NCBI GenBank assembly: GCA_935421135.1
Contig: OW285194.1
Coordinates: 13,229,376 to 13,293,375, forward strand
Source of the DNA: Bugulina stolonifera
Taxonomy: Eukaryota > Bryozoa > Gymnolaemata > Cheilostomatida > Bugulidae
Length of the DNA: 64,000 bases
Direction of reading: 5' to 3'
Shown here: positions 1 to 64,000 of the stretch, piece by piece
Position numbering within the stretch: position 1 is the stretch's first letter
Layout: every line of letters starts with the position of its first letter
The notes under the pieces: generated by a model
Database searches by the model: none
Told to the model about the DNA's origin: nothing
The model's input: only the letters and a program-made list of their open reading frames with translations
Program-made: the position numbers and the translations under genes

Positions 1-390
1 ATCTTTTAATCTGAAAATTTAATAAGCTATCATTTAATAATTTGTATTTAATAGTCGTACTCTGTGTAGAATACGATTACTTCACATATTCAAATATTTT
101 GAAAGATATCCACACATTCAGTCAGATCCATTTTAATGTACAGTGTATAATACGTATGTTGATGATTCATCCCATAAAAATGATGTAATTAATGTGAAAG
201 AGCATCACCTATTCTATTTCTGTAATATTTTCCTATTTTGTATTATATTATAATTATAAAATTGTCTTGTCTAATTCGGTGAAGGCAACCTGTATTAGAT
301 TAGATACAGGTTGAGCTGTAAATCACTGCAGTAGCCAAAGTCACAGTTCTATATCTATTGTCTGACCTGAGTGGATGAACTTGTTTATAG
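1..390. other. Left-edge intronic sequence of the PGAM5-like gene
   Basis: No coding exon is seen here. The stretch is AT-rich and ends in a splice acceptor (TTTATAG at 384-390) feeding the first visible PGAM5 exon, so it is most likely an intron whose upstream exons lie outside the window. A small inverted repeat (CAACCTGTA with TACAGGTTG) sits near 286-313. Confidence 0.6.
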
Positions 391-1997
391 GTATAGAACA
401 AGCTAACACGGTTGGAAAATATCTGAAAGGTTTGAATTTACCAATATCTAAAATTGTCTGGTCTACCAAACCCCGGGCAACAGAAACTGGAGAAATCATT
501 AGTAAATATTTCCAAGGTAAGTATTATAATTTTTCTACATCATGATGTGTAATGCTCTCTGTATATCCATTTCATCGTCGCAAGCATGATGCCATAAATT
601 ACAGTAATTTTTTTGTTACACCGTTCACCATTCACCATACACCATTCACAGAAGGAAAAGCAGTCGCTATTCAAATCCCGTTGACAAATCCACCATTTTA
701 ATGCTGCTACTGTCGGTATCATTGCTAGAATTCATATGATAATCATCAAACATACATGTACAATTTACTTGTAGTTACAGTGTATACGTGTAGTTACAGT
801 GTATACGTGTAGTTAGAGTGTATACGTGTAGTTACAGTGTATACATGTAGTTACAGTGTATACATGTAGTTACAGTGTATACATGTAGCTACAGTGTATA
901 CATGTAGCTACAGTGTATACATGTAGTTACAGTGTATACATGTAGCTACAGTGTATACATGTAGCTACAGTGTATACATGTAGCTACAGTGTATACATGT
1001 AGCTACAGTGTATACATGTAGTTACAGTGTATACATGTAGTTACAGTATGTACATGTATAAATAACCATGGGTTGATAAGATTGGCATCGCATTGTTACA
1101 GATGTGCCTACGCAAAGCTGTATGCTGCTAGAAGAAGGCCATTCTGAGCAAGTACCTGTACCACTTGGCCCAGCCGACTGGGAACCCACCCCTTGGGTTA
1201 GTATTTGAATTTAATCCTCTAATGTTACCATAGTAGCTCCATCCACCTGTTATATTGCTGTAGGAGCTCTATCACTCTTTATGTTGCTATAGCAGTTTTA
1301 TCCACCACTTATATGTTATTCTGCTGTTGAAGGAGAGACACACATCAGGTATCAGAATAGAGGCGGCTTTCAGGAAACACTTCCACCGTGCCTCACCCAC
1401 CCAGCAGGAGGATTCCTATGAGATCTACTCCTGTCATGGGAATGTTATTAGATATTGTGTGATGAGGTAGGTTGGAGATCAAAGAAGGTGTCATGTATTA
1501 CTATTAAATATGGCTACCCAGCAGTCCCTCCTCTTCCACTGCACTTTATTTATTTACTGCTGAGGATATTTATGTTACAAGATTTGTATTCTCTTGACAC
1601 TATTTGCCATTTCTTAACAAGAAGACAACTTCCAATATTGTATGCATTGAAGATCATCTACCTGTATGTTATACATAACGCTATGTAGGTATACCCTGCA
1701 CAGTGTGATAAATTATATCCGCTCTCTATGGAAGTAGGTGGGTTTGTTGTTCTTGGTTTTACATGTACATACATGCATCTAATGATGGCATATGCTAATG
1801 TTGTCCTATATTGTTTCAGGGCGTTACAGTTATCCCCAGAGGCACACCAGAACCTACTAGCGTATAATGGCAGTATCACATGGATACAAATTGCACCTAA
1901 TGGCCGTGTTAACTTACTTAGATTTGGTGACACTGGATTTATCCCTCCTGATAAAATCACGTTGTACGGTAGAACATCTCCCGAGTTCACAACCTAG
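391..1997 (+). CDS. PGAM5: PGAM5-like serine/threonine phosphatase, 5' partial
   Basis: Four exons are visible: 391-516, 1102-1196, 1333-1466 and 1820-1997 (TAG stop); splice phases agree at every junction. The translation follows the PGAM5 branch of the histidine-phosphatase (phosphoglycerate mutase) fold. Exon one has the E-Q-A...G then [12 protein letters not shown] block; the third has ARIEAAF-like [11 protein letters not shown] and [13 protein letters not shown], carrying the second catalytic histidine; the last ends [15 protein letters not shown] and [12 protein letters not shown], the PGAM5 C-terminus. PGAM5 is a mitochondrial protein phosphatase acting in mitophagy and cell death in known animals. 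The RHG motif and N-terminal membrane anchor would be upstream of the window. The acidic substrate-loop exon ([19 protein letters not shown]) matches the family's LLREG...W region. Assignment is firm; mitochondrial location is by family only. Confidence 0.93.
770..1050. repeat. 19-bp minisatellite in a PGAM5 intron
   Basis: About 15 tandem copies of a 19-bp unit close to TAGYTACAGTGTATACATG. Copies at the left carry TATACGTG, copies in the middle have AGCTACAG and the rest AGTTACAG, so variants are clustered. The array ends about 50 bp before the splice acceptor of the next exon. Confidence 0.95.
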
Positions 1998-2055
1998 GAA
2001 ACACTTTGTGACTGCCAATAATTATTTACACATTCATATACATGTATAACATTCT

Positions 2056-2417
2056 GTTAGAGTACTATGCTATCAGTTAGAGTACTGTGCTATCAGTTAG
2101 AGTACTGTACTATCAGCAAGAGTTCTGTACTACCAGCAAGAGTACTGTACTACCAGTTAGAGTACTGTACTATCAGCAAGAGTACTGCACTACCAGTTAG
2201 AGTACTGTACTATCAGCAAGAGTACTGCACTACCAGTTAGAGTACTGTACTATCAGTTAGGTTAGAGTACTGTACTACCAGTTAGAGTTCTGTACTATCA
2301 GTTAGAGTACTGTACTATCAGCAAGAGTTCTGTACTACCAGTTAGAGTTCTGTACTATCAGTTAGAGTTCTGTACTATCAGTTAGAGTACTGTACTACCA
2401 GTTAGAGTACTGTGCTA
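2056..2417. repeat. 20-bp minisatellite in the PGAM5 3' UTR
   Basis: About 18 tandem copies of GTTAGAGTACTGTACTATCA with variant positions (GTTAG/GCAAG, AGTAC/AGTTC, TATCA/TACCA). It begins about 60 bp after the stop codon and lies before the AATAAA at 2559, so it should be transcribed as part of the 3' UTR. Confidence 0.93.
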
Positions 2418-2558
2418 ACCTTACTTTCTTAATGTTAATTGATGCCAATATTGTACGTGTTGTATAAGTACACATCTCTAGCTAGTAGTAGTGAGGAGGA
2501 ACTATTGTTGCGACTTTTTACTTTTGTGATTACTATTTTGTATATTGATTAGGCTGTA

Positions 2559-2564
2559 AATAAA
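2559..2564 (+). terminator. Poly(A) signal AATAAA after PGAM5
   Basis: Canonical AATAAA hexamer about 560 bp after the PGAM5 stop and the first good one on this strand. Confidence 0.55.
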
Positions 2565-3358
2565 ATTAATGAATTATACCCACAAGAATTGTTTTAATAT
2601 GCCTGTTGTGGCAATGACTATAACTACACGTACTTCTCCAGGAATAGCGCGTTCTGCTCTTCTCACTGGTTTTGGTAGTTGTTTATAGTTCTATCTTACT
2701 CTCAGGCTAAAAGGGTTGAGCACCCCTACTTCAGACTAGTAGTAAGCCAGAACTCTGCTAGGTTTGAACATTGTTTCTTAGTGTAAGATTTGATCTGTTG
2801 TCGGCCACACTAGCAGTACTCTACCTAGTACCTAGTACATGTACCTGTACCTAGTACCTAGTACATGTACCTAGTACCTAGTACCTAGTACATGTACCTG
2901 TGCTCCAACTGAAATAATTCTTATGAATGCTTTCATCTTGATAATTATTTATGTAAATTACTCATTAACAATGCAATGTATGTACCTATTGCTACATAAC
3001 TGTATGCCATGTGCTATATACAATGTACATGTACATATTTACCTGTAATTGGGCTACAAAAGGATCCAACTTGTCCATTGATTAATCGGTGCCAATAAAA
3101 GAACAGCATTGTTAGGTGCAATCTATAAATAAACAATTACATGTATCTTTAACAATAGGTGACACAAGTATAGAGATCGGTCAACAGAGTGTATTGTTTT
3201 CTGTAAGTGCTTAGTTGAAGGACCTGACATTGTGTAATGACAGTCTACAATCTTTAGGTCAAGTATCAAACCATTGCCTACTGACACTCTGACAAACGTG
3301 ATAGACTAGTACAGCATTTTTATTACAGAAATAAAATATTTGAAATCTTTTGAAGGAG
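2565..3358. other. Intergenic DNA between PGAM5 and the fucosyltransferase
   Basis: No gene is seen. Positions 2817-2898 hold a short tandem array of a 7-bp CCTAGTA-like unit mixed with CATGTAC. A possible 3' splice site (TTATTACAG at 3321-3329) just before the fucosyltransferase ATG could belong to a 5' UTR intron. The promoter should be in this gap, but no TATA element can be assigned. Confidence 0.5.
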
Positions 3359-4756
3359 ATGAAGATAGTACACAGGGTTCCTGTACTAGCTATAGGGTTG
3401 GTTGTCATTATATCTCTGTCGTATAATATGAGGAAATCAAAGACAATCAACACCGAGATAACAACATTGAAGTCTAAAGACCCAGATCCATTTCACAACT
3501 ATTGCTTCCGGGATAAACAGAAATATGCTATGAATAATCTTCTAACCGCAAGAGAGATAGTTGACATTCTCTCCGCTAAACTTGGAGTATCGAATAAAAC
3601 AACCAGAGAGATCTATGAGGCTGTAGAGAAAAGAACAATTAGCATAGATAAAAATGATTTATACAATATTAAAATTATTTTGGGCTACTATGGATATGGA
3701 GCTCCTTTCCAGTATTGGTTTAATTTTAGCGGATGTGAATATAGTAATTGTGTTGCTGTAAATCCACACGAAAATGGAGTCGACCTATATAGCGATAACC
3801 CTCCGATGGCGCCTGATAGAGTTACTAAGGCCGCTAGTATCGTATTGTTTAATGCTGTAAAAATGGTAGGTGGAAAAACTCTGAAGAATATTGTGCGACA
3901 TTCCGATCAGTATTTCGGTATAACTTCTATGGAGTCTCCAGGCTACACGTTTAACCAGATCAGTAACAGATCGAACGGTATAATGAACATGACAGTTACT
4001 TACAACAGGAATTCAACGGTTCCTGCTTGGAATTACTACAAGGGTTGCAGGGAAAAACAAAAAGCACGTCTTACACCAAAGAACTACTCAATCCGTAAAA
4101 GCAAAGGAGCTTTGGCGTATATAAGTAACTGTTTTTCAGCCCAGTACGATCGGATCGGACTAATAGAAGCGATATCTAAAGACATTGATGTCCATGTTTA
4201 TGGAAAATGTGGGAGGAATGACACATGTAAAGAGCGCAAGGATGCCGAGGCATGCTACCTTAAACGTCATAGTCAATATTACTTTTACTTAAGTTTTGAG
4301 AATAGTCTGTGCCAAGACTATATAACCGAAAAGTTTTGGGACAGGTTAGTTGACCCTTCCAACATGGTGCCAGTGGCCATGGGTGGTATCTCATTAAAGG
4401 AATATACTGACGTCGCGCCAGAGAATTCTTTTATTCACGTGTATAATTTCACTTCTGTTCGTAGTCTCAGCAAATACTTAAGATATCTAAAGAGAATTCC
4501 ACAAAAGTACAATGCTTACCACCGATGGCGTGAGACTTGGCAGATACATAAGAATCCAATCTTTGCACCACATCAACTTCCAGCATGTGAACTTTGTAAG
4601 ATAGCCAACCAGATGCCTTATATGCCAGCTGACAAAAATCTCTCACTGAAATATAACGATCCGCGACAATGCATTGATTATGTAAAATTTCCTTCAAAAC
4701 TTAAGAAGCTGGATAAGCTAGACAAATTTTCATTGGCATTTAAAATGTACCCATGA
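3359..4756 (+). CDS. GT10-family alpha-fucosyltransferase, intronless
   Basis: A 465-residue type II Golgi enzyme, predicted to move fucose from GDP-fucose to N-acetylglucosamine or a glycan core. Residues 4-23 form the signal anchor (a VLAIGLVVIISLSY core). The GT10 catalytic half is clear: TVTYNRNSTVPAWNYY (the TxxYxxxS motif), then KGALAYISNC followed by R and an IDVHVYGKCGR block, then the diagnostic FYLSFENSLCQDYITEKFW near residues 304-322 with VPVAMGG after it. The C-terminal CELC and later cysteines may form disulfides. The start is ATG 3359: the frame could be extended to a TTG at 3350, but an in-frame TGA at 3341 precedes that and TTG is not a normal animal start. Being intronless in an intron-rich region suggests a retrogene or a single-exon family. 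Linkage type (alpha-1,3, 1,4 or 1,6) cannot be decided. Confidence 0.9.
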   Translation: MKIVHRVPVLAIGLVVIISLSYNMRKSKTINTEITTLKSKDPDPFHNYCFRDKQKYAMNNLLTAREIVDILSAKLGVSNKTTREIYEAVEKRTISIDKNDLYNIKIILGYYGYGAPFQYWFNFSGCEYSNCVAVNPHENGVDLYSDNPPMAPDRVTKAASIVLFNAVKMVGGKTLKNIVRHSDQYFGITSMESPGYTFNQISNRSNGIMNMTVTYNRNSTVPAWNYYKGCREKQKARLTPKNYSIRKSKGALAYISNCFSAQYDRIGLIEAISKDIDVHVYGKCGRNDTCKERKDAEACYLKRHSQYYFYLSFENSLCQDYITEKFWDRLVDPSNMVPVAMGGISLKEYTDVAPENSFIHVYNFTSVRSLSKYLRYLKRIPQKYNAYHRWRETWQIHKNPIFAPHQLPACELCKIANQMPYMPADKNLSLKYNDPRQCIDYVKFPSKLKKLDKLDKFSLAFKMYP

Positions 4757-4776
4757 ATAATTTTGGTGTAAATATA

Positions 4777-4782
4777 AATAAA
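4777..4782 (+). terminator. Poly(A) signal AATAAA after the fucosyltransferase
   Basis: AATAAA lies 21 bp after the stop codon, overlapping ATAAATAAATT, implying a very short 3' UTR. It is next to the start of a LINE fragment, so the signal could have come with that insertion. Confidence 0.5.
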
Positions 4783-4792
4783 TTAATTTGAT

Positions 4793-5412
4793 TTGAATAT
4801 CTATATAATGTTGTCTCTTTATAAACTCGTTAACCACCTAATTCCAGTCATCGATTATAACCTTTTACCTGTGAAATTAACTAGTGAAACGCGCTTAGCA
4901 AAGAGCCAAGGTTTTAGACTCTCCAGGGAGAATTTCAGATTTGCCATTGCCAGTTTTAGTGCCGGGAGGTTTAACGTTCTCCCCAACCACATAAAGATGA
5001 GTCAATCTTTGCAATCTTTCAAAAATGCCATCAAAAACCATATTCTTGTGCTTCCTGATTAGAACTCATTTTATCAACACTCTGTCTTGTACTTTATTAG
5101 TTTTATTCTACTAAATGCTCAAAATTTTATATGTACTTCTTTTAGTTTATTTACTCGTCTTTTACTCTACTGGTTTTATTTACTACATGCTAGCAATATT
5201 TATATGTATTACTATAACTAATTTACCGGTAGTTGTTTGCCTTTGTAAAATTCAAACTTTGGCTTTTTTTTTCTCTACTCTTCTCATTTTTTTCTTTTCA
5301 TACTGTAATCTTATTTACTTAATGTACTTTAGCTTCTTGTTTTCTGGACAAAAGTCCATTGGACTTATTCTCTGCCGGAATAAAAATGGAATATATATAT
5401 ATGTGCAATAAA
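4793..5412 (+). mobile_element. LINE (non-LTR retrotransposon) 3'-end fragment
   Basis: Frame 4793-5062 ends with a C-terminal signature common in LINE ORF2 proteins: R-L-S-R-E-N-F-R-F followed by R-F-N-V-L-P, then S-L-Q-S-F-K-N-A-I-K-N-H before a stop. It is followed by a T-rich 3' region and ends in (AT)n near 5390-5404. No endonuclease or reverse transcriptase catalytic domain is present, so this is a 5'-truncated copy. The family (CR1/RTE-like or other) cannot be named from this piece. Confidence 0.5.
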
Positions 5413-5448
5413 ATTACAGGCTTGTAAATACCTGGCTTCTTGTTGTAC

Positions 5449-5750
5449 AATGTTCTGAGTTGATATGCTGTAGCCTCAGAGGCAATGTTCTGAGTTGATA
5501 TGCTGTAGCCTTAGAGGCAATGTTCTGAGTTGATATGCTGTAGCCTCAGAGGCAATGTTCTGAGTTGATATGCTATAGCCTCAGAGGCAATGTTCTGAGT
5601 TGATATGCTGTAGCCTCAGAGGCAATGTTCTGAGTTGATATGCTGTAGCCTCAGAGGCAATGTTCTGAGTTGATATGCTGTAGCCTCAGAGGCAATGTTC
5701 TGAGTTGATGTGCTGTAGCCTCAGAGGCAATGTTCTGAGTTGATATGCTG
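5449..5750. repeat. 35-bp minisatellite
   Basis: Eight to nine nearly identical 35-bp copies containing GTTCTGAGTTGATATGCTGT and GCCTCAGAGGCAA. GCCTCAGAGGC is itself a near palindrome. Copy-to-copy identity is very high, suggesting recent expansion. Confidence 0.95.
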
Positions 5751-6869
5751 TATCACTTGAGGCCTGAGTGCTGCCTCCTAGTCCTCATCTGCAGCCTGTA
5801 AGTTAGCAAATTGCTATTAACAGACTCCCAAACCACTCGTTTCTACATGCATTTCTATGGCAGGTTTTATAACAGTCCATGACTAGTACTAGGACCCAGT
5901 AGTCTAACCTCTCCCTACATAACCTGTTTGTTTGAGTCTTGGTAGACTATCTGGGTATTAGGGGCCAAGCCAATCCACAACCCCAGGTCTTGTGGGCCGG
6001 GCGCAGCAAATCTTTCTTATTCAACCCACTACCTCATCGTGCGTTTACAGTTCTGCCTGCTGGGTTGGATCTGTTCACTTTCTCTAGCTCTAGTACCCCA
6101 CCCTTTTTTTGGTCAGCCAGTTCTACATGTAGCTATCTCTCTCTCTGGTACTCTTTCCTGTATGTTGCATGTGCTGCTGCGCCTCATGTATCCAGCCGGA
6201 CAAAACATTGTGACCTCACGCTTCTCAAATTACGTTAGTTCAAGTCAATTGAATTCGCTGATTGAAGTTATCTTCTCCTGCATTTGAATTGGTGGTAACT
6301 CCATTTAAAGTTTCACTATGATTTAAAGACATTTAGGTACGGTATTACAGAGTTCACGCAGTCTTCAATCTTTGTGGTAAGTGTAACTAGGTTGGGGTAA
6401 CACTCTAGTAATTATGCAATGTACATGACTGTGTAAAGTGGAAGGCAACTTCTCTATCTGGAATATTTCTGAAAATCTTTGGCTATGTTAACTTCATGTA
6501 AAAATATCACCTGTCACCCTTTAAGTAGTTTAATATTAGTAAAGTAACAATTTTACATAACAAATACATGTATATGTTTCTTATTCTACATACATAAATA
6601 TATTATTATGTTCATTTTAACTTCTGGTTACTGCCATGCATTTTGCAATTGATGTTCCTCGAAGCTGAAGCTTGTATGAGTTACAGAGCTCTCACAGCAG
6701 GAGTGTGCAGAACTGGAAAATGTGATCCTAAAGCGGCAAATTATCAAGTTAACCACTACACCATTTTAATGTACTATGCAAAGCTGCATTAGTTTATCTG
6801 CTAAAGCCGGTTTAGTTCCTCTATATTCTAGAACAATCACCAAGAACTTCAATAAGAGAAAACAGTCCT
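5751..6869. other. Unexplained intergenic stretch before gene C
   Basis: Two overlapping open frames near 5939-6287 have no recognisable domain and look incidental. No RNA gene or element is recognised. The promoter of gene C should be near 6700-6869, but no core element stands out. Confidence 0.4.
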
Positions 6870-9739
6870 ATGGAGACCGAATTGATGTCTTCAGCAGTTT
6901 TGCTGGTGGTTTACTGTTCAGGTAATGCCTATCGCAGCTAGATTAGTAGATTTAATCAAACAGCCTGTTCCCTGAACACATTTCACCATAGCAAACTCCA
7001 TTCTAATTTATTCAATTTCTTTTGCTGTAGACGATCAACAAATGGCGAATCAGATGAGTTATGAAGCCAAGTACAATGTAGCTAGATTTATTTTATTAGT
7101 ATAAAATAGCAAAAGTACACTACTATTTTACAATAATATTGTGAGAAGCTTTTATTATTTTGTTATCGTATACCATAATTACTTTATTGTTATATACAGT
7201 GTACATGTATAATAGTGTTACAGTAATATTGTTATTTTTATACCATCAAGAGTTGAATAGTGGTTTTAGGAATGCAACAATACTAAACTTCAATGGAACA
7301 TGCTGCAATTGGTTATATTATCATTATATTATATTATATTGTTATATACTTTGTATTGTCCCATGCATTTCCACGATAGAATTATTTACTATAACTAGGT
7401 TATTTCATTACTACCATATGAAACTACAGTAATACGTAAGTGAATATAAAATTGTGTATAAACTAGCTTCTATTTTCTGTTACAGTTGCAAATCAGTAAA
7501 TTTACCATTATAATGATCCTTATAGCAAAAAGTTATGTATGTTGCAGTTATCATACATGCAGCCAGTGAAACACTATCAGATAAGATTGATAGACTCACT
7601 TGTTAGCATGAGGACGATTTGGCGCAGCCGGTTGTCAAGTTGGAGTTGTGCTCTACTGCTCACCATTTCATGGAATGCGGTGTAAGTCTAGTTTATGCCA
7701 GAGCCGTTTATACTGTGAGAATTACCGTACTGGAAGTAAATGAGAGGTCATACTGAGCCCAGTAACGAAAGGCTAAACTCAAAACTGGTAAAACTTTTTT
7801 CGGTCGATTTGATTGGTTATAATAGGCTCAACATGACGCACAGTGTTCCCTGGCGACGCAATTCTTGCAATACACAGCTCTGTTTTATGCTGTTTACATA
7901 AGTATACGAACTATACTAGATAAATATATGGAATCGTTGTTGTGTTATCTTGGTATAAATGCAGATTGAATAAAATATTGTTGGTTATACCAAAATAAAG
8001 TAGACTTATGATTACTTGATTACTATATTGATATTTACATATAACACTAATGTCACAATGTAGAGTAAGTAGTAGCAGATATTGTGCAACCTGTGTAGCC
8101 TCAATACCATGGTATATACTTCACCCTACCCAAAGATATGAGTTTTAGGCTTTACTACTATCTCTACCAAAATTGCCAAGTCAGATGTGCAGTTGATCAA
8201 TTTTATTTACTAGTGAGAGACCACTTTACATCAATTCACTAATCCTGGTCATCTCTCTATGTGAATAGTAGGAGTTGTCATTTCATAAAAAATTGAGAAA
8301 AGACAATTTCTTATATATTCAACATTGATGAATATAAATGTACAATAATTATGTACAGGTGAACGCCCAGTCTCACTAAGGGAAGCTACACATGGAATAA
8401 TTCATGTTATAACAACAGCTTATGAGCTAGATACAGGGCATTTAAAACAAAACAAAGTTTCAGGTTGGATTACAAAATTTAAAATGCAAGTGTTTTCTAC
8501 CTACTACAATGCAATGTTTTTAAATTTTAGTTTAGGTCAATATACTGCAGGGAACATCACAAATTCAACTACTGCAGACGCCCTAACTTCTAGCACACAA
8601 AGACTTGATCCTAACATAACCACCACAAACACCGCAACCTCCACTACCACCGCAACCACCATACAAACATCGGTCCCAAATGCATCAACCAATGCTGTTA
8701 CCACAAAAATAATTACCCTAAGTACAGTAACCACTCAGACTACCACAGAAGCAACAACCCCAAGTACAGTAACTGCTTCAACTACCACAGAAGCAACAAC
8801 CCCAAGTACAGTAACCACCCCAACTACCACAGAGGCAACAACTCCAAGTACAGTAACCACCCCGACTACCACCGAATCAACAACCCCAAGTACAGTAACC
8901 ACCCCAACTACCACCGAATCAACAACCCCAAGTACAGTAACCACTCCAACTACCAGAGAGGCAACAACTCCAAGTACAGTAACCACCCCAACTACCACCG
9001 AATCAACAACCCCAAGCACAGTAACCACTCCAACTACCCCAAGAGCATCAACTGCAAGAGCCATCAGGTCAGCCACTGTGATGAATAAGCCTGACCGACC
9101 AGTTTACACTCTGAAGCCCAATGGAGGTAAGGTGACTCATGGGCTGCATGTGTTATTAACAAACAATGCGCGACTGTTTGAAAAAGACAGTTCGAAACAG
9201 GACATTTCAAAAGTGGACAGTTCAACACCGGACAGTTCGAAACGCCTAGCCCCAAACCCCAACCACCAGATTTGAACTAGTTTTTGTTTTTAATATTATT
9301 TGTTTAATCAATTAAATTAATTAACTAAAATTAGTTGTCTGTAAGTTGTGTTCTTCTAAATGTAATCAAACTGTCTGGTTTAGAACTGTCAGGTTGTGAA
9401 ACGTCCTGTTTCGAACTTTTTTTTTCGAAATATCCCTTTATCATTATTAACCGGACTATTCAACAACTACAACTAATTCTACCGCTTGGTATCTTGATGG
9501 GTAACAAATTTCTAGATGAGTGCAGCCCCAACTATGCTAATATCAAAAGTATCGTTATTTTTTTGTTATTTGTAGAACCACGGTCTAAAGGTCTAAAAGT
9601 TGCAAGCATCTACCTGCTAGTAGTAATTGCCATTATGCTTGTGTTATTAATTGGACTATTCATAAAGCTCTGGATTGGACAACAAACGCCAAAGATTGAC
9701 GCTAATATCGATTTCATTTACAACAAAAACATCACGTGA
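6870..9739 (+). CDS. Gene C: short mucin-stalk type I membrane protein, paralogue of A and B
   Basis: Reconstructed exons: 6870-6921 (signal peptide METELMSSAVLLVVYCS), 8551-9126 (mucin stalk) and 9576-9739 (membrane helix and tail). All three junction phases are 1 and compatible. An open stretch 8359-8550 (GERPVSL...) could be an extra exon or a 5' extension of the mucin exon. The stalk is Thr/Ser/Pro-rich with a 14-residue repeat containing PSTVTTPTTTE, expected to be heavily O-glycosylated. The last exon gives SKGLKVASIYLLVVIAIMLV then a short tail with PKIDANIDFIYNKNIT, matching genes A and B (IDPNI-x-F). No Ig exon was found between signal peptide and stalk, so it may be a degenerate or minimal copy. 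The stalk and tail exons are firm; the middle is not. Confidence 0.6.
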
Positions 9740-10220
9740 ACATTGGGAGTGTATCAATCAAAAGAGATCACTGATTGAAAGTTAAATTTCATTTGGTCTC
9801 CAAAGTGTTTTTCCTTCACGTCATGACATAGGTCGTATTCTGGATAGTTGTATTTACGGCAGCAGTACATGGATATAAGGATCAATCACTATAATTAGCG
9901 TGCCAATTCATGCACAATATCCATTGAGACTCTATTCATGTTGAATCATGTAAAAGGTTACATCTACTATATGGGAACAGTTGTGATAATTATAATAATA
10001 TCAGTCTAATGAAGTTATTGATATTTATAATATTAGTCTAATGTTATTGATAATAATATTAGTCTAATGTTCTTGATATTTATAATATTAGTCTAATGTT
10101 CTTGATATTTATAATATCAATATAATTAAGTTCTTGATATATTAATAATATTTTAGTCCAATAAAGTCGTTGGTATATTACTATCTTGGATATTAAGTGT
10201 ACAGTTGTGTCAAACCAGTA

Positions 10221-10465
10221 TAGTATCTTCGTGACCTAAATCTCAGGCACATGCGAGTCAACTTGCTAAAAGATTTTCCGGCATATATCCATCACAGAGT
10301 CGCAAACACACTTACCTGGGTCGAAAGCAAAATCCTCATTATTGAGCGAAGAAGTCAGGTGTACCAATGATCTAGAGATGGATTCGTCCGGCCAAGCAAA
10401 ATCCCAGGCCATCTTGTGGTTTTCATTTGTGACTTGGGTCAGACCAAAAGGTCGTGAAGACACTA
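10221..10465 (-). mobile_element. 245-bp MITE with TAGTRTCTTC termini
   Basis: Terminal inverted repeats TAGTATCTTCGTGACCT and AGGTCGTGAAGACACTA bound this element, which has no transposase. The same sequence recurs inverted at 25378-25621 (244 bp), and similarity continues for about 50 bp past the right end (AGGAGCACTT...), so the full mobile unit may be larger. Confidence 0.75.
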
Positions 10466-10700
10466 ACAGCTAGGAGCACTTAAAGTATCAAGTCAGTCAG
10501 TAATACAGCATTACTCAGACTAGCCCTGTAGGAACTGTTGTAATGTAATAAAGCACTTACAGCTACTAAACCAGCATCAAGTGTTAGGACAGCTAGTGTA
10601 CAGGAGTGAAAAAAGAAAAGAAATAGCATTAAAGTACTGCTATTTATATGAATTTGTTTGGAGAAAATAAATCAATAAATTTATGATGCAATGGTGACAG

Positions 10701-11050
10701 GTGGACCTTGGAACTGGATCCCCCTGCATCGCTGCCGAGGTCGGTCCCTAGCCTTAGGCCCTCGGACTCGACCCAAGGTGGGGAGGGTACTCGACCCACC
10801 CAGCCTGCCGGATGGGTGTTGGAACTCGAGCTATGCCGACATTGATTATTCTCCTGGACCCACGATTTTTATATGTTACAATACTGCTGGTGAGGATCTT
10901 GGCTTTGGGTGGCGCTAGGACCTTGGGACCGGGTCCCCCGACATCGCTGATGGGGCGGGTCCGCAGCCTTAGACCCTCAACCCTGACCCAGGGAGGGTTA
11001 AGTAACCAACCCACCCCACCCTCTATATTGGTGTTGGAGCTTGGGCTATG
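10701..11050. repeat. GC-rich diverged direct repeat pair
   Basis: Two copies of about 134 bp (10701-10834, 10917-11050) begin ACCTTGG and end GGGCTATG or GAGCTATG, sharing CGCTG, CAGCCTTAG-like and CCCACC blocks. They are much more GC-rich than the flanks. Frames across them are open on both strands but show no protein signal. Confidence 0.7.
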
Positions 11051-11493
11051 AACTTGGAGTTATCTCCCTAATGCAAAGAAGCACAACTCTTTATGAGGTC
11101 ACTGTAACATGTTTGCGCCAACAGAGGTTAAGCACATGCATGACTACAATACGCGAATACAAGCCATCATTACACGCAAGCGAAACGAGCAAATTTTGCA
11201 GTGAAACTTGCGCCACAGCTCAACCACAAAGTGCTTGTAAATAACAATGTCCAGTAAAATTTTGGCCTTTCCATTTTGCATACAGTACTGTGTAAATAAT
11301 ATTATATAAAAAGAAGCTGATAACAATATTCCTATGAACACTACTCATGTACTATGTAATTATACTTACTAAAATGATTAGTACTACTTTTACAATAGGC
11401 ATATACTTGTATACCTACACTTATGTAAATTATACTCTCTGCCGTCTACTACTACAATACTCCTGACATCGTAAGGTTTCTAATAATATATTG

Positions 11494-11562
11494 CTTGTCA
11501 GGGTTAAAATGGTTTCCAGAAAAGATAATATCTTTTCTGGAAACCATTTTAACCCTGACAAG
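11494..11562. repeat. Perfect 34-bp-arm palindrome
   Basis: Arms 11494-11527 and 11529-11562 are perfect inverted copies around one base. Each arm runs from CTTGTCAGGGTTAAAATGG at its outer end to CAGAAAAGATA at the centre. Confidence 0.95.
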
Positions 11563-11570
11563 AGCTATAA

Positions 11571-11646
11571 CCCCAAAAAGAGCTATACTTTCTCGTTTAT
11601 TTGAATATTTATTCAAATAAACGAGGAAGTATAGCTCTTTTTGGGG
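11571..11646. repeat. Second adjacent 37-bp-arm palindrome
   Basis: Arms 11571-11607 and 11610-11646 pair with one mismatch (which would be G-U in RNA), starting CCCCAAAAAGAGCTATAC and closing at TTGAATA. It lies 8 bp from the previous palindrome. Confidence 0.95.
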
Positions 11647-12167
11647 CGGTCTCATTTCAAAGAACACCACTGTATATCTAGTGTCGTCAATCTAGGTAGA
11701 AATTAATGTCAATATTAATCGTATTTAAGGAAATAGAAGATATAGAAGGAGAACTTCCAAGTGAGGATTAAACAATAAACAAGTCGCATCCCATATTCTA
11801 AAATTGTTGTTTTTGACGGTGGCTAGTATTAATGTGCATGTATATACATACGACTTGGGAACACTTTACAGCCTTATGACAAACTGTTTTCTAAACTCAC
11901 AGATGAAGAGTAGGTGTTAGAGACTAAGTAGGCCCAAGTTCACATGCAAATAACTATGCAGGTAAATATGCAGGTAAGTATGCAGGTAAATATGCAGGTA
12001 AATATGCAGGTAAATGCTATATTGAAAGCTCAACAGCAACTACTACCACTTAAACGGAAGGGCAGTCATACAACATAATCTTACTTGACTATTATGTGGC
12101 GTGCACAAAAATGAATAAAAAGTATACAATACAACGTAGGTTGTATTTCATAGGAGTAATAATAACC

Positions 12168-12173
12168 TTTATT
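12168..12173 (-). terminator. Poly(A) signal of gene A
   Basis: TTTATT on the + strand is AATAAA on the - strand, about 155 bp past gene A's stop codon. Confidence 0.6.
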
Positions 12174-12325
12174 CAGCAAAACACTATCTACATTATAACA
12201 AAGGTTGCTGCAACAACAGTAGGAGTCATCTTACCACGTCAAAAATTTTAAAACTTCAAAACACAGATTTCTAACAAATCTACATTATATGTATAATGAT
12301 TACGAAAAAGAATGTTAGCACTGGC

Positions 12326-12492
12326 TTATGGTTTAGCACCCTTATCAAATTTGAAGCTTATATTTGGATCAATTTTAGCTGCAGGTCTTCTGTACCAGAG
12401 CTTCACAAAGATGGTGACTGATGCTACGAGCAATAGAGTGCTGACGACAAAAGCTGTTATAGACCCAACCCGTATGGCTGACGTGGTTTTCC
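12326..12492 (-). other. Gene A membrane-spanning and cytoplasmic exon
   Basis: This final exon encodes a membrane-proximal GKTTSAIRVGS, a helix (ITAFVVSTLLLVASVTIFV), then KLWYRR as stop-transfer and a tail ending KIDPNISFKFDKGAKP. The helix start and the I-D-P-N-I-x-F tail match gene B (33962-34125) and gene C (9576-9739), which ties the three genes together. No ITIM or ITAM is visible. Confidence 0.85.
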
Positions 12493-15400
12493 CTGCTGGA
12501 ATTAATAATAAGAATTTATTAATTGATGCTAGTTACATTGACTGTACATTGACAGTGGGCAAATAGACTGAGTTCTCAAAGACTGACACAAGAAGTTCTT
12601 TATTCAGCACGCGTGGCATCAGTATAAAAACTATCTCTACTCATTTCAAATAATATTGAAGATGAGGCTGGGTGCAAATTTAATTTATTGTCAAGTTTTT
12701 AGATAGAATATTTCTTCTCTGGGAATTTTATCTGCCAATCATATTTCTACTAGCGCTATTTCCCAAAAGGTGTTATATTTTGTTTAGTGTAGAGGAAACA
12801 TATGTGGCCAATAATCGCCAATAATCATCCTTTCAATAATAGAACTTTAAACAGTAGGTGGAATCCACTGTCTATGAATCTCGCCATCAATGTGATTTGG
12901 GAACTGAGGTTGGAATTTTGGCTATTTGGCCATAAACTTTCTCCTCTTGTACAACCAATAATAAGTGTCACCACGATTCAGTTTAAAATCCAAGTTTCAA
13001 CGATGTCAGTGTCAGTGTGTAGTAGTAGGCCTACTTAAACGTGAACTGTTCTAATCATTTTGTCTTATTTCTTTTGGTTGTTTGTAGATGGAGATCAGCA
13101 TAACATAATATGTATCATGTATTAATTCCAACTACAATATTTAGCTGAAAATTTATGCAATAGGCTGGGCAGCCATCATATTATTTTCTTACCAGTCTTT
13201 TTTCCCTGATTTGTCAAGTTTGGCTGATTGCTCTCGTCATCTGTTCGAGGTCTGAGCGTTCGACTCTGGGTGGCTCTCTGCTGCGTGGTTGCGCTCTGGG
13301 TGGCTCTCTGTTGCGTAGTTGCGTTCTGATTCGAAGATGTGGTAGGAGGTTGAGTCACTAGTATTATGCCGGGACGTGTGGTAACTGTAGACTGTTCAGT
13401 AGATGATTGACTGAAAGTGGCTCTAGTAGTAGCTGGTGATCTTGAGGTTGATAGTGTGCTTGACTGTGATTGGCTAGTTGTTGATGCTGTGGTATTCAAA
13501 GGCAGTTCTACAATAAAATTAACTTTATTTTGCTGACTATCATGGTTTCATTTCTTCTAATCAATTAACATGCTGATCTACATGTACATGTATGCTACAA
13601 GTCATATGAGCTATACCGTTCTCTCTCAACAAATCGATCATAACAATTATTCGGTTTACTAAATGTGAAGGAATGAATGAGTAATTCTGGGAGAAGAAAA
13701 AGGTTTCGCTACGAATAAAAGATGTGAATTTTGTGTAAAACGAAAATCTGTCACATAGCCACAAATGAGGTTTGTGGTTGTAAAACAGTATTTTAGTTAA
13801 AACTATAGTTAATGCCATAAGGCTAGTACTTTTAATTCACAGTATTACGTGTATGTTTGCCAAACATCGCTAATTACCACTTAAATAAAGTTTTTGGTAC
13901 AATATTTGAATCTTTATGAATACATTTAAGTAAACTTTACTTTCAAACTGTAGTTTCAATTGTTGTAAATAAACGGGAATAAATACTATATACATGTAAT
14001 TTGAAACAAATAAAGCATTTTGTTGTGATACTGAAAAGAAATGTAGAGTGTGACTAGTTTTTGACATATTGCAGGAAATACCTTCAGACGAAAGAACCAG
14101 TGTCTCACTATTTCCTTTCTTCCACTTAGGGTGAGTACTATCTGTACACATTAGCGTTAATTCATCCAGATCTTCTACTGTCGGTGTATAGAAATTAGTA
14201 TTCGACAGTGTATTGGCTCCTTTACTAACTCCTGCATTGAAGAGGAAATAACAAGGAGTTATCCCAATAAGACACAGGTATTGTCGCTATAGATGACTGT
14301 GCTGTAGCTATTTTTGGTCTATTAACACTTACTGTAAATAAAGACGGAATTAGCTTCTGGCGGTGATGAGTGGCAGGTAAAGTTAAAGCGTTCGTTAGCT
14401 TTGACCTTGATCTTGACCTCTGGTGGATCAACTATCAGCGTAATGTTCTCTGGAGGAACTGAAACAGAACGAGAAGAGATGACACTCTGATACTACAATC
14501 TAGAAACAGCTGCGTAGAATAATTTTGTGCAAATATTGTAACTTGTGCTTGAGACCTTCCATATTGTTTCTACATTTTTTACGTTACACCAACTTGGCAT
14601 ATTCTCCAATGTTAGTATAAGCCTAGATAGTGTAAAGGCTAAATCATATTTGGAGGTGATATCTTAGCTATAAGATTATACATACTAGCATACCTTGTAT
14701 GTATTGAAGGTTTTTTATGGCTAGCCAAATGTGTTTTGAAATAATACATATTTAGCATTACCAAATATTTCAAGAAGCCTCTAGTATGTCTTCTCAACAC
14801 TGTGCCCAAAACACAATCATCAGCTTGAGGTTTCTAGGAAGGTGATATAAAATTGCAACCATGCTTTGGTAAAGCCCCCGAATCTAAGATATTCGTACCT
14901 TTAACTGTATCCACTGTCACATTTGTAGTTGTCCTCTCCTCTCCATTGCCAGAGTCGACAGTATGACAGTAGAAATAACCATTTACCATGTGACTCATCA
15001 GTGTAACATTGAACTGAAGGTTCACTAGGGAAGATCCTGTCATGGCTGCCGGGCACTCAAATGGCTGAATTCTGATTGAATGTGTCACATTTCCACTGGT
15101 TTTAAACATCCAATTACCAGCCTCATCCAGTTCACATCCAATTTTAAAAGACTGACTGTTAGAGGTCTTGTTGTAATATACCAGAGTAATTTCACTAAGA
15201 TAAGTGAAATTGGTAGCCATACAAGTTATGAGGTTAGGCTGTCTGACGTAAATATCCGGGAAAGTAGAAGTTTTGTGTGAGATGTGTGCCACACCATCAA
15301 CTAAGAGAGAAAAGAATGAAAGGTCATTTCAGTAAGACTCAGCTGCAATTGAGGACATATTTTGAAACTCATACTAAATAGACATGAAAACTTACAATCT

Positions 15401-18400
15401 GAAGATATAATGAGACCTCTGCCCTGGGGTCTCCAGTTAGGGTGGACAGTATCAAAACAGTTCACACGGATCCCAGAGACATCTGAGCTTGTTGGTGTAT
15501 AGCTCGAAGTGTTAGACAATACTTGACCATCTCTACTCTTTATCTCTTTGAAAACGAAATGTAAATTACTGTCAACTAAAGGTAGCTTAGACAAATAATA
15601 TGTCAAATTCCATTCGCTAATGCAATAATATACTTCTAGTGTACATTATGCAGTGTACAACAGAAATTGGGATACCTCATAGTACGAAGAGTGTTCTATT
15701 AGCCAGAATGAGACTTACCATATCCATAGTCAACATTTCCAGAAGAGCTAACACATGACACAGTGAAAGGTGATCCCTCAACGATTGGCCAAGGGTCTAT
15801 TGTCATGTTAACATCCTGTTTTGTTGGTTGTTCTACAATCATAAATTACTAAGATATTGTCATAGACTACAGCTTAAGGTAATGGCTGGGTTAGCCTGGA
15901 AGCATTTCTTATGTTTCTACATATATGTAACAGTATGCATGTGTGTAAACAGTGTCCTTGATTACTCTACAGTTTAAAAAGATTTCTACATTGTATGTGT
16001 AGATATTGAGGAAGAGCAAACATGTGTATTCAATAATTTACCTTTTAATTCTGTCACATTCAGCCCTGCCATATAGTGGTTTCCTGTAAAACTTTCATAG
16101 GCTAAACATTGAAAGGTACCGTTTTCAATACCCATTGTATTATTAACTGGCACGGTAATCATCTGCATTTCATTGCCGCCGACCATGTGCTCACACATCT
16201 CAGGTGTTGTTATAGCCATGAAAACAAAGATTCCACTTGTCATTGCATCAATGTTATACCCATTCTTCCACTTCCTCGTCTGGTGGTCGTACATACACCA
16301 GGTGCTGAAGTTTCCTGACAGACCAAAGAAGTTTAGTCGTATCCTAGTCAACCTTGTAAAGTTATGCGCTATGCATGAGACGTCCGTCATGTCATGCAGG
16401 TAGAAATCAGGTTCTCCATTTGATTTATACTCAATCTGGATTTCTGCATCAGCTATCGGCAGAAATAGACGCGATTAGTAGCAGATATATGCAAATGCGC
16501 ACTTTCTTACAGCATATGCAAAGAGGTAAATTTGCATTACAAAAAACTGCTACTACTACAACCATCAGCAACAATGGTGACCACAATTCTTACTATTACC
16601 ATTAATACCAACACCACCACTCCTCCCCCCCCCCCGCACCACCACTTATACCACCATCCATTTGCTATAAATTATCTTGGGATGTGGACAGGACAATGTA
16701 GTATGTTGTGTATATCATATCAGTTAGTAAAAACATCTCCAATTAAGCAACTGTCATGTTAAAATCCTTTTGACTCAATGTAAAACCATTACTCAGTCAC
16801 AGTGTTAGGAGGTTTGGCCATTTTTTATATTTATAATGTTCGTTTTTGTAAGAATTTTAAAATGCATTTTATCTGCAAGGAATAATAGTTTTAATGTAGC
16901 GTAGCTAATTCTAAGCGAGCAGTCCTAATATATGTGTTTTTTCCTTGCTTAAAAATGAATCATATTGCTCACAATGGTAGGATATGTTCCGCCCTAGCTT
17001 TGTGTTTTCTCCAATCCAGTTCGGATGATGAGGGTTTGAACACTCTAGAGTTATTCCATATTTGTCCTCTTCAGCAGGAGTGTACATGGCATCCTTAATA
17101 AGCACCATATCTCCCCGTTTGACCACTGTATCAATACATGTGTGTGATCTTTAATATGAGCACAAAATTCCAAAACCAGCAATATTACAAATCTCTTCAT
17201 TGCCTCCAGAGAGTCGAGTTCGAATCTACAGCATAGCTGTGTTGGATATTTTTTCTATAGAGGAGGAATATGCATGTACATGTATCTGCATTGAAAATTT
17301 CATGTATTCATTCTTCTCCCTTTTATCTGATTTAAATACTTCATTTACAAGTTTGGGAATCAGTAAATAAACAAAAGTGAGTTAGTTACAAAGTACGATA
17401 GTAATGCTGTAGCATAATTAGACTACTCACCGTAGGTATAGTTCATGTGGCCAGTGGTAGATGAGTTACAGCGGAATGTAAACAGTTTACCCTTCATTAT
17501 TGGCAGAGGTTCAATAGACATGCTGATTGGCTGTGGTGGCACTGTAAAATTTAAGGCAACAAAATAAAATAACTCTCCACTGTGTACATGTCATGGCATT
17601 ACTACCAATGGCTACAACACTGTTATTAGTAGTAATTAGGGCAGTGATCTCAGAAGCATCAAGCACTGAATTATTCAGTTTACATGCAGGTCATGAAAGA
17701 ATTTAAAAACACATTTTATCTGCAAGGAATAATAATTTTCACTTGGTGTGGTTAATTCTAAGTGAGCAGTCCTAATGTAATAAATGTGCATGTGTTGTTT
17801 CATGTATTTATAACCTATCGACAGTATTTTAATAGTAACTAGTGAGACGAGCACTTCACACAATATTTCAACAAAAACACAACACGATAATTATATCCAC
17901 ACTTTTCTAGCAATAAAAATTTACGAGCCGGTGTAATATCACTAAGTCAGAATTTGACATGCTTACTTTGAACTTGTGTGATAATGGTCACATTTGACAC
18001 AGTAGAGTCCGGCTTTGATGGATCAATGTCGGTAGCATTGCAGAACACCTGTGCCCCATTCATATCCGATGACAATGTCAAGGTTACTGTAAACTGAAAT
18101 TCTCTCAGAGACTGCATAGTGGGAAGGCACACACTATCGGTTGGGTCCTTCAAGTAGGCGTCGGCACTGGAGACTCTCTCCCCAGTCATGCAACCAACGT
18201 GGTACGAGGAAGTATTACTCTGGTACACAAAAGTAAGTTCTTGGATGGATCGGAACCCATGAGCATGGCAGGTAATGTTTAGTTTTTCTCCGCTATACAA
18301 GTCAGGGAATGTTGACGTATTCATATGTAGGCTCACCTTAGGGTCTAAAAGGTACAGCGATCATTTTATTTGAGGTTTGTCTACATAATTATTGCAGCAC

Positions 18401-21400
18401 TAAATCAACTGTCAGTGGTAGCCAAATTTCAGAGTATAACAAAAAGGAAATTAAGAAAGGAACATGGCCTGTAGCTCCTAGTAAAATCCTTGAGTAACTG
18501 ACACTATCCTACACTTTGAGTAAGCATTGCCATAATAACTTACCAGAAATAATTTCAAGTTGTTTAGATTAATGTACATGTTAGTGTGGGTTCGCAATTT
18601 CATAATAAGTAATAGAACAAGAAACATTATACAATTTTTCCCAATATTTCGAATTTTGAAATATTGGGAATAAATTCAAAATTTATTATAATGCGCCTTG
18701 CTCATTACTAGTATTTATCATAAAACTGAGGTAGATATCTTCATTTTTATCAGACATAGGAAATGGTAAATTTCTTTTTAACTTTGCAAGTTATAACAGT
18801 CTTTAAACACACCTGTTGGTGGCAATGTCGTTTTTTGAGTCGTGGAACCAGTTGTGGCTGGTTGAGAAGATGCGACTGAGGTCACTGTAGCTTCTGGTAA
18901 ACTGTTATTTTGCGCTGAGTCTTTTGTGGCTACCGACACATTGGTACTCGGTGTAGGAACTTCTGTTTCTTTTGGTGAACTCATACTAGGTGCCGAGGAA
19001 GCCGTTGCTCCAGGTGAAGTGGCATCTGACTTAGGAACAACGGTTGATGCAGATTTGCTTGTAATTGGTGCAGAGGTCATCGTAGTTATTGGTGAATTTG
19101 TGACTGGTGCAGGGGTCACCTTAGGTGTTGGTATATTTGTGGCTGGTGCAGGGCTTACCATAGTAGTTGGTATATTTGTGGTTGGTGCAGGGGTTACCGT
19201 AGTAGTTGGTATATTTGTGGTTGGTGCAGGGGTTACCATAGTAGTTGGTATATTTGTGGCTGGTGCAGGGGTCACCGTAGTACTTGGTATATTTGTGGCT
19301 GGTGTAGGGGTCACCGTAGTACTTGGTATATTTGTGGCTGGTGCAGGGGTCACCGTAGTACTTGGTATATTTGTGGCTGGTGTAGGGGTCACCATAGCAG
19401 TTGGTGTACTCATGAGTGGTGTGGACGATCCAGCGGAAGATGGCATTGTACTTGGGATAGTTGTTGGATCTGCGATATCAAAACTCAATATCAAATCAAA
19501 AAGTTAAATGCTATAGCTCATGCATACTACAAAATAGTTATGTAAATAATTTCTAAAACATGCGAAGTCAAGTTGTGTCGTGCAATATATGCTAATGAGA
19601 GACAGACTGACAGAGTTCTTGTCAACGCTATAATAAATTCTTAGTCTAAATATATATCAAGATTCTGAATCAAAATTCAAAATAGCTGTAACTGACAGTC
19701 TCTGGTTTTGGTTCAAAGTACGCAGCAGCAAAACATGTTTCTAACTCATGTGAGAGCATAGCATAAGCACCAGTCCAGTCTTGATATAAATGATAACGTG
19801 ACTGTAAACTGTATTTTAAAAAAACATCTACATGTACATCTCGCTAAATACTTGCATATGCTTGTTTAATTAACTATATTTCTTTTATGCGTAGTAAATT
19901 ATACTATAAAACTATACTTTAATGCTATAATATTGTAATGGTTCAGGACATTTGTATATACGACTCCAGCCACCCTGATGGACCTTATAGCACCCTAAGT
20001 GCCTAATAGTTGCCACAGCACTACTCATCTAACATTTGTTCTCTGCACTTAGCTGTTCTTATACTTATACTTGTCTTATATTGCATGTCTAACCATTCAC
20101 TTGATAACCACATACTTGTATATAGCATACTGAGACATTGTACTGCTTTTTATACCCATGTAAAGAGGTCCGACCTCTCAGAATTACCTGATATTCATTT
20201 TGTATATGATTTGGACGATTCTAAGCATCTTTTGTAATAACCCGACCTATTTTGGGTCGGCCGTCGGGCTTCCGGCTGCCATATTGTTGCGCAATTTCCG
20301 GACGACCCTACGTCGTCTTTGCCCGGCACTACGTCGGCCTTTTTACCGGAACTTCCTCCGGAAGTTCTGTTACTATATAAAGGGCATTGTTTTTACGTTT
20401 GTTGTCTCAGTTCAAGCTTGGATCTCAATAAAGACACATCTATACTTATATACAGAGACTTTCACTTCGTAGATAGGTCATTCTAGTTGTTAAGGTCCTC
20501 GACCTTGCAACACGAACTGCCTACTAGGTCGGATCACTCTCTTTCTCAGTATAGTAAACAAGCATAACTCGGGATCACATGGGTCGTCTTTGGTAGTTCT
20601 TTGACTACTGACTCCGATCAATCTTTCATGTAATGAGAAGGCCTAGCACCACTCATAGGCACTTCATTTTGGGTCAGGAGTCGTCTTAAGACGACCATAC
20701 CAGAAACCAAAAACCATTACAATATTATACTATACTTATCCTCTGATGATAATGCTTGAACAAGCATCGAAATATTAGGAATATAATAAAAAAACTATAA
20801 GAAATGTGTCTTGTTTTGTTATTCATCACAAGCTATTAGCCCACACCAACGTTTTCCAATACTATAAGTCTTTCATGCATAAATGTAATGATGAGGTACT
20901 GATAAACATTTGCAAGCTATCCACAGGTATAACTTACCTAGGAAGTTGACTACCATTGACTTATATGTATCACTTGAAGGAGAAAGATATGAATCATGGA
21001 CCTGGTCAGTGCATTCAATGGTAACCTGGGACACATCCGAAATAGTGAAGGAATTTCCAGTTTCTTCTGTTCCGTTATTAAATTTTAGTTCTAAAGTAAA
21101 ACAAATAATCTACATGTATCTTGTGTGCATAGCATGCAAGTACACGTACACGTACAATATTTATCAGCAATTTACAAAATATCATTACATAATTTCAATT
21201 CTCTTTAGAGTTATTTGAGCTTTCTGCAATATTATAATACTACATACGGCAGTAGATATGTATACTAGAAACAGAGTGACCATCTAAGTCTGAGCCAATT
21301 GACCTATCCCATGGCTAACTAAGATGAGCCACATAAAATGACTTGTGTGAATTCCTTCTGCTGGAAGTCAACTGATCTTTAAACCCTAGAAGCACATACC

Positions 21401-24400
21401 ACTTTTGCTTTTACAAACTTCAGCTTCATTGGCGCATGATAAGAACCATCAATGTGTCGTTCAACATGGTGGACAAAATGGTGGTCAATAATATTGTGGT
21501 CAAACTGCCGATACATTAAATCAGAGTCATTTCCAACATGCTATTGATTTCACGGTTGACATGGCAGATATTCTAGGTTTAGATGTACTTACTGTATGTA
21601 AAGGTGGAGGCTGGGTCTCCACCTGTTGACGTGCAAGTAAATGTGAATGACTCTCCTTTCCTCACGGTTGTTGGGGTTAGTGTCAGAAGCAGAGAGGTTG
21701 GAGCGACTAGAGTTTACCAACAGAAAAAAGAGTAGATTGATCATGGAATATGATAACAGAAGAAACCAGAAAGAGACTAGCAAGTTTCTTTTTAAGATTT
21801 GTTGCAGGGCTTGCTAATGGATCTTATGACCTGTGATAACACTTTATGTAGCAAATTTCTAAGAATTGCACATCATTGGCGTAATAATATCTCAAAGAAG
21901 AACTTCTTGGATGAGCTAGCAGGCTAGCATCACAATGATATTGTTCAAAACTAAATTAAACTGTAACCTTTCACAGATACCTTGCACTATCTACACAAAA
22001 TGGCCAGTAATGGGATAGATATTATGTAGGTCAGGGTCACCTATTAGAGGTTGCTTTTCACTTAACTATAAGGAGAGCCATTAATAATACAAATGTCACA
22101 ATTCCAACTTCTCAGAAAGAACTAGGCAAAATGTCAACTGCAGAATTGCTATTTGCTGAAGGGTTAGAACCTTGACTGCTATTTCCAGCAGATGAACATG
22201 TGTAGACATTATTCGCCTATGTGTAAAAATATGCGTGGAATATAATATCTATTACCCTACATACATATATTATGTCTTTCACAGTAATATAATTTTGGGA
22301 CTGTACCAGTAATGCTACCATACTACAAACTTAAGCCACCTTTTTATTTTCCTACCTCTCAAATCATTCACATATCTCTTTGGTGACTCAACGTTCAGGT
22401 TTACAACACTTTCTGTTGCTGTGCAGAATAGTTGTCCACTCTTAAGTGCTTTGGTAGCAGTTACAGTAAAGGGCAGGCCTGACCAATCAGGTGAAGAACT
22501 GTAAGTTGAACACATTGCATCGGACAGTTCAGATACACCAAACATATCTGGGTCACCATTACTTACAGCTGAGCCTTGAGTGCAACCAACAGAGGCATTC
22601 ACACCGCTGCCGTCTTCTAATATCAATAAGATGCTGTTTAGATAAGCAAAGTCAGTGGCTGAACAATTGATGTTTGCATCATGACCAGTGTAGATTGTAT
22701 TGGTGAAAAGGAGGTCATCTGTGAGCATCAACTGTGGATCTAAAATAGACATTAGATTTTTAGGTGTCCTACATCAATTTCAAGGCTGGAATCTCGTGTG
22801 GTAGTGTAAACCTATGTACTAGAACACGTTCAACCTTTAAAATTCACTTGTGCTAGTAGAAGACTTTTCTATGAAGCCAGTATGGTGGAGATCTCTTCGC
22901 ATCCCGAATAGAAAAAAATGTGCATAGATTGCCTCCATGTTTCTCACTTGGGCTTAATCGTGGTGAATTGCAGGGTTGGGAACTTTGATCTACTTTTGCA
23001 TTCGATTTCCGATTTTCGATTATGCTGACTAAACTAAAGAATACAAGCATTCGATTGTTACTTTACCAAATCAATGATTGTACTTCAATCGATTTTACAA
23101 TCGATGATGATTTTAGAAAATGCACATGTATATGGGTATAATTTTTGTAAAAATGGAGAAATTTATTGTCTTTACTAATTTTGTCTATTACTTTAAAATG
23201 TTATAACAATTGTGCCTAATATTACCAGTTTTATTTGCATTTTCTCATAGTTTAGAGTTATCTCCTCTACCTTTATGTTTCTTTTTAGCCTCCAAATATT
23301 TATATGCACTGCAAATCTTAGCCAGAAATTCCAGGCTATTATTTCTTATTTGGTGCTAGCCACTCACATTTTATCCTAGCTTGCAAATAGAAGCTATTAT
23401 TTTGTTATTAAATCGATGGTGAATAGACCAAAGAAAATCACCATCGAATATCGAATGCTATTGGCGATTCCCAACCCTGGTGAATTGCCAAGCTTGTCAC
23501 ACCACTTGACGTGAGCGAACAGTTTTGTGAAAGTGGCTGAACCACACACAGTCATATTTTGTCAATAAACGAATAGTCTAAACTCACCTCTAACTCTTGA
23601 GACAACAACTTCATCAGAGTTTACCTCCATCATGTCATAATCTGTGCCCACACAATAAAATTCACCAGTAAATGTGCTGCCAGTGATTGAGACGTCGAGG
23701 TCAAAGACAAATCCTTGTTCAGTACCGGCAGCAGCCATCATCTCACATTGGTCTGGTGTTACTTGCGGGTGGGTAAGGTACGCAACGTCGCTAATTGCAG
23801 ACATTGTAAGAGTTTTCCAACTACCATCACTTTCTCTACGGCAACCGGTGTTGCCTGAAGGAGCCGACACGTTGTCTGGCCGATATCTCAACTCCAGCGA
23901 TGAAATGTTGGTGAAATATTCAGACTCACACAGGAAGTGAATGGCAGAATTCAAATAAAAGTCGTTTTGAGAAGTTATTGTCACAACCTTTCGCTCTATA
24001 AAAAACAAAATTATTGAGTAAGTATTATACTGTTTAACTTGATTAAAGGTACTAGAAGTTCTTTTACAGAACTATAAAACATATTTGTGTACCAGTGTAA
24101 TACAGCGTCTAGTAGTAAAACTGCAATTTAAAGACTTCTAAGGAATTAGTACTTTGTACAATTTTATATTTTTCCAAGAAAAGTAACGAATAGAAAGATT
24201 GTTTTAATATTATTGCACTGCTACTTTTTTTGTTAAGATATAACACTAAATTATAATACGTTACGCTGAGTATTTGTGTACCTCTACAAGTAAGACTTTA
24301 TATTTCAAGCATATTAAATTGGAAATATTGTGATGGTTTCTGTGATTTGGTGCGGTCGTCCTTGGACGACTATCGACCCAGAAATGAAGTGCCTATGAGT

Positions 24401-27400
24401 GGTAATAGGACTTCGCATTACATGAAAGATCGAGCGGTCTCAGTAGCCCAATAACTACCAGAGACGACCCATCTGGTCCCAAGTCTGACCTTCAGACTAT
24501 ACGTTGAAAGAGAGTGATCCGACCTAGTAGGCGGTTCGCTAAGCGAATGACCTGACAAAAGGAAGTGAAAGTCTCTGTATCAAGTATAGATGTGTCTTTA
24601 TTGAAAGCCAAGTGAAGACTGAGACAATGAACAGTGAAACAATGCCCTTTATATAGTATAAGGACTTCCGCCCGACGTAGTGTCGGGAAAAGACGACGTA
24701 AGGTCGTCTGGAAGTTGCGCAACAACATGGCCGCCGGAAGCCCGACGGCCGACCCAAAATAGGTCGGGTTCTACAAAAGTTGCTTATAATGGTCCAATTC
24801 ATGTACAAAATGAATATCAATGGATTCTGAGAGGTCGGGTCTCTGTACATGGGTATAAAAGGCATTTAAAAGACTTAGTAATAATCATACAAGTATATAC
24901 AATAACATATAGTAAATTACAAGCAGATATATACATGTATGTGCACACAATAATGAGTGTCAGGTGTAGGAGACGACTGTGCGCACCATTACAATATTAT
25001 TAACAAAGATATTTGATTTGCCAGTCAGGAGTCAGGCAAAAAGCTCATGGAATTTGAGATACCCTTTGTCCTCCGCCAAAAGTTAAACAAGAGAAATTTT
25101 ATTTTCTATATTTTACTGATTGACCATCTTTGCTTAACCACAATTAACGAGCTTAGACCATCCAACATTCTTCACTAGTTAGTGTCTTCGCGACCTCTTG
25201 GGCAGATTCGGGTGGCTATTGACCTGGAACTTTGCTTGACCAGATAAAACCATCTCTAGCTCATCGACACAACTGACTCCTTTGCATGAAAATGAGGATT
25301 TTGCTTTTGGTCCAGGCCGGTGTGTTACTGTGTTGCTGTATTACTGACGATTTGGTACTTTATGTGCTCCTAGCTGTTAGTGTCTTCACGACCTCTTGGT
25401 CTGACCCAAGTCACAAATGAAAACCGCAAGATGGGCTGAGATTTTTTTACTTGGCCGGATGAATCCATCTCTAGATCATTGGTACACCTGACTTCTTCGC
25501 GCAATAATGAGGATTTTGCTTTTGGCCCAGGCCGGTGTGTTCGCGACTCTGTGACGGATGTGTGCCGGAAAATATTTTAGCAATTTGACCTGTGCCTAAA
25601 ATTTAGGTTGCGAAGACACTAAGCGTACTAAAAATTCTGGTGCAAGCTAGACAAAGAGATGGATCTATGTCCAAACATCAAGTAAAACAAGAGCAAGCTG
25701 TTCTGACTAGATAGCCTTAGATCATCGATTGTGGTTGGAACAACAGAGTTATGTTTTCTTAAAAATTGAAAAAATGACTTTTTTAATCTTTAGTTGAAAC
25801 AAAAAATTTAGATCATTCTAAATCTATTCACTTCTGCACTAAAAAGAGAGAGAAAATTGAATGGTAGAAATGCAAGTCTTTGGATGTAAACTAACCTTTA
25901 ACTGTGGTGATGTCTACCTGAGTAGAGCTAACTTGCTTGCTCCATTGCTCAGTCCTGCAGTAGAAACTACCTGCGACTGAGGTATTAGTAATCCTAGTGC
26001 TAACTTCTAAAGTGAAACCTTGATTTGTACCTATTGCTTGGCAAACAGATTCTTGAATGGGCATTACATCTATACCTAGGGCTGAGATATCGTCCTGCAC
26101 CGCCAGCCAGCCAGAGCCACTGTCGTAACAGCCCATTCTATATGCCTGGCTAGTAGTTTCATAAATCAGGTACAGTCTAGTTAATGCTATATATCCAGTA
26201 GCTGAACAGTTGAATTTTATTGCTTCGTTCCGATAGAATTCAGGATATCCTGCCGAGTCATAGCTGAGGTTTACCGATGGAACAGCTGCCAACAAATACA
26301 AGACATTCTGTTAGTCATACTAAGAAGTTGTCTCTTCATGACAACATGGCATTCAGCTGGAATATAATCTACTGACATAGACTGTGTTTGTTCCCCATAT
26401 AGCTGTACTCATATTGCATCTATATAAGTATATATCTTGCAAGGACTGCAAGACAAGTCTACCAATCTACATTTAGATACATGAGTTAGTAATGGTGTCT
26501 TCTACATTTGGTAATCCTTAGCTTTATATTTGCTTATATAGGATCTCTTCCAACTGATCGACCTGTTTTTGCATTCTGTAGGTGTTTGGCACAGGCAAAT
26601 TTGGTCAAAACTTTCTAAGCCAGTACTGGCGCAGGTGAATGCGTTGGTGTTCATTTTATTTAAATTACTACTGGTAGTCAAACCTTGCTGATAGAAGTTC
26701 CATAAAACTTGGCAAGGTAGATACAAAAAAATACCTCGAAGTCCGAGGTTTACATTGCTTAGCCCTGGCGATTTTGAATTCTCTGTTGAAGCTAGTTAAC
26801 CTCACTAGTGTTAATAGACAAACAGATAAGAGCAAAGCAGTACTAAATATGCAGGTTGCATACTACTGTATATCGTTTAAAATATAAGCCAACAAATGCA
26901 AGGAGCAGTGCGCTTACCTGTTATCATTTCAGCTGAAACTGAAAAGTGACAAGTAATAAATATAATATGGCCTCCAGCGGATAACCATGTAGATTTGATG
27001 AATTGGTGCTTAGGTTGTATGCAATGACCGCTCTATGATGCCTCTAGGGTGTAGATTACGCTTTCAGAATTCGAATTTAGCAAGCTGAACAAATCATAGA
27101 ATTTTGTACATGCATGAGCAGTAATTAATCATCGATTGAAACGTTTTCAACTTTTTTCGAACGTTGAATGCTTCCTTGCATTAACTATAGGTATCACACA
27201 GTTGCTCAGAAATCTTAATTTTCTTACATCTACATCTACATGTACGTCTTGTGGGTGAGTGACTGGCAATTCTAGGCCATTTACATCTATGACTATTTTA
27301 CAATAGACATAAACCAAATATATATTTTTGCAAAGGTAATGATGTCCTTTTTCTTGCTGGTGTAAAGAAGAAATTACTAAGGTCAGCGGTGGTCTAGTTG

Positions 27401-30400
27401 TCTAGTGGTCTAGCTATGGGCTAGCTAGTACATAAAAGCTGGCAAAAAAGCCTTGAAACGGGCTGCAGCCTACCCTATTGTTTCCTTATTTTCACAGATC
27501 AAGGAAACATAACTCTAAGACTAATCAAAGAAAATATAGTTGTAAATAAAATTAGTAAGGTCATGGTCACTTACTAGTTGCAAACATCTTATTAGTTTCA
27601 TCATACGCCAAAACTGTAGTATTATCAAGCCAAGTAACAGCGGTTGCACTAGACAAGGAGCAGCTTGCACTGGTAGAAGAACATAACTCCTGTATCATTT
27701 CTATAATAGACAGTGTATATCTATAGAATAGCCTGCATCATGCCTAGAGTAGACAGTGTATATCTATAGAATAGCCTGCATCATGTCTAGAGTAGACAGT
27801 GTATATCTATAGAATAGCCTGCATCATGTCTAGAATAGACAGTGTATATTTATAGAATAGCCTACATCATGTTTTGCATACAAAATAGCCTGTGGCATAG
27901 TATCTAGAAGAAATATTGTACACAATGTCTCTATAAAGGAGCTGAACATTGTATATCTATCAAATAGCCTATCGTCTAAGACCGAGACTGCTATAACATG
28001 TAGATATTGTAATGGTTGGGCAGACTCGGCCCCATCCCTGAGCGGGCCATCTCAGACGCTACGAACATTAATGCCCTTCTAACTTGCTTATATACTTTGT
28101 CTATATAGCTGAATGTTACCTGTACGCTTCTCATATGCATTACTGAGTCATTATACCTTTTTATACCCATGTAAAGAGGCCCGACCTCTCAGAAATACCT
28201 GATATTGATTGTGCATATGATCTAGATGATTTTAAGCATCTTTTGTCAAACCCTACCTATTTTGGGTCGGCCATCGGGCTTCTGGCCGCCATATTGTTGC
28301 GCAATTTCCAGACGACCCTACGTCGTCTTTTTACGACACTACGTCAGCCTTTTTACCGGAATTTCCTCTGGAAGTTCTATTACTATATAAAAAGCATTGT
28401 TTTTCCAATTGTTGTCTCAGTTCATGCTTGGATCTCAATAAGGACACATCTATACTTATATACAGAGATTTTCACTTCGTTGCTAGGTCATTCTAGTTGC
28501 TAAAGTCTTCGACCTTGCAACCCGAACTGCCTACTAGGTCGGATCACTCTCTTTCTCAGTATAGCACACAAGCATTGACTCGGGATCATATGGGTTGTCT
28601 TTGGTAGTTATTTGACTACTAGTACCTGTTAATCTTTCATGTAATGAGAAGTACCAAAAACCATTACAATATTTCATATTTAAAACACTTGCATGTATAT
28701 ACAACACATGTGCAAGTACATGTATATATAGCTATTATTTGAGCTGCATAGAACATATTAGTACTAATTGCTAACAATGTTCTTTATAAAAATAGCCTTA
28801 CAATGATTCTGCAAGTGGAAATACCAGTTCTCACCAATATCTTTAGAAGTTTCGTTGTAGGTTTCAATATCCAGAAAGTAAAGCTTGTCCATCTCATGGT
28901 CTCCTATCACCAAAACCCTCCCATCTGGTGATACAGAAATATCTGCTGTGCCTGCTCCTAGCGTACCAGACGTGTATTCCAAGTACAAAGCCATCGTATC
29001 AACATCAGGAGGACTGAATTTATACAAGATTATAGTAAAATTATCCTGGCACAATAAATATAGTATTATATAATATATATATAAATATAATATGGCATGT
29101 TTACAAAATTCTGCCACTATAACAACAGTGAGCAGTTCAATGAAAAATTTTCAAAAGGTTTCCTGGGACTTTTTCTTGCATAAAAGCCAACATAGAAAAA
29201 TCATAATGCGTACTTATATTTACTCCCTAGATAAAATAATTTACCTGAAATAAGTCACAAAGTCGCTTCCCTTAGACAAGTTGCCAACTGGGCTAGAAAA
29301 GGCGCTATAATCGTATCTTCTGATACCTTGTGGAAAGAACATAGTAGACGTTCTACAATACTAGCCAATTAGCATGCAGCAATGTAATTAACATGTAGTG
29401 TACACTATGTCACATCACATGATGCAACGCTACACTACATTATACATTATATAAAATTACATTGCACACTACAATGTACATGTCTACACAAAGCTATGAC
29501 ATTACGGGTACATGTTTTACCTTTACCCATCTTCTGCCAGATGTATTGAGAAGTTGAGCCCATCTGGAAGTTACTTGCAAGACTGAATATAGACACTCCT
29601 GAGAGCTCTGCTTGAATGAGAGATGGATCGTTGCTACCCAATGCCTCGTCCCACGCGTACAAGCGTTTCTACAAGTCGTCAACAAAAATCTATTTCAATC
29701 TCAACTAATGTCACTGCAATATTTTAATAAAATGGCACTTTTGACCTTGGTTTGTTTTCCTTCTGACGTATCACCAAGTCAGTAAGAGTTTGACGACATC
29801 ATGTGTTGCATAAAGGGTCAAATAATCATTATACATAATATACTCTAGAATCGACAATACGCCAGTTTCCGCTGCCAAACTAGCACCAGTATTAGATGCA
29901 CTTGTGATTTGGGTTGGTTTCTTTGGTGCTTTAAAGGGTGCTTTCGGCTACATAGCTACAATCATTAGCTTATAACAAAAAATACATATGGTGAGGCCTA
30001 CATTTACGAGCTGATCATTCGATGACCACTTCTCACTGGTTCCTAATTGGTATTTACTATACAGATATTATGTCATCATTACAACCCATTGGAAACCAGT
30101 CCTCAGTGGTACAAACTTCTTCGCTCATCACCTGGTGCAACCAAACTTGTATGGGCTACCAATGGCAATCATCCGTGTAATGCTAACAGCTTCACTCGGC
30201 ATAAGCAGGAGAATGTTTTTATTATTAAGTTAAATGTATGGTTTACATGACGTATAATACATAGGCGAGTGATTATTAATGGAGCACAGGCCATCTATGT
30301 GCTTGTCATTTTTGAGAAGGCATAATAGTTGAGTATGAGGGGTTTACTTACAAATCAAACTCAGTCTTTGAAGCTTGACAAATTACTAACATACTGTAGA

Positions 30401-33278
30401 TGATATACATGTACATAACCAAATTTGATTTGCTGGCTATACATGTATGTACATTTGTTGGAAAATTTTGGTGTGAGCGAGTATCTTAATGCTGAATAAT
30501 AAGATAAGACACATTTTTTTATGTTTTTATTGTCTCCAAATATTTCGATGTATATCCATACATCATACATCATCTGATGATGATGTATGGATATACATCG
30601 AAATATTAGGATTCAATAGAAGTATAAAAAATGCGTCTTGCCTTAACATACATTTGTACGTCTACAAACACTTACCGCATCAATAGACAAGAACCATGTG
30701 GTGCTCATTTCTACGTAAGTCATACCTGTTATCATTGACCCTGCTGTGACATTTCCACAAGCACCTGCAATCATCAAGAAGGCAGATCAGATGTCTGGTT
30801 CTGGTAGGCAATAAGAACTACATGACGTATAGTAAAGATTAGATGTACAGGCATGCTTAAGGTTCTTCATTTTAGCATACACAACCCATTACCACTAATA
30901 TTGGTAAGTTTTCTACCAAATAATGTAGACAGAAATCTATAGAACATTCTTGTTCAAAAACCATCATTCTCGCAGCTTGCATCATGGTTCCAATCCAGCA
31001 AGGAGTTGCGCCATCTCTGTTCGTACAGAGTAAGTTTATTCACTATTTTTAATCAACTAGAGTTGCTGTCTAATTAAAATACCAGCTAAAGGCGTGTTAT
31101 TCATCACGCTATTAATTTTTTATTAGAGACCAAAGCTACCGGGCAAGGCCTATCTAAGTTGAGATCAATGGTAATGAATGATGAATTACATGTAAATTGA
31201 AAGGCTTTTCCCTGTTTGTGTAAAACTATTTAAATATAGCAGAAAATAGTCAGGAGCCTTTAGCATAACACATAGTCTCTAGGAGCTAGATGCCTTCCTG
31301 AACAATACAAAACTCAGATCGACAAGACCGGGGCTCACACCTGACAAACAAACATTAGGTATAATTTTGACACCCTCAACCTGTCTTGAGTTATCTGTAT
31401 TGGAACTCGGGTTGAGACAAGTATACCTTCTCTCTAAGCAAAGAGATGATTGCATCAGGATTACATGAGTGAAAGAAGGGTTCTTACCAAAGAGTGTTGT
31501 GATCTCCCAGGAAGTCAGATTCAGTCTCCGCCCACATGATGAGTCATCAATAAACCGCAAAAGGTTTTCAGTCTGGTGAAAGTGAGCAGGTACTTTAGTC
31601 TTGGCTAGCAGCCCCATCCCATCCCATGACGTTACGCTACTGCTGAGAGGGCTAGCCAGGTCGCCAACCATAACTGGATAATGTCAAGCAGATACTATAA
31701 ATATAGTTTATATATGAGGCCTTGTTTTGACCACATAAGATCCCGCAGGTATTCCAGCTATACACACCTGACAGTAAACTAAAGCCATGCCGTTATGCTA
31801 CTTGATAATATTGTTAAGCTAGAAATACATTATACGCATGTTGTAACATCTCTTTTTTGCAGTAAATGGGAGACCTAGTAACCTAGGAAACAGCCATAAA
31901 TAAGGTACACCTACATGTAGTTGAATTGTTTGGGGCTGATAGTTACTATTGCTCAAAATATAGAAACAGTGCAAAGCATGGGAGTAGTATAGTCGGTGCA
32001 GAACTGTGCTGACTATACTACTCATGGACATCATTAAGTCATGCGGCTGACAGTGGCCAGTATATGCACTCTATATCATACAGTGAGTTGATGAAAAGGG
32101 CACACATTTTATGGGCTTTTTCTATCTAAAACATGCTTGTATAACTTTGTTAACAAAGCAACGAGAAAACCTGTTCTTCGTAGGATGAACCAAAAAGTTG
32201 GGTACTGGTTCTAAAAATCTTTCCTCATACTAAAAATGAATAATTTTATTTATACATGCAAATCAATTAGAAGATGTTGAACTATTTGAAAGCTCTTCGC
32301 AATGTACAATGTGTATCCGATAATCCGATATCCGTAATTCTGCAGTCAAACAGGGTATTACAAATCCCAATCTTATTGAAGGAGAGCTAGGCTAAGTTTG
32401 AATAACTAAATTGATTTAAGCGTGATTTGCATAATACTAAATGCTGGTACAGGATAACAGATTGATAATAATATCAATACGGTACCTGCAACATCTGCAC
32501 CCAGGTCATTTATTTGCAGCACGCCTATCGCCCCGGAATGGTTGCCACATAAACCAATGAAGAGTTCAGTGTTGTTAAGAAGTTGACCTGCATACACAAT
32601 TGATTGGATTCAACATGTGTAAGAGCTATTTAAAGTAATTTAGTTGAGCTACTAACCACTGTATTTCTTATCAACTTAATGCATAGGGCATAACTAGCCA
32701 ACTGTATTTCATCACATCTGTGCAAGTTTCTAGGCTTACATAATGTATAATTTTTATACACTTTCAGCCAGCTGAGAGAATAAGAAAATTAACCTAGGTG
32801 CAAGATTCAATTTGGTGTGAGTGAACCAGAATACACTGACCTTCAAAGCTCCTATGCATATCGTTTCTCCAGTAGCATTGGATGATAAGTCAGTGGAGTT
32901 GAGAGTGATCCACTGGACATCAACTACTTGACCCTCGTATCCTCTAAAATTAAAGGAGATGATATCATGACGTGTGGTATCTGTTTAATACTAAAGCGCT
33001 AATACTAACACGCTTTGGGACGTCAAGGCTATGCATGCAGAAGATTTCGGCGGTTGAAAGGCGCTGCAATCTTCACGTTATTAATATCACTTTGGGAAGT
33101 TCGACGTTTGAATATTTTTTGAAATATCGTGGTAGATGCTTGTCATTATTACAGGCTGGTTTTTAAAGACACATAGATGCAAAAATTGTACTTGTACTAT
33201 CTAAGCTTTAGGATAAACTCACCTCAGGTAAAGAAGCAAAATAGAGAGTAGAACACACAGTGAGTGATGAACAGCCAT
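12326..33278 (-). CDS. Gene A: large head-Ig-mucin type I membrane receptor-like protein (27 exons)
   Basis: Exons in order: 33223-33278 (signal peptide), 32841-32943, 32486-32587, 31488-31673, 30676-30764, 29521-29668, 29245-29326, 28835-29013, 27575-27700, 26918-26932, 25896-26285, 23588-23995, 22356-22739, 21593-21706, 20938-21090, 18813-19469, 17967-18344, 17431-17541, 16973-17125, 16042-16452, 15719-15832, 15396-15545, 14899-15300, 14333-14458, 14082-14231, 13193-13507 and 12326-12492. The product is about 1,900 residues: signal peptide, head (~20-367), three four-Cys Ig modules and one split module (~368-851), mucin (~851-1070), three composite Ig units (~1071-1738), Thr-rich stalk, one helix, short tail. 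All phases agree except exon 2 (ends phase 0) to exon 3 (starts phase 1), so the 5' part is uncertain or damaged. No named family was recognised; adhesion or self-recognition is inference. Confidence 0.8.
13193..13507 (-). other. Gene A juxtamembrane Ser/Thr-rich stalk exon
   Basis: A 105-residue exon beginning ELPLNTTAST with many Ser, Thr and Gln and a duplicated ATTQQRATQS unit, ending in a basic NQGKKTG. Likely O-glycosylated spacer. Its counterpart in gene B (34616-34825) is a different Thr-Arg-rich sequence, so the position is conserved but the sequence is not. Confidence 0.8.
14082..18344 (-). other. Gene A membrane-proximal composite Ig block (three units)
   Basis: Three repeats of a two-part unit. 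Each has a one-exon module of 126-137 residues (17967-18344, 16042-16452, 14899-15300), then a module split over two exons (17431-17541 + 16973-17125; 15719-15832 + 15396-15545; 14333-14458 + 14082-14231). One-exon modules carry four cysteines, as in ITCHAHGF, VGC, a middle C and VFC or FYC. Split modules have an F-x-x-x-C-x-S-S first half and a second half with C-x4-H-P-(N/K)-W. Cys spacing and closing YFYC or QVFC strands suggest a V/C2-like Ig fold with an extra disulfide. NxT/NxS sites are frequent. Confidence 0.78.
18590..18695. mobile_element. Small foldback element (CGAAATATT family)
   Basis: CCCAATATTTCGAA and TTGAAATATTGGG form a hairpin flanked by weaker inverted similarity (ACAAGAAAC and GCGCCTTG ends). 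The core resembles the elements at 30487-30655 and 20740-20815. It lies in the intron between the gene A mucin exon and the next Ig exon. Confidence 0.5.
18813..19469 (-). other. Gene A mucin exon
   Basis: A 219-residue Thr/Pro/Ser exon with about nine copies of a 13-residue repeat close to TPAPATNIPSTTV, then a less regular Ser/Thr tail ending TTLPPTG. Phase 1 at both ends. Expected to be a densely O-glycosylated rod separating the outer Ig modules from the membrane-proximal ones. The repeats are encoded by a 39-bp minisatellite, so length polymorphism is likely. A long open frame on the opposite strand is a by-product of the repeat. Confidence 0.85.
19934..20721 (+). mobile_element. Solo LTR, copy 1
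   Basis: A 788-bp element with TGTAATGGTT / AACCATTACA ends and a 4-bp target duplication ATAT (19930-19933, 20722-20725). It contains a TATA box (CTATATAAAGGG, ~20374), AATAAAG downstream (~20427) and a GC-rich upstream part with TTGCGCAA. It shows LTR architecture with no internal coding region. It lies antisense in a gene A intron. Confidence 0.85.
20740..20815. mobile_element. Remnant of the CGAAATATT foldback family
   Basis: CATCGAAATATTAGGA followed by AATGTGTCTTG matches one terminus of the element at 30487-30655; the other terminus is missing. It lies just beside solo LTR copy 1. Confidence 0.5.
22971..23479. mobile_element. Non-autonomous hAT-like element, 509 bp
   Basis: Inverted termini CAGGGTTGGGAA and TTCCCAACCCTG are flanked by a perfect 8-bp target duplication GTGAATTG (22963-22970 and 23480-23487). 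Both are hAT hallmarks. Sub-terminal TCGATTTCCGATTTTCGAT-like repeats are present on both sides. There is no transposase frame. Confidence 0.88.
24329..24993 (-). mobile_element. Solo LTR, copy 2
   Basis: A 665-bp copy in reverse orientation: TGTGATGGTT ... CCATTACA on the + strand with ATAT duplications (24325-24328, 24994-24997). Reverse-strand TATATAA (~24652) and AATAAAG (~24600) are retained. It lies in the gene A intron between exons 11 and 12, in the same direction as the gene. Confidence 0.87.
25180..25621 (+). mobile_element. MITE cluster: one truncated and one complete copy
   Basis: 25378-25621 is a complete 244-bp copy with TAGTGTCTTCACGACCT and GGTTGCGAAGACACTA ends, inverted relative to 10221-10465. 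25180-about 25325 starts with the same terminus and shares the GGATTTTGCTTTTGG...CAGGCCGGTGTGTT core, but lacks the second end. Confidence 0.75.
27700..27870. repeat. Tandem repeat, about 44-bp unit
   Basis: Three to four copies containing AGACAGTGTATATCTATAGA and ATAGCCTGCATCATG, immediately upstream of gene A exon 9 in transcription order, with the first repeat touching the splice acceptor. Confidence 0.85.
28008..28668 (+). mobile_element. Solo LTR, copy 3
   Basis: A 661-bp copy with TGTAATGGTT / AACCATTACA ends and ATAT duplications (28004-28007, 28669-28672). The TATA box (CTATATAA, ~28384) is present, but AATAAAG is changed to AATAAGG. It is antisense in the gene A intron between exons 8 and 9. 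Confidence 0.87.
30487..30655. mobile_element. Foldback MITE with CGAAATATT termini
   Basis: Inverted arms of about 50 bp run from AAGATAAGACACATTTTTT through AATATTTCGATGTATATCC on the left to GGATATACATCGAAATATT and AATGCGTCTTGCCTTA on the right, around an ATCATC/GATGAT centre. It has no coding capacity and lies in a gene A intron. Confidence 0.75.
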
Positions 33279-33961
33279 TTTGAACCGAGTATCAAGAGAT
33301 AGGAGGAATTGAAGTAGTGTTAAATATGGTCTGTGACTCGCTCATTCACTCATATTTTTCAGTTTAGCAAATTTAGAAGACAATAAAAATAATATGCTTT
33401 TGTACTTATTGTAACTTTATGTCGATTATAGTTTATATTAGTGAACCTGGGTTTTTTTTATAATATTTCATAAATGTAAAATATTTTCAAGTTTCTAGGG
33501 AAAGTTTTCTTTGTCTATACAGTAATTGTAGTAATACATCATTGTTGAACATGTATTTTGTAAATTAGCAAGTAATTTGTTTTGAAATAATTTTGAACTA
33601 AACTAAACCAGCTGTCGATTTTAAAACTGTGTGCACCTACTTGGTTAAACATTTGACATGCTGCTTCAAAATCAAATTGTAACTCGCTTCTCTCACAAAC
33701 TTTACATGTATGTTGTGAAGTTTACGTGTAGAATGAATATATATATATTTTATTGCATGAAGATAGTTCTACGAAACATGATTGAAAGAAATTGATAAGT
33801 TGAATTACCAAGGTGCAATGAGCTTTGAACAGATGAACTAGTGTCATGGTAGTAAACAGATCAATGTAAAAGTTACTCTGCTATGAGTTCATAAAATATA
33901 ATCTGCTCCATGTGTTTTGCCAATTTCTTTCTTAAAAGTGTCATATGAAAGAGCAATTGCT
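33279..33961. other. Interval between gene A start and gene B stop
   Basis: 683 bp holding the gene A promoter and the 3' UTR of gene B, both on the - strand. A TTTATT at 33749-33754 is AATAAA on the - strand, about 210 bp after gene B's stop. The remaining sequence is AT-rich; no TATA box can be assigned. The tightness of the gap fits a simple tandem duplication. Confidence 0.6.
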
Positions 33962-34125
33962 TTAGGGCCCTGTCCACTTGTTATACATGAATTGTATGTT
34001 TGGGTCAATCATAGCTTTACCAGGTCCAATCAGAATGCCAGCCAAGATGCCTATCGACGCGATTAGCAGTAATGAGCTCACAACAAATACAACGATGGAT
34101 CCAGCTCTCAGGCCTTTTGGTGTAC
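33962..34125 (-). other. Gene B membrane-spanning and cytoplasmic exon
   Basis: Encodes GTPKGLRAGS, the helix IVVFVVSSLLLIASIGILAG and a tail ending MIDPNIQFMYNKWTGP. Exon length (164 bp) equals that of gene C's last exon, and the tail motif I-D-P-N-I-x-F-x-Y-N-K is shared. Confidence 0.88.
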
Positions 34126-37100
34126 CTGCAATATACAGCCATAGCAAGTGACAGTACTGGGCTATCGACCACTAGGGGGCATTTACACTTTAGACTCGGC
34201 CCAAATCAATCAACTGGTAAGGTCATTTTAGCTGCATTTTATAGCACAAAAGTTGATGGCAGTGTAGACGTCTTTTTTTTACCCAACAATTGGACAACTA
34301 TTATCAGGTCAAGTAAATTCAGGTAGGTTTGGCGCCACTACTACAAGCAGAGTCCGTGATTTCTATATACTACATGAACTAGGTGTGAGTTATAATTTGA
34401 CAAGCTATAAATAGATCTAGTGTACTATTTTAGCACTCTTTGCTGAAACTAGTTGAATTATCGAATGAATCCTATTACAACTGCAGTTACTTTACACAGG
34501 TCAGTAGAAATTACTAACTTCATTTTACACGCTTTTTTAACCTTTAAGCCTAATATTCTAAACCATATATTTACAAAGTCACTGCGAGTAAACAAACTGT
34601 GCAATTATCAGTTACCTCGATTTCGGATTTTGTCTTGTTGATCTGTGTCTCCTCCGCCATTGTCTCTTTCAAAGGTGACTCGTTGTGGTTGTGAAGTATT
34701 CTCTGTCACATCAGTAGTCCTAGTGGTAGTCCTAGCAGTAGTCCTCACAGTAGTCCTTCCAGTAGTCCTAGTAGTAGTCTTAGCATTAGTCCTAGTAGTA
34801 GTCGTAGAAGTAGTCCTTGGCCAGCCTGTTAATATTAATAACCACAATAAGGCATAAATCTGTAGAACATGCAACTCGGTACTATATAAACATAGTAGTA
34901 TTTAGTAGTATTTTATTTTTATCTACACTCAAAAGTACCGCAATCGGTCAGAAATGAAATGTTCACAACAAAAATTAAAAATAGATCAACCTTTGTACAT
35001 AAAATTGTTATTATAAAATGTAGTAAAATAATTAAAAAAACTGTTTGATCTTTTCTCGGAACTCTCAATCAAAGAACATTTTTATAATAATTGAGATTAA
35101 GATTATTATGTAAAACCACAAGTGAATAAGAAAGAGGGCCTCACTCCAGACACATTGGAAAGAGTAATATAAAATTTTTATGTAGATAGTAATATTGTCT
35201 TTTTTTATGCACATAATATTGTGAGTGCTGCCCTCTAGTACTAACCAGAATCAAGTGTGCTAGCTAATATAAACAACAACTGATTAGATTACCATACTTG
35301 TTATGGTGACTGCGGTTACTATGCTTACTATGGTTGCTATGGTGACTATGGTTGCCATGCTTAATAAAGTTATCATGGTGACTGCGGTTACTATGCTTCC
35401 TATGGTTGCTATGGTGACTATGGTTGCCATGCTTAATAAAGTTATCATGGCGACTGTGGTTACTATGCTTGCTATGGTTGCTACCGCTATGTTATTATAC
35501 TTACTATGTTTTTTTAGGCTCGCTATGCTTACTATGTTCTACCATAATGGTTATTAGGAAATAATCAAATAGATTTTGGTTTGAGTAGAGCAGGGCTCGT
35601 CATAAATAAGCAGGAGAGAATAGACGTATCATAAAGGTACTGTCTTTATCTTACCACCACTCACGGCAACCCTTTTTGTGGTCGTATTCGGGTGATTCTT
35701 CAGGTTTGGGTGAGCGATGTCCACACACATCAAAGTCAAGGCATAAATGGTGTCATTAAAAATCGGAGTATAACTTGTTCCATTAGCCACTACTCTCCCA
35801 TCACTCAGTATACCTAAATGTAAATGAAACAGAAATGGTGAAGCACTTTAGAGCATACAGCACTGCACAATCATCACTTGCCTTTAATAAATGGTGTGGC
35901 CTTGCAGCACAATTACAATAGAGTACAGCTATCTTAATACAGAATTTTCTAGATCAATTCATAATTTTATTCTAGACAATATAACCTTAGGATAAATTAA
36001 CCAATGCTAGCTCTACATATAAGAGTGTCAGCATGGCGCAATTGGTTGAGCTCAAACCTCTGCTCTATCATTTTTCCCAAAAAGCCTTCAGCAAGCTTTT
36101 CCTCAAAAATTGCTACTCATGCTAAGATCAGGGAACATAAATAATACAGAAGCTCTGGTGTAGTGTCTTCACCAAACAACCACGTTTCAAAACCGAGAAG
36201 CTCGATTCTGATGGAGTATGTGATGACATCATCAAAGACTGACAATGCACCAAGTATGGAGATGCCTGTAGAACTGTTCGGACTCAACAAACAAAATTAA
36301 GCATGTCCCATGAGCCAAGTACTCTACTAATAAGTTCACTGCGTGAAGATTGTTATACCAAACATGAAACTGAACATTGGCAGTAGATCTGGTCTATACA
36401 CTTAACTTCCGAATGTATATGCACTACATGTATGGGTGGGTCCCAATCGACACAGGACTCTACATGTATATCCAGTAGAACAATCATGCAGGTGACATTA
36501 CTAGATTGAGGAGGTAGAGCACTTACTGTAGATGAATCTTGACTGGGCCTGGGGAGGGTATGCCATGCAGGTAAAATTGAACTCTTCTCCAACCCAGATA
36601 AGATCCTTATTATGCGTCACACTCACATTCAATGGGGCAACTACAACATCAAACAAAAGAGAATTAGTCACTGCTCTCCAACTTCATGATATAACGAATG
36701 ACTGGAAGGCTGTACTGAAGATCAACTTATAGTCAGGTAGTTGCAGAACTTTGAGAGCTTCGGGTGTATAATTGTGATTAGGGTAAACAAGTTTGAACTA
36801 CACGTAAGTAAACCAAAACAGTTTAGCAGGAAACAGGTGCAAGTTCTTTTCCACTTGAACCTGCCTCTGAGTGTACGTACCTTTAACTTCATCTACTGTG
36901 ACATTTGTAGTTGTCCTCTTCTCTCCATTGCCAGAGTCGACAGTATGACAGTAGAAATAACCATTTACCATGTGACTCATCAGTGTAACATTGAACTGAA
37001 GGTTCACTAGGGAAGATCCTGTCATGGCTGCCGGGCACTCAAATGGCTGAACCTTGATTGGATGTGTCACATCTCCACTGGTTTTAGACACCCAATGACC

Positions 37101-40100
37101 AGTCTCATCCAGTTCACATCCAATTTTAAAAGGCTGACTGTTAGAGGTCTTGTTGTGATATACTAGACTAATTTCACTAAGATAAGTGAAATTGGTAGCC
37201 ATACAAGTTATGAGGTTAGGCTGTCTGACATAAATATCCGGGTGAGTAGCGATTTCATTGGAAATTCCTGCCACACCATTAACTAAGAGAGAAAAGAATG
37301 AAACAGTGTAATCTAAAAGATATGTAATGAAAATGTAGCTTATTAACATTGGAGAGTGTAGATATTGTTTTATAACACACAGTAATCGGTTTACATTTAT
37401 CTCTAGGTGTGTACTGTGTATACTGTGTAAACCTTTCTTTGATTTAAAATGTCAAATAATCATTTAAGGATCTAAGTAAGCATAGAATCGACAATAGAAC
37501 TTACAATCTGAGGATATAATGAGACCTCTGCCCTGGGGCCTCCAGTTAGGGTGGACAGTATCAAAGCAGTTCACACGGATCCCAGAGACATCTGAGCTTG
37601 TTGGTGTATAGCTCGAAGTGTTAGACAATACTTGACCATCTCTACTCCTTATAGCTTTAAAAATACACAATGTAATATAGGTTTGACTGCAGTTAATTCT
37701 GTTATAAAAAAATCTTTTTAATCTAGAAGGAGTTCTCCTAACAGCTTCTTTCTTAAAAGTTCATAATTATAATGTACCATGTTATATGCATGTACATGTA
37801 TATACAATACCGTACACATTTACATGTGGATAATATACCATATCATAGTTTACAATAAGAGATAGGATATTGTATATGTACACCCAAGTGTATAGGCCTA
37901 TGTATTATATACATATAAAATGTCATAATGATAGTACACAGTACATAAAAAGTATAATGATAGATACTACATTGTATATAAAATATGTACATAATTATTA
38001 TAACTATGCGTTTAAACATACAATACCATATACACAATATCATATACATACATGTACATTGCATATACTGTACATGTACAATATCATAATACATGTACGT
38101 GTACATATATAATACATGTTCTACATGTATAATACAGCTCAAGCTCTTTGCCAAGTTAGCCAAATAAACGTTCTGTTGATGTTATTCTACTGGACAACAG
38201 ATACATGGATATATCCATAGTAAGAAGTGTTCTATTAGCCAGAATGAGACTTACTATATCCATAGTCAACACTTCTAGAAGAGCTAACACATGACACAGT
38301 GAAAGGTGATCCCTCAACGATTGGCCAAGGGTCTATTGTCATGTTAACATCCTGTTTTGTTGGTTGTTCTACAATTATCATTACTAAGATATTGTTATAG
38401 ACTACAGTTTAGGGTAATGGCTGGGTTAGCCTGGAAGCATTTCTTATGTTTCTACATACATGTGACAGTATGCATGTGTGTAAACAGTGTCCTTGATTAC
38501 TCTACAACTGAAAATAATTTCTAGATATTGCGGAAGTCAGCTGTCTAGGTGACAAAGCAAGAACATGCGTGTGTATTCAGTTATTTACCTTTTAGTTTTG
38601 TCACATTCAGCCCTGCCATATAGTGACTTCCTGTGAAGCCTTCGTAGGCTAAACATTGAAAGGTGCCATTCTCAATCCTTCTAGTATTATTAACAGGAAT
38701 GGTCAATGTTTTTATACCTCCATTGGCAACAATACGTTCACATGCTCCAGATGAATTAATGGGGCTTCCTTCTTTTACTGTGTGGCTAGAATTGTCTAGG
38801 TGCCATACATGGCTTATCCGATCGTACTGACACATGGCAGTATGGTTTTCAATCATGCCATGAAAACCTATTCCTATTTTAAGTATTCCAGTAAAGTTAT
38901 GAGCTTCACACGACATATGTGTTATATCATGCCGGTAGAAATCGGGGTCTCCATTTGATTTGTACTTTATTTGGAGGTCTGCATCAGCTGAAACAGAATT
39001 AGTATGTAAGCATTACTTGGCTCATTCATATTTTTATATCATGCCAAATCAATTATCAAATACTTGGCTATCCAAGTATCCTATGTGAGAAATTCTGGTT
39101 CAATTGCTCTAGAGGTCATTGGTGGCGCTGTTTTAGCTACTTTTCCATTGATAAATTGTCTTCATTACTCCCAAAAGCAGAAAAACACCGATCTATTTAG
39201 AGAATTGCTTTCTTTTATTTGAGATTAATAGTGGGAAGTAACGCAGTACGTTTTTTACTCTCCGAAGACTTTTGAAAATGGTAGAACCTGTATAAAATAC
39301 CTAGCATATGTATGAAACACCAAGCACCTGTAGAAAGTACACTATACCTAGAACCTGAATGAAATACATGTACCTAGCACCTGTATGAAATACCAAGGAC
39401 CTGTATAAAATACCTATCACCTGTATAAAATACCTATCACCTGTATAAACGTTTTTGACCAACAAGCCATATGGATCTGTTGATGAATAGATGAATGAAT
39501 ATTGAAACACTGGCAGACAGAAACCAGCGGTAAGCCACAGTTGCAGATGTTATTAACTGCATTATCCTGGTTGCACTCAACATCATCTGTATACTTGTTC
39601 CCATTCAGTGGTCATAAAGTGGTGTTGGTGGCCGAGTGGTCTAGCGCTAGTCACTCTGGTCTTGCAGCAATGACGCAAGTTATCTTATCTGCAAGGACGT
39701 GGGTTCGAGTCCCACCAATGATCTGGAGGTTTTCGTCCGGAAGAAGGTTTTCTCTCTGTCCCATATCGAACTATAGGAATATCCAGCTCTAGGAGCCATG
39801 GTGGTCCCTCAGTTAGCTCTGCTATTGGGCAGCCATGCTAAAGAGTTGTTTGGCACCACGGATATAATATTATTCTTATAACATTAATGCATCACACAAC
39901 ACACATGACGACCCAAGTGTATACAAATCACGTACTTTCAAATAAATGGGTTTGGTTACTTACAATAATATGAGACGTCCCATTCTAGCTTTCGGTGATC
40001 TTTCTTCCAGTTTGGATGATTTTTATTAATGCAAATTAAGGTAACTCCAGGCCTGTCTATTTCGTTCAGTGTGTATTCGCTCACAGCTTGTACAGATCCA

Positions 40101-43100
40101 TTACTTTGTCTAACATCTGAGCGAAAATTATATAACAACTTTTCAATAAAATCCTTCAAGGAGGAGAATTTAAGCAAAATATTAATAACTGGAGAGGTCA
40201 GATACGAAATTAACAAGAAAATTAATAGGAAAAAATTTAACTTTTTTGGTAAATATGCCATGTAAATTGTTGTTGCAATTGCTTCCTATGACCGTATTTC
40301 TAACTAAGTACCGTATAGCATAATCTCTTTCCAATAATAATACAAACTTACGGTAAAGGTAATCCATATGGTCACTAGTAGAAGAGTTGCAGTAGAAAGA
40401 AATTGGGCGGGATTTAAGAATAGGAAGTGGTTCGATGCCCATAGTTATTGGTGTCGGTGGCGCTAAAAATCATTAAAACAGGATGTACATCATTCTAAAG
40501 CTTCGCAACACGTTCAAAGATTTTGCTTCCTCAAACACATGGATGCGATAGTATCTTTACATAATTACTTCACTCTTGCATATATCTTTCACCAAAATCT
40601 TAATTGTACAATTACTTTACAAAGCTTACAAAGTTTACAAAGCTGTGGTCTAACTTGGATAGCATTTCAGAAGAGTTTCATAAAATAATGTTGCTTCTAG
40701 AAGGTGCTGAGCTTATTGTAGGTAATGAGAATAACCAACAGGCTTATTTCCAGCTAGCAGCAAATAATTACATGTATTATAAAGCCTTCACTTTAAATTA
40801 AAAGAAGAGTGATAGAAGGATATTATCAACCTACATTTCAGACTTGTGATCGTCAGTTGATTAGACTCATACTGAGATTCGCTGGATGAAAAAAGCGTTC
40901 CTTTGCAAACAAACATTCCACCCTGATGCTCTGCCGTCAACATCAAACTGAATGTAAAGCTTGTCAAAAAAATTGCAGTTTCGTAGCATCGAGGGAAAGA
41001 TGGGTCTGTAGTATTGATCCCATGACTTGCCACTTTCACCCCGTCGATGCATCCAACATGAAACGATTTATTGGTATTAGTATTTGTGTAGATCAAGCTA
41101 ATGTTGCCCAAAGTATTAGAATACCCAGGGCCGCCTCGGCATGTCAAAGTCAACATTTCATCCGTGTAGAAGTCAGGAGAAGACGACCAATTTCCCTGTA
41201 GACTAATACCTGGTGCTAAAATAAACGATTCACATACTACTTTGTTTATTTCATTAAAATACTTACAAAATCTTGAATGTATTAAATGGCAGTCAAAGAA
41301 AGGCTACACTAAACTATTCAAAAATGTCATTGGCTAGCTAGGCCACCTGGTAGCAAACCCAACACCACTGTCTAGGACTCGCTGCTAGAGGCACGTCGTA
41401 TCAATGTCGCAACTCTTTACTCATACAGAATGTCAACATACCTGCTGTGGTCGCTTTGGTCGTTGTGGTAGTTGGTGTTCTAACTGGAGGAGTCGTAGGT
41501 GTTGTAGTTTCCGGAAGCATGGTGGTGGTAGTAGCCGTTGCTGATAGTACAGTGGTAGTAGTTGGCACCTGTCTGGTGGTATTGGGTGCTGGTACAGTAG
41601 TTGTTGGTGCTGGTACAGTAGTTGTTGGTACTGGTACAGTAGTTGTTGGTGCTGGCACAGCAGTTGTTGGTGCTGGAACAGCAGTTGTTGGTGCTGGAAC
41701 AGCAGTTGTTGGTGCTGGTACAGCAGTTGTTGGTGCTGGCACAGTAGTTGTTGGTGCTAGTGTTGTGGTTGCTGGTGCTGGTACAGTAGCTGTTGGTGCT
41801 GGCACAGCAGTTGTTGGTGCTGGTACAGCAGTTGTTGGTGCTGGCACAGCAGTTGTTGGTGCTGGTACAGTAGTTGTTGGTGCTGGTACAGTAGTTGTTG
41901 GTGCTAGTACAGTAGTTGTTGGTGCTGGCACAGTAGTTGTTGGTGCTAGTGTTGTGGTTGTTGTAGGCATCACTGTATGTTAAATCACAAAGTCACATAG
42001 TCAAACAAAGCTAGTGTAAGTCAGTGACATGAGTGGACACGTGGGAAGCAATAAAAGTTCTGAGTAATTTGCCTTTTGTCTATAGGGAGCATCAATGTTG
42101 GTTAATTGACAATATGTCTGATTAAAAATTAATGTCTAAATGCAACAAGAAGTACTAGCCAAAATATTTTCTTCTTCAACAGAGAAAATTTAGACCTTGT
42201 TTCTAAAAAGTTTAGCATCGTACAAATACTAATTCCCATTGCAATTCAAAGACAAATTTTTTAGCTTTGTATGTACATGTAACTATTTTAACTCCACTTG
42301 GGTAAATGCATACTAACATTATTATCCAGTGTGGAGTAAAGGCAATGAAGCTGAGAGAATAAATTTTTGCTTTTTCTAGAATTGTATCTAATATCAGAAC
42401 AATATTAATAATGCATGAAAATAGTAGCACTTGGGGCGTACTTCTTCTAACTGTCCAATATTTTCAGTAGTAGAAATTTTTTTCAACTCTGCTGTAAGAT
42501 TTTGCAGAAAACATTTTAATTTTGTACATATTTTAAATGAAGTATTTTTTAAATGGAATATAAGCACAAAAAATACTTGTACTCATTGGTTTGTATAGTA
42601 TTGTGTATAGAAAACTTCTTGAGTTTGGGGTTACTGGGGAAGTGCTAGTCTGCCCCATTGTAAAATTTTGTCTTTTAGAACATGTGGAAGTTACGATACC
42701 TTCAGAGTCAATGGTTACGCTGCTAGAGTTGTACTCTTTCATCGTTGCCGCGTCCATTGCACTGCAAATGTATGTTTGGTTGGCCGAGCTCTGATTGAAA
42801 ACGATATCAAAATTCATCACAGCATCTCTTACATCATTTAAAGTTGAGGTACACATAGAGCTGTCTATCATAGTAACGAGGTCAATTCCACTTCCGGTGC
42901 GTACCCAACTTCCTGATCGCTTATCGCAGCCAACATTTGCTTGGCCATCTTCTGAGCCAAGACTCAAATATGTGATGTCATAGAACTTTTTGAGCTCACA
43001 GCTAATCCGTATCGTCATACCCTCCATTAGTCCATAGTTGGTGTAGTTAGAATCCAGCCTGATGTCTGAACAGAAATAAAATAATTAAAAGTAAAATATC

Positions 43101-46100
43101 ATATCTAAACGATAAATGAATAGATCGTAAAATTGTAGACAAATACTGACATGGCTATTGGTATTCCTATATTTCGGAAAACCTTAACAATAAATGCACA
43201 TCATTTCTTCCTCTACCCCAACCATTCATCATCAGTGTCTTATGATTCTGTAGAAAATTTTCAAGCATTTAAACATCTGCGTGTGACTCATTGTTGAAGA
43301 AAACTGTGTGTTATCACGTTCACATATTATGGCTACCATGCTACTGTGATACTATTGGCACAAGCTATGCTCTGCATCAACGTCATCCCTTTTTAATTCT
43401 GGTAGTAACAACAAAATATTTCCAGTAATGAGATGATGACATATCTACCCTACTGTGCTATAAACTTCATCACCTTAAGCAGCCAGCTCTGCCGCAGAAA
43501 AGTGTATGTGTTACCTAATGCTCGTGTTACTATTGCACAGAGGACCAATGTGGTTTCGCAAAATTTTGACAATAATTATCAGTATGATGTTTTTAAAATA
43601 TTACCAAGTGGATAAATAATTATTTGAGCCAAAAAATTTAAAAAAAATGAAAAGAGAAAAACTTATGAAATACATACCAGGGATATCATTAAGTCTGGTG
43701 ACATCAACTAAAACAAACATAAATTATTTTGTATGTAGAAATTTCATCATGCATTTGTATCCAAGTTGGCCAAATGTAAGAATGTTTGCCTAGAATTAAT
43801 CTACATGGTGGGCCTATGTTCAACCTACGTAACGGGTGGATTGATAACATTTCCTATTTAGTTCTCCCATTATTTAACAGGATACTCAGGCAATAAAGTA
43901 CTTCCTAACTCATATAATCATGTTGGTTATTTATACTACTTTTAAAATGATCAATTTTGAAACAATCACTTGTGATACAATCATGTAGTTCTGCACTTCA
44001 CATGCATTTAATGTCTACATGCTATATTTTATCACTATAATTATTACTGCATAATGCTTGTGGAGTTCATGGTGAACATGTGGTATTATGTGTATGTTTG
44101 ATACAACCAGAAATATTCTGTAAAATTCCCATTAGCTCACCAAATTTAACCCCTTCTGTCAGAATAAGACATCGAGAGTTGTATAAAAATTTGATTGAAG
44201 TTAATTTTATTCTACAAATTTTCTTCACTTCCAACTCACATGCTTGAAAGTTGGTATATTTATACTAAATATGATGAATTGGATTATTTTGAGTCACAGC
44301 TTATCAGATTTGACGGATTCCGACTCTCCCAATGTCTGATTCTGATCGTAGAGGGTCACACTTGATTGTGTGAGAGTACACAGGTTTTACTACATTGTAA
44401 TTTCTCGTGAAATACTCACCAAAAGTGAACACCTGGCTGATCTCCTCATAAACAGTAATCTTGTCATTACTTGACCAAGCCGCTGACTTGACATCAGATA
44501 GCGAGCATGGGAGGGTAGTAGTTGAGCACATCTCTTGAAGTGCCTCTACAAGTGCATACACAAAGTATCAGTCACATTGCATATTAGACACGCCCCAGCA
44601 CAAACACATTCAAATAATATATAAACTCAAACCCATCATCCAATAATTATATTTCAATAATAACAAAGGCTCACCAATATCTTTAGAAGTTTCGTTATGA
44701 GTTTGGATATCCAGAAAGTAAATCTTGTCAGTTTCATGGTCTCCTATCAGCAAAACCTTCCCATCAGGTGACACAGAGACATCGGCTGATAAATTTCCTA
44801 ACTCAAGCTGTTGTTCGACCCTCAATGCATTCGGATCGACAGCGACAGAACTAGAAAAGAACCTCATATTGTCAGCATCAAACAAATTGCAATAACTACA
44901 TGCACATATGCATTGTACTAGAGTGTATTGAGTGATTGACTGGCTACCTCTAGGGTTACGAGTGGCACTGTTTTACGATATTACAATATTGATATCTGTG
45001 CCTAGTGGTAAGGGCTCTGGACTTCCATGTGAGAGTCCCAGGTTCGATTCCCATAAGGTTCATTGGTGGTGTTAGGAAGAGCACTCAGCCACAATTGCTC
45101 CTGTGTCTCATATAATACTTTGCCATTGGTGAAGTGCCTTCTCCGTCCCAAATTAAACAAAATGCAGATCTCTTTAGATCCTTGCTTTCTTACCTGGGAT
45201 TAATAGTGGGAAGTAAAATTCGTAAGTTTTTTATATCTGTGCCATTACATTAAAACTTTTACACATAGCTGATAGGGTGATGCCAATATACTTTTAAGGT
45301 AGCCTTCACACTTCATCATAGCCATTGGGTCTGATAAGAACTAAACTAATTCAGCACAGCAAATGTGGTTTAGTAGTATGTTAATTAATTGGTCATGCAA
45401 AACACAGAATTGGCTGAAATGCAAGTTGCTGGCAGAAGGAAAGGAGGACCAAAATGCAGATGGATGGACACAGTAAGTGCTGAATTGAAGCGTTTGGGCA
45501 GTCACATAGATGACATAGAAGAACAAGTGAGATGGCAGTAGCCTGCAGTATGGTCACTCAAACAGGACTACAACCGTATAAGTGAGAAACACAAAAACGA
45601 CTAATAGCATTAGCAAATCTAGCCAATAGACTGCTGTATGTGATCTCATAATGACATAAGTAAAACTGTTTGATTACCTGATAAAGGTTACATAGTTGAC
45701 TCCTTTGGTTAGGTTACCAGCAGCACTCGCAAATGTTGACTCATCATATCGCCGGATTCCTTGTACATAAACATATTAAACTGTAATCTTGGTATGCATA
45801 GTAGCCATAGCAACGGCTATGCTGTTTATAGCGGCCATCTTGTATAATAACAAGATCACCAGCATACTATCATAATGCAGTTCTAAAAAGCATGCTTATT
45901 AACTCTCTTAGCAATAAATAAGAAACATGTTTATGCAAAGTTGGTGGCATAGTAACCCTTAAAGATAAATGCAGCGCCACAATTATACATTTGTATAAAT
46001 ATGTAGCATATATTTATGCGGACATGTAAATCAATCAAGAGGTCATAGACATGTGAATCAAGAGGTCATAGACATGTAAATCAATCAAGAGGTCATAGAT

Positions 46101-49100
46101 ATGTAAATCAAGAGGTCATAGATATGTAAATCAAAAGGTCATAGACATGTAAACCAAGAGGTCATAGGCATGTAAATCAAGAGGCTATAGACATGTGAAT
46201 CAAGAGGTCATAGACATGTAAATCAAGAAGTCGTAGACATGCGAATCAAGAGGTCATAGACATGTAAATCAATCAAGAGGTTATAGATATGTAAATCAAG
46301 AGGCCATAGACATGTAAATCAAGAGGTCATAGACATGTGAATCAAGAGGTCATAGACATATAAATCAAGAGGTCATAGACATGTGAATCAAGAGGTCATA
46401 GCCATGTAAATCAAGAGGTCATAGACATGTAGATCAAGAGGTCATAGACATGTGAATCAAGAGGTAATAGACATGCAAATCAAAAGGTCATAGACATGCG
46501 AATCAAGAGGTCATAGACATGTGAATCAAGAGGTCATAGACATATAAATCAAGAGGTCATAGACATGTGAATCAAGAGGTCATAGCCATGTGAATCAAGA
46601 GGCTGGGGAATAGTTGCAACACTGAGACACGAACTTTGATTGTTTCTAGAATAAATTTGATTCCGTCTCTTTATATTAGAATATTAATATAAATAGCAAA
46701 AGTAGTAGAAGGAGAGATATTGTATGGCTCTGTATCAAAGCGTCCCTGGTTCACATTTAAAATTTTCACGAGCCCAATCACGTAGTTATTCGCAAAATTA
46801 GTCACATACCATTTCCAACCTTTTGCCAGATGAATTGACCATGACTTGTCAGAGTGAAAAATGGTTCCCCTACTGATACTGCTAGAATTTGAAGTGGATC
46901 ACCTCCACTTGTCTCATCCCACGTGTACAACCCTTTCTGTAAGATAAATAGCCAGATTTTAATTCTTTGCCACCGATGCAAGCGAATAAAGGAGGTAGTA
47001 AGTGTGGGATATAATAGGAAAAAAGAAGAGTAGAGGAAGGCAAGATATGGGAAATTAGAGAAGAGAGAAAAGGAACGAGGAAAGAGAGAAAATCAGGGAA
47101 TTTAAAGATATTCACAACCTGGTTTTAAATAATAAGAAAGTTGAACAGGTATGAAATCTAATGACAACAAAGACTATATTGTCCTGCTACTTCTATTACG
47201 ATCATCAGTGAACATACAGTACAAGGAGCAGCCGTGACCTAATAGATTAGAGCTCTGAACATTCATGCAGAAACTCTATGTGTGATTTTGGTAAAGGTCT
47301 TTGGGGGTGCTAGATGTTTCTGCATCACATAAGCACCTTGCCTTGCCGAAGGCAGCATTTTTCTAGCCCAAATAAGGTAAAATTTGATTTCTTCAGATAC
47401 TAGCTTTTTTACCTGAGATTAATAGAGGGAAGTAAAATCAGTAGGTAAACATGAAACACATGTTGCAGGATGTGAAAGACGGGTTTGCCAGTGTCGTATA
47501 AATCTTGAACTACACTACATGAAAACAAAGCTTCTTTTTGTGTAAAACTGAGCAATATTGAGTTATTACAACAACATGGTGCACTACTAGCGTTCTAATA
47601 AGACGGTTATGACATCTACCATTTCAAGGAGTTGACATTAAGTATTTACTTACATCTCTGACAGAGAAAAACCAATTTGAGTTAAGATAGGTCATTCCTA
47701 TTACAGATGGGGTAGCAGTGTTCATCCCAATAGAACCATTCCCACACTCACCTATAAAGCATATTATACCTCACCATTTGACCAATAGAAATAATGCCTA
47801 CACTCTTTCATCTACCACTAAGTACTAATATAGTTCACTTTTGAGCTTCCAAGTATTGCGACTGAGTAGGCTACGACTAAATAGCTGGGCATTCCACACT
47901 GTAAGTGTTGAAAGTTACACGTTGTTTGACTGAGTGGTCTGCTGTGTTAAAGAATGTATATGAGTTATACACATGTTTTTGGCGCGTAACAAGCCTCATT
48001 ATATAGTATTGTAATGGTTTCTGTGATTTGGTGCGGTCGTCCTTAGACGACTATCGACCCAGAAATGAAGTGCCTATGAGTGGTAATAGGACTTCGCATT
48101 ACATGAAAGATCGAGCGGTCTCAGTAGCCCAAATACTACCAAAGACGACCTATCTGATCTCAAGTCCGACCTTCAGACTATACAATGAAAGAGAGAAGTT
48201 CGACCTAGTAGGCGGTTCGCTAAGCGAATGACCTAGTAAAAGGAAGAGAAAGTCTCTGTATCAAATATAGATGTGTCTTTATTGAAAGCCAAGTGTAGAC
48301 TGAGACAATGAACAGTAAAACAGTGCCCTTTATATAGTATAAGGACTTCCGGCCGACGTGACGTCGGGAAAAGACGACGTGTGGTCGTCCGGAAGTTGCG
48401 CAACAAGATGGCCGCCGGAAGCCCGACGGCCGACCCAAAATAGGTCGGGTTCTACAAAAGTTGCTTATAATGGTCCAATTCATGTACAAAATGAATATCA
48501 GTGGATTCTGAGAGGTCGGGCCTCTGTACATGGGTATAAAAGGCATTAAAAGACTTAGATATAATCATATAATCATATATAACAATATAGGAGTAAAGTA
48601 CAAGCAGATATATACATGTATGCACGCAATAATGAGTGTCAGATGTAAGATACGACTTGGCGTACCATCACAGTATTATACTAACACTCTTTATACTCAC
48701 CTGAAGTAGACCCTGACATTGTTGCATGTATCCAACTCATATTACAGACATATACCATAATCAAGTGTGCATACAGTATACAGTTAATACATATTATATT
48801 TAATGTACAGACACATACATTTAGGTGACAAACAGTAACAAAAGGGAATTCCTTCAGTCTAAGACAATAATACCTAAGTGACAGCAATGGTTAACTAAAT
48901 AGGAGACCGTGAGCTTCAGTGAAACAATCCCAATGTTTGCTGACACTGCTCTATACGCAATGAGTAGTACCAGTCCATTAGTGGACTTGATTACTAGTCA
49001 GCCTTTAAAGGGAAGGAAAGGCCTCCGTCCAGTCACAAATGACAATGGAATGCTGGGAATACCCAGCAGCGAGCAAAGCCTTTAGCAGTGAAGCTTTCTG

Positions 49101-52100
49101 CTAGTTATACAACATTGCTCTTCATCTCATGTGTGGGGTAATCGGGTTTGATCACAGGAATGTGAGCAAGACCAGGCCACACGTGGATGCCTAACACGTC
49201 TTGCTGCTCAAAACACGTCTTGCTGCCTAACACTTGCTGCCTAACACTTGCTGCCTAGCACTTGCTGCCTAGCACTTGCTGCTTAGCACTTGCCGCTCAT
49301 ACAAGGTTTCAATTAATCTGGATGGCTAGACTCATGACAGTAACAAAAAATTGCAAAAAAGTATACAGCTGTGCACAGCTTTATCATTTATGCAAACAGT
49401 TTTCTTGAAAAACAGGCAAATTAACATAATGAAAGGGTAAAGCCTGTCGACAATAAAATACTTGCCTAAGAGAGTTGAGACATCTTTGGTGTTGAGGTTG
49501 ATGAATCGAGCACATGAAGAGGCATCTATGAACCTCAGGTAACTCACACTGCCAACTACCTCTACATGAAATTGTTCTGGGGCTTTTATCAAAGCATCAG
49601 TACCTTTTCCATCCCAACTGTTCCCAGAGCTGGTGGTTAAGGATACGGATAGATTACCGTATTTAACTAAAAAGCATTTACGCAGATATTCAATTTATCT
49701 TACCATACAATACTAGTTATACGAGTGTGGAAAAAACTGACATGCCCTAACCGAATGTTACAGTAATAAAATTCTTTTTGCACATTAATCTCTCTAGTGA
49801 CTTTTTATATTTGGATGCACAAAGTTTAGGTTATTGACTGTCATGACAAATATGAATAGGTAAGAATTTAGCCAATACACCATTCTACTTAGTGAATTTC
49901 ATTATGGGTGCATAATACATGTTACGTTACACTAAAGCATACATGGATTTCAGACTTAGAACCAGTGTTCGGATTGTGGTTATACGGGAGTATACGGCAT
50001 GTACCCTCCTCAATTCTTTGCCAATTTAATATTTTGATCAAATTGGCTTCTAAAGTTTTTTCCATTTCGATATTAATAGGTTTTACAAAATAACATATGA
50101 GAAATAGGTGACAATATGTTTGGTAAACATTTTTATATTAGCAAACTCTAAGTACTACTGTTTGCCCACAAATATACAACATTTTAGGCATTGACAGGAA
50201 AACAAGGGAGACAAGTTTCTCAAACATTTTCTGCATGCACTGTGTACCCACATCATTTGTTCTACTTTTAACACTGCACAGAATTATATTTTATTGAAGT
50301 ATGCCAATGATCTACCAACTACATAGCTCAACCATTTATTAATGCAATTAAAACTAACATGTGTGAGCAGACATAGCCCTCTGCACCTGCCACAAACCCT
50401 CATGTATTTGAGGGGTGCAGTTCATCAATAAAGAGTGGTACTAGATACAATTTTTATGTCATTTCCAAATTTCAATAGCATCTCTGTTGTCATCCTTGGA
50501 GAAAATACATGACATTGAATCAGGTTTTCTACTAATGACAACAGGACTACTAATTGAAATAGTGGTAGAATGAAATCCAAACTGTGTCAGGCATTACTCT
50601 TGATTGTTGATTGTGCATTAGACAGTAAATTGAGCAAAGATTTTAAGTTCTGTAAAGCATACCATCTAAATTTTGGTATGAGTTCCCATCTAATGCGGAA
50701 CTAATTCCTCCAGAGCTGTCACCACATAGCCCAATAAGTATGGTAGCCAAACTCCCTATGCCACCAGCAGTGTAAGTCTAAAACAATCAAGCAATCATTA
50801 TCTTATATTAGAATGGTTAGTAAAAGTTATTTTAGCAGAGTTGGTGAGGGTTGTCTCATGCGGCGTAAAAATATCCCTCTTTGATGTCAGCCCAACTTGT
50901 CATGTATGGTGGACATGTAGAGTTAGCTATGTGTGGTAGTCCATGAGAGACTGGACATGTATGCTGAAACACCACAATATAAGTAGTGCTTCCGTGAGGT
51001 TGCATAACTTTCAAGAGTTACCCAAATTAGTGTACCAGATCATAAGCTAGCTCTAGTCTACCACTAAACTTCCACCAAGAGCCTAATGGCTCCCACACAC
51101 AACATGGTAATTACTAATATTATACGTGTATAAGTAGTCTTCTGCAAATACTACTACCAAGCCACTGCTAGCTATTGTCACCACTGCCTATTAACAACAA
51201 CAATGCTAGATGAATGTAATAAGTTAACAACATAAACATTTGTATTTGCACTTGACTTACATACACAACTGAATTACATAGTCACATCAAATACAACAAG
51301 TGGTTCATAAAAGGACCTTAGTGGAAAGAGCACAATGCAAAGAAGGGCTGGCAGCAGTTGCAGCGGCATTATGTACCAAGTCAAAAAGTCTAAAGTATCA
51401 GCCATTCAGAATTATGTAACTACATGACGCAATGGTATTGCACAACAATATGGTGGAAACTAAACAGGGACCAGAACTGGGCTCCCATTAGTGACGGAAG
51501 AAAAAACGATGGAAATCTCACAGTTAATGACAATGCTAGAATCAGCATTATAAAATTTGGTAACTAAATTACTATCAATGTGCATAAGTTCAATGTGCAA
51601 TGTGAAATGTGCATAAGTCACTGGCTAACCACTGATCACCAGTGGCTAACTACAATGGTCACCAGCAGCTAACTACACTGGTCACTAGTGGCTAACTACT
51701 AGTCACCTGTGGCTAACTACACTGGTCACTAGCGGCTAACTACACTGATCACTAGTGGCTAACTACACTGGTCACCAGCAGCTAACTACACTGGTCACTA
51801 GTGGCTAACTACACTGATCACCAGTGGCTAACTACACTGGTCACTAGTGGCTAACTACACTGATCACCAGTAGCTAACTACACTGGTCACTAGTGGCTAA
51901 CTACACTGGTCACCAGTGGCTAACTACACTGGTTACTAGTGGCTAACTACACTGGTTACTAGTGGCTAACTACTAGTCACCTGTGACTAACTACACTGGT
52001 CACCAGCAGCTAACTACACTGGTCACTAGTGGCTAACTACACTGGTCACTAGTGGCTAACTACACTGGTCACTAGTGGCTAACTACTAGTCACCAGTGGC

Positions 52101-53930
52101 TAACTACAATGGTCACCAGCAGCTAACTACACTGGTCACTAGTGGCTAACTACACTGGTCACTAGTGGCTAACTACTAGTCACCAGTGGCTAACTACACT
52201 GGTCACCAGCAGCGAACTACACTGATCACTAGTGGCTAACTACACTGGTCACCAGTGGCTAACTACACTGGTCACTAGTGGCTAACTACACTGATCACTA
52301 GTGGCTAACTACACCGGTCACTAGTGGCTAATTACACTGGTCACCAGTGGCTAACTACACTGGTCACTAGTGGCTAACTACACTGATCACCAGTGGCTAA
52401 CTACACTGGTCACTAGTGGCTAACTACACTGATCACCAGTGGCTAACTACACTGGTCATCAGTGGCTAACTACACTGGTCACTAGTGGCTAACTACACTG
52501 ATCACCAGTAGCTAACTACACTGGTCATCAGTGGCTAACTACACTGGTCACTAGTGGCTAACTACACTGATCACTAGTGGCTAACTACACTGATCACCAG
52601 TAGCTAACTACACTGGTCACTAGTGGCTAACTACACTGGTCACCAGTGGCTAACTACACTGGTTACTAGTGGCTAACTACACTGGTTACTAGTGGCTAAC
52701 TACTAGTCACCTGTGGCTAGCTACACTGGTCACCAGCAGCTAACTACACTGGTTACTAGTGGCTAACTACACTGGTCACTAGTGGCTAACTACACTGGTC
52801 ACTAGTGGCAAACTACACTGATCACCAGTGGCTAACTACACTGGTTACTAGTGACTAACTACACTGGTTACTAGTGGCTAACTACTAGTCACCTGTGGCT
52901 AACTACACTGGTCACCAGCAGCTAACTACACTGGCCACCAGTGGCTAGCTACACTGGTCACTAGTGGCTAACTACACTGGTCACCAGTGGCTAACTACAC
53001 TGGTCACCAGTGGCTAACTACACTGGTCACTAGTGGCTAACTACACTGGTCACCAGTGGCTAACTACTGGTTACTTGTGGCTAACTACTAGTCACCAGTG
53101 GCTACAAAGAGAGTACAATAAATCAGTTTAAAAGTCGTTATGTCTTATAATTGTACCTCAGTCGTCCATTATGTCATTGTGTATGCCTCACTGGAGTTAT
53201 AAATTTTATACAAGTCTATGAATGATGTAGCGAAACTTAATTGTCAGTAACTTACTTTCTACATGTTTCTTTATAACTAGCAGTAGTGGGAAACGTATGT
53301 TGTATATGCACCGCATGCTTAGTAAGTAACACTACATGTACGTCTATTGTTGACCCATTTCTTTACTGGGTGCCGATGCAATAATATAAATTTACTGACC
53401 AGTAAAGCATTAGTGCAGACGGTTTCATTACCACTTGGAGAACTGAGAGATGTTGCTTGACTCGTAATCCTTTTAACCTGAACCACCTGAGCATTGCAAT
53501 TCCTACAATGAACATTTGACACTTTGGAAAGTATGTAACATTATACTACAGCCGTGGTGCTCTAGCGGAGCCCTCCAAACGAGCCCTCCAGAAGAGCCCT
53601 CCAGAAGAGCCCTCCAGAAGAGCCCACCAGAAGAGCACTCCAGAAGAGAACTCCAGAAGAGCACTCCAGAAAGACATGCAAATAAGCGAACACAGTTCTG
53701 TTGGCTGAATGATTCGCCCTAGTTAAATTAAGTTAATTAATGATCACGCCGAAATCGTCTTCGCAGGTTATCCCAGCTAACTAAATGAGCATTAGCAAAT
53801 CTATCGACAGTAGTAGTAGTAGCAGTAATAATCAAATATATATTAGGGATGCGTTTACTAATGAATTTTACCTCAAAAGCAGAAGTAAGATGAACTGCAG
53901 GACAGAAAGCGAACACATCATGCTAGTCAT
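33962..53930 (-). CDS. Gene B: head-Ig-mucin type I membrane receptor-like protein (23 exons)
   Basis: Exons: 53872-53930, 53400-53502, 50663-50777, 49466-49666, 47654-47751, 46810-46936, 45678-45759, 44675-44850, 44420-44545, 43678-43707, 42700-43065, 41442-41972, 40835-41215, 40352-40462, 39964-40116, 38589-38987, 38255-38368, 37505-37654, 36881-37282, 36527-36640, 35655-35813, 34616-34825 and 33962-34125. Every junction is in phase, giving about 1,455 residues: signal peptide MTSMMCSLSVLQFILLLLL, head (~20-372), one four-Cys Ig module, mucin (~494-671), three composite units (~671-1332), Thr-Arg stalk, helix and tail. All junctions use GT-AG except intron 4, which is GC-AG. It is a tandem paralogue of gene A with fewer outer Ig modules. 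An extracellular adhesion or recognition role is likely but unproven; no annotated family was recognised. Confidence 0.85.
34616..34825 (-). other. Gene B juxtamembrane Thr-Arg stalk exon
   Basis: A 70-residue exon starting GWPRTTSTTTTRT, with repeated T-T-x-R-T-T triplets, then a charged end (FERDNGGGDTDQQDKIRNRG). The Thr-Arg repeat is unusual for a mucin, which is normally Pro/Ser rather than Arg-rich. Confidence 0.82.
35296..35540. repeat. Tandem repeat, about 75-bp unit, in a gene B intron
   Basis: Two and a half copies built from smaller 12-15 bp blocks such as TATGGTTGCTATGGTGAC and CTTAATAAAGTTATCATGG. It lies between the last split-module exon and the stalk exon. Confidence 0.85.
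39080..39265. mobile_element. SINE 3' part
   Basis: Ends TTTGAGATTAATAGTGGGAAGTAA, matching the tails of the SINE copies at 44985-45225 and 47225-47450. The tRNA-like head is missing or diverged. Confidence 0.5.
39285..39450. repeat. 19-bp tandem array
   Basis: Degenerate to perfect copies of CACCTGTATAAAATACCTA; the last three are nearly identical. Located in a gene B intron. Confidence 0.85.
39624..39865 (+). mobile_element. tRNA-derived SINE (class II tRNA-like head)
   Basis: Starts GTTGGTGGCCGAGTGGTCTA (A-box-like) and has GTGGGTTCGAGTCCCACC (B box in a T-arm), with GTTGGTG and CACCAAT able to pair as an acceptor stem. An unrelated body of about 140 bp follows (TTTTCGTCCGG...GGCACCACGG). 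I could not fold a convincing anticodon arm, so this is a SINE or tRNA pseudogene, not a working tRNA. Confidence 0.6.
41442..41972 (-). other. Gene B mucin exon
   Basis: A 177-residue exon, mostly a 7-residue repeat PAPTTTV / PAPTTAV in about 17 copies, then a Thr-rich tail (TTTTMLPETTTPTTPP). It sits in the same place as the gene A mucin exon but its repeat unit differs (7 versus 13 residues), so repeats were re-expanded independently after duplication. Phase 1 at both ends. Confidence 0.87.
44985..45225 (+). mobile_element. tRNA-derived SINE
   Basis: A-box-like TAGTGGTAAGGGCTCTGG, B box GGTTCGATTCC, body AAGAGCACTCAGCCACAATT and tail GGGATTAATAGTGGGAAGTA. The tail is shared with two other copies in gene B introns, and the body resembles a diverged inverted stretch near 60650-60810. 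Confidence 0.7.
45417..45600 (+). mobile_element. LINE ORF2 C-terminal remnant
   Basis: An open stretch reads MQVAGRRKGGPKCRWMDTVS then AELKRLG and IEEQVRW before a stop. G-R-R-x-G-G-P-x-x-R-W-x-D is a frequent signature in the C-terminal part of LINE-encoded reverse transcriptase proteins. It is too short to classify. Confidence 0.5.
46021..46603. repeat. 23-bp minisatellite in a gene B intron
   Basis: About 25 copies built on GACATGTAAATCAAGAGGTC + ATA, with TGTAAATC / TGTGAATC variants in alternation and a few 27-bp copies with AATCAATCAAG. The array ends about 200 bp from the exon 6 splice donor. Confidence 0.95.
47225..47450 (+). mobile_element. SINE copy
   Basis: Head AGCAGCCGTGACCTAATAGA and tail CCTGAGATTAATAGAGGGAA, matching the 44985-45225 copy in order and tail. 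The B box is degraded. Confidence 0.55.
48010..48672 (-). mobile_element. Solo LTR, copy 4
   Basis: A 663-bp reverse-orientation copy with TGTAATGG ... CCATCACA ends and a different 4-bp duplication GTAT (48006-48009, 48673-48676), proving an insertion independent of copy 2. It keeps TATATAA, AATAAAG, TTGCGCAA and a GATGGCCGCC YY1-like site, and lies sense in gene B intron 4. Confidence 0.88.
49195..49300. repeat. 14-bp tandem repeat
   Basis: Copies of GCCTAGCACTTGCT and close variants (AACACTTGCT, AAACACGTCT). Confidence 0.85.
51625..53105. repeat. 1.5-kb minisatellite, about 64 copies, in gene B intron 2
   Basis: A 23-bp unit containing GGTCACTAGTGGCTAACTAC. Variants are few and discrete: CACTAGTGG, CACCAGTGG, CACCAGCAG, TTACTAGTGG and CTGATCACC. 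Some units are shortened to TAACTACTAGTCACC. The variants recur in blocks, suggesting higher-order duplications. The array fills over half of a 2.6-kb intron and has no coding capacity. Confidence 0.97.
53565..53685. repeat. 13-bp tandem repeat upstream of gene B exon 2
   Basis: Copies of GAGCCCTCCAGAA drifting to GAGCACTCCAGAA. It lies in gene B intron 1, about 60 bp from the exon 2 acceptor. Confidence 0.85.
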
Positions 53931-55291
53931 CGCTGATCAGGTGATGTAAGGTGCTCTTGAATCTAATTATACCCGCCTGGTGAAAGTGGACATAATAAAA
54001 CCTGAATATAGAATTAATAACCAAACGGCTTGACTATTTGTGAAATATAATAAGTTTTTAGTTCATTTACTATTGTTAAGATAATTGTTGGTAACAAATA
54101 TTTTAATAATTCCTCGAAGAATGCTCATATTATTTTATTGATCAAGCACATTGTATTATTGAACAAACTCTTAGATGGGAATAATGATCTCTATAAAGCA
54201 TTAAAACTCTGATCATCAATTAAAATGTAAACAGTGACATGCCACTGCTAAGCATAGAGTAAAATAATATTGCTGGGTAAAAATCTTGTAGGGTTCAGTA
54301 GTGGGTAGCACAAGACCCAAAGCTTTAGTGTTCACTGAACTAGCAATAAAACCCTCTAGCGCTGCTCTGTTACCTTATTATTACATACAAGGTAAATGTA
54401 TCCAACAGGTCTGGCTACTATCTGCCATATACAAGTATATCTACACTGTACATGTATAACATGTATATGGGTATAAACTCAATGCTAGGTTCTGGTATAC
54501 ATGTCTAATCTTAACTGTTGTAGTTGCTCTGGGTCCGAGTTACACAGGTAACTAAAACTGGGAGATTCCTAGCATAGTCTGAAGAACCACGAATATATAA
54601 ACATGTATGTACATGTAGATATAGAGATGAAACTTTATTGAAATCTAACTAGGCACTTAATATAAAAAGTGATTCCTTAGTACCCACCTTACATCCACAG
54701 GAAAATCTGAGGGGCCGATGGCCCATCGGCCTACGAAATAATCATTAATAATAATTAGTTCAGCAAAAGCATCAGACGCGATATACATTGGGAGGCAGGC
54801 GACTAGGGATGTAGCAATTGGTACTAGAGAGTCCAATACAAAAGGTCGCCCCTACATATGTCGGGTAAAAGATTGTGATGTAAGTAATGTCTATTACACA
54901 AGATTACCATTATTTCATTACTAAGTATAGAGCTGAATGCACATTAGAGTCTATTTACAGAGTCATACAGTATTACATTTTAATAGAGATTACCTTGCTT
55001 GATTCGCTACAATGTTATCACAACGCAGCGAGTGGCCAACAGAAGCCAGTTTTATTACACTGTGATGTTGAGCTTACTAGGTTTATGAGTTGTCATATAG
55101 AAATACAACACTACACTGACTACAAGTGGCTGTTTCACTCATGCAATATTTCACTGAAAAATGCAATATTGTAACAGTAAGAGTCCATTCCAACGATGTT
55201 AATGTAATACATTTTAGGATATTAGAGGTTTCGGCAATCTTTTTATATATATTATGATGCTTTTCATGCAAGCAATTTTCTTTTTTGTGAG

Positions 55292-55400
55292 GTCAGAGAC
55301 TTGTTTCAAATCCATGAAAATACCAGTCCCTGACTGAGGTTTGAACCCAAGTCAGGGACTGGTATTTTCATATACAATGTATGTGAAACAAGTCTCTGAC
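55292..55400. repeat. Imperfect foldback, two nested inverted repeats
   Basis: Outer arms GTCAGAGACTTGTTTCA (55292-55308) and TGAAACAAGTCTCTGAC (55384-55400), and inner 21-bp arms (55315-55335 and 55350-55370, core ACCAGTCCCTGACT), both perfect. The loop holds GGTTTGAACCC, which resembles a tRNA B box. Confidence 0.93.
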
Positions 55401-55517
55401 TGCTCAATAGACAAACTTCTTGCATAAAAAACACCATTTTAGGATATGTCAAGCGCATTTCATTTGTAAAATGAAATCTTTCAGTGTACAATGTGCATGT
55501 ACATTGTAGTTATATAA

Positions 55518-55685
55518 GACATAGACATAGACATAGACATAGACATAGACATAGACATAGACATAGACATAGACATAGACATACACATAGACATAGACAT
55601 AGACATACACATAGACATAGACATAGACATACACATAGACATAGACATACACATAGACATAGACATAGACATAGACATGAACATA
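55518..55685. repeat. (ACATAG)n microsatellite
   Basis: About 28 copies of a hexamer with periodic ACATAC variants. All frames on both strands stay open through it, which creates false reading frames. Confidence 0.97.
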
Positions 55686-56032
55686 GATGAATGTTCCTGC
55701 AGTTAGAGACCGCATATTTATAGCCCACACAGCGACAGCGACACACATTGTACAATGGCCAAGCTATTGATTCTACATTGTGCATTATAATAGGAAGTTG
55801 TCTTCTCCTAGTTCAACTTGAATAGTGAGAGGACAACTTTGTATTTTAACTAGTAGCTTATGAATGCATGTGGTTGTAGCTGAACTTAGCACATTACAAT
55901 CACAAGTAAATTCTGCTGTATACTGTAAGGTAGATGTACATGTTGTATATATAATCAATATATTCTTGCAGAGTGTATAGATTTCTCTCAGCACAGTCAT
56001 TTTAAAACAAAGTAAAATATCATTATTATTAT

Positions 56033-58355
56033 TTATAAATCATTATCGTTTGCAAGAGACTTGTTCCTGTCATCCACTGTTTTTAAATAATATAAAATAA
56101 CAAACAAAACCAATGCCAGGATGTAAAGAATAGCACAGAGTTCTAGAAACATTCCTCCCCACGTAGAGAGTGTTGCTGCATAAAAAGCTTTAATGGATAT
56201 AGTTGCTACCGAACCCATTACAGTTTGAATTACTGCATCATATGCAAACATCTTTCCGAGTTCATCTTTTTCTACGAAACCGATTTGTAACGACCTGATG
56301 ATGGCAAAGAATACGACTTGCATACAGAGAAATGTGCCTCCTATCCACATACTGTATGGTATATAATCAATTGGTATTATAATCAGCCCTACTGCCAATG
56401 CAGCCGTTGAAATTATACCTAAATTTACTTGATCAGGGTTTAAATATTTTTTCAGCAAAAAAATTATAATTGGACCCCCAAAACCCCGTAAACTAGAGAC
56501 ATAACCATTATATGCAGAAAGTAGTGTTAAAGAAATTTCTCTTTCCCTGACAAAATAAAGATAGAGGTTGCTATAGAAGCCATCAGCTGCTACAAACCCA
56601 CAAGTGTAAATCGTAAAGCACAAATTCAGCAAAAGTCTAGCCTTTCCATTTCGTTTTTTAAAAACACACCGAATAGCATCTAGTAGATGATTTACACCAA
56701 TCATATCTCTCCATGTGTACTTCCTGTCAGATTTCACCGTTACATCGGTCAGAAATATAAGCACAATGGGAAGGGGTATAATGCTAAGTGCGGTATTGAC
56801 ATATAGCATGTTCGCTAACCCAATCTTGTCTATGATTGGCCCATTTATCACATTGCCGATCAGTACTCCAACCATCAAAGCTCCTTCCGCTATTGCCATG
56901 GAAAAGGTTCGTTTATTTCTCGTAGATGCCAGACCAATGTAGCTAAAGCTAGCCATCACAATCTAAAATAATGACTATTGTTCTTAACTTATAGTTCTAT
57001 TGAAATTCGACACATGATACAGGTTGGCAGCACCAAACACCGTCTACTAAGTCACAATACTGACTGGTACATAAAGGTTTGAGTCACTTGGTAACAATGC
57101 TGATCGTGGGTTTCCTTTGTTGGTAGCTACTTCCTTTTCTGGCATATTATATCAGTAACACCGCCTCTCGATGATTATACATTATTAGCTGACTCTTACA
57201 TTTAATTATAGAGCTATGCTTTCTATATTAGTACTGTAAGATTATTGCATTTTGATGGCTGGCCTGTAAAATCTAGCACACACTATCGCATGGGGTCCTA
57301 GTACAGCTATATACCATAGCATGGGGTCCTAGTATATACAGTGTACTATAGCATGGGACCTAGTACATACCATAGGATAAGATGCTAGTACATACCATAG
57401 CATGGGATCCAAAGCAACTGTAGAAGAAAGAATATCCAAAAACTGATTCTATCGGCCAGTCAACAAACTGTGGTGAGGCTAGAATAGCGAGGTATGCTGT
57501 AGCCAGTGCACTCCCACTCACCGGCAGCACGAATGGCAGCTTATGACCTACTCTGTCACAGTAGGAACTTAGCATTAGGTTCATAAGTATTGAGAGTGGT
57601 AAAGTGGCAAGTGAGTTGTACGTCCCCCAGTCAGCCGCTTCTTTCTGAATAATGCAAGAGGATAATGCATAATGTAATACATTACGCATGGGTAGAAGCA
57701 TAACTCTGAATCTTCCCAAGTCAGCAGCTCAATTTATTCTCACTACAGTCAGTTAGAATTAGAAAATAACATCCGTGAAAACTTGGGTGACAGTCTTTGA
57801 TGAGAATATGCGTGTATGTGAAATATTACGGCATACAATACCATGATGCGTGCCTATTATATTTTGCAGAAACAGAACATAGAAAGAAAACAGACGCTAC
57901 ATTGTAGTATACTATGCACTATAATTATAGTTGTTGATGCGCCTTAGCTCCTTACCAAATAAATTTGCAGTTAAAAGTTAATAGTATATTTAATGATTGT
58001 ACCTTTGCATTATAACATGTTGCTATACTACTCTTGTATGGAGTGTCATACTTACCTGTATTTCTTGATGTTTAGAAGTAAACCCGTCATCAGCACACAT
58101 AGTTAGATTAGCATACTTTAGGTAGCAGATTTTACTAAAGAGCATATCATCTAGCGCTATATTGTTTATAGAGAGTGGGATAAAGAGAAGCACCATGGCA
58201 ACGTACATCGGGTACGGAGACGGTGAGAAGTTGTAACAGATCCCTTTACCAATGACATACTTTATTCCTTCGACTTCCATTACAGTTTCTTCAGAGTCAT
58301 TATAAAGTGACTGATCCTCTTCTTGTCCAGAATTCTGTGTCAGTAATTTCCCCAT
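56033..58355 (-). CDS. SLC46-family (PCFT-like) major facilitator transporter
   Basis: Three exons, 58056-58355, 57396-57644 and 56033-56962, join in phase 0 to give 492 residues. The protein is a polytopic MFS carrier. Exon 1 has an acidic cytosolic N-terminus and TM1 (YPMYVAMVLLFIPLS) followed by a Cys/Asn loop. Exon 2 opens with KEAADWGTYNSLATLPLSIL and carries the A-motif-like YCDRVGHKLPFVLPVSGS, typical of SLC46 (proton-coupled folate transporter and relatives). Exon 3 contains the remaining helices, for example GNVINGPIIDKIGLANMLY, and the GGPIIIFLLKK segment. SLC46 members carry folates or small amphipathic compounds including bacterial muropeptides; the substrate here cannot be chosen. 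The ATG at 58355 precedes the first helix and fits family length. Confidence 0.88.
57245..57415. repeat. Tandem repeat spanning a splice donor
   Basis: Copies of TACCATAGCATGGGGTCCTA and shortened forms run through the intron up to the 3' edge of transporter exon 2. The last copies contain ATACCATAG, which on the - strand is CTATG|GTAT, the donor used by that exon. Confidence 0.75.
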
Positions 58356-59837
58356 TTGAACACTTGGTTAGCGCTTACTCTATAAACAGAACAAAATCTC
58401 AATTTGAATAAATTTTCAACCATGATAAATGTCGCACTAATATAATTGTACAACACTAAAGCTGCCCAGAGCAATATTATAACACGTACATTTCCATTTC
58501 TTTTTAAAATAAGTATCTACAAATTACGTTGGTCACAACCTCACGTTCCCATATTTCTTAGCCTGAGAGCATTGGTCAACAAATTAAACTTATATAACTT
58601 CTGACTAGTCTCAATAGTAGAATGTGTTCCGAGTGATTGAAACTGGTGTACATTTTTTCTCACCAATGTAATTTACAATCATGATAAACACAGCTAGTCT
58701 GTGTTCATTTACATACACTTCAGTTTGACATATACATAATTTATTGTATTATTGTGAAGTATAGAACCATATTTTACCTGCTAGCATTTCCCTGGTCACC
58801 TCACACTGTTCTGTCTTCGAATACGTCTTATAAGTTCACAGGCTATTATAGTTTGATGCACAATTATTCCAGTTGTATCAATCAAGTATTGTTTTACCTG
58901 CCTTCTGACTACATCAATAACAAACCTATGCGATAGCAACACTTTATCTGCGATGCTATCACAATGCATAATATCATAACTCTGTGCTATAAGTCATTTG
59001 TTATATATTTTGACTCCTCTAACATTATCAGTCATCACATTATCACCATTATAAGTAGTACATGATTGTAGATTGTAGTATTGGGCCAAGATATATTAAT
59101 AGAATAATAGTTATGGCTATCTTTTCTCTACATTGTGGCATGTGGATGTTTGTTGTTTAAACAGTACCAAGTCCATACTTGAGGTTTATTATTAATAATA
59201 ATATTTTATGGTTTGTAGCCAGGAGTGTCATGAATAACGAATTCCTGTAATGCTAGTCTTCGACTGGAGAAACGAGCAGCACTTGTCATCTAGCTTCAAA
59301 ATGAGGCTCCGTTATTGCGAACCATCACAATCATGCAACTACAGCCAAGTGGTAAATCAAGGAGTACTCCTTGGGTAAATAGTGTGTACAAGTAATATCA
59401 GTAAGGCAAAATGTACATCTTCATCTTATATTTTCTCACCAATAATTTAGTGGTTCTAGGCAAAGTTATAATTATAATTTCAATTTCCATGTACATGTAT
59501 AAAAAAAAGTATAACTAATTTGTGGCATTGTCAAAATTTAGCTGTGATACCGAAGTTGTCTTCTCTGTTTAAGTGAGAGCCGGTACTTGGAGATTATCTT
59601 AGTTATCTAGAAGTTATCCTACCGTTTGTTAGGCATGGCCTAATTTCGTTAGTTATCAGACTTGGGCGTGGCTTTGTTTCTAAACCGGATATAGTTGTTT
59701 AAAATGCTTTGGCTTCTTTGCTGAAATAAATAAATAAGTTTAAATATCTCAGAAATAAAGATTACATACAAAAACAAGTTGTAAAATACAACTTTCTTTA
59801 TAAAAAACCGAAGAAGATAACAGTAACAAATATCAAT
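58356..59837. other. Divergent interval between SLC46-like gene and SRP14
   Basis: These genes point away from each other, so about 1.5 kb holds both promoters. No TATA box or recognisable element is seen. Confidence 0.55.
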
Positions 59838-62299
59838 ATGCCAAAATTCGAAAATGATAAGGTAGGCCTAGTAAAAGGTCAAGTTCATTTGACATTTGTT
59901 TCTCACTTTCCTTCTTTTCTGTAAATAAATCATATAATCTAAATATTTATAATTATAATATATTTAATAAAATATTTATTTTAATATTTGTTAGTTAAGT
60001 TAGTGTAATATCATTAAAATATAGTTATTCTAATTTAATATAGTAAGTAAAAAAATAGTAATAATTATAATAATAATAGCAATAATTATTATTCATTAGC
60101 AATGATTAGTAATAATTATAATTATAATAGCAATAATGGTAATAATTTCTCTGCCTGCCTCCTATGATAACATCATCAACAAGCCACTCACCACAATGGC
60201 CACCAGATCCCAGATTCGTGGACTCCCTGCCACATTCCGCACAAACGGTTCGTTATTCCACAATTATAGCTTTCTGCCGCGAACCATTCGAGATCCTAAG
60301 GGAGAAAAATAATTCTGCAACATACACTGCCAACAATGCCAATACATAAAAACAGGGCCGTCACAGGACCTGTGCTGAGGTCACTACAGCATTGAAATTG
60401 AATAAAAATTGAATTATATTTAGCAAAAGCTAACACAAATTTTAATACTACAGTTTCCTCAAATGAAGCACATCCCTTCCACTCGCCCTAGTGGTCCAAC
60501 GTGATGACTACTATAAGTATGCTAAGTAAGTAAGTATAATTATAATAATATATATAATTATGTCTATTAATTAAATAATAAGATATCAATGGAGATACTC
60601 AGATAGCCTAGTACAATTATAAGTTAGCCAGGTGTCAGTGCTGGCCAACTCCCAGTGGGAAAGGTCCAGATGATATGGCTTTTTTGGCGGGGTGAAGGAG
60701 TTGCCTTGAAGCTGTGCTGGTTTGCATGATCTCAAAGACTTCATCTGAGCTTTGAGGCACAGGAGAAATTGTGACTGGATGCTCTTTTCACTGGAGATGA
60801 CAGCTGCTTTGATTGAATTTTATTAGATCACCGGTTAATTTTTAGTGATGAGTAACAGTTTACTAACTTATCTGTAACTTTATTACTGTGGTATTATTCA
60901 AGGTCCACACAAGGCATTTGAAAACGTATACAGATAGTGTGACAACCTACCTAACCGAGAGAAATAGATGGGGTAGTAGTAGCCCCTATAATACACAACT
61001 AGCATATCGTCAGCAGTAGCAACCTAATTAATTTAGATTCAAGTAGGGTCTTGGCCTACTCTGCCTAGAATCATGTCAATGAGTAGGCGTGTATACTCCA
61101 TTATTTAAATGTCCTTTTGAGCAAAGCAAGTTATAAAATATTTTTGTCATCATGATCATAATATTATAGATGGGTTGACTATCTTCTAGTCTCTTACAAT
61201 CGTGTATTCCAATTTTACAGTTCCTGAGTGAATTGACAAAACTGTTTCAGTCTGCAGAGACTGGTGGGAATGTTGTACTCACAATGAAGACATGTAAGTA
61301 GGAAATGTAGTAATCAATGGGGCTGTTATATTAGACTTTTATTGCATATAGCCTATCAATTAGGTTTATTATATAGGTTGATTTGAAGATGTCTGTCGAT
61401 GTAAATAAGAAGTTTAGCGATGTAAATGCGAAGTTTAGCGATATAAAATAGTACTAGACACTGTTTTTTGATTGATGGCTATTTCGATAATGGTCCTGTT
61501 ATCATCGTCAGGGCTGTTAGAAAAATACCAGGAAATCGAAAGTTAAAAAATGTGTTTGGTACTACTTATAATAGAGGCATATGTATATTTATATATTCTC
61601 TACTAGATGACGGGCGGACAAAGCCTGTCCCCCGTAAATCTGATTCTAAACCAGCCCGTAGAAAGCGTGTTCCATCATCCGCTGACCACCACCATCACGA
61701 ACCTGAGCACCTTTGCCTCATCAGAGCTACCAAAGGAAGCAAAAAGATATCTACAGTTGTGAGTATTGTAAGAATAGGTTCAGAAAATATCAGCATAATT
61801 TTCTAAGCGCCTCAGATACAGTCAAGTTCTTTTATCATGTTGACCTAAAGTTGTTTTGTAACAAATTGTATTAGTTGTTTGTAGATTAGTTGCTTTTAAT
61901 TGTGTTACTTTGAAGAAATAATTTGAAATGAGGAACTTTTTTGGTTTCTTTCTTTGTATTCTCGGTTCTTAACACACTTTTATTTACTGCAGGTCGCCCA
62001 CAAAGATGTCAATAAATTTCAAATGGTGAGTTTCTATTTTCATTGCCTGAGCAGAGTTCTTGTCTCAATCACTTACGCTACTTGCTATTCATCCATAACA
62101 TGATAAAGATATTACTCCAGTCTGCATTACTTGTTATCTGTTACTGGAAACATGACAACTGCTGAGGTATCACCTGAAGTCTAAAGTATTACTTCCTCTG
62201 TTGCAGGCATATATTAACCTAATGAGAGGCAATATGACTAACCTGAAGAAAAAGGCTAGAGGTAAGGGAGATAACAAACCCAAACAACAGCTGACGTAG
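59838..62299 (+). CDS. SRP14: Signal recognition particle 14 kDa subunit
   Basis: Five exons, 59838-59861, 61221-61293, 61607-61758, 61993-62025 and 62207-62299, give 124 residues. The small exon 1 encodes MPKFENDK, followed by FLSELTKLFQSAETGGNVVL, then TYDGRTKPVPRK, the CLIRATKGSKKIST strand, VAHKDVNKFQM and AYINLMRGNMTNLKKKARGK. These follow known SRP14 from end to end, including the conserved basic tail and the RATxGxKKIST motif. SRP14 pairs with SRP9 to bind the Alu domain of SRP RNA and pause translation. The middle loop has an unusual ARRKRVPSSADHHHHEP insertion. Every splice phase is compatible. The starting ATG is the only one upstream in frame and matches the family N-terminus. A frame opening at 61468 is intron read-through. 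Confidence 0.95.
59940..60150. repeat. AT-rich (TAATAAT)-like low-complexity DNA in SRP14 intron 1
   Basis: Nearly all A and T with repeated AATAATTATAAT; no gene signal. Confidence 0.7.
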
Positions 62300-62457
62300 T
62301 CATCACAGACAGGCCAAACAGTCACGTATTGGTGTAACGGCAGCGTTATCGCACATGTAATATATGGAACTGCAGTTATCATACTGTAGATCTATTCTCA
62401 ATTTTGGCTAAGTTCTAAGGTCTCCCAAAAGACAGGAAGGCTATGTTGGTGATTTAT

Positions 62458-62463
62458 AATAAA
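62458..62463 (+). terminator. Poly(A) signal of SRP14
   Basis: AATAAA 159 bp after the stop codon, followed by mixed sequence; no closer hexamer is seen. Confidence 0.65.
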
Positions 62464-62957
62464 GCTTGAGCAGAGGCTGGCCACCAATATGTCCTACTAT
62501 TATTTTTGGAAAGTTAGAACTCGGGCAATCTCAGTTATAATTCTAAAGGGGCTTACTAAGGTTATAAACTCATGTGCTCTTTGTGTTTTATTTACACAAA
62601 TTTTGAACTACATGTACATAACTGTTGGTGACTAATTGATTTATTACAGGACACAGTATACTACCAATTCAAAGCAATTCACACATATTCCTGTTATAAT
62701 TTATTGTTGAATAAAAATAGTTTAATTTTACAGCAAAAATAATCTCTTGACACTGTATTAATTAGGGGTTTTACACTGACATGCATTACAAGGTGGTGAT
62801 ATAGAATATAATCTAACATATAGCACATTGTACAATATAATGAGAATAACTTTCTTGTAGAGAGGCCTACATGTACATACATGTATATCTTAATATGCAA
62901 TGGCATGGTTTAGTGTTTCAATTGTGTATGTCATCTATAACTAACCATGCCTCTTAC
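62464..62957. other. Interval between SRP14 and the right-edge gene
   Basis: No exon found. Contains an AT-rich stretch with TACATGTACAT-type motifs. The right-edge gene may have more downstream exons here, but none can be supported. Confidence 0.4.
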
Positions 62958-63834
62958 CAATAGCCTCAGTGACCTTCAGTGTGCTCATAGTGCGGGCATC
63001 TATAAGGAACCCTCCCTCGTTAGATAAATCATCATCATTCTCCAGTGTGAATATATTGGTACCAGTATAGTATGGTTTACCTCTAACCTCTGTCTTAATG
63101 GCTTGTATAGGCTTAGTATGGCCTGGTAATACCATCTCTAGCTCCTCCACCACTTTGCCTCTGCAATAGTACACAGACATGTATATTTGTTATTGTCATC
63201 TGTGATATGTTATAGATTAGCACCTTCCCACATTATATATACATATACATACATGTACATGTATATATTATATATAATAGTGTGAAATATCAGTGTTAAG
63301 TTTGGAGTTGTCCAACCCCTCATATCATGGCATAATTTTGGAGTTGTCTGCTCTCCATAATATAAATCATCTACTAAACTAAAGTAATGACATTCATGTA
63401 TCTACTATACAGTAATATATTGTCACAGTTACAGAACACATTTCAGTGGAATCATTTATCTGATTGAAGAGTTATGTACTTCCTCCCTATTTGGGAATTT
63501 CCGGCCATATAGATTATGATACAGTAAGATAAATACCACCTACAGGAATATAATATAATATGTTTCCATACTTAGCTACCGACTGGTGTAAGTCTACAGT
63601 AGATAGACATACACTGACATACCTCAATGATGAATGAGGTACTTTACTGTTGTAGAAGAGTTTCTCTTGACCCAATTCTATATTGTTCTTATGATACTGA
63701 AGAGCTAACCTTGCTGTTACACATGAACCCCCAGCTGACCTCTCTACCTGTGTGTATATTAACTCATGATGTAGTTCAGTCTGTAACAACACTCCCAACA
63801 GAACATGCTCACAGGCCACTAACGGCCACTTCAA
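62958..63834 (-). CDS. Unidentified gene, two internal exons
   Basis: Exons 63623-63834 and 62958-63160 join in phase (an Arg codon is split at the junction) to give about 138 residues, open at both ends with a good acceptor (ATTAGCAG) and donor (GTAAGA). The fragment starts LKWPLVACEHVLLGVLLQ, contains VERSAGGSCVTARLALQ and KPYYTGTNIFTLENDDDL, and ends with GGFLIDARTMSTLKVTEAIG. It contains no signal peptide or membrane helix. I do not recognise the family. The coding signal is supported by matching phases and lack of stops. Flanking exons lie outside the window to the right, and possibly beyond 62958 to the left. Confidence 0.6.
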
Positions 63835-64000
63835 CTGCTAATGATAGACTGTACATGTAGCAGGATATTTGGCTACTTCATATAAATATAAGTCAAGTAG
63901 AAAGTAAAGAATTTTGTTCTATATGCTGTAACTAGATCCCATCATTCTCTCACATGATGTGAGGTAAGAATTATACAGTCATGTGATTCTCAACCAACCT

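Follow-up and report, generated by a model that had tools for sequence, protein, structure and literature searches.

The window analysed here, a stretch of 64,000 nucleotides on chromosome 8 of the erect colonial bryozoan Bugulina stolonifera (PMC10213821) (C8:13,229,376-13,293,375; all positions below are in window numbering unless a C-number is given), carries two large predicted genes, A and B, on the minus strand and a short one, C, on the plus strand. The genome searched comprised 235 Mb in 27 contigs (C5 20.27 Mb, C8 16.40 Mb, C10 16.13 Mb), the published tzBugStol2.1 assembly having 30 scaffolds (PMC10213821). Models of A and B were built from this one genome by splice-site scoring, consensus splice sites, phase bookkeeping and comparison of the two genes; an initial gene-finder setting, which over-split into 76 exons, was dropped in favour of stricter penalties combined with A/B pairing. 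Predicted gene A runs from 33,278 to 12,326 in 28 exons and encodes 1,920 aa, with GT-AG borders at 27 of 27 introns, and predicted gene B runs from 53,930 to 33,962 in 23 exons and encodes 1,433 aa, with 21 GT-AG introns and one GC-AG intron. Neither contains an internal stop, and in each a single frame stays open from the signal peptide until a stop codon immediately past the transmembrane (TM) helix. Phase-1 modular exons make up 21 of the 26 internal exons in A and 15 of 21 in B, and the predicted proteins hold 45 and 36 N-glycosylation sequons, respectively. Beyond gene B lie a major facilitator superfamily transporter (56033-58367, minus strand; three open frames were scanned, two of which gave MFS_1 matches at E 2.6e-14 and 0.0016) and a fragment matching SRP14 barely over the cut-off (61447-61806, plus strand; E 2.8e-6).

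Gene B begins with a signal-peptide exon of phase 0 to 2 (53872..53930), a hydrophobic leader whose likeness to that of A is not significant, followed by a head of eight exons spanning 44420..53502 (53400-53502, 50663-50777, 49466-49666 with the GC donor, 47654-47751, 46810-46936, 45678-45759, 44675-44850 and 44420-44545) and a weakly supported micro-exon (44141..44155) placed by its 1-1 phase and position alone. One V-set-like Ig exon, here termed X (42700..43065), precedes the mucin-type exon (41442..41924; S+T 41%, P 23%), after which come three units, each consisting of an X exon and a two-exon Y module (Ya and Yb): unit 4 (39964..41209; X 40835-41209, Ya 40352-40462, Yb 39964-40116), unit 5 (37505..38987; X 38589-38987, Ya 38255-38368, Yb 37505-37654) and unit 6 (35655..37282; X 36881-37282, Ya 36527-36640, Yb 35655-35813). 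A Thr/Arg-rich stalk exon (34616..34825), assigned by composition and phase and not by sequence similarity, and an exon with the TM helix, short tail and stop (33962..34125) complete the 23. This is the order that the original prediction had given for both genes (signal peptide, eight-exon head, micro-exon, Ig, mucin, three units, stalk, TM helix, tail), and A has all of these parts plus extras.

In gene A, the signal-peptide exon (33223..33278) is followed by nine head exons (27575..32943), the first five at 32837 (or 32841)-32943, 32486-32587, 31488-31673, 31341-31433 and 30676-30764, and the last four at 29521-29668, 29245-29326, 28835-29013 and 27575-27700. No counterpart of exon e4 (31341-31433) was found in B. 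The micro-exon (26918..26938) has good splice sites and is unlike that of B in sequence. Three X exons (22356..26285; 25896-26285, the one that was structure-modelled, 23588-23995 and 22356-22739) and the second Ig of unit 3 (20938..21706; Ya 21593-21706, Yb 20938-21090), which was compared with unit 4 of B (Ya 0/1000 shuffles, Yb 2/1000) and whose Ya the original prediction did not mention, lie before the mucin-type exon (18813..19469; S+T 41%, P 19%). Units 4 (16973..18344; X 17967-18344, Ya 17431-17541, Yb 16973-17125), 5 (15396..16452; X 16042-16452, Ya 15719-15832, Yb 15396-15545) and 6 (14082..15300; X 14899-15300, Ya 14333-14449, Yb 14082-14231) lead to a Ser/Thr-rich stalk exon (13193..13507; composition and phase) and the TM helix, short tail and stop (12326..12492). 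The extras of A over B are thus a fourth complete X-Y unit and two more V-like X exons before the mucin, plus head exon e4. At the e2/e2b junction the A model relies on a weak donor (32837); no phase 0-to-2 exon was found between e2 and e3, and other phases yielded e2b and a longer e3. This junction and both micro-exons are uncertain.

To assess the likeness of paired exons, the B exon was shuffled 1,000 times and the score of each pair was set against the scores so obtained. Where at least 22 exon counterparts in order had been predicted, 23 paired positions were found, 20 of which beat all 1,000 shuffles; two of these 20 call for caution, the mucin pair for its low complexity (z 4.9) and the lone V-exon of B for the outcome given below. 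The signal peptide (75/1000), micro-exon (1000/1000) and stalk (545/1000) fail and were kept by order and phase. All eight head exons of B reach 0/1000, at a head identity of 46%, and the lone V-exon of B before the mucin, compared with the three of A (56, 0 and 3 of 1,000 shuffles reaching the score), beats all shuffles only with the second. In the final model, 21 of the 23 pairs have matching phases at both ends; the exceptions are e2 and e2b, which disagree at their common junction. Outside the exchange tract described below, 16 exon comparisons were made, of which 10 show saturation at synonymous sites and six give dS values of 0.47-2.05, while dN is 0.30-0.74 (1.05 for the unmatched pair X1); the two frames are therefore under protein constraint. 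In the three head exons with computable dS (e5, e6 and e8) dN/dS is 0.24-0.63, and with a dS of 0.47 exon e8 has diverged less between A and B than the rest of the head. As judged from these comparisons, A and B are tandem paralogues, and the gene models support type I, single-pass membrane glycoproteins as their products. Of the expectation of large, heavily glycosylated, tandemly duplicated type I proteins with variable Ig content, the type I membrane topology (by model), the tandem duplication and the Ig modules are supported, as are Ser/Thr-heavy stretches and modular phase-1 exons. One repeat element recurs in the introns of A and B in both orientations (24326-25005, 48007-48686, 20138-20729 and 28159-28652), two copies being 91.5% alike and another lying immediately beyond the window, and the head introns of B contain minisatellites of 23-base units (51622-53104, ~65 copies; 46033-46602, ~24 copies), the units differing between the arrays.

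The divergence between A and B is interrupted by a tract on the minus strand (A 14894..16156, B 36876-38703) that aligns in three pieces at 86-92% DNA identity (92.3, 92.1 and 85.9%), the last running through an intron and B carrying additional inserts between the pieces. Inside this tract dS falls to 0.00 for Ya5, 0.09 for Yb5 and 0.12 for X6, as against 1.91 for X4 and 2.02 for Yb6, with Ya6 saturated. Exon X5 contains the switch of regime: counted per 60 columns, its middle has 19-34 matches, the blocks at the 3' end have 48 and 54, and a single block close to the 5' end likewise reaches 49; next come five more full blocks with 54-59 matches and one gapped block with 31. Read from the alignment, this identity mosaic, which the original prediction did not mention, is the mark expected of gene conversion or unequal exchange, and the exchange is recent.

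The X module is a single exon of ~120-135 aa with four conserved cysteines, C26 and C109 being invariant in 10 of 10 X exons of the window and named after strands B and F by analogy, and C52 (10/10) and C81 (90% or more) forming an extra pair; no invariant or near-invariant strand C Trp occurs in the alignment of these 10 exons. A structure model of the first X exon of A, built from a 10-sequence alignment, reached a pLDDT of 91.4, its structural matches being antibody V domains and CD8, and on this model of one exon X has a two-sheet V-type Ig fold of the V-set. Above the curated cut-offs, none of the 10 X exons matched a Pfam Ig model, the only Ig match being Ig_NFAM1 in one of the 10 (E 0.025). 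The V-set fold of X thus escapes Pfam, an example of how sequence models can miss invertebrate IgSF diversity. The Y module comprises two phase-1 exons of ~37 and ~50 aa, each contributing a single conserved Cys, and has an HP motif that usually reads HPNW. None of four Y modules matched a Pfam Ig model above cut-off (best Ig_2, E 0.0025), and of their weak matches to PDB profiles 10 of 11 are IgSF; because of these weak matches an Ig fold of Y is likely, not proven.

The head, ~340-370 aa long, is probably a beta-propeller of ~6-7 blades. All five family matches listed for the two heads, each below cut-off, are propeller families (Lactonase twice, Kelch_2 and THOC3, E 0.018-0.11; TIGR03866, E 0.044) and fall at a single exon that resembles a blade, and when the open frames of this exon were scanned alone, five of six matches were again propeller families, the sixth being DUF2742. 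A one-exon model gave a four-strand meander at low confidence (pLDDT 58), and the PDB profile search with the head returned two matches at E 0.39 and 1.1. With matches considered up to E 1, Pfam gave no Sema or PSI domain for the two heads, which may nevertheless be remotely similar to that family in fold. In the genome, pieces of the A head (e2 and e2b excepted, some junction letters being guessed) found the heads of A and B alone, a query that heads nearer to B than to A could escape. A weak match at C8:10630963 (E 0.029, one internal stop) was taken as chance.

Gene C (6870..9739, plus strand) consists of a signal peptide (6870-6921), a mucin-type exon (8551-9126) and a TM and tail exon (9576-9739), and would encode a short mucin-type protein. 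Upstream of it lies a long open frame, apparently of one exon, for a GT10 fucosyltransferase (3359-4756, plus strand; Pfam E 1.2e-46). The signal peptide, mucin and last exon of C had all been proposed as common with A and B. This holds for the TM and tail (E 7.4e-5 against A, 1.9e-4 against B; 0/1000 shuffles against each), and the mucin is of the same kind, with S+T 53% versus 41% in A and B, but it fails for the signal peptide, because the leaders are unlike (850/1000 and 712/1000 shuffles) and that of C ends in phase 1, not 2. With the TM and tail as query, three places matched across the genome, namely C, A and B. The tails read KIDPNISFKFDK, MIDPNIQFMYNK and KIDANIDFIYNK, those of A and B being ~20-25 aa long with the common motif (K/M)IDxNIxFx(F/Y)(D/N)K; neither ITIM nor ITAM was seen in the three when inspected by eye for the known motifs, and the TM helix of A has no charged residues. 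Beyond the window, gene D at C8:13.42 Mb (~192,880-194,330 in window numbering) comprises X, Ya and Yb, and the next 11.7 kb shows one hydrophobic candidate exon only, unlike those of A to C.

The locus is not a stand-alone three-gene family: four X queries, pooled at E up to 0.001 or 0.01, matched 49 places (27 on C8, 13 on C10, 7 on C5 and 2 on C6; 8 in the window). This figure is a lower bound and rough, since the searches missed two X exons of gene B and two of the places look like pieces of one broken copy; pooling moreover dropped two overlapping matches (one of 44 in one search, one of 8 in another). The broken copy, at C5:5.9450-5.9453 Mb, has three stops in one of its pieces and is probably a dead relative. 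The Y motif stands beside X in three of six loci inspected (C5:15.09, C8:13.42 and C8:14.73 Mb) and was not seen in the ~3.4 kb examined at each of the other three. At C8:14.71-14.84 Mb the X places lie in repeated blocks of equal scores (14.711/14.768 and 14.737/14.786 Mb), either very recent duplications or retained haplotypes; those at 14.737 and 14.786 Mb show 100% protein identity from one end of the exon to the other, and duplication in the family is therefore ongoing, unless both haplotypes were retained in the assembly. Taken by sequence, A and B would form, within a larger X-Y Ig family clustered on chromosomes 5, 6, 8 and 10, the branch that has a head and a mucin stalk. A homologue search with X alone gave no match at E 0.001 among 248 candidates (reaching proteins of ~70-225 aa). 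In line with the earlier statement that no named family has the full combination, the architecture was unmatched at E 0.01 among 7,992 candidates scored with a 1,281-residue query, which skipped the mucin and the Ya of unit 3 and ended with unit 5, a result that says little on novelty. The parts are of known kinds. Neither their combination nor the head nor the X-Y Ig family had a match in the protein, Pfam, PDB and literature sources searched, an absence that carries little weight as evidence. On chromosome 2, a dense run of I-set Ig (C2:20.055-20.164 Mb), with some open frames of ~900-1,100 aa, resembles a titin-like or hemicentin-like giant gene, and two local arrays of nine homeodomain matches each (C2:3.365-3.494 and C2:20.842-20.878 Mb) suggest lineage-specific homeobox expansions.

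We propose, as the reading that is favoured on balance, that A and B encode surface glycoproteins for contact recognition or adhesion, a role that overlaps with allorecognition and immunity. With the predicted layout of signal peptide, propeller-like head, V-set-like Ig, mucin spacer, three Ig pairs (X and two-exon Y), stalk, TM helix and tail, the glycosylated stalk would raise the head and outer Ig domains above the cell, where the exposed end might meet a ligand or a molecule of its own kind, be it on an adjacent cell or in the surrounding water, and phase-1 modules together with gene conversion could vary the ectodomain. As the tails contain neither ITIM nor ITAM, signalling, if any, would proceed via partners, and the short motif-free tail lends no support to a signalling receptor. 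The mucin parts are equally compatible with a glycocalyx or mucin-like protection, and immune, adhesive and protective roles all fit as well.

It is possible, though hardly probable, that A and B are developmental adhesion molecules or glycocalyx mucins, monomorphic in the species, in which Ig and mucin parts are structural. Gene C, which retains only leader, mucin and TM/tail, so that a simple mucin too is held by the membrane anchor that the three have in common, speaks for this, as does the dN/dS of the three head exons, whereas the low A-B identity of the heads and the large clustered Ig family would be unusual for a housekeeping adhesion gene. A special case of contact recognition, judged unlikely, is histocompatibility, whereby polymorphic heads or outer Ig domains of A and B decide between fusion and rejection of colonies or kin larvae. 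The host is a colonial animal and bryozoans are a colonial phylum showing fusion and rejection; A and B stand in tandem and exchange sequence. Bryozoan fusion is perhaps limited to close relatives, and siblings of Bugula neritina tend to settle together (PMC11686985). However, clusters and conversion are also usual in immune, sensory and adhesion families, and the A/B cluster is not singled out from the other X clusters. Equally improbable in our estimate, and again overlapping with contact recognition, is an expanded family of innate immune receptors against microbes or symbionts, comparable to the FREPs or VCBPs of other invertebrates, with A and B as large members: the family is clustered and recently duplicated, as at C8:14.737 and 14.786 Mb, and the modelled V-set fold would suit it, but Pfam found no lectin, chitin-binding or signalling domain in the parts scanned (all but the mucin, stalk and TM exons of A and B). 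The broadest proposal, that the A/B locus or a sister X cluster is a bryozoan histocompatibility system in which propeller-headed, mucin-stalked V-set receptors, diversified through unit shuffling and gene conversion, would decide colony fusion, is a decidedly long shot. If true, Lophotrochozoa would possess an IgSF self/non-self system that evolved independently; among the full-text literature matches listed, no title or abstract opening named a molecular candidate for bryozoan fusion or rejection, and the present models provide individually named exons as resequencing targets, together with genes that can be tested. That the models fuse exons of several unrelated genes, or that one copy is a decaying pseudogene, is very improbable: prediction from genome sequence alone, the repeats inserted in introns and the three exon pairs alike no more than by chance would allow it, but order is identical and phases nearly so in two copies, both of which are stop-free and under protein constraint.

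A and B have partial parallels in known systems. VCBPs and FREPs are secreted proteins of expanded invertebrate families in which V-type or IgSF domains are joined to chitin-binding or fibrinogen domains; A and B are alike in combining such domains with another one within an expanded family and unlike in showing no chitin-binding or fibrinogen domain in the parts scanned. The X and Y profiles weakly matched Ig domains of Robo, LRIG, CD22, LILR and the Fc epsilon receptor, matches that bear on fold and not on orthology, and unlike receptors of the Robo, LRIG, CD22 and LILR type, A and B show no fibronectin, LRR or ITIM parts. In semaphorin and plexin receptors a propeller head precedes Ig-like domains and a TM helix, a layout that A and B would match if their head is a propeller. 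Mucin and V-set pairs are not part of those receptors, and the head of A and B is ~340-370 aa long and lacks a Sema or PSI match. In Hydractinia, Alr1 and Alr2 decide fusion or rejection, fusion being controlled by matching of a highly polymorphic ectodomain, and since B. stolonifera is a colonial bryozoan, the comparison with Alr drawn in the original prediction is biologically sensible. The Alr genes are described as clustered, single-pass IgSF members of low mutual identity, the IgSF assignment being backed by domain architecture and AlphaFold (PMC11067881), features that count in favour of histocompatibility here. A and B are likened to them by layout, with no claim to Alr-family membership or common descent; they belong to another phylum and have a large head, a mucin and two-exon Y modules. 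Going by the predicted gene structures, the modelled fold and the positions in the genome, they have in common with Alr clustered genes, a single membrane pass, an Ig-fold ectodomain with a V-set-like fold, and a colonial host.
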